Below the pieces are notes generated by a model. The model did no database searches. It had not been told where the DNA came from and worked only from the letters and a program-made list of their open reading frames with translations. A stretch of 64,000 bases of DNA, from NCBI GenBank assembly GCA_024663395.1, contig JANFAH010000003.1, positions 1,488,001 to 1,552,000 on the forward strand, in the 5' to 3' direction. Positions 1 through 64,000 of the stretch are shown piece after piece. A program made the position numbers and the translations under genes. This DNA is from Pisolithus tinctorius. Its lineage: Eukaryota; Basidiomycota; Agaricomycetes; Boletales; Pisolithaceae. Every line of letters starts with the position of its first letter. Position 1 is the first letter of the stretch.

Positions 1-352
1 CGGTCTCCGTTACCTTAGTCATACGTTACTAATACCTGTCTTACCAATCCTCTTAGCAATCCTTGCAAGACCGGCGTTACCGGTCTCCGTACTATAGCTA
101 CTTCTGGTATATAAACTCGTAGATACTCGGCCTGTACTCCTTAGTCTGAAATCAACTAAGTATCTCCTGATAACCCCACCTCGGCCTCGGACTCGGACTG
201 AGACCCACGCAAGGGAATAGCGCTGTATCTTCAGTCGCTAAGTCCAAACAGTCCAAACATCTGCATCCTCGACTTCACCCCTGACCCCGACCCCTCGGCT
301 TCGCACCCGCTTCGGTCTCCGGTCCGGACTCAACCCGGACAATCCTCGTACT
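1..352. other. Degenerate upstream part of gypsy-1, no supported gene
   Basis: Low-complexity CGGTCTCCG and TTACC-type repeats are visible in the first 130 bases. A frame leading into the downstream protease motif runs through about 300-352 but stops at a TGA at 353-355. This is probably the Pro/Ser/Thr-rich linker between gag and protease of the gypsy element that extends beyond the window, but I recognise no gag domain. Confidence 0.4.
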
Positions 353-355
353 TGA

Positions 356-3300
356 CAGGCCTGTATCGACTCAGGCGCAGAAGTTTCCCTCGTCTCCGAG
401 GAAATAGTACGAAAACTTCAAATACCCACCTATTGGGTGGAACGAAAATTCAAAACCACTTCCTTCACCGGAAAAGACCAAGAATGGGTTTCTCGAAAAT
501 GTACCATCAAAATGGAAATCAAGGAACGGATCATCCGCATCAAGTGTTACGTTGGACCTCTCGTCGGAAAGGAACACGTGCTCCTCGGAATGCCGTTCCT
601 CAAGGAATACAAGCCCCGCATGAACTGGGAAACCGGTAAGATTACATGTTGGGATGATGGTTTCGAGTACCCCGAAAAAGAAAAACCTTCCGTCAAGGAA
701 GTCCAGACACTGGGGTTATCGGTGGAAATTAACAAAACCACTCTTTCGACAGAGTTGGAAGCCGCGCAGGCTGCTTCGAAACAAGAAGTCATTTTACCCG
801 AACGGTACAAGAAATTCGCCAAAGTTTTTGCGGAAGACGATATCCCACTGCCAAAACATCGACCCGGGCTAGATCATGAAATAAGGCTCAGGAACGACTT
901 TAAACCCAAGAAGGCAGCGGTATACCCTATGTCCCCTGATGAACTAAAGGTCCTAGACGAATTTCTTGATGAAAACTTAAAATGCAAGAAGATTCGACCT
1001 TCGACTTCTCCTCAAGCAGCCCCGGTGTTCTTCGTAGCAAAGAAAGATGGAAAGAAAAGGTTGATTCAAGACTACCGATATTTAAATTCATTCACTATTC
1101 AGGACGCTCACCCCTTGCCTAATGCACAAGCACTATTCGACGAATTGGTCGAGTCCAAGTATTATGCCAAGTTCGACATTCGATGGGGTTTCACAAACTT
1201 ACGCGTGAAGGATGGTGACGAACGGAAAGGGGCCTTCATAACCCCTCGAGGACTCTTCGAACCCACGGTAATGTTCTTTGGTCAATGCAACTCACCGCCC
1301 TCTTTCCAGCAATATATGGATAAAACCTTTGAAAAACAACGCGGAAAACAGGTTGGATATATGGACGACATCGTGGTGCATGCAAAAACCTTGGAAGAAC
1401 TTCGGAAACGGGTCGAAGAGTTTCTTCAAATATGCGAAAACGAAGAACTTCGTCTCAAAATCAGCAAATGCTGTTTCGAGGCCGAAGAGGTAGAGTTTTT
1501 AGGAATGATTATTGGAAAGGGACGAATGGAAACCTCCCCTACCAAAACCGACGCCATATCGACCTGGGAAGCACCGGAAAGTCTTACTGGTCTTCGTCAG
1601 TTCCTTGGGTTCTGTAACTTCTATCGAAAGTTCATCCCTTCCTTCTCAAGCGTCGCACGACCCCTGCATGACCTTACAAAAAAAGGAATCCCCTATCAAT
1701 GGACACCCGAGAGAGTGGCAGCTTTTGAAAGGTTAAAAGCTTTGTTATGCTCTTCTCCGGTCCTCGCTATCCCAGACTTCACTAAACCTTTCGCCCTCTT
1801 CACCGACGCTTCGAAACTTGGCACCGGTGTGGTGCTGGCGCAGAAGGGGTCCGATGGAGAGTGGCACCCGTGCTCGTACCTCTCGCAATCTCTCATCGGC
1901 GCGGAACAGCGTTACCAGGTCTATGATCTGGAAATGCTTGCGGTGATTTGGGCGCTCAAGGCCTTCCGCCCGTACCTCCTTTCCCCGGTGGAACCCACGG
2001 TTATTTTCACTGACCATAAAAACCTGGAGTACTATCGGGAGCCGCAACAGTTGACACCGTGGCAGGCTCGTTGGGCTGCCACTGCTCAGTCGTACCCTAT
2101 CCGGTTCTCTTGGCAGGCTGGTCGCCTGCAGGTCCCCACCGATACCCTGTCCTGCAAGCATCTCACCGAGGAGCCCGCCCCTACAGCCACGGTTCTCCCT
2201 GAGAACCTTTGGCTTTTGGAGGGGGTGGACCCTTCAAAACCCCAAATTCGACTCATTTCCCCGCTCTTTTCGTTGACAAAAATGCAAAAACAACTAAAAA
2301 TAAACCGCGTTGCTAGGATCAGATGCTTGCCAGCAAAGCCAAAACGATCAAGAAACACGCCTTACTCTCGCCCGCTTGAGGAAACGTCAAAGGAGAGTAA
2401 AACCGAGGAAGCTCGCCCACTGAGGAAACCCATAAAAGAAGCCCCCGGTGTGTACGCCATATCCGTGGAACTGTACGAATGCGTCAGGAACGACACGTCA
2501 AAGGATTCGACAGGCCCGGAACCTAGCGACAATATCACCATAGAAGAAGACGGAACCAAACGGTTCGGAACTACCCGCTTGTACATACCTCCAGAAGATC
2601 GCCGTCATTGCATGAGATCATATCACGATCATGAGTCCGCTGGACACCCTGGACAAAAGGCCATGTTCGCCAAAATGCGTAAAGAGGTTTGGTGGGAAAG
2701 GATGGGGACTGACATTAAGAAGTACGTCGCAGGTTGCCCGCGTTGCCAGACTACCAAGGTTGTCACCCATCCCCCGACTCCTCCCGTTGTACCACACGAG
2801 ACACCAAAAACCCCTTTCCCGTTCCAGCAAGTATCTATGGATCTCATCACGGATCTCCCGGTGTCGGGAGAACACAAATACGACTCGATTCTCATGGTTG
2901 TCGATCAGGGTCTGACTAAAGCCGCCCTGTTTGTTCCATGTCACAAAACTATTGATTCCATCAGGGTCGCCCGGCTCTTCCATCAGTTCATATATTCCTG
3001 ATTTGGCCTCCCTGAATCGGTAATCTCAGATCGAGGACCGCAGTTCGCATCTTCATTTACGAAGGAACTGTACAAAGCAATAGGGGTTAAAACCAAGCTG
3101 AGCACCGGTTACCATCCGCAGACTAATGGAGAAAGCGAGAGAGTAAACCAAGAGGTTGAAGGCTACCTTCGCCTGTACTGTTCCGAATTCCCTAACTCAT
3201 GGGCTTCGAAACTCCCCTCCACCGAATTCGCTCACAACTCCCGCATCCATTCTGTCCACAAGATGACTCCGTTCTCACTTGTACTTGGCTATGACCCTTC

Positions 3301-3829
3301 CCCCTACCCGGAAAAACGAATTACCCCGGTCCCTTCCGTTGATGAAAGATTGGAACGACTCGCGTCTTCCCGGGACGTCGCCGTCTTGGCACACAAAAAA
3401 GCACAGGAACTAATGCGCTCGCGCAGCAAAGGATCATATGAACCGCCCAAAGTCGGAGATCAAGTCCTCCTTGACGTCAGCCACCTTAGGATCAAAAACC
3501 AGTGCGACAAGATTGCGCCCTGATGGCTCGGACCTTTCAAGGTTCATCCTGTGTTCCATGCCTCTCGCATATTCCCGTATACTGAAAACAAGACTTATGG
3601 AACTGCGCCCACACCCCCCCTACCAGAGTTGGTGGATGATGAAATCGAATGGGAGGTAGAGGCGATACTAAATCACAAAACTGATGGTCGTAGGGGACAG
3701 CGCCGCTATCTGGTCAAATGGAAGGGGTTCCCTCATTCATCAAACACATGGGAACCCGAGGAACATATAAAAGACCATGCGTCCGACACCCTTGACCAGT
3801 ACAAACTCGCTCGTCACCTAAGAAATTAA
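356..3829 (+). pseudogene. pol: gypsy-1 pol (protease-RT-RNase H-integrase-chromodomain), with stops
   Basis: One reading frame gives a retropepsin-like DSGAE (from 368), an LGMPFLKEY protease tail, RT with YMDD (about 1356), RNase H with FTDAS (about 1800), an integrase HHCC finger (H...H about 2615-2640, CPRC about 2735), the catalytic SMDL and SDRG segments, and a C-terminal chromodomain (about 3646-3810, YLVKWKGF and TWEPEEH). The frame is broken by TGA at 2999-3001 (expected Arg before FGLPE) and 3521-3523 (expected Arg before WLGPF); a further TGA lies upstream at 353-355. After WLGPFKV the sequence jumps directly to HPVFH, so about 20 residues of the usual linker are missing in frame. 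The protein would polymerise and integrate the element, with the chromodomain directing integration to chromatin. This copy is inactive. Confidence 0.9.
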
Positions 3830-5163
3830 TGGACTCCCCTCGCTCCGTCAACACAGAGAACGACTATGCCGACCTCATTGGAGAATCTGTTTACAACCCC
3901 TCAGTCGACAGGGACAACTTACTCGTCCCCCCCATCGCCTGTTATCGCAACTCCCCTCCCCCGTCCACCACCACTGGCTTTCCTGAGTCAGACACCTCAT
4001 CCCCCGTCTCCCAGTGGGAGGTACCGACCCCTGTCTCCCGCCCTCTCTGACCGCATCCACACCAGGGTTTCTCGGTTTGTCGAGTACCAATCCCCAAGGC
4101 CAGAGTCCCTCTCGAGAGGGACAGTAACCAGCAGGGAAAGGGAAAGGATAAAGAGAAGTCTCACCATGACGCCGGTAAAAGAACAGCCACCCCCGGTCCC
4201 TCCAATGCTCCCGTCCCTCCCTACGTTTGCCCCGCCAGTCCAGTGTCTTCCAGAAATGCAGCACTCGACCTCCTCGCCTCAGTCGCCCTTGCCAGGGATG
4301 ACGAGCCACGACTACCAGTCTCAGCAAGTGACTACCTGGATGTTACTAGGGCACTTGACGTCTTCAACAAAGGGGACGACATTGACGGGTGCACACCAGA
4401 ACAAGTTGAGTATTTTGGGGTGCTGTCTGAAATCTACAGAGTGGCAGACGTGATCGGATGGGCCACAAATAGGATCCGAGTCTGCCAACTTTCCGGGACC
4501 GCTCCCTTAGCAGAGGTTATCATGACCTCCATGCTCGAAAAGGGCTATGCGGATGTTTTAGAAGCCGTAACAGGAGGGGCTTACCATCACCTTCGTGATC
4601 GACAGGTCGGGGAGTTCCTTGCCCCGACCACTTCTCGCCTTCTCGAACGGATCAAACCTAAAGAGAAACCGGTGATTCCCGAGATGAAGCCTGACGTCGA
4701 TAAGGAGGTCTGATGGGACCCGCCGCTGGAGTTTATGGATAATGCAACAGTTTTTAAAGAAACAGCTAGAAGGCTGGGAATGGGTCGAAGTGAGTCCGGT
4801 TGGATTAACTTTCTGACTGATGCCTCTTGGGCCGGGTTGGACAAGGAGTACCACAACGCCGTCCACGCCTCCAGCAGTCTACCTCCGGCTCCCTTCATCC
4901 CCGTCCCTACTGATCAACTTCGCTTCTATCTCGGAGGACGAGCTGCAGTCCCTGAGGAACATCCCCTCTACAAATTCGCTTGCTACCAATGCCGTTACCT
5001 GGGACATTGGTCCTGCCGTAATGGACAGGGTTCACGTTGGACCCAGGCAAGCGAGGAACCACCATCTCCACTGACTCCGTCGCCTGTCGCCGCCCGTACT
5101 CGCTCCCGTCGCCCCCTTCGCAACTTATCCGCCAATGCCCGTGCCTCGTCCTCAAGGGTCTGA
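3829..5163 (+). pseudogene. gypsy-1 third ORF downstream of pol, unknown, with two TGA stops
   Basis: The ATG overlaps the pol stop as TAATG (3827-3831), an arrangement typical of stop-restart coupled translation in retroelements. The same frame continues to 5163 but is cut by TGA at 4048-4050 and 4711-4713, each where CGA would fit. The N-terminal third is rich in Pro, Ser and Thr. The middle (about 4243-4710) looks like a compact helical domain. Near the C-terminus there is a knuckle-like C-x2-C-x4-H-x2-C (CYQC...HWSC, about 4982-5018), followed by a basic tail with RTRSRR. A nucleic-acid-binding role is possible by inference. I do not recognise the family. Confidence 0.6.
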
Positions 5164-5180
5164 GGACCTTAGAGGGGGGG

Positions 5181-5789
5181 TGATGTTACGCCCGCTCAGG
5201 GGTCTGTTTCCTTTTCCATCGCTTTCCCTAAAACGTCAGGTCACGTGTGTCACGTGCCTCATCGCATCGATTGTCCTCGCCGTGGTCGTCCTCGGTCTCA
5301 GGGCTCATGTAGCCTTCGGATCACCGGCGGTGGTGGTATTTCCAATACCAACTGATGCTGCATACGCCGTACTCGCCTTGACTCGTAGCTGCGCCCGCAG
5401 TTGATGGACGTGTGTTTCATTTTTGATTACTTCCTGCTCCGTCTCGCTTTCTGACTCGTCTTTATTGTTCGGATGTTGCTATCCTTTCCTATGGTACTGA
5501 CGCCCCTCGCTGTGGACTGCGTCCGCAGCCGGTATGGCGTGCTCCGCAGTATCTGACTCGTCGTTTACTTGTTTACGACTAACTGTGGATGTGTGTACGG
5601 TACAAACCCTCAACGGGTATATAAGGTAGACCTACTGTACCGTGTATCCTCAGTTTTTCGATTTCTTGCAATCTCCATCATCTTTGACTCGTATCAATTC
5701 TCGTCCCCATCACGATCTCAGAAGAACTCGCCAGAGGACAAGACTTCGCGGATACTCGTCAATAACAGGAGACTATAGGGGTTACAACA
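5181..5789 (+). repeat. gypsy-1 3' LTR
   Basis: It follows the polypurine tract directly, starts TGATGTTAC and ends GTTACAACA, which are imperfect inverted termini with TG...CA ends. A TATATAAG box lies at 5618-5625. The right boundary is inferred from those termini because the other LTR is not in the window. Confidence 0.6.
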
Positions 5790-6265
5790 AGTTCGGCCTG
5801 TAGATTTACCTCGTGACATTCGTGACTAGTCCATTTGACGAAGTCACTCGTTGCGAGCATAACAATCGTCGTGCTGAGAAGTCCAACTCGAGTAAGCGAC
5901 GGGAGACCACTAGGGCGAGTAGATTCCGAGGAGGTCTCCAGACACACACCCGATCCGTGCTCGTCTACTCCCATCGCTAGTTCCTCTACCACCACCTTGG
6001 ATGCGATCCCGCCCTTCAGTGAACTCACTGATCCTGCTGGGTATCTGACTCACGACCCCTCTAACATCACGGTCAACTCGGTAGGCGTTGACGTCGCCAT
6101 CGATGGTCTTGAGGAAGGATACGAGGAAGGGTACGATGGCGTGGCTGACGCAGAAGGCGAGGATGACACGATGGAACAGGGTGACGATGCAGAAAATGCC
6201 GGAGGTGCTGCTTAATAAGCACGCACTTCACGAAGGAAGGGTACTTTGTACCCTGGAGGGGGGAA
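5790..6265 (+). pseudogene. Remnant of another LTR retroelement: 3' coding tail and polypurine tract
   Basis: An open frame (5835-6215) encodes an acidic tail (repeated Glu/Asp/Gly after about 6100) and ends shortly before a GGAGGGGGGAA purine tract at 6255-6265, which abuts an LTR-like sequence. No catalytic domain is left. Position and purine tract suggest the end of a gypsy-type polyprotein truncated by the insertion of gypsy-1. Confidence 0.45.
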
Positions 6266-6552
6266 TGTAAGGATTCGGTCCGACGCTGTCGACCGAATGG
6301 TTAGATGTTGGTTTCTTTATGACAGATCTTTGACTTTTCTCATTTATTCTCTGATCCTACTTAGCCCGTACAGATACTCTGACATATCTCGTGCCTGAGT
6401 CTCTACCCTATAAAATAGGCCATGTATCGTACTGTACGGGGACTTCTTTTCTACCTCGAAATAAGACGCTATTTGTCTGGAAACCCGAGTAGACGAAGAA
6501 TCCCTCTTGTTGTGCCGCCGTTAAAAGTTCTACACTTCTTATCGGCGTTACA
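6266..6552 (+). repeat. Putative LTR of the second, truncated LTR element
   Basis: Starts TGTAAGG right after a polypurine tract and ends GCGTTACA, giving TGTAA/TTACA inverted ends. A TATAAAATA box lies at about 6409-6417. No second copy is in the window, so the boundaries are inferred. Confidence 0.5.
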
Positions 6553-6952
6553 CAGCGCTTACAGCAGCACCGCTAAGCCAGGCGCACGCCTACAGCTGGA
6601 AGGCACACCACCAAATGCCTCATAGTGCTGTGGGGTGAACACCCTCGAGTTACGGAGACTGAAGGCTTGGATGTCGTTCTGACCCGATCAGCGCGTGAAC
6701 CTCTTCATTCGATCAACGGCCAACAGCTTCGAGGTTATGAGTATGCTGGCATATGTTGTAGTGTATCATCGATTCATCAATCATGTCGAAGATAGTAGAT
6801 CCGCTATAAATATACTAGGATGTCAGCGAGCAACGATATTCTCCAAAAGCATATGGACATGGAAAGCCATAGAACAAGGAGTGTAGTTTGTGCATTTTGA
6901 GGATCACTGGATTGCGGAAGGCGCAATTCCTGCACACTAAGGCAAGTCAATA
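6553..6952. other. Intergenic, no feature seen
   Basis: About 400 bp between the putative LTR and the stop codon of the broken helicase gene. Only short chance reading frames are visible. Confidence 0.5.
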
Positions 6953-8676
6953 TTACTGAGGCACGTCTCCCCAGTATCTCTCGATCATGAAATCTTGGTC
7001 CATCTCATCATCTATACTACCCACCACCCATTCATCCATGTTCGGTTCAACCATCCAATCCAGTGCATTGTCAGTTTGGCTGACATCTGAACGTTTCTGA
7101 TTGCGCAGTTTATTCCACCATTCAAGTACTTTGGGATGCGTCGTGACTCTAAGTCCATATTACATCATTGCACTGGTTAGATACGAGTCAGCTCACCTCC
7201 CTGGGTCGAAATTTAGGATCTCAAGACCGTCCATACTTGTTGCTCTCGACAGAGTGACATAAGCTGGAAGATTACACTACTAAGTCTTGACCAATTAAAG
7301 GCAATTTGTGTGCAAACCTTGACCTTTCTCAAAAATACGACCGAGATCAACTTTAACTCGAGAAAGGGTTTGACCTTGGGACTTGTGAATTGACATGGCA
7401 TATGAAAGGGCAAGTGGTATTTGTATCCTCCGTGCCTCGATGCCGCCCTTTATGTTTTTGACAGTGAAGTCCGTCGGAGCACAGAGAAGCTGTTTTTCAC
7501 CAAACTTGACTAGTGGGAAAGCTTCATCCTTGCAAAATTCATGCACTGTATTGGCCGGAGTGAGTGTATGATTTGGAGGCAGCTCCCGGTTGCTCATGTC
7601 AGCAATATCGAGGAGGTGATTCCGGGCTTCTCATATGGTAATAAACTCCATCACCCTCCCAAGCGACCCATTTACAAGGTCACCCTCGGGTTGGTTCTGG
7701 TATCCAGTCATTCAGTAGAGATTAATAGGGTCTAGTGAATCCAGCACAGACACGAAGTAACATCACTTGGGCCCCTACCTTGGAAGTTGGATGCTTCAGC
7801 AGCATCTTCTAACAAATGGGGGGAAACTCACTTTCAATGTCACTACCTTGGCTACAACTAGCCTCTCCAGCAACTGCTCACCCAAGTATGCCTCAATTGG
7901 CATGTCATTGATGTCACGGCCATACGAATCCATTGCTCTGAACACGAAAGCTTCTCCTGGCAGCGTGTGTAGTCTTTCATGGTTGTAACGCTCTACATCT
8001 CCTTTCCGAGGGAAGCTAGCGCATTTAGTAGTATCATTCGCCCAGGACACCAGCAGGCCACGTACAGCTGGGTTGGCTCGATGCCATCCACATAATGAAG
8101 GGGGCGCGACAGCTTGTAGAACTCCTCGATTTGCCGCCGTTCCAACTTTCCCACTCGCATGGCAGAAAGCATATCAATGAATTCTGTGAACAGTATCCCG
8201 ATGCGTCCATGATAGCATTGCGGAAAACTTACTATCGTCTTTCTGTTGAAAAACCTTGCTTAGCTCCCCCATGAAATCGATGCACCGGGACCAGCATTGT
8301 GCTTCGAACGTGAACAGTGCAGGTATCGAGGTGGTGGAGTCTTTATCGCTGACAGGAGGAAGTTGGAAGAAGTCACCTGATATTACAAGCTAGATGTCAG
8401 GGAATTTTCGGTGAGTGTGGCAACGGGAAGATCAATAAACAGACCTGTATTCCCCCAAAAGGCTTACTCGATTCGCAAAGAGGGGGATCTTCCCCACGAA
8501 CTAACTGTCCTATGTGTTCCTGTCAATGAGACACCTGTTTCAAACAAAAGTATATTCATCACAAAATGGTACTTACCAATTTGTCGAACAGATTGCCGTC
8601 CAGCATGGAGACTGACACCAAATGGTTTACGGTAGTGAATGACGTAACAAGTGGCACACGTACTTTCATCAATGAT
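6953..8676 (-). pseudogene. PIF1-family helicase copy 1, C-terminal part, cut off by the DIRS element
   Basis: Reading on the minus strand from 8676, the sequence gives the end of Walker B (IIDES, before an intron), MLDGNLFDKL, SGDFFQLPPV (about 8360-8390), FEAQCW, a YNHERL segment (about 7960), IHKSQGQTL (about 7350) and the C-terminal ALSRAT-type motif (here TLSRATSMDGLEI, about 7215-7260). An acidic tail ends at TAA (6955-6953). Exons are separated by short introns. An in-frame TGA lies at plus 7631-7633, where Arg is expected. The 5' half of the gene is 32 kb away at 40676-41732. PIF1-type helicases unwind DNA 5'->3'. No Helitron Rep domain is seen, so this is better read as a lone helicase gene than a Helitron. 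Confidence 0.85.
8674..8676. repeat. Left GAT target trinucleotide of the DIRS insertion
   Basis: GAT occurs here and again at 40676-40678 on the other side of the DIRS element. Removing 8677-40678 rejoins the helicase codons as ALIIDES. A short shared core is what tyrosine-recombinase integration leaves. Confidence 0.7.
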
Positions 8677-8844
8677 AGTTTTCTATGTAAGCAGAGGCAC
8701 GAAGTGTTACATAGAATTTAGTCCATGCATGAGTAAGCGAAGTGTGACGCATCTCTTGCTTCTGCACACTTCGCGCACTGCAGTATCTGCGCCTCCAGCC
8801 CTCGCGCAGATCTCCTCTCATCTTTCGCACTAGCTACCTTCAAA
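8677..8844 (+). repeat. DIRS left terminal region
   Basis: Non-coding. Contains the inverted pair CTATGTAA/TTACATAG around GGCACGAAGTG. The start AGTTTTCT...ACGAAG resembles AGTTTCTCT...ACGAAG near the right end (40640-40665), consistent with the split or terminal repeats of DIRS elements. Confidence 0.5.
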
Positions 8845-10437
8845 ATGGAAAATCCCAACCTAGCTCTACAGCCCGATTTTACCACAGAAGAATACCAAGA
8901 AGCTCGTCTACATCTCATCAACGACGTAGTAAACGACCAGCAAGCTGCGAACATTCTAGCATCCTTATGGGTACTAAACAACAACAAGGATAAACTAAAC
9001 TGGCAAGCACGCAAAGAACGAGAAGCTCAAAGGGTGCAAGACGAAGCCGAACAAGCCGAAGAAGAACGTGTAGAGCTGCAACGCCGCAGACTCGAAGAAG
9101 CAGAAACAGCTCGAGCGGAAGAGCGTAAGAAGAACAGAGTCAAGCATGCTCCAATCCGCAAAGTAGGAGTCCCCTCAGGCCCCGTCGACATCCCCTCTCC
9201 ATACACTACGCGTAAACTCAAGAAAGGCGAATACTGCGAGCTCTATTTCTTCACTAACCTCGGTCTAGCAGAAGCAGAATCTCTCAACCCATCAGTCGAC
9301 GACGAAGCCCTAATGCTACTCAAAGCCAACAACGGTCAACACGTCTGGGTACCAGCGTCGACTACCAGAGATAAGTCATCTGTTATTAAAGATGAGGACT
9401 TAACCTGGGAGCAGTTTGGAGAGGCCACCGTGTGTCTGATAAGTGCGATGAAAGAAAACGACTGGGAGGAAGAAAGAGTAGAGATGCACATAGACTTCTG
9501 GACAGCTATCGAAGCTCACCCGTGGCGTCGCTCCCCTCGCACACACCTCAAGAAGGCGTTACTCCTCTACCAAAGCCAACAGAGACAGAGGTGGCACTGA
9601 GCATTGTCGACGCTCAACACCTGGTCCATAGCCGAGTTGAACCAAGAGCTATTGAACAACGCTCGAGAAGAGATATTCGACAGAGGGCGTTGCCAGGAAC
9701 TTGACAATCTCAGGAAGGTGCGGGCCATCACCATCGCGACACCACTCATACTAACCACCCTTTTTCTTTTCTCGTTTCCCCTCCATCCCCTCCCATCCGT
9801 TTTCGTTTTACTTTGTGCTACCCATCCATACTAACCCCGGCATCACGTCCGTTGAACAATCGCGTCCCGTTTGTCACCCCACACCACCATCTGGCATCAC
9901 GTCCGTTGATCATAAAAACCCTTTTACCCCTCCCCGGCATAACGTCCATTGATCAACCCCACCCAGGTCAACGAGCGCTTCACAGCACTAGCGGCACAGC
10001 CCGCATCGTCCAATCATCATATGAGAACTCCAAGCGGCCAAAAACGCTCGCTATCTCCGGGAGATCGCAACCGTTCATCAGACTATGCAGACCCCAAGTG
10101 ACAGAGGTCCTTTCGGACCAACACGTCCTCAGACTACCAGCCCCACAATGGCCCCCTTCCAGCGTGCGCTGTCTGCCTTGGGAGGCAACAGCACCTTGTC
10201 ATCGAATGCAGGGCCCCACACACGTGGGACAAGAAACACACAACCTTCGCTGAGCGAATTCACAAGGCGCTCTTTACTAGAGACAACGGAAGGCACATTT
10301 GTGCCAAGTGGCAGCGGGAAGAAGGCTGCTCGGAGCGCCACGACACCAAGCATTTGTGCTCTGGGTGCGGAGCGACAACCCACGGAGCCCAAAGATGCCC
10401 TCACGCACAGAAGACTACAGCCAGCGACGCCGTATAA
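8845..10437 (+). pseudogene. DIRS Gag-like protein with zinc fingers, nonsense-mutated
   Basis: ATG at 8845 starts a 251-residue open stretch with a highly charged coiled-coil region (about 9010-9140). TGA at 9598-9600 (CGA fits) interrupts it, and the same frame continues to 9717. A probable 249-bp intron (9718-9966, AAG|GTGCGG to ACCCAG) leads to a frame-matched exon with another TGA at 10099-10101. This exon holds three zinc-binding motifs: CAVC-x5-H-x4-C (from about 10162), a C-x8-C...H cluster, and a canonical CCHC knuckle C-x2-C-x4-H-x4-C (about 10360-10401). It ends at TAA 10435-10437. By position and motif it is the nucleocapsid-like protein of the DIRS element. It overlaps the start of the RT frame. 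Confidence 0.7.
9718..9966 (+). other. Probable intron of the DIRS Gag gene with a threefold repeat
   Basis: Long for this genome (others are about 50 bp). It carries three copies of GGCATNACGTCCRTTGAWCA, at about 9839, 9892 and 9938. A CTAAC branch-site-like sequence occurs at about 9831. Confidence 0.5.
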
Positions 10438-10456
10438 CGTAGATGCTTGGGATTGA

Positions 10457-12054
10457 GAGCTCAGAAGACTTAACTTAACCCATCGCTTCGATAAAATCCC
10501 AGAGGGCCTTCGCCGGGGATTCATAATAAATTTCCCATCAATCGCGCATGTACAATCCCCTTCTAACAGAGATTCTGTGAACACCTATGACGATGAACTC
10601 CATAAGACAATAACTAGAGAACTTGAAAAAGGCCATTACATTGGCCCTTTCCCGTTAGACGCTATCATAAAATTAATAGGACCGTTCCAATCATCCCCAC
10701 TGTCCATCATCCCCAAACAAGACCGCCCTGGAAAGTACCATTTAATTCAGAACTTCTCATTCCTGCACTCCCCGAACCCACGCACGCCCAACGCCTCAAT
10801 CAACTCGCACACCAACGCACATGACTTCCCAACAACATGGGGAACATTTGCTATAATATATCTTTTGCTTTCGCGTCTACCACCCGGGTCTGAGCTGGCC
10901 ACATGTGACGTCACGGAAGCCTACCGGACGATCCCTCTACACCCTTCACAATGGCCGGCGGGTGTAGTAAGGACATCAGAAACCCACGGCTGCATAGACA
11001 CTTGTCTCACCTTCGGAGCAGCACCATCAGCAGGCGTCTACGGACATTTAGCTGATGCAGAACTGGAAATCATGAGACACCACGGCATAGGGCCCTTAGA
11101 CAAATGGGTAGACGATCACATATTTGCACGCATCAAACAAGAATACCTAGCAGCTTACAACGAACTGAGAAAACAGTGGCAATCAGAAATTACATCACCG
11201 GAACCCCAACACCGAGGGGCTAGAATCCTATTTCAAGGCAAAACCCGACACGACGATGTAACAGAAGAATTCAACGAAAACTGCTCACAGCCGATCTGCG
11301 ACCTCGCATGGAGATCACCGAGATCCATGCATGACTCACTTTTCTCGTATAGCTTCGAGGACGTAGATGCGATTTCGGAGTCCCTCGGAATCCCCTGGGA
11401 GAAATCTAAGGATCAACCTTTCAACCACTCTACCACGTACATAGGTTTCATCTGGGACCTCAAAAACTATCGTGTGTCACTAAGTCCATCGAAAACAACG
11501 AAGTACCTTAAAGCAGTCCATGCATGGCGTAAACGGCCAACCCATGTACTGCAAGACGTCAAAGAACTATATGGCAAATTGTTGCATGCGTGCGCAGCTC
11601 TGCCACGTGGCAGAGCGTATCTAACGGGCCTCGAGGCAATGCTAAAAACAAACGCAGCGAAGCCGCTCATGCCCCATTGGGCAGACAAAAGAGTAGCTAA
11701 CGACATCGATTGGTGGACAGACCAACTACAATCAGGCAACGTCCAACGTCCCATCTCCCCTCCCAACCTTCTCGCCAACATATTGGCCTTCTCCGATGCT
11801 AGCTCGAAAATTGGCATTGGAATCAAAATCAGTAAGCGCTGGCGAGCGTGGAGACTCATACCAGGCTGGGAGAACGGTCGAGATGGCACCAGAGACATCG
11901 GCTGGGCCGAAGCCATCACCTTCGAACTGCTGGTCTATGCAATCGATCGCATCTTCCCAAGCAACGGCTCGCATGCAGTCATCGCGTTTGGAGATAACAC
12001 CGGAGTTGTCAAAGGATGGAGAAACGGTCGCCACCGCAATCCCCATGTCAATGA
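10457..12054 (+). pseudogene. DIRS reverse transcriptase/RNase H, N-terminal part
   Basis: Motifs in order are PFQSSPLSIIPK, the RT A-box CDVTEAYRTI (about 10907), FGAAPSAGVYGH, the catalytic WVDD (about 11107), and RNase H with FSDASS (about 11790), an acidic GWAEA region and FGDNTG (about 11990). A TGA at 10454-10456 lies just upstream in the same frame where Arg is likely, so the original protein started further 5'. The frame is cut at 12054 by the KDZ target site; the missing RNase H end is at 38817-39184. The enzyme would make DIRS cDNA for integration by the linked recombinase. Confidence 0.85.
12048..12054. repeat. Left target-site duplication of the KDZ element
   Basis: TCAATGA here and at 38817-38823. 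Collapsing the two copies rejoins the RNase H frame exactly, because the inserted length is a multiple of three. Confidence 0.8.
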
Positions 12055-12135
12055 CACATAGTGTAGTCACACTTAGTCACAACACATGGGCAGCCTGTGT
12101 GCCAAAACACCAACACTTATATAGACCCCGAGATG
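12055..12135 (+). repeat. Left TIR of the KDZ element
   Basis: Runs from CACATAGTGTAGTC to the first GGGCCC unit. It matches the reverse complement of the right end with scattered transitions; the longest perfect shared block is CCAACACTTATATAGACCC. Confidence 0.85.
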
Positions 12136-12412
12136 GGCCCGCCTATAATAGATTAGCCGCTACACATGGACAGGCCCGAGGGACTAAAGTGAGAGCAACA
12201 TATGTACGGGCCCATAAGTGCATTACCACAACATATGGGAGGGCCCATGGTGGGTAAGGATGCTGAAACATTTAGACGGGCCCGTGACCAATTAAGTATA
12301 CTGAGCTGCTGTAAGACATGGACGGGCCCGTCCTGGTAGGTTACACCCCTGTCTCAACATTAAGGCAGGCCCGCCTATCATAACATGGAGAGGGTCACAG
12401 CATAAGGACGGG
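12136..12412 (+). repeat. KDZ left array, outer segment
   Basis: Diverged units carrying GGACGGGCCC next to CACAACATATGG- or CATAAGG-type sequence. The array is interrupted by gypsy-2 at the 5-bp target ACGGG (12408-12412), which lies inside one unit, and continues at 20532. Confidence 0.85.
12408..12412. repeat. Left target-site duplication of gypsy-2 (ACGGG)
   Basis: ACGGG is present directly before the left LTR and directly after the right LTR (20532-20536). Five base pairs is the usual gypsy duplication length. Confidence 0.9.
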
Positions 12413-13126
12413 TGTCAAGTCCGGGCCTACTCCGACCAACTCCGACGCTATATAAGGTCTAGAGAGGGGTTCGGAAGCAAGTCCGACACACAGGGACAGA
12501 ACTCCGACTAGCGGAGTGTCGGCAGGAACGAAGTCCGCTGAGACAAAGGCGGAGCGGAGTGAGGGCATCGGGTTTAGCTCGTGCGCTACCCCCTTGCACG
12601 ATCTCAGCCCTCGTATTTCAGAGGAAGAGTATAGACAGAGAGTCGGAGATAACTCCGACAGACAGAAGACGGGATCAGAGGGAGTAGGAACTAAGTTGAT
12701 ATTCGTACTGAAGAACAGCGGAGTACAGTACATACTTTTATACTGCTACGGAGGTACAGTAATCGGAATCGGAACTGACATATGGAGACTCATAAGTTTT
12801 CAAGTAAAATTTCCTGGACGACGAATGAAGGGTAGACGGAGGACATACGAACGGGTAACACAGAACATCCAGAAAAGGAAGCAGTCCAGGTGCTGGACCA
12901 TGCAGTGAGCGCGCTGCGGAGTACCTGACTGCGAAGGTAGTCACATGACCCCTCAGAGGACGGACCGCTCGGTCCGGTAGGAGAGCGACACAAGTCCGAC
13001 AGCAGTCGGAGCGGAGATGGTTCGCAACCGACAGAAGTTGGGCAGAGTTGGTGCGGAGTGAGTGAATGACCGGCGGAGTGGAGCGCGGAGTGAGTAAGGG
13101 CTTAGTGTGAACGCACGGTTATGACA
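12413..13126 (-). repeat. gypsy-2 3' LTR (left copy)
   Basis: 714 bp, TGT...ACA ends, nearly identical to 19818-20531. On the minus strand it has TATAAAAG (about 12733-12740), a likely sense promoter. On the plus strand it has TATATAAG at 12449-12456, which points toward the antisense gene. Confidence 0.95.
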
Positions 13127-13140
13127 GTGCCCCCCCCTTA
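13127..13140 (-). other. gypsy-2 polypurine tract
   Basis: Minus-strand reading is TAAGGGGGGGGCAC immediately before the 3' LTR. This is the usual primer position for plus-strand cDNA synthesis. Confidence 0.75.
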
Positions 13141-13320
13141 GGGCCTGAACCCCTGAAGGCCGCATGTACGGAACGAGATCGACACGAGTTGATCATTTGA
13201 AATTACCTGATGCCTCGAGGATAATGGCTTTAGCCGCGGCGGAGCTCCGTCGGAGTTCGAAGTACCGCTTAAAAACACGTGTTAGGGCACTGAACCTTCG
13301 TATCCCATTCCCCCATCATC

Positions 13321-14553
13321 ATGTCCTCTCAGCGCCAGAACAAAACCCCCCAGCCCACCCCTGGTCACTCTCGTGACTACTCCCAGGTCGCCGACGACGA
13401 CCTAGTCGTCCTTACAGACGACTCGACGGACACCAAGCGCGAGAAGGCAGCGGAGAAGGCGCGTCGGCGAGAAGAGGCGGAGAAGAAGGAGCGAGAGCGC
13501 GAGGTGGAGCGCAAGGCCAAACGAGAGGAGGCCAAACGACGAAAGGTGGAGGAGGCGCGGCAGGAGGCGGAACGGAGACAGAGAGAGGAAGAGGAGGTGC
13601 AGCGGAAGAAGAAGGCGGAGGAAGAGGCCGAGAGGCAAAGGCAGAGAGCAGCGGCGGAAGAGGCAGAGAAGCAGAGGCAGAGGGCCCAGGCCAGAAGGGA
13701 TGAGGCCGCTCAAAGGTGAGTGACAGAACCCTACAAGTCAGGCGGAGCTGACTTGTGTTTTTACCTCAGGTTAAGCGGCGCGGTCTACGACATCAACACC
13801 GCCCAGAGGGTCCCTGGGACCTCCGTGGTGGTCACCGCGACCAGGCGGCCCCCCTGCACTCGCTGCGTAGCGAGTCTGACGGTGGGCCAGTGCGAGCCAG
13901 GACAAGGCAAGACCAGGGCCTGCGTGCCCTGTCACAACAAAAAGAAGACCTGCAGTTGGACACGGGAAGAGGCGGCGGCGGGACCCTCGCGGAAGAGGGC
14001 AGGGACAGGAAGCTCCCGAGGGGAGAAAAAGAAGAAGCCGTGAGGGAAGGGGAAGGCAAGAGCGACGGAGACGGAGGAGGCTGACGACAAGCGGGAGGCA
14101 GGCGGAGAAGACGATGAGCCAGCGACCCCGCTCGAGGGTCCCTCAGGCGCGGGAGTCCACACGCGGTGGGCGGAGTGGGAGCGGGAAAGACAGCTGCAAG
14201 CCATGGAGAGGCAGGCCGAAGTGCACGAGACCGCTGCGCTGGCCTTCGAGAGGATGGCAGAGGCAGCGGAGCGGATGGCGGAGGCTGCAGAGCGGACCGC
14301 TGACGAGTGGGCGCTGTACCACGCCTGGGCAGAGTGGGCGGAGATGAGGAGAAGGGAGGATGCGTGTGAGGCCAGAGTGGCCGAGTTCGAACGCGCAGGA
14401 GGAGGATGGAAGAGGCCTCAGTTGGAGGCGGCGGAAGACAAGAACGAAGAAGCGGATGAAGGTGCGGAGGGGGATAACGAGGAAGAAGTCGAAGGAGAGC
14501 AGGAAGGTGGTGAAGAACAGGAGGGTGGCGGAGAACAAGCGATGGAAGAGTAG
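13321..14553 (+). pseudogene. Antisense zinc-finger/coiled-coil gene inside gypsy-2, one in-frame stop
   Basis: Opposite in orientation to gag-pol. Exon 1 (13321-13715) encodes a short Ser/Pro/acidic head and a long Arg/Glu/Lys-rich coiled coil. A 54-bp intron (13716-13769, GTGAGT...CTCAG) joins in frame to exon 2. Exon 2 has a cysteine cluster: CTRC (about 13858), then C, then CVPC followed by C seven residues later (about 13930-13960), resembling half-sites of a fungal Zn2Cys6 finger. TGA at 14041-14043 (CGA fits) interrupts the frame, which then stays open to 14553 with a second helical, Glu-rich region. It is probably an element-encoded nucleic-acid-binding protein of unknown role; antisense extra ORFs of this kind are known in some LTR retrotransposons. 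Confidence 0.65.
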
Positions 14554-14753
14554 AGTAGTTTTGTTTTTCTTTTCTTTTTTTTTTTTTTTTTTGTCTTTAG
14601 TTTGTATATTTTTGTACTACTACGAAATAGACTTGTGACCTTTGTTCGCGACTCTGAGAAGTGAAATAGACAAGCGGAGAAAATGCTAAAGTACTTAAGG
14701 TAGTTTGGTGAGGGGCGGAGTTGGCCAGCAGAGGAAGGTTATGTGGGTGGAGT
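14554..14753. other. Spacer between antisense gene and pol, T-rich tract
   Basis: Contains a long T tract (about 14573-14592) just after the antisense stop codon, which could serve its 3' end. No gene is seen. Confidence 0.4.
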
Positions 14754-17700
14754 TTATGGCGGAGGTTGGTACGGGCCAGGTTTGTGTGGATAGCGTTCAT
14801 GGAAAGCAGACACTATGTCGGAAGCGTGATCTAGCTCAGTTGCAAGCAACCAAGAGGTTTCTTCGTCGGTGTTCTCATAACCAGCCCAGCGGACTAGATA
14901 CAAGAGTTGACAGTGGCGGCGATGGCGGTCCACCTTAGAGTCGAGTATCTCTGATACCTCGTACTCAAGGTCACCATCAACATCCACTGGCGGAGGCGGA
15001 GGTTGTTGTCGGTTTGGGAAAGGGTTAGCCGCTGCGGCTTCCAGTTGTGAGACATGGAAGACCGGATGTACCGAGCGCATAGAGTCAGGGAGCTTGAGGG
15101 TGACAGAATGTGTACCTGGCCTGGCCAAGATGGTGAACGGACCTAAGTACTTTTCGGAGAGTTTTTCCGAAGGACGAGTTGAGCGGAAGTACTTGGCTTT
15201 GACGTAGGCCTGTTCTCCGACCTTGAACTCAGGCGGAGGTATGCGTTTAGCATCTGCTGGACCCTGGTAGCGCTGTTGAGCGGCGGACATTTCGGAGTGG
15301 AGGAAGTCATGAAGGGCGGAGAGCTCAGCGACATAGTCATGAGCCCTTGGGGAAGTGAAGTCTTGGTCAGGGACCACAGACAGGTTTGGATGGTATCCCT
15401 TGTTAGCGAAGAAGGGAGAAACTCCAGTCGTCGCACTTGGTGCGTTGTTGAAGGCGAACTCTGCTAGAGGTAACAGCTCAGCCCAGTTGTCTTGTTGGTA
15501 GTTACAGTAAACACGAAGGTACTGTTCGAGGGTCTGGTTCGTTCGCTTGGTCTGGCCATCACCTTCTGGGTGGTAACCTGAAGTGAAGTGAAGACGCATA
15601 TCAAGGGCCTTTCCTAGAGAGCGGAAGAAGTGCGAGACAAACTCAGGACCTCTGTCGGAGGTGACATTAGCTGGTACTCCGTGCTTGGAGAAGACATGGG
15701 TTAGGAAGAGCTTAGCGAGTTCGGCAGAGGTGACGGAGTCGTGGGTGGGGATGAACACCGCTTGCTTTGAGAGGCGGTCCACTACCACGAGTATGGCGGA
15801 GTAGCCATCGGAGTTGGGGAGGTGTTCGATGAAGTCCATGGAGATGGAGTTCCAAGGTCTCTCTGGGACGGGGAGTTGCTTCAGTAGACCATAAGGGCGG
15901 TGACGCAGAGTTTTGCTCCGTCCACAGGCGGTGCAAGACCTGACGTATTCCTTTACATCGGAGCGGAGGTTGGGCCACACGTAGTCCCTGCGGACGAGTT
16001 CTAAGGTGCGGTTCTGCCCGAAATGGCCTGCTAGAGGATGATCATGCTTGAACCGAAGCACTCGGAGGCGGAGGTCATCAATGTCAGGGACAAAGATACG
16101 ACCGTCAAGGCAGAGTAGACCGTCGGAGTCCAAGGACCACCGAGGCTTAGTCGGAGTTGGAAGATGGCTGGCAGAGACAGGGTCGGATGGTAGGGCGGAG
16201 ATGATGTCGGAGTGCAAGCACTCATCATCGAAGACCATGGCGGTGCGGAGCACAGGTGCCATGAGGGTAGTGGTACGGAGGGACGACGCGAGTTGCTCCT
16301 GTGTAAACATAGGGCGGAGATTGTGAGGATTTACCTGCGCGTAGTCCCTATCCCCCCCTTTTGGGTAGACGTCCCAACGTCGTGTAAGTGCGTCAGGTTT
16401 GGCTCCCAAGCGGCCAGGTCGGAAGCGGATGGAAAGATTGAACTGGGAAAGGTACTCCGACCAGCGGGCCTGTCGACGAGTGAGAACCTTGGAGGTAGAA
16501 AAGTACTCAAGGTTTTTGTGGTCTGTCACCATGTCGACGGGTAAGGCGGAGCCTTCTAAGTAATGCCGCCAATGGCGGAAGGCCTCGAAGATGGCCAACA
16601 GCTCCTTGTCGTGGGTATCATAATTGAGTTCTGGCGTGGTCATGGTGTGGGAGTAGAAAGCGACTGGGCGGAGTTCACCGTCGGAGCAGGTGATCGACAA
16701 AATGCCAGCAATGGCATAGTCGGAGGCATCGGTTTCCACTGTAAGCGGAGCGTCAGGGACCCAGTGAGTGAGAATAGGAGTGGAGCTGAAGGCATCCTTC
16801 AGGCGGAGGAAGGCGGAGCGGCACTCCTCGGAAAAGTTCCAAGGAGCACCCTTTCGCGTGAGGCGAGTGAGCGGAACGACGATGTCGGAGTAGTTATTAA
16901 TGAATCGTCTATAGAAATTTGCGAAACCAAGGAAAGACTGGATGTCTCGCACCTTCCGCGGCTCAGGCCAGTCGCGGACTGCCTGAACCTTCTCAGCGGA
17001 CATGGTGAGACCAGAGGGAGAAAGAACATAACCGAGGTACTCGACGGAGTCGGAGTGAAACTCGCACTTCTCTGGCTTGGCATAAAGACCATGCTTTCGA
17101 AGGCGGCGGAGTACCTCTTTTACGTGTTCGCGATGTGACTCCATGTCCTGCGAATAGATTAAGATGTCATCGAGGTATACCACGACGCAGACATCGAGCA
17201 CGTCTGCAAAGATGCTATTAACAAACCGCTGGAAGGCCGCAGGCGCATTAGTCAGACCGAATGGCATTACCCGCCACTCGTAAGAACCATAACGAGTGCG
17301 GAAAGCCGTTTTCCATTCATCTCCGTCTGCGATGTGGACCAGATGATAGGCATGGCGGAGGTCGATCTTGGTATAGACTTTAGCGTGGCTTGGAGAGTCG
17401 AGTAGGTCGGAGATGAGCGGCAGCGGATAGCGGTCTTTTTTTGTGATTTTATTGAGTCCTCGATAATCAACGCAGAGGCAGAGTGAGCCATCCTTCTTCT
17501 TCACGAAGAGGACAGGGGCACCGTGAGCGGAGGTGGACTGCTTGATGAAACCGTAGCCAAGATGCTCGTCAATGAAGGTGCGGAGAGCCTCAAGCTCTGG
17601 CAGAGAAAGAGAGTAGATTGTACCGATGGGCAGAGAAGCTCCTTCCTCGAGGTCGATCTTGAGATCAAACGAGCGGTGTGGCAGAAGTTCAGTGGCCTTG

Positions 17701-18472
17701 TCTTTACTGAAGACATCGGCAAACTCGTGATACTCAGAAGGAACCGAGGAGAGGTCAGGAGGCGGAGATGAAGCAGAGGACGCATGAAGCTTCACATCAT
17801 CAGCGGAGAGCTGTAAGCGGAACTGTCTGGAGCCAGGGAGAGCACAGGCTCTGACATACGCAGCAGCATTGATGAGTGAGACGAGTGGAGCGGAGTGCAG
17901 CGAGTCGGTCGGAGTTGCAGACGGAGCTGCAGACGGAGCGGAGGGTGTCGGATCCGGAGCGGAAGTTGCAGCGGAAGGTGACGAAGGTGCCTGGGGTGTC
18001 GGCATTCCCTGTAACAATGGTTTGAACGATATACTGCCCAGTACCCAGTCAATCGACGGATTGAAGCGGGTGAGCCAGTTGTGTCCCAATACCAGCGAAC
18101 ATGAAGAATCCAACGGAGTAACATAAAATGAAACGGAATTGACATCGCCGGAAGGAAAGCGGAGGGAAAGATCTACTTCTTGGGAAATGACAGCATTTGT
18201 ACTACCATCAAACAAGCGGAGCGGAATTGGTGGAGAAACGGAGGAAACAGGAATAGCATATTTTTTAATTACAGACGGGTCTACGAAGCAATGAGAAGAA
18301 CCAGAATCGATCAACGCAGAAAAAGTATCGACAGAATAATCCGGAAGGGTTACAGACGGAAGTAAAGAGTTGGGACTAGAAAGAGCGGACGCGTTGAGTC
18401 GGATGTCCGGTGGCGCACAGTTGGGTTCAACGCTTCCTCCAGGCTGTGCGAGCTCCCTGGAGGAGCGGACTA
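14754..18472 (-). CDS. pol: gypsy-2 Pol (protease-RT-RNase H-integrase-chromodomain)
   Basis: Entered by a -1 shift from gag. The frame is open from the slippery site. It gives a short linker, retropepsin DSGSSH (about 18310), RT with YLDDILIY (about 17170), RNase H with ETDASD (about 16730), an integrase HHCC finger (H...H about 16030, C-x2-C about 15925), catalytic SMDF and SDRGPEF (about 15650), GDGQTKR with the third acidic region, and a chromodomain (about 14800-14960, YLVRWAGY). No internal stop is present, so with Gag this copy looks coding-competent. It copies genomic RNA to cDNA and integrates it. Confidence 0.93.
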
Positions 18473-19756
18473 ATTTTTTGACTCTGCCTTCTCCGCAGGC
18501 GGAGTAGGCGGAGTTTCAGCCGTAGCTGCACGGGCTTTGGCTGCGCGAGAGGTGGACTTGGGACAGTCCTTGGCGGAATGGCCAGCCTCGCCACAGAAGA
18601 GGCAGAGGTTATTCTTCATCCTGTGCTGGCGTTCAGCGGAGGTGAGTTTGCCATCTTTACCCAGAAGGTGGGCAATATCGGACTTAGACGCATCGGACTT
18701 GGGCGGATCTTTCTGTTTGCCCTTGCCCTTGGCGTCGGACTTTGGAGCGGAGGACGAGGAGGACGACGATTTAGTTTTATTGTCGGAATTGGAAGACTGC
18801 GACTTGTCGGAGGTGGACTTGGTGGTGCGCGAGATCTCTGCTTTGCGCTCCCAGTAGCGCGCATCGATGGTCTGAGCGAGTTCGCGGAGTTGTGCGAGGG
18901 TAGAAGGCTTGCCGACGCGAGCGATCTCGTCTTTGATGCGGTCTGGAAGTCTGCTATAGAAGCGGTGGCGGAGTGCACCGACACCGTAGTCCTTGACCTG
19001 TGAAGCCCAGCGATTGAACTCCACGACGTATTTAGTAATTCGAGACCCATCCTTCATGGTTAGGTTCTCGAGTTGTTGGATGGCATCCGCTATGGCATCA
19101 TGCGGACCGAAGTTAGTTGTGAGCTCTTGTAAGAACTCATGGTAGTCGTCCATCCAGAGCGGGCAGTCATAGTTGTCGGGGTTTAGCAAATCTGGCTCGA
19201 ACCAAGCCAGGGCCATACCCTTGAGATAGGATTGAGCGAAGGTAACTTTAGCTCTGTCGGAGCGGAATGTGCGAGGGCGGTCTTGGAAGTTCAACTCGCA
19301 TTGAACGAGGAACTCGCGGAGTTTTTTGGGGTCGGAGCCGTCGAAGGTGTCAGGCTCGCGGACCTTGGTTTTCGGAGCGGAGTCCCCAGCGCGCGAACTA
19401 GACCGCGCAAGTGCATGGACAGCTCTAGCAAGAGCTACGAGGGGATCCTCTGGCGGCTCAGCCGGGTCTTCGGGGACATCCCCGTCACCGCTGCCCCCGC
19501 CGTTGGGATCACCATCAGGATAGTCAGGGTCGGGAGCGGGTCCATCATCTTGGTTACGAGGAGACGGAGTATGGAAAGTTGTTGGGTGGAGGTCGGAGCG
19601 ACCAGCTTGCGAAGCGCTTTCACCCTCAGCGCGAGAGCGGCGTCGAGCGGAGAATGACTGGAATTGTTCAACGACGGAAGGGAGTCGGCGCGGATTAGCT
19701 AGCGCTACAGCGAGGTTCTCAGCGACCTCTCTCTGGGATTGAGCTCGAGTTCTCAT
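18470..19756 (-). CDS. gag: gypsy-2 Gag
   Basis: 428 residues. An N-terminal polar region is followed by a capsid-like helical region (WFEPDLL..., about residues 140-280), a Ser/Lys-rich linker and a CCHC zinc knuckle, CLFCGEAGHSAKDC (about 18560-18600), before the stop. It forms the virus-like particle and packages RNA. Start ATG at 19756, about 60 bp inside the 5' LTR. Its last codons carry the frameshift heptamer. Confidence 0.9.
   Translation of the reverse strand: MRTRAQSQREVAENLAVALANPRRLPSVVEQFQSFSARRRSRAEGESASQAGRSDLHPTTFHTPSPRNQDDGPAPDPDYPDGDPNGGGSGDGDVPEDPAEPPEDPLVALARAVHALARSSSRAGDSAPKTKVREPDTFDGSDPKKLREFLVQCELNFQDRPRTFRSDRAKVTFAQSYLKGMALAWFEPDLLNPDNYDCPLWMDDYHEFLQELTTNFGPHDAIADAIQQLENLTMKDGSRITKYVVEFNRWASQVKDYGVGALRHRFYSRLPDRIKDEIARVGKPSTLAQLRELAQTIDARYWERKAEISRTTKSTSDKSQSSNSDNKTKSSSSSSSAPKSDAKGKGKQKDPPKSDASKSDIAHLLGKDGKLTSAERQHRMKNNLCLFCGEAGHSAKDCPKSTSRAAKARAATAETPPTPPAEKAESKN
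18473..18479 (-). promoter_or_regulatory. -1 ribosomal frameshift heptamer A AAA AAT
   Basis: On the minus strand gag ends TCA AAA AAT TAG. A AAA AAT fits the X XXY YYZ rule in the zero frame and lies directly before the gag stop. Slipping back one base enters the open pol frame (AAA AAA TTA GTC). Confidence 0.75.
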
Positions 19757-19817
19757 AATGGTGTAAGTTTTTCGGAGGACAGAAAATGAGATCGTACAAG
19801 TGCGAGTACGAATATAC

Positions 19818-20531
19818 TGTCAAGTCCGGGCCTACTCCGACCAACTCCGACGCTATATAAGGTCTAGAGAGGGGTTCGGAAGCAAGTCCGACACACAGGG
19901 ACAGAACTCCGACTAGCGGAGTGTCGGCAGGAACGAAGTCCACCGAGACAAAGGCAGAGCGGAGTGAGGGCATCGGGTTTAGCTCGTGTGCTACCCCCTT
20001 GCACGATCTCAGCCCTCGTATTTCAGAGGAAGAGTATAGACAGAGAGTCGGAGATAACTCCGACAGACAGAAGACGGGATCAGAGGGAGTAGGAACTAAG
20101 TTGATATTCGTACTGAAGAACAGCAGAGTACAGTACATACTTTTATACTGCTACGGAGGTACAGTAATCGGAATCGGAACTGACATATGGAGACTCATAA
20201 GTTTTCAAGTAAAATTTCCTGGACGACGAATGAAGGGTAGACGGAGGACATACGAACGGGTAACACAGAACATCCAGAAAAGGAAGCAGTCCAGGTGCTG
20301 GACCATGCAGTGAGCGCGCTGCGGAGTACCTGACTGCGAAGGTAGTCACATGACCCCTCAGAGGACGGACCGCTCGGTCCGGTAGGAGAGCGACACAAGT
20401 CCGACAGCAGTCGGAGCGGAGATGGTTCGCAACCGACAGAAGTTGGGCGGAGTTGGTGCGGAGTGAGTGAATGACCGGCGGAGTGGAGCGCGGAGTGAGT
20501 AAGGGCTTAGTGTGAACGCACGGTTATGACA
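19818..20531 (-). repeat. gypsy-2 5' LTR (right copy)
   Basis: 714 bp, TGTCAAGT...TTATGACA, nearly identical to 12413-13126. Minus-strand TATAAAAG at 20140-20147 is the likely promoter for gag-pol RNA. The flank 20532-20536 is the ACGGG duplication. Confidence 0.95.
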
Positions 20532-22410
20532 ACGGGCCCGTCTATGATTAGAATACAAAGTTGGCAACATATGGACGGGCCCAGGAGTAATATCATTTAT
20601 GGTGTCACAACATCTAGACAGGCCCGTTCATAATAAGCCGTACCTCTGTCACAACATAAAGACGGGCCCGTCAGTAATGTCGTTTCATAATGTCACAACA
20701 TATGGATGGGCCTGTCGACAGTAAGATGTACTGCTGTTGAAACATAAAGACAGGCCCGTCACAAGTATCTTTTAATAGAGTCACAACGTAAGGTCGGGCC
20801 TGTCAGTAGTATTATGCAACATATGGACGGGCCCGTCCACAGTAAGGTGTGCCTCTGACGAAACATAAAGACGGGCCCGTCAGTAATCTCATGTATAGCA
20901 TCACAACATATGGACGGGCCCATCAGTAGTATTATTTATATCGTCACAACTATGGGTGGGCCCGGCCCCAGTAAGATGTACCCTGTCAAAACATAAAGGC
21001 GGGCCCATCACTAATATCATTTAATAGAGTCACAGCATATGGATGGGCCCTTCAGTAGTATTATTTATATCGTCACAACATATGGGCGGGCCCCCGCCCC
21101 AGTAAGATGTACCCTGTCGAAACATAAAGGCGGGCCTGTCACTAATATCATTTAATAGAGTCACAACATATGGACGGGCCCTTCAATAGTATTATTTATA
21201 TCGTCACAACATATGGACGGGCCCTTCAGTAGTATTATTTATATTGTCACAGCATATGGACGGGCCTGTCCACAGTAAGATGTGCCTCTGACGAAACATA
21301 AAGACGGGCCCGTCAGTAATCTCATGTATAGCATCACAACATATGGACAGGCCCTTCAGTAGGATTATTTATATCGTCACAACATATGGGCGGGCCCGGC
21401 CCCAGTAAGATGTACCCTGTCGAAACATAAAGGCGGGCCCGTCACTAATATCATTTAATAGAGTCACAACATATGGACGGGCCCTGCAATAGTATTATTT
21501 ATATTGTCACAACATGTGGACGGGCCCTTCAGTAGTATTATTTATATTGTCACAGCATATGGACGGGCCCATCCATAGTAAGATGTACTTCGGACGAAAC
21601 ATAAAGATGGGCCCGTCAGTAATCTCATGTATAGCATCACAACATATGGACGGGCCCTTCAGTAGTATTATTTATATCGTCACAACATATGGGCAGGCCC
21701 GGCCCCAGTAAGATGTACCCTGTCGAAACATAAAGACGGGCCCGTCACTAGTATCATTTAATAGAGTCACAACATATGGACGGGCCCTTCAGTAATACTA
21801 TTTATATTGTCACAACATATGGACGGGCCCTTCAGTAGTATCATGTATATCGTCACAACAAATGGACGGGCCCGGCCCCAGTAAGATGTACCCTGTCGAA
21901 ACATAAAGACAGGCCCTTCAGTTGTATTATTTACATTGTCACAGCATATGGACGGGCCCGTCCACAGTAAGATGTACCTCTGACGAAACATAAAGACAGG
22001 CCTTCAGTAGTATCATGTATATCATCACAACAAATGGACGGGCCCATCTAGCCAGATGCACCCCTGTCAAAACATAAGGACAGGTCCGTGTATGGTATTC
22101 TTAGGCAGCAGAAAGGGAGATCCAAGCTATCTACATAAGGACGGCCCGTGTAAGGCATTCTCAGGCAGCAGAAAGGGAGATCAAAGGGATCTACATAAGG
22201 ACGGGCTCATCCATGGTATTCTCAGGCAGCAGATAAGAGAAAACAAAAACCGGTGTTACAACATAAGACGGGCCGATCCGTCCATCGCAGGATTACAAAC
22301 CCTTGGCACCGCATAAGGCAGGCCAATCCATCGTATCATAGATAGCTCACTGCAAATGGACGGGCCTATCCATATTGGGTTATCCCCCTGTCACAATATA
22401 AGACGGGCCC
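20532..22410 (+). repeat. KDZ left array, inner segment (43/44-bp alternating units)
   Basis: Two unit types alternate. One has TCACAACATATGGACGGGCCC, the other has TGTCGAAACATAAAGGCGGGCCC (the last base of each varies). Spacings measured in the middle are 43 and 44 bp. Blocks of several units recur as a higher-order repeat. The palindrome core is GACGGGCCCGTC. Units degrade after about 22040. Orientation is opposite to the right array. Confidence 0.93.
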
Positions 22411-22829
22411 AGGAAGACAAGAAATGAAGAAAGGGGAACCTCTCGCACTATGAAGTATCTGAATTTCCCACTATAAATTGTGTTTCATGTTGGACGATTT
22501 GTCTATTCAGTTGGAATCTCAGGCGCTGGTCTATGTAGCCGTGAGCCAGGACTCCGCCATTGGAGCAGACGGGAAACACACAAAACAAATGGCAATGCTA
22601 TTCAGAACAAAGCATAATAATTTTATCTGAGTCTCTGCTTCATATATGCATCCAGGATTATGGACTTGTACCAGTATTGCTGTCATGCCGTGGGAATCAT
22701 TCATAGGCGGGATAAAAAGTGCGACATCCGCGTATCTCATTGTCCGTCTTTCACTTCTGACTCTTCCTCTCTCCAATCACCATCACCACTCTCACCGTCG
22801 AATTACCTCATCATCTCTTCATCAGAAAC
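22411..22829. other. Upstream region of the Zn2Cys6 gene
   Basis: About 420 bp between the last array unit and the ATG at 22830. C/T-rich just before the start (CTCTCCAATCACC...), as in many fungal promoters. No coding signal. Confidence 0.5.
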
Positions 22830-24556
22830 ATGTCGTCGTCGTCGTCTCACAAGCTCTTCAAGAAATCGCCTGAGCTCAATGCTGCAGCCAACCGCATTCT
22901 TCAAATTTATTTCAAGGATATCACGGAAAGCAGCAAGCTGGGAAAGGCGGACAAGATTGCGAAGTGGAGAGGTGCCATCAAGGCGATAAACGATGAACTA
23001 GTGTGTCATAGCCTCATCACACTTTTTCACTAACTGATGTATTCAGGACTCTGTACGTGACCTCATCGCTAGGACGGATGAGATTCCGATGACCCTCATC
23101 GGCGTCGACATGTTCTTAAAGTGGCATGAAAACCTCAGCTCGATCGACCACCCGTGGCCTGAGTGGAAGACCGCCCTAGCCCCTTCCAAAACCGACGTCG
23201 CCAACCACAAGTGGCTCGACATCGTCAAGCGTCGATACGACTACCACCGGTTGGGCCTCCCTATGCCCCATGTGGTGCCAACACCAACACCACCCGCTCA
23301 AGAGACCGAAATGCCTACGAGCGACAAAGGAAAACGGAAAGTGACCGAGGTGGAGGTGGAGCAAATGATAGCGGAGGGCTCGCACAGGATGGAGGTGGAC
23401 AATGAGGGTGAAGAGGAGGTGCCAGAGAAGGAGGACGAGGAGGAAGAACCAGTACGAGGCAGGCAGAAGCGCCAAGCTGCCGCGAAAACGACGACCCGTC
23501 GATCCCGCGCTACGAAGGCAACAGCAGAAACCGACGATGAAGACGACGTTTCCGCTCAAGGCCAATCGAAACGCAAGCCTTGTCCACCGTCGGACGGACT
23601 ATACGGTCGCGCTGCCTTAGCTTTCAGAAGGACGCCTTCCCCTGACCCCAAATCCTGCGAGTCGTGCCGCAGACGCAAGGTCCGATGCTACAGGAACCCC
23701 GGGAAGTCCTGCTTCCCATGCGATGGTCGCAAGATTCGATGCAACCATGCCAAAGGCGGCACTACCGCTCCAACTCGACGGAATCCATCGCGAGCCAGGG
23801 GGAAAAAGCGAGCTCGAAGTCTGTCCCCAATGATGGAGGCCCAAGAACCCCAAAGCCCAGCGGAACGTCCCCAAAAGCGACACGTTTCGATGGCTTCCAA
23901 AGCCATCGATACTGGGGTTGGGCCCTCCAACCAGGGAAAGACGATCCCTGAGGGATCTTCACTCAGTACGTTTCCAATTTCATGTATTTACTGCTGACTC
24001 AAATTTTATTCAGAGATTCGTATTCCCGCATTCAAACGCGGGGATTCCCGCCCAATCCCAGCCGCTGTACGAGTGGATTCGATAGTAGAGGTTGGCCCAT
24101 CCGTTGCGCAGGAGGTACAGGAATCTACGGTAGCAGGTACGTTTAACCAATCAACATCTACGCTAAGTATCGTCGTTAACCCTTGTATTCAAAGCAGAAA
24201 CCCGCCCATCGACAACGACGGCACCCATCCAACCCACAACCGCTGCAACTCCCAGTGCACCATCACCCGTCTGCGCCCCAATTGCCGATCTTTCGCAAAC
24301 GTCCAACACAATTGAACAGCGAATCGAAGATTTGGAACGTCAACTCCACGATGCTGAGGCCCACCGCCAATACTACGAGGATCGAATGTACGATTTCCAA
24401 ATACAACAGGACGAGACCACGCAGACGCTGGACAGGATGGCGCGCGAGCTGGAGGCTCTGCGTATTCGGGTGTATGGACGACCATTGGGTGACGACCTCA
24501 TCGATCTCTTTGGGCCTCTGGCAGATGAGACAAGGGCGGATAGGACAGCAGGGTGA
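22830..24556 (+). CDS. KDZ cargo: Zn2Cys6 and coiled-coil protein
   Basis: Four exons join in frame: 22830-23000, 23047-23965, 24014-24136 and 24195-24556, giving about 524 residues with no break. The N-terminal part (about residues 1-140) is an unrecognised helical region. A Lys/Glu-rich nuclear-type stretch follows. A textbook fungal binuclear cluster C-x2-C-x6-C-x7-C-x2-C-x6-C then lies at about 23655-23740, with a basic region after it and a C-terminal coiled coil (IEDLERQLHDAEAH, about 24320-24500). Zn2Cys6 proteins bind DNA as dimers. Here it could bind the element's own repeats or act in its regulation, but that is inference. The gene starts about 400 bp from the left array. Confidence 0.85.
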
Positions 24557-25744
24557 ATGAGGCCGTCTATAATTTTACTCCTCCGCGGTATATACAATGT
24601 TTTTTTACATTTCGCATTTTAATTGACCACTGCGGCCGCATCATATACTCAACATTTACTTAGAGTGAGAAAAAGACAATGGCTAGACAGCCAACAGAAT
24701 TGCGAAGGATAATCTCATTCTACTAAAACAACCGCTGATGTATCCCGATAGGCGGAAGCTTAGCAAATGCATGGCTTTGCGATATAGCATAGTTAACATG
24801 AAGCTTAAAAAATGAGATAGCGGGATGGTCTCATTCTGCTAAAACCGGAGGTGATGGAGCCTGATAGATGGAACCCGAATGCGTGGGCTATGCTATTTAC
24901 AGCGTTCACTTGGGATTTACAAAACACAATAACGACTAATAATAGGATAACAATATTTACAGCGTTCACTTGGGAGTTACAAAACAAGATAACGGCTAAT
25001 AATAGGATAACAATGCAAAGGAAGATGTCAGCCTGCGAAAACAGCATTCTGCGGATCCCAATAGACGGAACCCTTCCAAATGAGCGGCCTGCGCAATATG
25101 CAAGGTTGATATGGACTGTCTCGACCTGCTAACATGGAATTCGATGGATCCTGATAGACGGAGCCCTTCAAAGTGAGCGGACTGCGTGAGATGCAAGGCT
25201 GAGAGCAATTGGTCATTGGATGCAAATGCAAAGCAATATTCTCATTGCACTAATGTAGGATCCAAGGTATGCCCACAGGTTGGACATGTGCAAACGAGCA
25301 GAGTGTGAGATTCGCAAGGTTCAATTCAGGGAGAAAGTTGCATTCTGCTATTGAAGGAGCCAATGTATTTCGATAGGCGGAAGCTTGGCAAATGAGCGGA
25401 TAAATATTTCTCAGCAGACGGAAATACCACCAAGGGCATTCAGCCAGTAACTAGTGCCCAATTCACCCTCTGCATTGAGCAATAAATATTCTGTTTCCCA
25501 ACAATGGTTTGTTGCCATTCATCTCAGCCCGCGGACGCATGAGCCTTTCAAGACAGACGATATACATACGCATGTCATACCAGACATATCCACAATGGAA
25601 ATAAAACATGCGAAAGGTAAATGAATGGGCTAGCTTGCCACTGGGCGTCTCCTGCGAAGTACCCACTGACCCGCCCATCAGCTACAGGGCGGAATGCAAG
25701 GGCGGGGGACGGAAACTGCAGGTTCACATTGAGCTAACATTTAA
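24557..25744. repeat. Non-coding KDZ interior with a 60-bp tandem duplication and diverged repeats
   Basis: Two adjacent 60-bp copies (about 24895-25014) contain AGCGTTCACTTGGGATTTAC and GACTAATAATAGGATAACAA. Around them, a looser unit with GATAGACGGA followed by AAATGAGCGG recurs at about 24750, 24860, 25060, 25160 and 25375. No convincing gene is seen. Confidence 0.6.
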
Positions 25745-28700
25745 CTACAAATCTTTCTCCAGGACAAACTGAATATCAGTCACATTCATGGCCTGCCATT
25801 TGCGTTCAGCATGCTCGGCCAACCTCGAATACATCATCCTCTGCCTCGCTGCATAACACCGCACCCCAGGAGCTCCAATAGCGCTGTTTCCCATCTGTAT
25901 CTTATGCCATTCTTTTGCTCGAAATCTGAAGAAACTTATAGCCCATTGAAATTCTGATATTACGAGCTCTTCCTCTTCTTCCCAACGATCTTTGACGGAT
26001 TTTGCTTGCAGCCAATGAATGCGATAAACTAATTGAAGCAAATTCATCAACCTCACAGCACTTTTGAACAGTAAGGTCAACATACATTCAGACATCCAAC
26101 TCTTTGATTCTGTGTCCTGCAGGACGTCGATCGACCAAAACCATGGAAGATGGGTTCTGCGGTGCTCCTGTGCATTTTGGGAGAAGGCCACTGTCTGCAC
26201 AGCCAGGTCTTCTTTATGAAGCTCTTGATAACGTCCTAAGATATCTGCACCCGTGCCAAGTGCAACCATGGCATCTCTGCATCAATTATAAATTGTGGCC
26301 TGTTTTTTTACTGAGACATTGATAGCACAGATCATATCCCAGGCCCGAGTTTTCATAGAATAGCTCTTAGCTGTGCGCACCACCCCCCGAAAGACAGCCG
26401 CCTTGTCTGCCAACGTAAGATGGAGGCCATGTAGCACATCATTAGCTTGACCTGTGCGAAGCTTCAGCTCCATTTCTGCAAGATTTTGAAGCCCTCGAGC
26501 TCGACATGCGTCAATGCCAAGAGCGGATGGAAGCGGCAATTTGTCCTGCAGTCCTGCCAGGGTTCCATCTGAGGCGGGCAACTCATCCCCCACATCATCC
26601 AGCCAACCATCATCCGAAGCATAATCCTGCTCGGAATTTGCGTCAAGAAATGCAGTCAGCTGTACGGATTCGCTGGCGGAAGTGTTGGAGCCCGCTTCAA
26701 GGTGCAGCTTCAAGTAAATCGCGGCATCCGCGATAAAACCCGATTGTTCAGATGAAATGCGATCAGCACGGCGTGCCATAGCCAATTTTTTCAATTCCGA
26801 TGCCCGTTCCCCGACGTCCTTTCTGTCCATGTGAAGTGAGGTTATGGCCTCTTCTAAGCGTAAACCGCGTGCTAGCCAACTAGCCGCTCCATGTAGGCTT
26901 CCGCTGGGTCTTGGTTCCTCCAATAACGTTAGTTCAATGGCACGCACTGTTGGTGCTTCTCATGATATGTAAGTATTTTGTGTTTATCCAAAAAGGCGGA
27001 CGCCATACCCGCCCTTAATTGAACTTCGAAGATGTCCATGGCAGATGGGTCGGTGACGCGATCTTGCAGTGCACAAATCTCTTGCATTCGCCAGCTGTCT
27101 TGCTGCTCTGCATTCAAGGCTTCATCTAGCTTTATATATGCCTGCCTCGCCAATGGTGCTGCTGCTCGAGCCGCTTTGAGCTTCCGCGATAGGCTATCCG
27201 CTTAATCTTGGATGTCAGAGAGTCCGCTGCAAGTGGATGCTCAGACTAACCAATCCGAATCATCTTCATGAAGTTGGAATCATTCATCTGGAAATCCAGC
27301 AGTTCTTGGCGATGTGGTGAGGTCATCCCGCATGCAGATGTGGATGCCACGTTAAGGACGGACCACAACGTTTCAATGATTTCTCCGTCTACCCATCTGG
27401 CCCCCTTGATAAACAGCGGGGCATACCATGCATAACATTCCTTCTTGTGCCCATGCACATGCCATATGCCGATTCCAGGGATAATCCGAAGCGACGATGG
27501 GATATCAATCAACTCACTTCGACCCACACGCTTCCGCAGATTCGTCATGTAGGAGCAATTAATGTCGTAGAAGCAAACCACTTGTTTGATCCCTTCCATA
27601 TTGTATCCCAACGCATTTGCCAAAGAGTAGTCCATGTTCAACTGTCTGCAGCGCCATCAGCGGGTGTCAAAATCGACGATTCAATCTCATACCTTTCTCC
27701 TTTTTGGAAGTCAACAACACAATGCGGATAAAAGCATCCGTGCCGTGCGCATGCAGTCGCCCCAATTCCGGTCGCATGAAGCTTTCCCCGGGCTGCGTTT
27801 GCCTGACTGATAGCTCTGTGGTTGTTGCAGGTGGATTTCTGTGCCTGAGCTCAGATCATGTTTTGCACGGGTTGAATGAATTCATACCTCCGCGATATGT
27901 GGAGTGGCCTTCAAATAGTCTGCATAGTTTGGATTGGTCACCATATAACCTAGTCCATCCATCAACTGCACTTGATCTTCGGATTTCCGCTCATGCATGT
28001 GTTCCGCTTTAAAGTTTCCGTCCATTACTACTGTGCGGGTGAACCGCCAGCTGGAGAAGGTCAGCATATGAGGATTGAAGTATTGGAGCAGCTTACTGGT
28101 CCAAATCCTCATTGGTATCAACATTTATTCCAGGCTGGGGGCATGCTGCGCAAAATAATGCCAGTCCGCCTTTCTCTGCTGACCTGGTTGTCCCGCGGAA
28201 TCCATTCCATTTAAGTAGCTTGAGGTATCTCCATTTCCGCACAACCCGTAGAAGCTCACGGTATCTATCCTGATTGACCCTTCAGATATTCCAACACTTG
28301 GAACCAAAATACCAAATCTTACTGGAACTAGGTGTGGAAACACACTGGATGTGATCCGACGCAACTTGCTGTAATAGTTCATACCGGACGTTCCACATTC
28401 CAGGTTGTCCCTCAGGAAGTCATCCAGAACCGCGAATGTGAATGCGGTGCTTGGCTTCTCGAACGTTGAGGGAAATAGTTTGGCTCTGAGTAACTGTATG
28501 TATCGGGCTTCTGCAGTCTCGCATTCACACCAATTCACTACAATGAAATGAACACCTGTGACATCCACGACGGTGAGATATCTTGACCCCGCTGGAGGAC
28601 GGAGGTGCTTTGGGTTTTCTTCGATATCTTCCACATCTTCCCACTCTTGATCATCCATGGGCAGAGGTTCACCTGCTGCTTGCTGGGCTTGTGCGATCGC

Positions 28701-29396
28701 ATGGGGACAGGGTGCTCCACCATGTCCCAGGTGCAACCGAACGCCAGTCTGTGGGTCTTGATGTGAATGTAATTCTGGGCAACCAGCTGATCGCTCACCA
28801 TATGGAGGGCGGATTCCTCGTAGAAGTCCCCTGTCCACTGTTGGATCCTGTGGAAAGGCAGACTCTCATGACTCTTCCAGCAACATTCTGTGCAGAATAG
28901 GGGCTGATGCAAGCAATCCGGACATCTGTACACCCCGTCGTTGCCACACCAGGTGCAGTTCCTTGGCTCTGGGGAGGCTTCCAGCTCCAGGAGTATCTTC
29001 AAGAACTCCCCCTTCCATGGAACCCATTCGCGGATGTAATTGTTCTGCGTCTGACACACCATGTGAAGTCCGCTTTCGGGTTGGCAAACTGCTGCATACC
29101 TTTTTCCGCGGTAACATCAGCTGCTGGACCGGTGGGCTCATGCTTTCATGTCCGTCGAAGGCTGAATCCGCCCATGCATCAAAGTACTTGTGGGAGCGAG
29201 ACCTTGAATGCTTGGATGGCGAGGATCGGGGAGAATGGACAGGGGTTGCTGGATCTGGCTGTTTGATCGCGACTTCTACCAATCGCGATCTATATCTACC
29301 TCCAGTTCTCCGAGTCTTGACTTCCAGCTGCTTCACCCGATGGCCCAGGGTAGGACCAATCATTCTCATGCCCTTTTGAGTACTTCCCTTGGCCAT
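25745..29396 (-). pseudogene. CxC2-KDZ transposase, one stop and one frameshift
   Basis: Exons on the minus strand are 29396-29100, 29050-28799, 28748-28323, 28269-28097, 28050-27888, 27844-27693, 27645-27251, 27200-26086 and 26028-25745, joined by introns of 44-57 bp (total close to 1086 codons). It opens with a basic head, then a CxC2-type cysteine cluster (CTWC...CPDC...CTECC, then H and LGHGGAPC). KDZ signatures follow: LALFCAACPQPGIN, DGNFKAEH (first catalytic acid), CFYDINCSYM, GIGIWHVHGHKKEC, and DGEIIETLWS with the last acidic residue. A TGA at 26284-26282 (CGA fits) and a 1-nt frame change at about 26950 break the C-terminal half; the rest is open. It would excise and insert the element by DDE chemistry. 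It lies divergent to gene C. Confidence 0.9.
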
Positions 29397-29996
29397 CTGG
29401 AGGTTGCTGATTTGACAGTATGAGGTCAGTTGTTAGAAACACTACCGCTAGTGCAAGTCGCTTTATCATTTAGCTCTATTGATGTCGGTACCTTAACACA
29501 TGTCAGGGCATAAATACAAACGCAACTACACTGGCCTTGCGCAATGCATGGTGCTGCCTTCTTATTACCGCTCAATCCCTGCCTGCACATTCCCTTCCTG
29601 CTGCAACATTACCTGGGTGCTTTGCCTGGATTATGATGGTGAATTTGGATGCTATATTAGCTGATGTAGGTGAAACGAGATGTTCGGTATCAATATAAGT
29701 GTGGATATGATTGGGCCAGCCAACTGACAGCCCGGATGCAAACCGGGAGCTAATCCGCCTTTGGGCGGGATCCTGTCAAAGAGATCAGCCCGATTGGATA
29801 TTTCGGTCGCTTCACGGAGCTCCCGTCAAAGATATCAGCCTGATTGGATATTTCGGTTGCTTCACGGAGGTCCGAACGAATTCCTTGGCATGACCGTACT
29901 AGTACTGAAATGCATTGAGACCAAACAAGGGCACGAAAAAACTTAGCAGCCAACCATCTATTATACACCATTATACATCATACCACATCATACTCC
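29397..29996. promoter_or_regulatory. Divergent intergenic region between transposase and gene C, with a 50-bp direct repeat
   Basis: About 600 bp. Two tandem copies of a roughly 50-bp unit (about 29776-29875) contain TGATTGGATATTTCGG(T)TGCTTCACGGAG with a few substitutions. The spacer must hold both promoters, so the repeat could be a shared control site (inference). TATTATACACC near 29950 is AT-rich. Confidence 0.5.
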
Positions 29997-32531
29997 ATGG
30001 AGTCCCAGTACGAATCAGACACCTGGGATCAGACGGAAAGAGATGATGCTGATGGTGAGCGAGATATAGAACCATCAGATGTGGGGGAAAGGGAGGAAGA
30101 AACATTTGAAGTGGAAGAGTTGGAGATCCTTGGGCACCGACGCCAGGAATGGAGGCAAGCAGGGAAGAAGAAGAAGCCTGCAGTTCTGCTATCTATATTG
30201 GAGGAGATGCAGGGATTGGACAGGAACAAAGAGTTGAGAGGGAGCAAAGTCCAGACCAAGTGCAAGGTACGCTCTAAAAGTTCTGATTCAGATGCTCACA
30301 ATTCAAAGCACCCTTGTAGCTAATACAAGATTGGTTGAAAAAGCCCCTCCGTTCAAAGAAGCCCCGAATTACCCTTAGATCCAGTTACAAATACTCTGTG
30401 CGGGCAGTGGTCCGCGAATTGTACCAAGAGCAAATACAGGAGAAGCTTGCAAAAATGAAAGTAGAAGAAGGCGATACCCATGGAAGCAAGCAGATCCAAC
30501 AGTATCAGAATGCATTGACAGCTTTTATTCAGGACGACCTGACGGAGGAACAATTGGCTGCAGCTGAAGATATAGCGGAAAGGTGGAATGGGCGGGAAGG
30601 CCCTGCGCCAGAGACAAAAGCAAGGTGCGATTTTATGAGGTCAACTTCCCAGTCTTCAATTTATCCTGGTTCCCAGGAATGCAGCCAAGTATGGGTACAA
30701 GTATGTCCGAAACTTTGCGATGGAGATGTGGAGATATTGCGGAATGCGCATAGTGTGTATGGCTGGGTGGAAAAATGAGGAGGGAACTATACAGGCATGC
30801 ACATGAGTCCACCATATTCTCCTCTAGGCCTAGGTAAGACTCATGCAATGACAGTATGGACTTCAATAACGAAATCGCAGATGGGATCCCCTTCAATGAT
30901 GTCCGCACACTGGAAGGAAGCTGGCGAGAGTACCTTGGGGAAACATTTGAGGAACCAGGAACACCACCCGAGCATGATGGCGAGTCAAGTCCCGAACGTG
31001 CTCGGAAAAAGACAGCAGCCAAAGCAACGAGGACGGGCAAGGTTGACTCCGTGAAATTGGTGAAAAATGCCAATGGAGAGATTTGGATAGGAGAAATCGC
31101 GGGCCTTAGCCGGGACCAACTACAAAAAACGGTTCGCGGATTTATGACTGCTCACTACCGTGAGTGGCCAGAGTATTTAGTCTCCTCAATCTCTGACGAG
31201 TGCTATCAGGATTAGCATGCGGAAATCCCTCGTCAGCAGTGCCGTTCAAGAATTTCGGTCATCATCAAGCGGAAATGATAGCAGCCCGCCATCTTCCTGA
31301 AGGATTTACCTTCGACCGCGACCCAAGTCACATGTGGACGACAACAGCTACCCAGCTGCTGTCCTTTTGGCGCAAGCGACAGGAAACCCATCCAAATGAT
31401 GTGTTTGGATTTCAGAAATGGATCGATCGATCTGGCGAGCTGCAGCCACCAGTGGATAGAACTTTGGTACCCCTCCAGGTTGTGAGGCAGCGGAAATACC
31501 AAAAGACACCTGCCCCCAAATACAAAAAGAATCCTGGAAGGAAAAATGTCAAGGGCAAGGGTAAAGCGCAGGAAGAGGGAGTGGTGGATGATAGCACGGA
31601 TGATAGTGCAGATGATAGCCCAGATGACAGCCCGGATGACAGTTTGGATGATCACGGCGAGGCTGAGGGGAGCGATGTTGGAACAGATGATCCCTCCGCT
31701 AAAAAGGTGCGCCATGTGTGATTTTCATGCATGACAGATCAGCACTAATGCGATTCCGGTCTTCAGGTATCTGGCGGGAGGCAAAACCGTGCCAAGACAC
31801 CATTCCCTTCTCGTTCCCGCTCAAATCCCCCACCAGCTGAGCTCTCTGCACCTCCAGCCCATGCAAACACCCCGGTGCATCGTCCACGAAATAAAGCGCT
31901 AACTGACGATAATGGGAGGGAAAGCAACGGCCATGATTCCGATGATGAAGCTGATGAAGACACTTATTTGCCCACCCTATCCAATTCAAAGAAATCGGCA
32001 ACATCCCTGAATAGTGAGCTTCCCACTGTAATTTGTATTCACAGCAAACCCTGATCTGCACTCAGGGAGCGAGTACACAACTGAACTACAGGACCACTCA
32101 GAATACGCAGATGCAGATGGATTGGAGAGCATTCCTTTCACTGACCTCCCAACTGAGGAGGGGTCAACCAGCAGAAACAAAGGCGGAAAGCTGAAATCCG
32201 CCCTGAAGCGCACGCACAAGGCAAGTTCGGCCATGTTGAATCAGTTGTCATAGCTAACAAGTTTGCGCTGTGTGTTAAGTAGGCTCTGTCAGAATCGAGT
32301 GAGCCAGACATGAATCGATGTCGACCTGGGGCCAAATACTCGTCCAAGTCCAACAATAATGGATCTGTGACCTCCAATGCAGCATCCGCGAATGTGAAAC
32401 AGGGCGTCCCTGGGAGCACCTGGAAGTCACCTCGTGTCAGAAAGGCCCCTGCAAGGCCAGATGCAGATGTTCCATCTCCTGATGCAAAGAGATCACGCAA
32501 GCAAACAGGCAGCAATCAGAAGCAGAAGTAG
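29997..32531 (+). pseudogene. KDZ cargo gene C, unknown protein with a lost splice donor
   Basis: Eight exons fit: 29997-30266, 30320-30624, 30677-30802, 30855-31159, 31210-31706, 31767-32013, 32066-32220 and 32283-32531, about 717 residues. The junction after exon 3 reads AC|ATGAGT where GTGAGT is expected (single G to A in a former CpG), so normal splicing would fail there and read into an in-frame TGA. Intron 7 begins GCAAGT, a GC-AG intron. The protein has an acidic head, a WLKKPLRSKKP segment, a central folded region (MEMWRYCGMRIVCMAGWKN; GIPFNDV; GSWREYLG), an Asp/Ser-repeat region (DDSPDDSPDDS, about 31605-31650) and a basic tail. I do not recognise a domain. Confidence 0.7.
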
Positions 32532-32967
32532 TTGTCGAATCCCTCAAACATTCAGAGCAGAAACCTTTTTTGGAACTCGTGTACGGTCTATAGAGGGCTT
32601 AGCCTAGTTTTACACATTAGAATACAAGTGTATGGAATGTACGGTAGCTCATGACACCATGGTGGTTGTGAGAGGCGTCTTTGATATCGGAGAGAGGGAT
32701 AGTTAAGCGGGATGATTGAGCAGGACAATTGAGCGGAGAGCTGAGCGGGACAGGTCTACGTATTGGCCATGTGGAAGCGACTGGTAGCTATCTATGTAGG
32801 GAGATATTGCTGCTCATCTCCCATGTATTGCTGTTACCCAAAATTTGGCTCCGTCCGCCATTGTCCAACCTTGCTTCCCACGGTGTGAATGATATTCTTG
32901 CCATTGTTCCTACAAGTTTAAATCTTGATTGATCATCGAGCTATCAGTGAACCCATCGTCGTCGAAT
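32532..32967. other. Spacer between genes C and D
   Basis: About 440 bp with short repeats of TTGAGCGGGA/GAGCGGGAC type near 32700-32750. Otherwise nothing is seen. It should contain the gene C terminator and gene D promoter. Confidence 0.4.
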
Positions 32968-35073
32968 ATGTCCACCGAACAGTCCCGCCAAGTTCGTTTC
33001 CGTCGTCAAGGTGAGGTTGTCTTCATTGTTGGATCCAGCGACCTAAGCCATCCACAGCTAATGTAAGACCAATCGAGCCAAGGCAATCTAGCTCCCGCGT
33101 GAAGCAGTCCAAAAATCTGGAGGAGAGGCTAGTACGACTGCGTGAGTTGCGAGAGCCAACCCCGCCACCAATTGTCTCAAGTGGAAGGGCGGATATGGCA
33201 GGGTCGAACATTGATATCGCGGCCAGTGAGTGAACATGATTTCTCTCCAAGCACAAAAACAAAGTTCTTTCGATATAGATTCATCTGAAAGTTTTCTGGC
33301 TCAGTTCCTGCAGGAAAGGGAGCCAACTGCTCTGGCAGAGGTCGGAATCACAGCCGGTGAGTTGGCAAGATTGCCCTTCAAGCTAACGAAAAAACTAATT
33401 TTCTAGTAATGGATCCACACGAAAACTTGATGAATCGGTTCCTGAATGAACGGGAACCAACTGCTCCCCCAGCGGATGGTATGAACGTGGATCTACTCGA
33501 GCAATTGCTGAATGCGCGGGAACCATCGGCACCGCCAGTCACGGACGAGACATTAAACAGGATGGACGGGTCTTCAACACCTGCACAAGACGTTACTATG
33601 CAGGTCGATTTTCTGGCAGACTTGCAGAATGTGTGGGAACCGTCTCCTCTGCCCATCACCCGTGAATCATCAAATCTGAGGGACCGATCTCCTCGACCTG
33701 ATTCTCCAACTAACCTGCTTGCTCAATTGCAGGATATGAGGGAACCAACACCTCCCCCGCGCATTTCAAATGTACCCGTCGAATCTTTTGACTTGGCAGC
33801 GGATGAGGACAATGGCGCAAACCGTTTGACTTTTGGCATGCCCGAACGATCAGAGATGAGGGATCTCTTCAAAGAAATATGCAACGGTGAGTATATTTGG
33901 TTCTATTCATGTGATCAGGGATATCCATCGGTTATGTAGGTGAACTTCCATCCAAACCGCAATCTCTTCAAATGGAACAATGGGGATTGGCACCTGTTCC
34001 ACGTTGCGATCAGGGTATGGGCATGAGCTTAATCTGAAACACCATTGACGTTGATAATTTTAGTCCTGCGCGCCTTACATGCCGCGGTATCTCGCTACCG
34101 TGGAAACACCGCTCCCAGCGACACGCCGTTCGATCCCACCCTCGATAGGCACCTCGTGCGTGCTGCGAATGCCATTGCGAGAGAATTGGGCACAGCTGCA
34201 AGGGACCAGTATGGTGCAGCGTCTCAGGGCCTTCGACTCGTCAATATGCTCGATTTGATGGAAGTCGTTCGTTATCCGCGTTCCGCCTTTGAAAATTGCC
34301 CGGAGCCATTCATCGCCAGCCAATCACACCCATCTCGCCAGTCTGTGGTAGAGATGGGTATCGTCTACTTGGCGTGCCGGATCGAGATGGCCTCTGTACA
34401 TTTGAAGCAGACTGCCGATATCGCGGGATGGCCCGCGCATTGGTTTGCAAACCTAGCAATGGACTTGGTAGGTTTTACATCAATTTTTCACAATGTGGGA
34501 CTGATACATAATTCCTTCAGAATCAGCTTAATAGCTTGATTCTGGTGACGGTGTCGCGTGCCAGTTATACTCCTCCCCTCCCAGCGTGCTACCATGCGTA
34601 CCTCAGACACCAAGATGATGAGGTTAGCTTCCGCGAGCAAATGCAGCTAATTCCCCTTAGCGCATTTTGCCTAATCAACAATATCAGCACCATCGTCCCG
34701 CATTGGACCCCACACACAGATGATCCCAATTCTGGCTTTGCATTCCCTTGGTGGCTATATCGCTCCAAGGAATACGCAGCGGATTCCCAAAGATTGCAAG
34801 GCAAAGGATTGTTTTCCACGGCCTGGGATTTTTTTAAGGTATGCCGCTTATTCTCGTCGCTGCAAATAGTTGATGATGGCCCAGGGCTTATGGCCATTGC
34901 CTGAGGCGCCAATCGCAGACCGTCTCGATGGCCATATCGAGGAGCAGGCAAACTACTGCATCGAAAATATTCAGAAATATGCCGATGTTGTCAACGGTCG
35001 GGGTCGACAAATCGACCATTTCTACGCTAGGTGGTGGGCATTGCGTGGGTTGTTGGGCATGCCGCTTCAATAG
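32968..35073 (+). CDS. KDZ cargo gene D, unknown protein with REP(T/S) repeats
   Basis: Eight exons join without breaks: 32968-33010, 33058-33225, 33279-33356, 33407-33886, 33940-34014, 34064-34467, 34521-34838 and 34885-35073, about 584 residues. The N-terminal third repeats a short motif at least six times, each a leucine-rich helix ending in REP(T/S)-x-P or a variant: LRELREPTPPP, FLQEREPTALA, FLNEREPTAPP, LLNAREPSAPP, LQNVWEPSPLP and LQDMREPTPPP. The C-terminal two thirds is a globular, probably helical domain with many Trp and Tyr (FPWWLYRSKEY; FYARWWALRG). Purpose unknown. The conserved frame in a partly decayed element suggests recent function. Same strand as gene C, convergent with the dioxygenase. 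Confidence 0.8.
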
Positions 35074-35412
35074 TTTACGTGTTTTTGACTGTGGAGTTGG
35101 TTGTATATACATTGCTGTAAATGTTGATCATTTATGAGATGCCGCCCATTCACATGATGTCTGAACCCCCGCCCATCCATGTGATGTCTCACAATCCGCC
35201 CATCTGCATGATGGCCTGAGTAATTTTACTTTTGTTGCAGTTTTTGATGCAAACCCTTTAGCCCTGAGTACCTGCCCAATCTATGATGTCTAAGCACCTG
35301 CCCATTTGCAAAATCTTGGCAACACCGCCCGTCCAAAGTTCGAGAGCCAGCATATCCTAATAAAATACGAGATCCGCATGGCCTACTAAATCTTACATTA
35401 AATTTTGCAGCT
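35074..35412. repeat. Spacer with minisatellite CCCATCCATGTGATGTCT-type units
   Basis: Between convergent gene D and the TET/JBP gene. Several units of CCGCCCATnnATGTGATGTCTnA type (about 35140-35220, weaker at 35265-35335) recur every 30-40 bp. They resemble the CCCGTCCATGTGTTGTGA part of the terminal array unit. Confidence 0.55.
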
Positions 35413-36655
35413 TCAAATCAACAGTTCTCCAGTTGCAACTGGTCTAGGTAGTAGGTCATCCATCCCCGGTGATTGACACATGGGAACGTGCACCGACTGA
35501 TGTACGTTGGCATGCATGTAGTATGCCAGGCATGCTCTGTCACCGTCTACAGCTCCCACCCCATGCTCCAATGCTGAACCTGAAAATGCAATGATGGTCC
35601 CTGGGTTGTAGCACAGCCGCAGATCCAGCGTTGGAATGACAAAGTCCAAGGGCGGGTAGTCGCCCACGGTTACCAGCATGTCATACCATGGATCCCGTCC
35701 ATTGATATCCCTGTGGTAACAAGTTGCCCGATTCACCATCACGGACATGCTGCTATACGTGGAGCTCCATATTGGCAGTATGGAGCTCATATCCGAATCC
35801 GCCTGCTGTTCCGCCTGTTTGCCAAGGCGGATCAACGCTTCCCTGCCGTCTGCATACATTCGCAGGTGGATGACATGCAGGATCGCAGATAACAGGGCAT
35901 TGGTGTTGGACATTTGGTCGACCCATTCCCTTGTAGAAGTGTTTTCCGTCCTGGATTTGAGCAGCCGTGAGGCTTCCGGAAAGCCATTTTGGGGCTTCAA
36001 GACGGATGAGCGCTTTATTTACAAGGCGAGCAATGATCACTCACCCCACGACCCTGTTGAAACCATGCGGGTGACAGGTTGATGGCGCCTTTCAACTCGG
36101 CATTATTGCAGAAATATGACTTGTCCATCCGCCATGCCTGTGGGGAAGCCTTTATGCTCTCCCGCAGTGGTTCCCTCAGAAGATGAAGGTGGTTCCATAC
36201 GTCGGCCTGCCCATTACACTAAGTCAGTAGAATATGAGATTCTGCATTTCCTTACCCTTCTTTTTGGGCTGAGAGCGTCTGGCAAATACCATATGCGGAT
36301 GGTGTTTGAATCAGTCACCAGAATGGACGGCTCAGTCACTTCTGTGTATCTCTCAGCAGCTTCTGCATTGCAGGTTTTTCCACCCCGATTTTTCCCGACG
36401 TTGACTGCGGAAAGATGAAAACTTCCATCGCACCATTATGATGGACGTACTTGGGCGACGATAGGCCTGTGAGATTACTGATGATATGCGATCCGCTTCA
36501 CATAACACCGGAAATGGAATCGATATATCTGGAAGGGCGCGAGGTCCGCTGAATACCTCCTCTTGAAATCTGGCTTTCATGTATGACGCAATGCAGTCTG
36601 TTAGTTCCATTCGCCATCCGTGGGGGATTTTAGACGTGTCTTGCATAGTATTCAT
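35413..36655 (-). CDS. KDZ cargo: TET/JBP-family 2-oxoglutarate/Fe(II) dioxygenase
   Basis: Four exons give one open frame of about 369 residues: 36655-36451, 36404-36256, 36218-36045 and 35994-35413 (introns 46, 37 and 50 bp). The catalytic double-stranded beta-helix lies in the last exon. The iron ligands appear as HRD in CYHRDINGRD and the distal His in LEHGVGAV; the following DRACLAYYM supplies the Arg expected to hold 2-oxoglutarate. LVTVGDYPPL and YNPGTIIAFSG fit the TET/JBP pattern. Family members oxidise 5-methylcytosine (or thymine in JBP) in DNA, and fungal expansions of the family travel with KDZ transposons. This enzyme may therefore demethylate the element's own DNA; substrate and target are inferred. 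No stop or frameshift was found. Confidence 0.87.
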
Positions 36656-36764
36656 GCTTGGGGTGGATGAGGTCGGAATTGTATAGCGGGCGAGCCGCTT
36701 GCAGCTTGTTGGAAAATTACGGCATTTCGGGACGCTTGCCTCAATATTTTACTGTGATCCAATC
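36656..36764. promoter_or_regulatory. Short promoter space of the dioxygenase gene beside the right array
   Basis: Only about 110 bp separate the ATG from the first recognisable array unit, so the promoter may overlap the array. No clear TATA box. Confidence 0.35.
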
Positions 36765-38734
36765 AATATGTTGTGACGCTATACATGCTATTGGTGTTGG
36801 ACCCCTCTTATGTTGCGACAGGGGTGGATCTTACTAGACGGACCCATCCTTGTTTTATGGCGATATAAAAGATATTACTGAAGGGCCGTCCATACGTTAT
36901 GACCATATAAATAATACTGCTGAAGGGCCCGTCCTTATGTTGTGACCAACGGGCCCGTCTTTATGTTGCGACAGGCATGCATGTTGCTATTGACGAGCCC
37001 ATCCATGTGTTGTGACCTTGTAATTGATATTACTGACGGGCCCATCCTTATGTTGCGACAGGGGCATATCTTACTAGACGGGCCCATCTATGTGTTTTGA
37101 CATTGTAAATGATATTATTGACGGGCCCGTCTTTATGTTGCAACAGGCATACGTGTTGCTATTGACGGGCCCGTCCATGTGTTGTGACCGCGTAATTGAT
37201 ATTATTGACGGGCCCGTCTTTATGTTGCGACAGGCATACGTGTTGCTATTGACGGGCCCGTCCATGTGTTGTGATCGCGTAATTGATATTACTGACGGGC
37301 CCATCTATGTGTTGTGACACTGTAAATGATATTACTGACGGGCCCGTCCTTATGTTGCGACAGGGGCATATCTTACTAGACGGGCCCGTCTATGTGTTGT
37401 GACATTGTAAATGATATTATTGACGGGCCCGTCTTTATGTTGCGACAGGCATACGTGTTGCTATTGACGGGCCCGTCTATGTGTTGTGACACTGTAAATG
37501 ATATTACTGACGGGCCCGTCGTTATGTTGCGACAGGCATACGTGTCGCTATTGACAGGCCCGTCCATGTGTTGTGACCGCGTAATTGATATTATTGACAG
37601 GCCCGTCTTTATGTTGCGACAGGCATACGTGTTGCTATTGACGGGCCCGTCCATGTGTTGTGATCACGTAATTGATATTACTGACGGGCCCGTCTATGTG
37701 TTGTGACACTGTAAATGATATTACTGACAGGCCCGTCTATGTGTTGTGACACTGTAAATGATATTACTGACGGGTCCATCTATGTGTTGTGACACTGTAA
37801 ATGATATTACTGACGGGCCCGTCCTTATGTTGCGACAGGGGCGTATCTTACTAGACAGGCCCGTCCATGTGCTGTGACCGTGTAATTGATATTACTGATG
37901 GGCCCGTCCTTATGTTGCGACAGGGGCGTATCTTACTAGATGGGCCCGTCTATGTGTTGTGACGCTGTAAATGATATTGCTGACAGGCCCGTCTTTATGT
38001 TGCGACAGGCATACGTGTTGCTATTGACGGGCCCGTCCATGTGCTGTGACCATGTAATTGACCTTGCTGAAAGGCCCGTCTTTATGTTGTGACATGGGTG
38101 CATCTTACTAGACGGGCCCGTCCATGTGTTGTGACCCTGTAAATGATATATATTGAAGGGCCCGTCTTTATGTTGCGACAGGTACATCTTACTATGGACG
38201 GGCCCGCCCATGTGTTGTGATGGTATAAATGGTATTACGGAAGGGCCCGTCCATATGTTGTGACGCTATAAATCACATTACTGATGGGCCCATCTTTATG
38301 TTGCGGCAGTGGTGCATCTTACTAGACGGGCCCGTCTATGTGTTGTGACACTGTGAATGATATTACTGACGGGCCCGTCCTTATATTGCGACAGGCGTAC
38401 ATCTTGCTATGGACGGGCCCGTCTATATGTTGTGACAGGGGTATATTATCCCAAAGACGGGCCCTTCCATATGTTGCCAACTCTGTAATCTATCATAGAG
38501 GGGCCCCTCTTTATGTTGTGACCCTATAAAGCATGTGATGGGCAGGCCCGTCCATGTCTTACAGTAGCTCAGCATACTTACTTGGTCACGGGCCCGTCTA
38601 TATGTTACAGCATCCTTACCCTCCACAGGCCCTCCCATATGTTGTGGAATTGCGCTTACGGGCCCGTACACATGTTGCTCTCACTATAGGCCCTCAGGCC
38701 TGTCCATGTGTCATGGCTAATCTATTTAGACGGG
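36765..38734 (+). repeat. KDZ right array (43/44-bp alternating units, mirror of the left)
   Basis: GACGGGCCCGTC recurs with alternating inter-palindrome parts of 32 bp (TTTATGTTGCGACAGG...) and 31 bp (CATGTGTTGTGACCGCG...), so the spacings are 44 and 43 bp and the dimer is about 87 bp. Length divided by period implies roughly 45 units. Its units are the reverse complement of those in the left array. Variation between copies is mostly transitions at CpG. Confidence 0.95.
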
Positions 38735-38816
38735 CCCGTTGCAGGGTCTATATAAGTGTTGGCATTTTGGCACGCAGGCTACCTATATGTTGTGGCTAAA
38801 TGGACTACATGGGGTC
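38735..38816 (+). repeat. Right TIR of the KDZ element
   Basis: The reverse complement begins GACCCCATGTAGTC and includes CCAACACTTATATAGACCC, matching 12055-12135. It is followed at once by TCAATGA (38817-38823). Confidence 0.85.
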
Positions 38817-39184
38817 TCAATGAAGCGTTCAAACGAATACACTCATTCATTGCTGACTCCCCTCGCATCGATCAAATCCACACGAAATACGTCCCCAGCA
38901 GTGACAACCCAGCTGACCCCCTATCAAGGGGAATATACGGTCATCCGCACTTTCTCCTCCCTCCAATCCCTATCCCCATCCCTATCCAACCCTTCATCAT
39001 CGACGCAACCGCCCCCCCCAACCCTACTGAACTCCGCCTCAGGAGAGAAGGAGCATACCCCTCTCCAGCAGCCAAGATCGTTGACCGCGCTCGGATCGCT
39101 CTCGAGGCCAAAGAGCGAAGGGAAGCAACCGCCGCAGAAGAGTATAATCTCATCCAACAATCCCTCCTTGACAACCAAATCTGA
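38817..39184 (+). pseudogene. DIRS RNase H end of the RT protein, separated by the KDZ insertion
   Basis: In the same frame as 10457-12054. It gives EAFKRIHSFIAD, then the RNase H tail with KYVPSSDNPADPLSRG (about 38885-38930), and ends at 39184. It completes the polypeptide that breaks off at 12054. Confidence 0.85.
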
Positions 39185-40406
39185 ACTACGCCAGCGCTTC
39201 GATGCCCCACTAACAACATCCAAACACTCTCTACCCTCCACAGCCCCTCCCCGCCCTTACCGTCCGGGTTTGACCCCACGACCTTCACCGCTACGTCCCC
39301 ATTGCCTAGCCAAAGAATGCTTGAGACTGTGGCAACCACCCCCTACGCAATCAAGAGTCGCTCGCGACTCGGAGAGAGAGGACACGCACCCAATAACAAA
39401 CCAACAAGTCGATCGCATTCTCGAAGTAATAGGAGCTTCTTGGGCGGAGAAAACCAAGGAAGCTTATGGCGCAGGGCTGCTCACCTATCACGTCTTCTGC
39501 GACACCCACGGATTGTCCGAAGCCCAGCGAGCCCCGATCGCGGCCAACACACTGCTAGCTTTCCTCTCCAGTTGCGCCGGTTCCTATTCAGGATCGGCCC
39601 TATCAAACTTCACAGCCGGTTTGAGAGCATGGCACCTCCTACACGGTTTACCCTGGAACATCAACCCCGAGGAGCTCCGAGCCATATTGGAGGGAGCCTC
39701 ACGCTTAGCCCCCGCTTCGTCCAAACGAGCTCTGCGTGAACCGTTACACGTGAACACCCTCGAGCTTTTCCATTCGTTAATGAACTTGAATAATCCCAGG
39801 GACGCAGCAATATACGCTTGTCTTACAGTAGTCTTCTACTGCGTAGCTCGTTTAGGTGAATTCACGGTACCCGCAATCGGGCGATTCGACCCAACAAAAC
39901 ATATCACCCGAGCCCACGTAACCCATCTACATGATCTCAATGGCCTACCTGTAACAAAGTTCCACATTCCCTGGACGAAAATGTCGCCGACGGGCGAAGA
40001 CACGCAATGCGCACCTCTAAATGGCACGCTAACAGACCCAATCCAAGCTCTCGAACATCATATCAACCTCAACCCAGCGGACAGCTCCGCGCACTTATTC
40101 GCTTGGAAACATCCCACACTCGGTCTCCGCCCGCTCTCCAAAACAGAAGTAACCAGGAGAATATCCGCCCTAATAACCGCGCACAACCTGCCCAACATCA
40201 GAGGCCATAGCCTACGGATAGGTGGAACCCTACACTATCTACTCCGAGGTATCCCCTTCGACGTTGTTAAAACGATCGGCAGATGGGCGGGGGACTCTTT
40301 CACTATATACCTGCATCAGCACGCTATGATCCTGGCCCCATATCTCAACGACACTCCAGCCCTACTCGAACACTTCACCAGATACACAATGCCACCGGTT
40401 CGTTGA
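38820..40406 (+). CDS. DIRS tyrosine recombinase
   Basis: Open from ATG 38820 (inside the TSD) to 40406, about 528 residues, overlapping the RT tail in another frame. After a Pro/Ser-rich head, an N-terminal SAM-like DNA-binding region (WAEKTKEAYGAGLLTY, about 39445) leads to the catalytic domain: first Arg in VARLGEF (about 39845), HSLRIGG with H-x2-R (about 40210), GRWAG, and the nucleophile Tyr in FTIYLHQHA (about 40305). It integrates the circular DIRS cDNA by site-specific strand exchange. The true start may differ because it coincides with the KDZ target site; the catalytic part is intact. Confidence 0.85.
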   Translation: MKRSNEYTHSLLTPLASIKSTRNTSPAVTTQLTPYQGEYTVIRTFSSLQSLSPSLSNPSSSTQPPPPTLLNSASGEKEHTPLQQPRSLTALGSLSRPKSEGKQPPQKSIISSNNPSLTTKSELRQRFDAPLTTSKHSLPSTAPPRPYRPGLTPRPSPLRPHCLAKECLRLWQPPPTQSRVARDSEREDTHPITNQQVDRILEVIGASWAEKTKEAYGAGLLTYHVFCDTHGLSEAQRAPIAANTLLAFLSSCAGSYSGSALSNFTAGLRAWHLLHGLPWNINPEELRAILEGASRLAPASSKRALREPLHVNTLELFHSLMNLNNPRDAAIYACLTVVFYCVARLGEFTVPAIGRFDPTKHITRAHVTHLHDLNGLPVTKFHIPWTKMSPTGEDTQCAPLNGTLTDPIQALEHHINLNPADSSAHLFAWKHPTLGLRPLSKTEVTRRISALITAHNLPNIRGHSLRIGGTLHYLLRGIPFDVVKTIGRWAGDSFTIYLHQHAMILAPYLNDTPALLEHFTRYTMPPVR

Positions 40407-40675
40407 AGCACTGAGTAAGCACCCACCTCCTTTTCCACAGGGCCAAGAGCTTCGCCGTACGCGTCGCTGGGCTCCTTTTCCTATGGGACACAGCTCACTC
40501 TTCGCCCCAGGTACAGTACCTCCTCCGGGCCGGAAAACCCTTCGGGTTTTCACCCAAATCGCATTTTCATCTAGACTCCCACTCTTGTACATCCCCCAGC
40601 ATTTTAGCGACAATCCCGAGCTATCTTTCGTTGTACGTAGTTTCTCTCTAAGGAACGAAGCGTTCGAAACACATG
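40407..40675 (+). repeat. DIRS right terminal region
   Basis: Non-coding, with small palindromes: CGGAAAACCCTTCGGGTTTTC (about 40531-40551) and GTTTC...AACGAAGCGTT...GAAAC near the end. It terminates at the GAT trinucleotide 40676-40678 and resembles the left end. Confidence 0.5.
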
Positions 40676-41732
40676 GATTAAGGCCTTCGTGGACCTCCAC
40701 CGCATTTTCTTAAAATTTGACAGTCCATCGTAGAGTCTTTGAACAGACTCTTTCCCATAACCTACGCCCGCCCACGAATGAATTGTTCTCCCGCCAATGT
40801 TGAGTCCAGCCACACCCGTAGGTGCGGTTATAGCAACTTCCTTAGGACTATACATATTCGTAAGAACCTTAATGATCTCCCGAAGTAAGACAGATTTCCC
40901 AGTTCCTACGAAATGGTATCAAGGATTTTTTCGTCAATAAAATAGATCGAAGGCCGTACCAGCAGCACCTGTGAAGAAAACATTTTTTCTTCGCCTCACC
41001 AAGTCCAGAATGTTCTCCTGTTCCTCTGAAAGCGTAACTTCCCGCTCCGGGGGAACAGGTGGCGGAACCTGACTCGGAGGCTGTTGAACATGCTGAGGCG
41101 GCATGTGTGACCCCATATGTGTGTGGTGCACTGGCTGCCGGGGAAATGTACTTGAACCGTGGGTGACCGACGTTGTCATTGCTGTCGCAGCCGTCGAAGA
41201 TGTCTGTGCCCCTGCGCCGGGCGGTTGCATAATATTATTGGTGATGTTGACCGTCACGTTGATATTTGTATCTGTACCTGAATGGAAGAGCGAGTGAGTG
41301 GCAGTACGGAAGGATAGGAGCTCTTAAGCCACAGTACGAGGTCGAACATATGCGGGTCGAAAACGACTACGAGAGTGGCCCTCCACCCCACAAAAAGATG
41401 GGAGAACGACACTACTCACGCATTTGCATCGCGGCCATTCTGCGGAAATGCATATTTAACCACTGTTGGGCTTCCTCAATCGTGTCAAAGCCTCTACCAC
41501 TCGCTCCGCTCAGCCCATACGTCTGGGTTTGGTAACAGGTCAGAGCTACCGCCCACGCAATGTTTCAGCTCACTTACCGCTCTGAAGAACTAGTAGTGGA
41601 CACGTGCATCCCCAACCTATGTATCGAGATTGTAAACGACGATGAACAAAGAGGGCCGCTCACCTTAGCGGAGTTATCATAAATCTGCGCACCCTCCCTC
41701 CCAACCAACACAGCATAATAGTTGTATGGCAT
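40676..41732 (-). pseudogene. PIF1-family helicase copy 1, N-terminal part
   Basis: Starts ATG at 41732 with an RNase H1 N-terminal (viroplasmin-like) fold signature: YYAVLVGREGAQIYD, then GLSGASGRGFDTIEEAQQWL (about 41460-41520). A Pro/His-rich linker follows, then the helicase core: [22 protein letters not shown] (Walker A split by the intron 40906-40959), ITAPTGVAGLNIGGRTIHSW, and TKALI where the DIRS element cuts Walker B. Continues at 8676. Binding of RNA/DNA hybrid by the N-terminal domain is known for RNase H1; its role here is not established. Confidence 0.87.
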
Positions 41733-42045
41733 ACCTAGGTCAAAAACTCTAAAAGTACAGATCACTGTGGTTGAAGAAAAGGTAGTAACATGTGTCGTAA
41801 CGGGGAAACATTGAACACTCGTGGCGACAAGTCGTGTACGTAACTGGATCACTAGTACCTTCTGACAGGGGTAAATTTCACTCGTTAGATCAAACTTGCC
41901 AACGCAATGTGCCCTCCTCAGATGAGTGTATGCTTTTCACCGTCACAAGGACGTTCCACTGTCACCATTCCATTTCTTCTTCTTCCATCTCGTTATTCCA
42001 CTCCAGCACACGGGGATGCACCATGACCCTGGATCTCAATATCAG
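41733..42045. other. Spacer between the two helicase paralogues
   Basis: 313 bp. It should hold the terminator of copy 2 and the promoter of copy 1. No gene is seen. Confidence 0.4.
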
Positions 42046-44389
42046 TCATTCAATCCCATTTCTCTTCAAGTTGACCCACTTAGAAGCATGGAAGTTATAA
42101 ACTTCCAAGGCATTGATGCTCGTTGCGCGCGAAAGAGCTACGTAAGCTACAGCACGTTTCAATTATTTCGGAAAAACATCAGTAGAGACACTGGCCTTGA
42201 CCCTTCTCAAATGTACGACCCAAGTCCACTTTGACGCGCTCCAAAGTCTGACCTTGTGACTTGTGCACGCTCAGTGCCCATGCGAGTATGAGGGGGATCT
42301 AAACCAAGTTTTTGTTATTGATCCGCAATTAAGATAGACCTCTTCAACATACCTGCCATCGGGTGGCCTCCACTTCCCCATAGGCATTGTTGACAGTAAA
42401 CTCAGCCGGTACGCATAACAGTTCCCTTCCATTTGTAAACCGCACCACAGGCCACTTCGCATCGGTGTATCTGGTCACGTCTCGTAGCGCTTCGGCTTTA
42501 TTACCTTTTAGACCCTCCTCCGTACCAATATCGATTGGGCTTTGCGATGCTTCCTGCGGTGTGCGAAACCCAATGACTTGGCCTACGCTACCGTTGACTA
42601 GTTGACCTTGGACCAGGTTCTCAAGAATAACAGCGTCACAATAGCTCTATCAAGGCAAAAGCCGACCTACCTTAATGAGCATGACCTGAGCACCGACCTT
42701 CAGAAGAACAGATCGAGGAGCTACGAGTCGGTCCAGCAAGCGTTCCATCTGTGGAAGGCTTACTCGCTCTCCATAAGAATTGATTCCCGGGGTGTCGGTA
42801 GCGTCGTAACGGGTCCCTGAACCAGGCAAAGCATCAAGTCTTGTTCGATTTGCACGTTCAACTTCTGCTCGAAGCGGGTATCTGGATGGTGTTAGCACAG
42901 AGATTCGTCATACGAACGAGTACTCACAACTCGGTAGGGCCGATTCCATCAGTATAGGGAACGGGCCTTGCTAGGCTCCTAAACGTCCGGACTACTTCGC
43001 CACTCGTTTTTCCCCAGCGCAGAAGATTGAGCATGTCAACAAAACCTGGGTACTGGTGAATCGATGTTGTGTAACTAATGTCATGAAAACGAACCTTGCT
43101 CCTTCTGACGGAACACCTTCGTGAGTACGACTGGTCGAGGAATACACCGCCTCCAACTCTTCGCCTCAAAGGCAAAAATCGCTGGCATACTAATGCCATT
43201 CTTGTCGCGGTCGGGAACAGGAGGAAGTTGGCAGAAGTCACCAGAAACCACTAACTGACAGGACACGAACTGTATTTCTGAGTATCTCACGTGTGAGTGA
43301 ATCGAAGTTACCTGTATACCTCCGAAGGGGCGTTCATCTCTTCTCACCATCCGAGCAATGTATTCCTGACATGTGTAAAGAAATGATTCCTTGCCTCGAT
43401 ATATTTGTGACTCACCAGCTTGTCAAACAAGATACCATCGATCATGGAAACTGAATCAAGTTGAAAGTCAATGAAACTCGAGTGCTCGGTCGGGGAATCT
43501 GCCCACTCACTTTCGTCGATAATTAGAGTCTGGACTTTACGCCACCGCTCGACGACGCTCTCAAACTTGGGCTGACCAAGAAACTTCCCCGCCAGCCTCT
43601 TTGCATCTTCTTGTCCCAAACCTATCCCTGCCCATGAATGTACAGTGGTGCCACCAATATTTATGCTGGCTATACCCGTCGAAGCGGTAATAGCTAAGCG
43701 GCCAGATCCACGCCCTCCACAGACTCGGATGATTTCACGAAGCAGGACCGATTTACCGGTACCTGAAATATGAGATCAACTGAGCAAGGCAGGAATATAG
43801 AATGTACGGCTGCCTACCAGCAGATCCGGTGAAAAACACGTTCTCACCCCCCTGAACCATGGCTAACACTCTCGTCTGCTCAGGGGAGAGAACGATATCT
43901 TGCGGCGGTGATGATATCGATGGCATCTGGCTTTGCTCGGCGTTCTGGTCATCAAGGGTGATGCATTTCCCGACAGTCGCTGGCGTTGGTGTGGACGCGC
44001 CCGCCGGAATGAATGGCAAGTTAGCAGAAAAAGTAGCTGTGTAAGAATAGAAGCACATTCGATCCCTGCTGTCTAGATATATTTGATGTCAGAACCTCAC
44101 CTCGTCCGGAGGGTGCTGCCATCCATTGCACTGCATCTTCTCTGGAGGTAAAAGATTTGTATTCAGCACGGGGCCACCTCGAAACCTCAACTTGAGGTCC
44201 ATTTCACTGATCTCAATTTTTTGTAGCAAATGAACTCACGTTAGCGTGGCACTGGAATAGGAGGTCAGTTACCATCGAGCAGGGTAACAGTGACGCTAGC
44301 GAACTCGCCTCCGACCAAGTATCATAAATCTTTGGACCCTCGCGTCCTTCCCTCACTGCGTAATATTTTCTTCGGGATGAACTTGGCAT
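42046..44389 (-). CDS. PIF1-family helicase copy 2 with RNase H1 N-terminal-like domain
   Basis: Intact paralogue of the broken copy, same strand, directly upstream of it. ATG at 44389 ([16 protein letters not shown]), then [15 protein letters not shown] completing the viroplasmin-like domain. After a linker come [45 protein letters not shown] (Walker B), [24 protein letters not shown]-type VHKSQGQTL and [12 protein letters not shown], ending NGIE at TGA 42048-42046. About ten short introns interrupt it; exon joins in the first 400 bp are not fully resolved. Expected to be a 5'->3' DNA helicase working on genome stability or replication intermediates. Confidence 0.85.
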
Positions 44390-44836
44390 ATCTGTTCTGT
44401 TTGTAGTTTAAAGTCGCCTTCAGATGTTGATAATTCGTTGTAATCCACGCCACTGCAAATGGCTTTGGGACTTGAAGCTTGAAGCCCCGCGATTCCCCGC
44501 CCCGGTGGTGCATGTACCAACCATCGAAGGTGGCATTAAATGATAATGTCTTGCCCAGAGAAGCTTCGGAGGCGCTCTTCTTACTTGAAGGACTTTCCTC
44601 AAAAAGCAGCATCTATGTGCGGTCACGACTCCAACTTCTTCGACAGTTTGGGTCGGCAGTCGAATCATGTATGAGCTGTCGTGCCCGACGAGTTCCAAAC
44701 AGCTACGTAGATGGAATTAACGGATAGGTAGGAAGAAACAGAGGTAATATATCTATGTGTCGACGATAGGTGTGATCAACTATCTTTATACGGCACACTC
44801 CATTCCACTCCAATGCGTATATGTATAATAACTTGA
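44390..44836. other. Intergenic, promoter side of helicase copy 2
   Basis: No supported gene. Short frames are present but lack codon context or known motifs. Confidence 0.4.
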
Positions 44837-46528
44837 TCACCTTCCATACAGGCATTTGTCTCTCGAGATAGGAATATCCAGACGTACTCTCTTCTGGTTT
44901 GACTTCGGATACACGATCATTTCTTCAATCGTTGTCGGGAGTGGGTATAGGCGGCAAGCATCGGAATGCGGAGCAGCGTCGTCACCACACATCTCTGGAA
45001 ACACCGTGTCAGTTTCAGAGACATCTTCTGCACCCGGCGGTGGCCTCCAACCCAACCGTGCAGTCAGCTGTTCCGCAGCTGTGGGATATGAGGGGTACAT
45101 CCGCCCACGGCGGGTACGAGGAGATTCATCATCATCAGACACTATCTCATCTCCATCTGCATCTAAGTGCGCTGTGTGATAGTGCGCTCATAAGCCAGAG
45201 ATGTATGAGTACTCATAACCAAACTTACCCCATCCTCTTCGTCGTCTGGTTTGACCAGGCTGTTGTTGTGGAGAGGATGTGCGTTCGCTCTGCCCGGTAC
45301 TAACATTGACATTGTGATTTCCCCGTCTGGCCACTTCAACTGTTGGATGAGTTGAACGGTCGGAGCGCTCCCGTGCGAGGAGGTCTCGTAGTCTATCTCT
45401 CACTTCCACTGGATTATCAAGATCCAGGAAGACAGGTAAGGCCACCGGAACATCAGGCGTACCAGAAGCAGTTCGGTCAGAGCCAGGGGCATCGGCAGCA
45501 GAAGAACTTGTTGGCAGAAGACCTGATGAAGATGGCGGCGGGTCGGGGTGTGTTGTAACATCGACACCCCCAATTCTGGATAGCGGTGTCCGCTGGGAGA
45601 CACCTCTAAAGTGACGCGGCGGTGCCAAATCATTGGGAAAAGGACCCAAACTAGCATGCGGTGGCTCATGACGAGTAGATCCGTAGGCTGCAGTAGGGAC
45701 AGCCAATTGTCCAGTCCTACGTGCAATCAATCGATCGGTCATATTCTGCAGCTCATGTGCAATCTGAGCTGTCTGTGCCTGTAACCTCTGCTCCAACGAG
45801 CGAAACTGCGAGGTGCCGCGCGAGTCGTCTGTCCAACCCGCAGCGACCCGGATTGCAACGCGTCTTCCGATCGTCGTGCTTGCTTCATCCAAGTCACTGC
45901 CCAAGAGTTCATGACGCATGTATGGGCGCGGCTGCGTGGATGTACGTGTACCCGGTACCATGAGATCTGGCATCGGTGGCGACCGGGAATGGAGGGGCGA
46001 CACCGTCGTTGTTTGGAAGGAAGGGACATCATTTCTGAGATACCTCGGCCTTTCACCGTGTAAAAACCTCTCCCATTGGAAAGGCTCCCTCCTGGTCATT
46101 CGTGTCCTCTCGAAGTCCTCCAGTCTCTGCCGAGCAGATGGAGAGATGAGCGTCCTCAACCTCTCCGCTCGTAGATTCAGCTCTCCTGCAAGTTCGCCAT
46201 TCGAAAGCATTATTGCTGAGTGATCAGGTCCCATTCCTGCTTCTGAACCTCGATAAGGTGGTGATTGAGTACTCCCGGGTGGCACTCGGTTTAAGAGGCG
46301 GTTTATGCTAGTCCGTAGTTGAGTTATTCGCTCATAGGCAGCGTCTAAGGCTACCGAGGCTTGCCGCAAGCTCGCCTCGCTCTGAGCGTCGAGGTTTGGG
46401 GGTGATGTCCAGGTTCCGCTCGAAGACGACTGCGAAGGACCGTCGAGCGTCATCTCGCTACCTGCCGGAGTGGAGTCCACTCGAGAGACATCCGTCGGCG
46501 GTGGCACGTCACTCTCGTCCGGGTCCAT
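44837..46528 (-). CDS. Unknown protein, two exons, low-complexity and coiled-coil segments
   Basis: Exons 46528-45229 and 45171-44837 (GTAAGT...CACAG intron) give about 544 residues. A Ser/Pro-rich head is followed by helical segments (AYERITQLRTSINRLL; LEQRLQAQTAQIAHEL), a long Pro/Ser/Thr-rich linker, LRDLLARERSDRS, an Arg patch (TRRRRGWG) and an acidic C-terminal exon with DSDDDE-like residues and TIEEMIVYPKSNQKR. No recognised domain or transmembrane segment. The good open frame and clean intron support a real gene. Confidence 0.75.
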
Positions 46529-46847
46529 GCCAAGCTACAAGAACGATTAAGACGACATAATCACTGTGTGACGAGAAAGTAGGCTTCCACCTCATGAAAT
46601 TACCCTGTCAACTTTCGAAAGGGGTGGCGTAGGGGAATTCCAGGAGACGGGATAGCCACGGGACTCGGTTACTATGTAGTTATAGTAGTATTAACAATCA
46701 TCATGTACATTTGTAATCCGGGATGCTTTGTACAACCAAACGCGGCATTAAAGTACTTCTAAGAAAAACAAGGAAGGATTCTAGGCTATCTGACCGCGTA
46801 GGTATATATTATCGAAGAGGGTCCAAAAGCTTGACTACGGCCCAATC
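46529..46847. other. Intergenic, nothing seen
   Basis: AT-richer spacer between the unknown gene's promoter side and the MFS gene stop codon. Confidence 0.4.
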
Positions 46848-49076
46848 CTACTCTCGCACAGGTGACTCCAACGTCTGTTTCTTCGGCGGTGATGTTTCCT
46901 GATCATTAGATACAACGTGGGGTCGGAAGACCTTTGAAAGCAAGGGATCCGGCCCCGTATAGCAGAAGGCGAGTATGATGCACATCATAATTAGCGCTAC
47001 CGTTATGACGCAGATCGCTACCCATCCACGCCTGACATGGTCGTAAATCTATCAAGAGTCTAGTCAACACTAGCCAACAGTCAGAATGTGGACACATGCA
47101 TACCTGTCCGCCGATCACAGGGCCAACTTGGAAAAAAAAATCAGCCTCGTGAGAACAAATTCTGACGTACTGTTCTCACCTGCGGTGCCAATTCCGAATG
47201 CAAGATTGAATGCTCCATATACATGTGCATCTGAATTGTGAGGTTAGCCTGGACCCGCTGAGAGAATCAGAAGCCACGCACACCCTACGCCCTCCATGTT
47301 CCGTGACACGGCAGCCAGCTCGGAAGTGACTGGTGGGACAACCCCACCGACAAAGAAACCTGACATTTTGTTCACAAAGGACACAGACACAGAAATGGTA
47401 GAAAAACTACTCACTTTGTATAGCCAAAGACGTGATAAATAAAGCCAAGGATTTTCGCAGTGTCAACACTAGCCACCATGGCGCTGTAAAGGCTAAGCAG
47501 AGTACAGTAATGTAGTCTGTTCCTATGCGGTCAGCTAGCCAGCCGGCGATAGGCGACGCTGCAAGACGAAGTCAGAACGTGTGTAGCCAGATGAGATTTA
47601 ACCAACAGATCAGAGCTGGTATGAAAGCAGCGAGGTACACCAAGCCAACTTGACTGGAATCAAGGCCCCATACAGCTTGTAGGTGTAATGGCAAGGTAGG
47701 CTCCTCCATGCTATTCACGACACTGCCGAGAAGATGAGTCGTGAAACTGGGAAATGTAGGTGATATTCACCCATAAACCAACGACATGAACAGGGCGGTG
47801 AGAGCACGAGGCGACCGCAGTAAATCGGTAATAACAGACAGCAGAGAAGAAGGTTTCCGCACAAGGGCGGCTTCGGAATCTTGTAGCATCCCAGCCAACG
47901 ACCGACGACGTGGTGATTCGGGTGCGATAAGTCCAAGTTCCAAAACATTTGTTTGGTCAGATATCGCTGTCGTCACCGTCAGGACAGAGTCTGATGGCAT
48001 GGAAGTCGGTGGACGTTGTACGTCTGTTACCAAACAGGCCGCCGACGCCGATCCAGCTGGTGGATGATACACAGCCCATGGATCGACGCCCCATGCAATA
48101 GCTTCATGTCTTTCGATCACAAGAAGACGGGCAAGGAGATCCAATGCCGCGCATATTGATCCGAAAATGAACGGTCCGTGGAAGCCAAAACGAGAATAAA
48201 GTGCACCTCCCACGGGTGAGCCAACAAGCAGGCTAGTCACAAGTCAAACGACGACAGTCAATGCTGATTGGTGAAACTTACCCCACAGGCAAGCCAGTCA
48301 TCGCGATGCCCAGTTGCCCTGCATGGTTGTGTTATAACCAGCATGTCCGGACGATCAAAGACTTACTTCCAACCTTGTGCTCCGGTGTGGTGTCGCATCT
48401 GATCGCGGTTAAGCCCAATCAATCAATAGCAGAGTGGCAACTTACAGTAGAGCGAGGCCAACGACCCATATCATGGAGGAACTGATACCCTGGGATACTC
48501 TGGCAACAGCCATAAGGGCATAATTTGGCGCCAACATCATGAGAATTTGAGATATGATGAGGGCGATGAGACCGATAGTGAGGGGTATCCTCCTACTACT
48601 GCTTTTTTCGGAATAAACGGCAATTGGAATTGTTGCTGGTAAAGAGGGTGGGCAAAGAATATGAGCTTAACGAAGGGATGACCTTACAGAGAACGAGGCC
48701 GGCGGACTGTGACATCCATGTCAATGACAGGGGCTAGTCAGAGAGGAGGAAGGATACGCACGTATGCGCACAGCAACCATCCTGTGAGTGCAGATACGCT
48801 CTTATAATGCAGACGCTGGAGTTGGAAAGGGATGACTGGAATAATGATCGAATAGACGAGTAGGTCCGTCGTGATACCTGATGCGGGTCAGGAGAAAAAT
48901 ATGAGGATGAGAGAAAGACAGACCAAGACTGACGACTGTTGGACAACACTGTCAGCGGGAAAGAGGGGGCGCGAATAAGGGCGCAGCGTACCGGCGGTGA
49001 CAAACCATACAGAAGACCGCCAGCGTAGTCCCCAAGGTCTTCTTGTGGCTACAGTGATCCTCGGCAGAACAGGCAT
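46848..49076 (-). CDS. MFS transporter (DHA1/general substrate type), many introns
   Basis: ATG 49076, stop TAG 46850-46848. After a basic cytosolic head the first membrane segments read SLGITTDLLVYSIIIPVIPFQLQRL and GWLLCAY in pieces split by very short exons. SRRIPLTIGLIALIISQ resembles the motif A region. ARVSQGISSSMIWVVGL fits motif B. GLPVGM...GSPVGGALYSRFGFHGPF fits the central motif C-like region before the cytosolic loop (about 47800-48080). C-terminal helices end with WVAICVITVALIMMCIILA and a polar tail (KKQTLESPVRE). It is a proton-linked exporter or uptake carrier of unknown substrate in plasma or vacuolar membrane. It shares a 200-bp divergent promoter with the glycosylase gene. 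Confidence 0.85.
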
Positions 49077-49276
49077 TGTGGGAGGGCTGCAAAAGACAGC
49101 CTAGCGGGTCGTGAGGAAAATGGGGGGAGATTAAAGAGAGGAGTTGTTTTTGCGAACACACGGTCTAAGTATTGCATGGATGACTGCAATTGGTGCTTGC
49201 GCCGACTCTATTAATGTTGTCTTACATATACCAATTTGGTTCCGAACCTCGAATTTCCCACTGCCAGCTCATTTCC
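49077..49276. promoter_or_regulatory. Bidirectional promoter between MFS and glycosylase genes
   Basis: Only 200 bp between divergent start codons. Contains a C/T-rich stretch and TATTAATG near 49209. Assigned by position, not by a recognised site. Confidence 0.4.
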
Positions 49277-50849
49277 ATGCCAGAACTCCCAGGTAAGCCG
49301 TTGATCTCTACCTCGGCAGGCTGATGGGACCCCACAATCTGGCTGGCTGGCAATTGCAGAAGTAGAGCATGCCGCTGCTCTCATCCGTGAGCATGCAGTG
49401 GGGAAATTGATTCATCACGTCGATACGTTCGATGACAGCCTCGTCTTCTCTGGCTCTACCCACCAGGAATTTGTGCGTCTCTGCAACCCACGTTCCTGTT
49501 CCTCGGCTCATCGTTGTCGCCGCGCACCAGGCGCGCGAAATCACCGGTCGCATCGTGGATGATGCAGCTCGTTACGGTAATAGTTAACGTCGCCTCATTA
49601 CAACGTCGTACGATTTCTTTCCTTCTACTTCCCCAGGAAAATATTTCTATATTCAACTGCAAGGAAACGGAAGGATGCCCGTTCTCCACTTCGGCATGAC
49701 TGGTGCTTTACAGGTGCGAGGCTACCACGTGTAACGTCACTGTTCCCGTCAGACACGTATCTTACCAAGGTGAGAGGCCATGCCACGGTCAAGTACAAAG
49801 TTGGCGCCACCAGCCCATCCGATGTGTGGCCGCCACGTTACGTGAAGGTACAGCACACCTCTGTCTTCACGTCCGCCAATGATTGGTGATACTGTACCCC
49901 CGTCCCCAGTTCATCCTATACATCCAGAATGGCAATTCTGCTACGTACTTCACAGAAATTGCATTCTCAGATGCCCGCCGCTTAGGTCGCATACGTTTGG
50001 TCGTGTCCCCACTCAATGAGCCGCCTATATCAGAACTCGGTTTCGACCCCGTGTTATCTATGCCTTCGCTAGAGGATTTCCATGCTTCCTTGTCTAAGAG
50101 GACTTGCCCAATCAAAGCCCTTTTATTAGACCAAGCTTTCAGCGCCGGCGTCGGGAACTATCTCGCAGGTATTTTCACACAGGTATCATTTTAGACTACC
50201 ATTTACTTGAACCCTATTCCCAGACGAGATCCTGTATCAGGCCCACGTGCACCCAGAACAGAGGTGTAACACTCTAGATAGAGATCAGGTTATCGCTTTG
50301 CACCACCATGTCGCTGACGTGTGCCGTATCACGGTTCAGGCCAATGCTGACAACAGCAAGTACCCTGAGCATTGGTTATTTAAACATCGTTGGGTACGTC
50401 CAAGCTCTAATCACCGCGGTCAGTACAAAGACTCACGTGCGCTAACAGGGGAAAGGCAAGAATGTCAAGACAACCATGACACTTGTTGTACCCTCTCCTG
50501 CGTGTCATTAGCTCGGTTACTGACTCATCGGTAGCCGTCGGGTGAGCCCGCCACGATCAAGTGGATAACCGTAGGCGGCCGCACATCGGCGTATGTCGCC
50601 GAAGTTCAGAAACGCTTGCCATCCTCAAAGGGGAACGATCCCAATGCGGCTGCGGTATGTCGTGTCACTAGTTACATGAGCCGTATTCAGCGATGACATT
50701 CACTTTAGGCAAGCGATACTGTTGCAGATCATGACGGCGTTGCGCAACGCAAATCACGGGGACGACAGGTAGAGTGCTTGGAATGCCCATTGCATCTGGT
50801 GGTAATCCAACTATCCCACAGTCCAGACGTGCAGATGACGACATCGTAG
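49277..50849 (+). CDS. Formamidopyrimidine-DNA glycosylase (Fpg/Nei family)
   Basis: A tiny first exon (49277-49292) and the second (from 49360) join as MPELPEVEH, which is the Fpg N-terminus with catalytic Pro2 and Glu3. Further on come HFGMTGALQ, KVRGHATVKY, then the helix-two-turn-helix block LSKRTCPIKALLLDQAFSAGVGNYLADE (split here by an intron near 50167) and HVHPEQRC, and finally ITVGGRTSAYVAEVQK in place of a zinc finger, as in the plant and fungal zincless subgroup. It removes oxidised purines such as 8-oxoG and cuts the backbone by beta-elimination, in nucleus or mitochondria. The last exon, after about 50690, is uncertain. Confidence 0.88.
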
Positions 50850-51392
50850 AACAAGGGTATACAGTGCGTCCGAAGAGAAGACGGACCAATGCATAAACGT
50901 CATGATCCCTGTCGGGGCGAATACAATAGGGGACTTCGTACGTATACGGTGAGATAAAATGCATCCGCTTAAACATCGATCGCGGGAACGCCATCAAGCG
51001 TTGCATCAAGTAAGGCTGATCGACTACGCCCTAGCGACCATATCAATGGTAACGTACATATGTCCTAGCAATACTTCTGAAGAGCAAAATCTAAGTCTGG
51101 GCCTCATTGAATGTATCAGGTAAAATACAACTATGGTAATTACTGTAGTACATTTCAGCGTGTATATGTGTACCTACAATGCGTAATAAAAACGACAATG
51201 CGAAAGAGAGCTGGACACCGGATGGTATATGATATGTAGTGATATATATCGGTGCATAACTGGTCCTCGTCTCGAGCTATCAGTGAGGGCTTACAGCGGT
51301 GGCAAGGGGAGGACCGAACATTTCTAACAGAGAGGAAAGATCGGCTGGAGAGGACTAAATCAGCAAACAGCCGCAGCACAAGACGAGCCAAC
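50850..51392. other. Convergent intergenic region, nothing seen
   Basis: About 540 bp between the glycosylase stop and the kinase stop. AT-rich short repeats of ATATGTA type only. Confidence 0.4.
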
Positions 51393-54300
51393 TCAACTCT
51401 TCTTCAGTGGCTTACTCAGGAATAAATTCATCCCGGCACTCAGGCAGAACTGCTTCGTGGATTCTTGAGCATCCGCGCTCAAGGCAACGACTGTCAATAA
51501 AAGGTAAGTAAGGTGTAACAGCAGAGCCCCGTACAAAGTACGTACCTGGCAACGAGATTGTGGGACACCTAACGCTCTCAAGCTTCCTTAATCTCCTGGT
51601 CGCCTCAACACCATCACACACCGGCATGTCTGCAAAATCGAGGATGCGTCACACCTACGTATATCAATCGAGAAGAAATCGCTAACGGTGATCAAAGAGA
51701 GCAAGTGCAAAGTAACCAGGTTCACGTGATTCCCATGCTGCACAACTGGTCAACAAGTAGCTAAGCCACCAGGAAGCTAGACAACCTTTCAGAGCCTCAA
51801 GACCGTCACTTGTCGCAACGACTTTGAGTTGGTATCGTTCAAGCTGTTTGATCAAGAGACTCCGTGCCACGGCATTATCTAATGAATGATCGGTAAGAGA
51901 AAATGCAAAATATGCTGCAGATCGATAATCACCTTCGGCTATGAGAACATTGCCAAAGAGCGTCCTTCGTGGGGTTTCCGCCACCGGGGATGTCGTAACG
52001 ACAGGAGACAGAGGTGCAGAGGGAGCTACGACGCCTCTCAATTCCGCAAGAACTTGAAGAATACGCATTTTGCGAGCGGGCTTGATGATCTTGGCAACGT
52101 TTGGATTCCCCTCGATGGCAGCTGATTCCGACAATGATTGTGTGGTCGGTGTGTAAAGGTGAATGATCTTGGTTTGGCGAAGTCCAGGTGTGTTCGACCA
52201 TCGGAGGATCTGTATAACATCTACGACTTGTGTTTGGCCCTGGTCGTCGAGTATCAGGAAATCTAACCAATCATCCTTTTGATATTGCCCCAAATGGGAA
52301 TGCAAGGCATCCAGGTCAGACAAAAGAGTGACGTCAAAACCTTTCAGAATGCTGCGCAACAACGCGCGTGTCGCAGATGAGACAGCACAAATCACGACTT
52401 TGCTGGGGCGTAGTCGAGTCAAGGCATTCCGAAGATGCTCGATCTCTGAAGAAGCCTTTCAAAAGCCATGGATTACCACAGCTCGAGCTTCAGCAAGTAA
52501 GAATAACTAACCTTCCGCGAATCTTCCGTCTCGCAAGTTTTGACGGGGATCGTGAACCAAAACGTCGATCCGACATCCGCATTAGACTCCACTCCGATAG
52601 AACCACCAAGCAGTTTGACTAGCTGCCGCGAGATTGACAAACCCAAACCAGTCCCTCCGAAACGCCGTGTGGACGAATTGTCGACCTGTTGGAAAGGCAC
52701 AAACAACATTCCTCTGGCATCTGGGGACAAACCGATGCCCGTATCCCTAGTTGAACAATGTGAGCCCAAACGAGCTTCACCCAAAGGAAGCTCCCTACTT
52801 GACTGAAAACTTGATAGAGACTTGTCCCGAACAGGAGGGTACTGATTCCTTATCGACAGAACATAGGACGGTCACAGATCCGGACTCGGTGAATTTGATG
52901 GCGTTCCCAATGAGGTTCATGAGGACTGTATCTCGTCCGTCTCAGGGAACAGAAACCGGCAATGGGGCACCCACCTTGACGAATGCGTGTATGATCCGAC
53001 AGGATCCCTGTATCAGGTTCAGAAAGTTTCAAAAAAAAAAACAGTTGAAGACTAACACTCTGGGACGTCCTCTTCGATGTTATATGACAAATGCAGCTTC
53101 TTCGCGGCAATCGGAAGAACTAGCTCCAAGCAGTCCTGGAAAATGCGGGAAGATAGTGAAGATGATTACGACTGTTAGGCGAAAATCATTTACCGCGATG
53201 ACATTCTCAACAGGGAAAGCCGAGAAATCAAGTTTCATAGCTTGAATAACAAGTCAGCAGAATCCACCAACGATATAGGGAAAGCATAATTACCGGAAGC
53301 TTCGAGCTTGCTGTAATCCAGTATGGAATCTATGATCTGCATCACACACTAAGTAACCCAACACATTAAACCATCGCGTTTCGCCCACTTTCAAGAGGAT
53401 TTCACAAGACTGTTTTGCTGTGTCCACTGAATGCAGCTGAGAACTGAAAGGTCATCCGAGGCAAAGAGAACACCTACCGATTTCCCTTTGGCCTGCATTG
53501 AGTTCCGTCCCGCTTAGGAGATCAAGCAAACCATAGAAAGAACTGTAGCGAAGGAGATCAGCACCCAGAATAAGGTCAAAAACACACATCCAACCTAAAC
53601 GGTGTCCGCATCTCATGAGACATGTTGGCGATGAAGCGAGATTTGACCTAAAAGACCGTCCGTAAGGACGCTCCCGATCAAAAAAGTGCTTAGTTACCCT
53701 CGTGGCACGGATGGCATCCTCTCTGCTCTTCCGTGCAGCTTCTAGGGCCTCTCTTTGAGAAGCTATCATCTTCAGGTTTTCTCTAGTACCCGCCTGCACT
53801 GAGCGGAACAAAATCGCACTAGATATACTGATATTTGCTTGTTGGCAGAGGACGTTCAGGGTGATCACAGTAGTCTGCGATAGAACCCTTTTGGTCGAGA
53901 CGTAAAGCGCTCCGAGAATCTGGCCTCTGTTACTGAAGATTGGTAAGCCGATTTCAGACAGAGGCTCGTCATTGTTGTGCTCCTCTTTATGGTAGTTCTG
54001 TTTTGAGTCCAACACTTGTACCTAGTTAGCATGGCCTCTGTCATACATTTAGACGACTCACCACTTTGGATGGCAGTTATTTGTGACGACTCCAGCATTC
54101 GCAACGGTTTCGGATTCCTAGTACCCGAACATTAGCACCTTTGCAACTATACCAAAACCACCATGATCACGTACTCAAATACCCGGCAGAGTTCCGGAGG
54201 TTGCAGAATTGTCGCCACGCCATACTCGCCAACCTCAGTCATGATTACGATGCAACAGCAATGAGACTGACACATGTCTGGTTTTGAAGTCAGAGCACAG

Positions 54301-57300
54301 TGGGAATGGTGCGAGCAGCATACGAATACGAACCAGTAGTGATCTCGGTCAGTCTTTGCAGAGCTACCACGTAGTTAATTACACTGCACAAAGGAGATCG
54401 AGGAAAGTTACCTGACGACAGGCTTATGCAGTCCGCTATTTCTTTGCTCCTCCTGATAACCAACATCAGGTCGGACGGAGGTAGAGACGATATGCCGTTC
54501 AACTCGTCAGTTGCCTGGGTGTCCAGAGACACCGTCCGCGAAACAGACAAAGGTGAGTTGTCAACGTAGATATCTGTTTGAACCGCTGCGTTCACATAGG
54601 TCACAGAACGCCTGGGTGGGGGCCGAACTTGTGGATCCACGATAGCTGTTAAATTGCGGCTGCGAGATGGATAAGAAGTGTGAGTCAATCACGAAGCTAA
54701 GCGCAACTTACACGATGCCATATGCGCCCCATTGCATTTCCTTCGCTATTCCTTGCTGCTGTAACTCGGCTCCGAGGCCTTCGACGCCAGTCCGGACAAG
54801 ATGACTGCCTTCCTTCGGGGACGTGAGGTGAAATCAAATTGAGTGAGCAACCTTGCGCACCAGATAAAGGGCCAACCCTTCCTCAAGGACCCATCCATGG
54901 TTATTGGCCAATCTAAATGCTGGTTAACACCAAAATCGTGGTTCTTGCGATTGCACGTACTTGACTGCCATGTCGTATAACCGCAAGGCTCCATTGTCGC
55001 CATTTAAAGAGGCCATCTCAGCTTCCTGCGTAGCATCTCAGGCAATACCGATGAGGTTAGCAGTGGAAGCGATGCGTACAACGAGAGCAATCCAAGTTCC
55101 TGTGTTTACCGGGGTTGACGCTAACCACCTACGCGCGATTAAGAGAAGCCAACAGTATAAAGTGCAATTTGACCCGTACCTGCGAATGTACGCTTGGTTC
55201 TTTATTATTTGGTCCACATAGCGCGACCGAGTTTTTGAGTCGAGGTCTCCCCGTCTCAGACAAGCTATCAGGGCTAGACTGTGGAAGAACGTAGAATAAC
55301 GGGCGTGTCGATGACTGTACTGAGACGTCAGAATCTATACCACGCTTCGAGAAAATCTCACTGACTTCGGGTGACATCCACGAGCATCGTAGACCATAAA
55401 ACCGAGTTCGGCGGCGGCGTCGACGAAACCAGTACAATATAAGGCAACGACCTATTGGGATAGTTAAGTAACCCGCCTACTGGGTGAGCAACAAAATGGG
55501 AAGACCTTGAATGCATTATACCTTCGAATAGTGGATGATCAAAGCTTGGACGGCAGGACGTATGATGCCACTCACCAGCCTAGCGATAAGAGACTGTTAC
55601 CGGTGATCTGGGTAATTCTTTCCTGATACTCTTTATCGTCGAATGTGTCAGTGTTGAACACAGTGTCAATAGACGATGCATCTGTATAGCCGCCCATCGC
55701 CCTGACGCAGTTAAGAAGACCTATTTCAATTCAGTAGAGAGCCGTTTATTGCACTAAGACAGACAGACCTTGAGCCAAAATCGTTCCGTCGCTGTTCGGC
55801 GTCCACGCCTCTACGTCGTTAGAGCACTGTATCCATAGTGAGCCAACACAACGGATCAAAACAACTGTGCGGACCTCTTCTGCAGCTACCACCAAGTCGG
55901 ACACTGTAGTCCGTCAGTCCCACTTATGACTATATGCATTAAATACCTACGGTGTTCACACGTGTAAAGCCTGGCAAGTACGGTATAGACGGACACGAAG
56001 CATGTATAGCCGCTGACGTCGCTATATGAGAAACCACAATGAACTGCGGTTGCCTTCGCGACTTACCGATCACCAGAGCTATGACCATACTTGAGCCCAT
56101 CCTCTAACAAGGGAATGGTGTGGCGCATATGAACGTTGTCATAGGGTGCCACCAGAGCAGAATACAACAAGGTAGCACGGCTGGCAAGATTTAGTCAGCG
56201 AAGATGGATATCCAAGGGCTACACACTAACCATTTTTCCATCCCCCCTCCATGCAGATATGCAATGCGTAATGCCAACTTCCCGAGGTCAACAGAAAACT
56301 TGAACAATTCTCGCTTTTCAGCTGCGGCTATGTGAAGAGTCACCCCACCACGTGGAGGATAGAACAAGAGAATAATCACCTCCGATTGCCCAGAAGAAAC
56401 CTAACGATGTCCCCGGAGAAAAACCAAACCTACGACATCGTTCAGCTCTCCAAACGGCTCGATCATCAACACAGTAGACTTACCTTAAGGCAAGATTGAT
56501 TGTCTGGTCGGAAAGATGCCTCAAACGAACAGCATTGTTTAAAGTAAGTGTGCCTTACAGTCAGACCTATGACATCAATCATACTCTCCGACAGGGTCCA
56601 GTAAGCGTTGGTTCCTTTTTCGGTAAAAAGGACGTCAGCAAAGTCTGAAATGTCAACAACAAAGCCGCCTACCAGCGTCATTCAGAATCGATACTGCTAG
56701 ATCTATTCGTGGGTTTGTTGCCCTTGGTATCTTGAGCATCTCTTCGTACCCAATAGCAAGAATCCGGCCTTTGACATCCTCAAACATCACATCTGCAACC
56801 TCCTGAGTAGCAGATGGATCCATTTCGACACCTAGAATACGCAAAGCGTGAACGAGCGTATCCAGAGCATTGCTAAACTCATTCCGTAAGAAATGGTTGT
56901 TGGCTCGTATTCGGAGAGCGCGAGCTTGATCTTCAGGAGATTGAGCGTGCTGTATGTATTCCGCTATCAGGCTTTCCGACTTTGTCAAGTCGCCTAGCGA
57001 ATGTTTAGAGCAGCCCACCCCACGACAACCTCACGTTACCTTTCCAGGTACAAAGTCTCAAATGCGGAATAAGCATAAATGAGACGGCGTATGATACACG
57101 AAACTCACTCGGCCAATTTAGAAAGCAACAAAGAGGATCGCTTGGGATTGAGAGTCCAGTGATCCGTGCTCAAAAGACTTTGGGCACTGAGAAAAGCCTG
57201 AAACGCAAGCTACGAAAGGTCGATCACTCCCACTATACATGGCAGATCGCCATCATACTATACCTCATGTGCCCCTCTTGCCCAAGCAGATTCACCCGCG

Positions 57301-60300
57301 TCAATAAGCACGTCCAACAGTTGTTCGCGGTTGGGCTGCTTCAACAGAAGGGGTATACATCTATAACCAAGAGTCACGAAATTCATTTGTCAAGTCTCAC
57401 TGCGCGACGAACCGTCCAGCATGATCGACAATCTTATGCACGTCCGGAACCGCATCGTGCAGCACCGCCAATATGATCTTTAAGATTATCAACGTCACAT
57501 GTTATGCAGGGACCGGCACGATTGACTTACACGAAACGACATCTTCGATAACACATTCCCAGGTAGAGCTGCCACTTCTTGCTGAACTGCAAGTCGATAC
57601 TGGTCATGCGCAAAACTGCACATATCACGTCCCTTCTGGACAAGCCATCCCTCGTTGATAGCCCCTTGAAGCCCTCGCATCGAGTCGCCAACACTCGAAC
57701 CACGGTTTTTGAGGATGGATATGGCTTTGGACAAGTTCCACACATCTTCGTCTTCGTCTGAACTGCTTCCGCTACTGTCCTCCCAGTCGATCAGGAGTGC
57801 GACTTCATTGGCCTTAAACCTGGAAGTAGCATGTCAACGACGTGGACACCATACTCGCATGGGGTCGCTACTGACGTCGTTCCAAAAAGTGAAGCCCACA
57901 TGAGGTACTTCTTCGTGGCTTCAGGAAGCTCACGAAAATTCTCAACGAGGAAGGACTTGTCCATCGGGTCCGAAGTGGTTTTCTGATTTACCAAAATAGA
58001 CTCGATTGTGGTTATGTCAAACCTGTCACAATGTTGAACACCCTCGGTCTGGCTAGACCTATCGCATACTCACTGCCAGTGATTCCGAGCCCAGTCGAAC
58101 GTGATCTATGGCCGCCGTGAGCAAAGTGTACGAATCTCACGCATACACCCACGTGGTGATGTCGTTGCATGGCGTTCAGGAGGCTTCTGGCCAAGAATGC
58201 ATTACCCCCAGAAGCCGTGTACACTAGTCTTGACAGACGCGAACATTCTTCTCTAGGTCGGTGCAATGCTTTTGCAACGAACGACGATATCGCAGAAAAC
58301 GGCAATTGTTCCAGGGTAATCCAGGTCGCCCTTGCACGGTGAGAACACATCGAGCGTACTCGGTCCATTAGCTGCCTACATAATGCACGTCTATCTGTAC
58401 CGTCGGGATGCGAGGTCGTAGTAGGACTTACCTCTCTGGTTTAACTGTAGCGAAGACAAGCTGTGAAACCCTTAGTTTACCGAAGTTATCCACTAGAGAG
58501 GGTACGCACCATGCGACTCCTGGAGTTGATAAGGGCCTCCACGAGATCTAGGGACCTAGCGCACGCTTCAGCTGGACACTGCCACCGCACAGTTGCTCGA
58601 CGTACGCGTTATCTGCTTCATGTAGATCATCCAGAAACAATGCGACGGGTCTGGTTTCAGTAATGACACTAAAGACACTTTCGACCAAGTTCTGAAATCG
58701 TGCGCTTAGTTCGCCCGTGGCCAATCTGGCCCATCCCCCCGGCTCTCCAGAAGCTTTTTCGATCGCGTTTTCAATTCCGTTTCCTAAAGCGGCGGTGTTC
58801 ATTCCCCAAGCCTCGAGTACAGCTTTGACAACAGGAGAACCTGCGAAAAGCAAGGGTAAATTGGCTAGTTGGGGGCCAAGGCGTTCTGTTAAAGTTCTAA
58901 CGAAATGATAGGCGTCAGCCGGTTTGAACGTCAGCTGGCGAAGCGCGGAGGACAAGGCAGAGAGCTGTGATTGTTTCAGCGTCTTGAACGTTACAGAAGA
59001 AGCAAGCTACGTGCCAAGGCCGCGAAAGGTGCTTTGTCTGTGGTCTGAAACTTAGCCTGCGCCCATAATCCATTTACTGTTTAGTAATCAATTAGAAGCC
59101 AGAAAAGTGAAAGGATTACAAACTACCTTTCCACTTCGATTGATTGGCCATCACTAGTGAGCTCTTTCCCACGCTGAGAGACATTACAGAAAAACGGTGA
59201 TCAGTTGGAATATAACACTCACCCTCCATCCCCAACGACCACAATCGCATGAGTCTTAATGCCCCGGTCCTTAGTTTGTAACGCGGCTTTCCGCAAACTT
59301 GTAGCTACATCAGATGTCCCAGTGGGGGGCGGAAACACTGGCTCTCTGGCATCCCGCCCGGACTTCGCAGCCGAGTTAATGGGCGACGCGGTGGCTGCGT
59401 TCTGTCCGACTGGAGAGCTGTATACGCCTTCTACCTTGGCGGGGGCTAGTTTCGGACTCTCCTCGGTACTGACAGCAGAAGAGGATATTGCATCCTCGTC
59501 ATCGTTGTCCGTCCCCGTCCCTTGAGAGCTCGTAGAGGAGACGGACGGGGGGATCAAAGCTTTCATTATCGATGATTGACGGGAAAACGACGTCAGGCTA
59601 TGTCTGATGACGTTCCGGATGGTTTCCAGCTCCTTGTCACGACCACACTGCCCAGGCGGATGACTTTATTTGGATTGTGCAACGAACGGCACGACTCACC
59701 AGTGTATGTGGAATGATAAAGGTCTACAATAACTCAACAATGAGCAGCAAGAAGCGTAATTCAGACTCACCGAATATTTGTCTTCTTGTCCAATTTTAAA
59801 CGCGGGTATGAGCTAGACATAGATCAGCGTCACATCCGGAAAGCACCAGCAGCTTGACCTACCTCGGTCGATGGCTCTAATGAAGATGTCGACACACTCG
59901 ACAGTAAACGTTTTTGGCATTCAAGCAAGTCAGCCTTGAGCCCATATGCACTCTGATATCGCGCATCGGGCGACTTCGACAGGAGCTGAAACGTGGTGAG
60001 ACACGAAATAAGAATATATAAGATCTTCTCTCACTTTATCGATGATGTCGCCGATAACAGTGGGGACGTCACTTCTTACTTCACTAACGGGAGGGGGCCG
60101 TTTGGTTCCCAATGCTGCCAAGACCTCTGCAGGACTGACGTTGCCATGATTGCTTCCGCTCAGGGCAAAAGGTAATCGACCTCTGCCCACAACACACGTC
60201 CAGAACAGCATGCCAAGTGAATAGAGGTCTGCGCGATGATCTTCCTGGACAACTGAAGGTGAGGAAGAAACTTGTTCGGGAGCCAAGTAATGAAGTGCTT

Positions 60301-61520
60301 CGATGACCTTCTCCGGGGATATCGATCGAGATACTAAGATGGTATCGCTATAATTAGGGGATTTGGACGTGGAAATAGTGGGTGATGAAGCGCTGGCGAC
60401 CAACTCTAGTGACGAAGCTGAAAGGCCATGATATGGATGGGAGTAGTCGAGGACAAGTTGTGATGGACCCCCTGCTTCCTCCAAAGATACAGAGCGGTTT
60501 CCGAAGTGCACGATCCGCACAACACCCGAGTGGACGTTAATATGGAAGGCATTGGCACGAACTGAACGGATTTTGTGTGACACAATAAAGCGACGATCAT
60601 CACTGGATAACCTACCCTCTCGATGAACGAAACCGAGCCTTAAGGGGACAGTCAGAGTACTCCTTTTATATATAAGATATGATCGCACCTATGTACCATG
60701 TCAAGACAATGGGTTGCCTGAATAGCAAACCTGCAAAAAGTCACGTTCGCAACGGTAGGTTATGGCATCAGATGACGCACTCTAGGAACGAGGCAAGATC
60801 CATCACATCATATCTCTCCTCCTCGATGTCCTCTACGTCGTTGAAATCCAAGTTGTCGAGGGGTAGAAATGCACCATCGTAAATGTCATCGTGTTGTTCT
60901 TCTGTTCTCTGCGTCTCGTCGGTACCCCCGCTGACTGTGGATAGCTCCTCTGTGAGAGAAGCGTCTGGATCACGATGGGCCTGTTGTGATCCTTCAGCCT
61001 CAGCTAGGAGAAAATCATTCACTTTGGATGGGGGAAAGTATTTCGGCAGTAGGTTTGCGCCAGGATGCACAAGCAGTAGGACCACACAATCCCCATCAAC
61101 ACGTGGTAGTACCAGAAATTCGATCAACCGCAACGTGGTGCTTAAAGCCTCTGGAGACTCTCCGAGTTTACTCAAACTATACGAAATGGGAAATGAACGT
61201 TTGAAATTGAAGCATAAGCAAAAAGTGTTCACATATGGGCTTCGCGCTGAAGACATATTGAAGATGCGGAATGTGCTGGGGCCATCTTCGCGAGGACGAG
61301 AGCACCATCCTTGAGACTGCGACCCTCTGCAATGAGAGTAGAGCTGCCAGTGTCGTTCCATGGGTAAGCCTGGCCGTCAGACGGTAGTTAGAAAGATTAG
61401 ATTGCACAGGGGTTACGACGAGTGGAAACTGACTTTCTCGAATGCGTAACCTGGCACAGAAAGTATGTTATCCTTGAAGTAGAGTGTCGAGCTGGACTGG
61501 GAGGTGTCTGCTACAGACAT
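51393..61520 (-). CDS. Large hybrid histidine kinase (kinase-like, AAA, GAF, HK, receiver)
   Basis: A gene of about 10 kb with many introns. From the N-terminus: a Ser/Thr-kinase-like module (SVPGYAFEK near 61460; YLAPEQ and [13 protein letters not shown] near 60230-60300), a Walker A GDGG|VGKSSL split by an intron (about 59165-59230), an AAA/STAND region with [11 protein letters not shown] (about 58620), a TPR-like helical region (about 56650-57000), a GAF-type region ([18 protein letters not shown], about 53930), the phosphorylated His box [12 protein letters not shown] (53601-53638), the ATPase boxes DTGIGLSP and [13 protein letters not shown] (52600-52760), a degenerate receiver (51930-52420) and a C-terminal receiver with [13 protein letters not shown] and LSKPLKK (51400-51720). 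This matches the Mak1/Chk1 class that senses oxidative or osmotic stress upstream of a MAP kinase. The exact start is uncertain; upstream coding up to about 61650 is possible. Confidence 0.85.
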
Positions 61521-62100
61521 GGAGGATACGGACGAGATATGAGTGGACTCTGTCGTGGAGGAAGTCGGGCTACGATCGAAGCCCGTCAATGACGTATCAA
61601 GAAGGTATTAATGGTAAGTCTCTTCCACGAAAATGTCAATTAATCGAGGCAGGAGTGGTATGCCAAGCCTTGCCGTCACCCACGACGCGAAATTCTGAGG
61701 GGTTTTCTGGTTGCCCACTGGGCCATGGTCATATATTGCGCAGGACGTACTTGTCGCCACGCCCAACACCAACTGGCGTCGATAACACCCCATTTGCAAA
61801 TTCCCCACCAATCACTATAATAATCAGATCTGAGAACTTGGTGGCCATGCATTATTACGTATCTCCGCATCGCATGCGGTCGCCGTCTGCGCAATTTTTA
61901 CTCTTTTTTCCCCCCGTCAAACTTGCGACAAGTACTGCAGCACGTAGTCACTCGCTTTCTTCACCTAAACTGACCAAGGACAGGAACTGCAGTGAGAGGA
62001 GACCAGCAAGCTGGCCAAACAGAAGTTCCGCACCCTTCCGTGCTCCAAATCCTTTAAGGACAGCAATATCTAGTGGTTGGTGATAAATTAGAGCCTGGTC
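61521..62100. promoter_or_regulatory. Divergent region between histidine kinase and carrier genes
   Basis: About 580 bp. The proximal part may include 5' exon sequence of the kinase gene (open minus-strand frame to about 61650). C/T-rich tract with a run of T and C near 61900. No other gene. Confidence 0.4.
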
Positions 62101-63586
62101 ATGTCCAATTATCCATTTTGGTGAGTGGAATCATCTGGTATAGCTTTATCATGTGTGTTCACCAACGATGACAAGGCTTGGAGGTTGGTCACTCGTTGTC
62201 GCTCAGAAATCGTCTAAATCAGTACCTTACTCAAGTTCTTCGGGCACGCAGGCATTGCTGCTTCCAGTGTGTCATGATTTATCTGGCTAACTACTCCTGC
62301 TCTCATGTAGACTCTTAATAGTGGCAGCATCCATCACCCATCCATTGGACCTCACCAAGATGTAAGTTCCGTTGGCCATTGTCCAATAGCACTTGCTTGA
62401 CCATGGCAGCCGCATGCAAACCCTCGGCCCAGCAGCACAGCCGCCCTCCATGATTGCTGTAATGCGGGCTTCCCTGGGTGAAAGTGGCTTGAGAAGTTTT
62501 TATACCGGTCTTTCTGCATCTCTTCTCCGACAAATGTCGTATACGCTCGTTCGGTTGGGTAGTTATGAAGAGATGAAACGAAGAATGTCTCTAAGAGGTC
62601 CACTTGCGACCGGAAAGCTCCTCCTGGCGGCTGCAGCAGCAGGTGCACTTGGTGGTATTGCAGGAAACCCGGCAGGCATGTTGAGGCGTAAAGACTTTCG
62701 TTTGCAGCTCTTTCGCTGACTACGGTGTAGACATTCTCTTGGTACGGATGACCAGCGACTCTCTAAAACGTCCGGAGAAGCGTTACGGGTACCGTAACGC
62801 TCTGACAGGCCTCGTCAGCCTTCTGAAGGAGGAAGGGATTAAAGGTATTTACAGAGGCCTTGGGACCAATACGGTGCGTTTCGACTTGTAACTTCACGGT
62901 GGCCCAGCTCTGACTGGTTTCAAGGCACGCGCAGTGTTGATGAATGTATGCTTCAAGTTGCTTTTCTTTCTCCGCTGATATAATGATTGTTTTCGCCCAA
63001 CAGATATCTCAAGTGGGATCGTAAGTAGGGCTGATTGCTCGCAGTGATTGATGCTATTCTCACGAATCGTCGATCTTCCCAGGTATGACTTCTTCAAGGC
63101 CACGCTCCTTAAACGTCGTTTACCTCTAGTAAACTATCAATTCCAAGATAACTTCTCGCTCCACTCCGTAGCAAGCTTCGCAGCAGCGACGTGCGGTACA
63201 AGTGCGTTGACCGCGCTCGCGGACTCATGAATCGGTGTTGACTATAGTACTCGAATTCTAGCTGTTTGTTCACCTGCTGACGTCATAAGAACAAGAATTA
63301 TGGCCTCGGTCTGTCTGAATGCCCCTTTGACAGTTGCATATGTTGATTGTCCTCCAGTCAGCGCAGGCGAGTCCTATACGCATCGTCATGCGTTCTTTAC
63401 GGGAAGAAGGTCCGATGTTCATGTTCAAAGGCTGGTGTCCAGCCTTCATGCGCTTGGGACCCAACACAGTTCTTATGTTCGTTTTCTACGAGGTGAGTCT
63501 AAAACAGCGAATGGATAATTTACGGCCCTGATGTGGCTGTACAGCAACTCAAACGCTGGTGGTCCTCTATTGGCCACACTCGGTAG
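62101..63586 (+). CDS. Mitochondrial carrier, dicarboxylate (DIC) type
   Basis: ATG 62101 (MSNYPFW...), stop TAG 63584-63586, several very small exons. The three-fold carrier repeat is visible: first signature P-x-D-x-x-K in THPLDLTK (about 62334), then GLRSFYTGLSASLLRQMSY; the second with GGIAGNPAD...RMTSDS and GIKGIYRGLGTN; the third with APADVIRTRIM in pieces (about 63225-63300), PMFMFKGWCPAFMRLGPNTVLMFVFYE and a C-terminal QLKRWW. Order and residues fit the dicarboxylate/phosphate exchanger of the inner membrane (DIC1 class), which imports malate or succinate. Substrate is by family inference. Confidence 0.85.
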
Positions 63587-64000
63587 AAGTGGTTGTCGGG
63601 TCTCCTCTTTAGAGTTTAATTGGCGCGTGCCATATAGTTGGCTGCGTTAAGCATTTTACACTTCGTTTTGTACAAGTTTTGCGTCACGGCACTGATATTA
63701 TACCTTGACAAGACACGTATCCCCGATAGTGTGGGAGGGTTTCCTCTGCGGCAAATGGTCAGTCACCCTGCAAAAATGGGTTAATGCCGTGGGATTGAGT
63801 CGTGCTAGCAACTACAAATGATGCATATCTCACCCTGGAGATGGCAGAGGAAATCAGTGGCAAGGCCAAGAGGAGAGGAAGGCAAGTGACAAGCTACCTG
63901 TGGGATATCCACTGAAGAAAGTTGCTGTCATGAATGACATGGTCCCCATGGTGGTGACTATGTGGTTTCCGTTCTGATCCGTTTCTTGGTACACCAGAAG
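63587..64000. other. Downstream flank, nothing seen
   Basis: About 400 bp after the carrier gene. No convincing frame or repeat reaches the window edge. Confidence 0.4.

Follow-up and report, generated by a model that had tools for sequence, protein, structure and literature searches.

A TET/JBP-carrying KDZ transposon of Pisolithus tinctorius with a five-gene set and subfamily-specific palindrome arrays

Why do fungal transposons carry TET dioxygenases, and do the genes beside them have a part in it? TET-carrying KDZ/Kyakuja DNA transposons of Agaricomycetes were reportedly described by Iyer et al. in 2014, and the window analysed here, a stretch of 64,000 nucleotides from Pisolithus tinctorius, contains one with both ends in place. 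That it is a KDZ DNA transposon, bounded, present in many copies and holding five genes as one unit, is as good as certain; it is filed as a Kyakuja-like, autonomous-looking element. The original prediction had seen complete boundaries, terminal inverted repeats, terminal arrays and about 18.6 kb of element besides a nested gypsy. All of this is borne out: the boundaries are base-exact (12055-38816) with a 7-bp target duplication on both sides, the element measures 18,638 bp without the gypsy and one copy of the gypsy target duplication, arrays of the palindrome ACGGGCCCGT lie at both ends, and both ends carry the core CCAACACTTATATAGACCC, though the inverted ends are imperfect (60/74 aligned columns identical). 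The features are as follows.

12048-12054, no strand: left target site duplication TCAATGA, 7 bp
12055-38816, no strand: complete KDZ element, 26,762 bp with the nested gypsy counted in, delimited by matching ends with target duplication and by the empty site
12055-12128, plus strand: left terminal inverted repeat, containing the core CCAACACTTATATAGACCC
12130-12412, no strand: left palindrome array, first part, ACGGGCCCGT-type units
12413-20531, minus strand: nested gypsy/Ty3 retrotransposon with chromodomain, LTRs at 12413-13126 and 19818-20531
20532-22470, no strand: left palindrome array, remainder, units of ~43 bp, outer limit approximate
22830-24556, plus strand: gene of a Zn2Cys6-type protein, 4 exons, 524 aa, CxxCx6Cx7CxxCx6C
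25742-29396, minus strand: KDZ transposase gene with CxC2 zinc cluster, exons spliced from 29396 down to 27251; its last part, to ~25742 on the same strand, is given by conserved ORFs only
29997-32531, plus strand: U1 gene, protein with GTF2I-like repeat, splice junction near 30800 not settled
32970-35074, plus strand: U2 gene, protein of unknown fold, start approximate
35413-36655, minus strand: TET/JBP dioxygenase gene (PF12851, E 2e-18)
36850-38740, no strand: right palindrome array, units of ~43 bp
38744-38816, minus strand: right terminal inverted repeat
38817-38823, no strand: right target site duplication TCAATGA, 7 bp

The core lies at 12110 (+) and 38744 (-) of the window, where 100 shuffles gave an expectation of 0.00, and has 148 exact matches genome-wide (80 forward and 68 reverse; the listing covers 100 of the 148), the reversed control pattern having 0 matches genome-wide. 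The outermost bases of the two ends are unlike, CACATAG... on one side and ...GGGGTC on the other. The target without insertion was found at nine other places, three over the full 78 nt and six over 71, one of the nine being 100% identical. Across 13 end pairs the 7-bp duplication is exact in 12 and matches at 6/7 positions in the remaining one; a facing core pair at C1:680935/702651, with no matching outer ends, was left out.

TET-carrying KDZ elements are already published, and what is added here is the set of genes, the domain in U1 and the arrays specific to each subfamily. The KDZ-TET/JBP link, taken as known in the original prediction, is indeed in print (Kojima 2025, PMC12730594). As far as the relevant passages of that paper go, its TET-carrying Kyakuja elements have in common with the present one the KDZ transposase, an AG-type TET with CcTET residues and a 7-bp target duplication, and Boletales are reported with TET-carrying Kyakuja only (PMC12730594). 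Two L. bicolor Kyakuja families in the same source have CA..TG termini and no inverted repeats, whereas the Pisolithus element reads CA...TC with 60/74 columns matching; within its searchable text the terms subterminal, zinc, Zn2Cys6 and Pisolithus have no mention (PMC12730594). Cryptococcus KDZ1-3, whose insertions are active, likewise have inverted repeats and a KDZ transposase with a CxC zinc cluster, but they are ~9-11 kb long, carry CxC1 and make an 8-bp duplication (KDZ2/3: 4-8 bp), and the passages describing them name no TET gene (PMC12810828).

The gene list of the original prediction stands. Five genes are present, including the TET/JBP gene (at the PF12851 score given above) and two proteins of unknown family, U1 and U2; the Zn2Cys6-type protein is so assigned by motif, its Pfam Zn_clus match (E 0.049) lying under the cut-off, and its C-terminal stretch reads as coiled coil. 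CxC2, which had been treated as a separate protein, is found inside the transposase: the CxC2 domain (PF18803, E 2e-26) and the KDZ domain (PF18758, E 7.4e-24, 85.1 bits vs a cut-off of 26.6) belong to one gene. DGNF, YDIN and VDGEIIE are present in its spliced frame and are candidates for the catalytic D-D-E triad. The TET/JBP protein aligns to CcTET (7vpn/7w5p) with E 4.3e-24 and keeps the AG-type features, namely HxD (HRD), the distal His, and CcTET Gly331 and Asp337 in the residue numbering quoted in Kojima 2025 (PMC12730594).

Do these genes travel together? The original prediction held that they do, and the copies agree. Nine facing pairs of ~18 kb were fetched besides the window, picked by the spacing of facing cores and not at random; in eight of the nine the five genes are all there and in unchanged order, decayed in some cases, and the ninth lacks them altogether. 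Genome-wide, partners lie at fixed offsets from the transposase of F1, one of four KDZ identity bands (F1-F4): the Zn2Cys6 gene at 36/42 places, U1 at 33/42, U2 at 31/42 and TET at 25/42, all four occurring within 20 kb at 20/42, against a chance expectation of 2-6% for each partner. These counts are lower bounds, 150 of 305 candidate transposase places and 150 of 186 TET places having been scored; the offsets draw on 132/144 U1, 84/89 U2 and 49/51 Zn2Cys6 matches, second fragments at the same place being omitted. Same-ended copies consistently without TET, named beforehand as the case against such a set, did not turn up: the four elements without TET (6.2, 7.4 and 9.1 kb, and C12b, which holds a nested retroelement) are without all five genes. 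The label "cargo" survives as a description of a multi-gene set, although it is a loose term, no host-benefit gene being recognised.

The accessory genes of such a set might still have been captured by chance and be carried along by a large element without contributing to its transposition. A context-matched selection test within F1 (7 copies; C4a and C20a were dropped for many 1-nt indels) found no purifying selection, and U2 and the Zn2Cys6 gene were not found in some bands, both of which this explanation would lead one to expect. It is nonetheless improbable: the codon-position pattern between subfamilies shows constraint, the consensus of the tested exons has no internal stop, offsets and orientation are fixed in dozens of copies, and U1 and U2 seem to be linked in P. 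thermaeus and P. orientalis too, to judge by their adjoining locus tags. NG86 dN/dS values of 0.29-0.66 in nine copies were rejected as a sign of purifying selection, as CpG bias lowers them under neutrality and two exons were misframed; with the exons corrected, the context-matched test made the signal vanish.

All four bands keep transposase, TET and U1, in differing gene order, while the Zn2Cys6 gene and U2 occur in some only; the partner kept with TET throughout is U1, not the Zn2Cys6 protein. The bands are defined by identity alone, and the decayed F1 copy C4a (80%) falls into F2, where it is the single Zn2Cys6 case of the genome-wide partner count; the U1 linkage in F4 draws on 39/68 U1 matches, weak ones and second fragments being omitted. 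The architecture of F2, F3 and F4 was read from one representative each, F4 from its right end only. Absence of U1 from F3 and F4 was ruled out, U1 being found in both, and so was confinement of Zn2Cys6 to F1, by an F2 homologue (33% identical) and a Zn2Cys6-like motif in F3 (profile E 0.012 only); none was seen in F4.

U1 appears to hold a remote GTF2I-like (TFII-I) repeat, present as a single domain in the modelled protein by profile and by predicted fold. Its first domain slice scores 20.2 bits against GTF2I repeat PF02946 vs a cut-off of 27; 8/12 slices, cut once the fold match was already known, match at E<=1 (best 0.00052), as do 9/30 full-length members (best E 0.013, below the Pfam cut-off). 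Animal TFII-I/GTF2I repeat proteins thus have one repeat-like domain in common with U1, which differs in its sub-threshold score, its one domain and its fungal transposon context. Remaining Foldseek/VIA matches of U1 are weak and mixed, and full-length profile searches of the PDB at E<=1 gave no match for U1 or U2, the U2 model having a mean pLDDT of 41.6. Scattered Pfam matches were also seen among U1 members (PF12815, 5.4e-05, in 1/30; PF14677, 0.0039, in 2/30). With this GTF2I-like repeat, U1 is the best candidate for an array reader, a partner protein not studied so far and one that might direct the TET enzyme. The end palindromes, for their part, differ between F1/F2, F3 and F4 (one representative each).

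The original prediction also had the dioxygenase removing methylation at the ends, and for this the copies give no support. Element DNA is under heavy CpG decay, matching the expectation for methylated DNA; by this footprint, an indirect measure of methylation, decay is not reduced at the arrays, where CpG positions show 15-23% transitions vs 0.8-1.2% at non-CpG positions. From one copy to the next, decay of the arrays tracks that of the interior (Spearman 0.92, slope 1.16, n=9), and array-specific protection, sought in these nine copies, was not found. Arrays and interior lose CpGs at the same pace, so there is no sign of lasting protection.

It is quite possible, if short of an even chance, that the arrays simply bind the transposase for synapsis, with TET acting genome-wide and untargeted, the element gaining by supplying the enzyme, and with U1, U2 and the Zn2Cys6 protein as transposition or expression accessories with no link to methylation. 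The absence of CpG protection fits this, as do the four gene-less elements, which keep palindromes and target duplication, so that the ends suffice in trans; Coprinopsis retrotransposons are also marked by oxidised 5mC, read as non-target-specific in the pertinent passage of Kojima (PMC12730594). Against it, the linkage of TET and U1 has survived the reshuffling of gene order in four bands, while, of 138 other KDZ places (covering 150 of 160 KDZ matches, among the matches listed), 6 have TET within 20 kb and 6 have U1 at that distance, the single-sequence U1 query having a limited reach that missed the U1 of F4.

A further alternative, which we regard as unlikely, has TET producing a signal instead of erasing methylation: element CpGs would carry 5hmC or more highly oxidised bases that flag the ends for cutting or keep methyl-readers off, and cytosine would not be restored. 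Persistent CpG decay fits a modified cytosine that stays put, the CcTET-type residues are conserved, and the option is also raised in a passage of Kojima 2025 (PMC12730594), but plain deamination of 5mC after insertion explains the decay equally well.

The favoured explanation, with about an even chance of being right as a whole, is a TET-carrying KDZ element with brief TET action and array-reading by U1, with or without the Zn2Cys6 protein. The transposase would recognise the element ends; TET would oxidise 5mC on element DNA briefly, when a copy turns active, and this may let genes be transcribed or ends be cut. U1, through its GTF2I-like repeat and possibly with the Zn2Cys6 protein, may bind the subfamily-specific palindrome arrays and, once bound, recruit TET or the transposase to the DNA of the element itself, while the host would re-methylate resting copies, leaving CpG to TpG decay. 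TET is probably the element's anti-silencing enzyme; that U1 and/or the Zn2Cys6 protein direct it to the arrays is doubtful.

VANDAL21 with its VANC protein in Arabidopsis is alike in outline, combining family-specific tandem motif arrays with an encoded anti-silencing factor, and the motifs of VANDAL21-related elements differ from one to another (PMC5735166). VANC is a different protein, no dioxygenase being named in the passages concerned, and methylation loss is shown there (PMC5735166) but inferred for the Pisolithus element. The VANC domains DUF1985 and DUF287 are in none of the listed Pfam matches, at E<=1, of 30 U1 members, 26 U2 members and one exon of the Zn2Cys6 protein. It is tempting, if rather speculative, to see in TET-carrying KDZ elements a sequence-directed anti-silencing module, in which TET, the GTF2I-like reader U1 and the end palindrome arrays as landing sites would form a fungal VANC counterpart that supplies the demethylation enzyme itself; reader and array would diverge together between subfamilies, and TET and U1 would remain linked despite reshuffled order. 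Spm TnpA is another solution to the transposon-silencing arms race; if U1 does direct TET, a further one would stand besides Spm TnpA and VANC, and, if the arrays are where it does so, it would offer a natural, sequence-programmed demethylation tool. A bounded multi-copy element with a fixed gene set, U1 in four subfamilies and candidate target sites makes the question of why fungal transposons carry TET an experimental one, open to binding and methylation assays, and the CpG footprint provides a relative-age record of methylation across the copies of one family.

The nested gypsy (8.1 kb) sits inside the left palindrome array of the KDZ element, flanked by its own target duplication ACGGG at 12408-12412 and 20532-20536, with an LTR pair that is 99.16% identical.

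Pisolithus tinctorius is an ectomycorrhizal fungus of the Boletales, and its 92.5-Mb assembly was searched across 221 contigs (the window being C3:1488001-1552000). The original prediction claimed a KDZ transposon with complete boundaries, and these are borne out by facing copies of the core, the conserved motif of its terminal inverted repeats (TIRs), and by a target site duplication (TSD).

12055-38816: KDZ element, 26,762 bp, TSD TCAATGA, bounded by facing cores at 12110 and 38744
12413-20531: nested gypsy, LTRs 99.16% identical

The 7-bp TSD is identical in 12 of 13 pairs (12 fetched plus the window), with a one-base mismatch in the remaining one; a facing pair at C1:680935/702651, whose outer ends did not match, was excluded from this set. 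The uninterrupted target site is present at nine other genome places, one of them identical across 78 nt. The target is an ORF of a retroelement, with a weak match to a tyrosine recombinase in the right part (PF00589, E 0.0015, below the cut-off), and a Pfam scan of its left ORF gave no match; on its sequence, we read it as a putative RT/DIRS-type element. ORFs antisense to the gypsy gag-pol, at 13294-14553 (+), encode a long charged protein that looks like a coiled coil and, after it, a CxxC-type cluster; a Pfam scan of two ORFs there (13294-13719 and 13720-14043) gave no match at E<=0.01.

From left to right, the element carries genes for a Zn2Cys6-type protein (Zn, +), a CxC2-KDZ transposase (Tnp, -), U1 with a putative remote GTF2I-like repeat (+), a further protein, U2 (+), and a TET/JBP dioxygenase (TET, -). 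The last aligns to CcTET (E 4.3e-24) and keeps HRD, Gly331, Asp337 and the distal His, with numbering and meaning of these residues taken from Kojima 2025 (PMC12730594). By spacing, nine core pairs separated by about 18 kb, plus three short ones, were picked from the first 100 of 148 cores. The expectation that the five genes co-occur in other same-ended copies is supported, as all five are colinear in 8 of the 9 fetched ~18-kb pairs, at 95.5-98.4% identity to the window over 14.1-14.3 kb. Two of these eight, C4a and C20a, are decayed or rich in 1-nt indels, which are many relative to other copies and possibly represent assembly errors. The ninth pair (C12b) and the three short elements (6.2, 7.4 and 9.1 kb) have the ends and palindromes in common and none of the five genes; all four contain internal inverted repeats of 1.3-3.0 kb, and C12b additionally a retroelement, as read from ORFs.

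Genome-wide, a transposase exon search with 150 of 305 candidates scored, which makes its counts lower bounds, yields four bands cut by transposase identity alone, F1 (including the window element) to F4. Within 20 kb of at least 42 F1 places lie Zn at 36, U1 at 33, U2 at 31, TET at 25 and all four at 20. The corresponding numbers are U1 31, U2 27, TET 24 and Zn 1 for F2 (at least 34 places), U1 41, TET 37 and no U2 or Zn for F3 (at least 45), and TET 19, U2 3, Zn 1 and U1 2 for F4 (at least 29). This last U1 count, obtained with a non-F4 query, rises to 27/29 with an F4-derived one, which also matches F3 U1 copies (24-31% identity, best E 4.3e-6). Chance expectation is 2-6%, and the control of 138 other KDZ places gives, within 6, 10 and 20 kb, 0, 4 and 6 for TET, 1, 1 and 6 for U1, 0, 1 and 5 for U2, and 2, 3 and 5 for Zn; TET lies within 10 kb of the transposase at 18/42, 21/34, 33/45 and 19/29 places in F1 to F4. 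Single representatives differ in arrangement: that of F2 holds the full set of five, its Zn being 33% identical (E 4e-30); that of F3 carries TET on the other side, with a Zn2Cys6-like motif past U1; and that of F4 reads TET-Tnp-U1, the three genes pointing the same way. From F1 to F4, TET lies at median offsets of +8.3, +7.9, -4.3 and +2.3 kb. Because linkage persists while gene order changes, transposase, TET and U1 are read as functional partners.

In the TET-Tnp-U1 family F4 (e.g., C1:5027000-5038999), identity is 100% in 21 U1 exon matches; F4 is probably a recent burst and is the best candidate for activity assays. Protein searches, with about 8,000 candidates scored each and a reach confined to relatives with common short exact words, returned 47 U2, 70 U1 and 25 Zn proteins, every match named Pisolithus. 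Adjacent locus tags (EDD17DRAFT_1506408/1506409; F5J12DRAFT_783527/783528) hint at U1-U2 linkage in other Pisolithus species.

TET-bearing KDZ elements were reportedly noted by Iyer in 2014. They are described in Kojima 2025 (PMC12730594), where two L. bicolor Kyakuja families have a 7-bp TSD and CA..TG ends and no TIRs; the P. tinctorius element shares the TSD length but lacks CA..TG ends and has TIRs. Searches of open-licence literature, including the main text of that paper, found no description of these arrays, of the domain in U1 or of the five genes as a set. The nearest analogue in mechanism is VANC of Arabidopsis (PMC5735166).

The arrays are tandem palindrome units, confined to the outer 3 kb in 8/8 fetched five-gene copies. 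Scanned stretches of F1 and F2 ends contain 29 and 25 exact copies, respectively, of the palindrome ACGGGCCCGT, with an F1 period of ~43 bp. At <=1 mismatch, in one representative each and with the F2-F4 motifs picked from the very sequences scanned, F2 ends hold 33 units (21 exact), F3 ends hold 17 units of GTGCCGGCAC, of which 2 are exact and which often stand 21, 42 or 63 apart, and at the right end of F4 there are 13 units of GTCGGCCGAC (8 exact; spacing 45 bp), compared with 0 in interiors and a mean of 0.05-0.15 in shuffled ends. A cross-check of F2, F3 and F4 ends for other families' motifs found none.

Transitions across nine copies run as high as 14.4% at CpG, compared with 0.35-0.58% at the remaining C/G sites, and 646 array units (<=2 mismatches) show 96-146 transitions per CpG position against 5-8 at non-CpG positions. 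Stop codons in decayed copies are mostly TGA, and a TCG preference looked for in the transitions was not found (ACG 0.162, CCG 0.151, GCG 0.134, TCG 0.108). Array decay follows interior decay across copies (Spearman 0.92, slope 1.16, intercept 0.066, which includes older unit variation). CpG transitions constitute 64% of KDZ substitutions (1517/2368); their share is 6/6 among the differences between the two LTRs of the gypsy, and DIRS-like comparisons gave 20/26, 17/20 and 54/90. The arrays are therefore unprotected and the element as a whole is not clearly spared, which lends no support to the proposal that the dioxygenase removes methylation at the ends. Brief demethylation may occur while the element is active.

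Against a context-matched neutral expectation, none of the F1 genes falls below at 50/1000; the lowest ranks are 56/1000 (TET N-terminal shared events) and 76/1000 (U2 all events), and U1c singletons lean the opposite way (989/1000). Since no gene departs downward, F1 copies vary mostly through decay after insertion. Between subfamilies, third codon positions are the most divergent in 10/10 comparisons, as in TET between F1 and F2 (0.353/0.269/0.606 by codon position).
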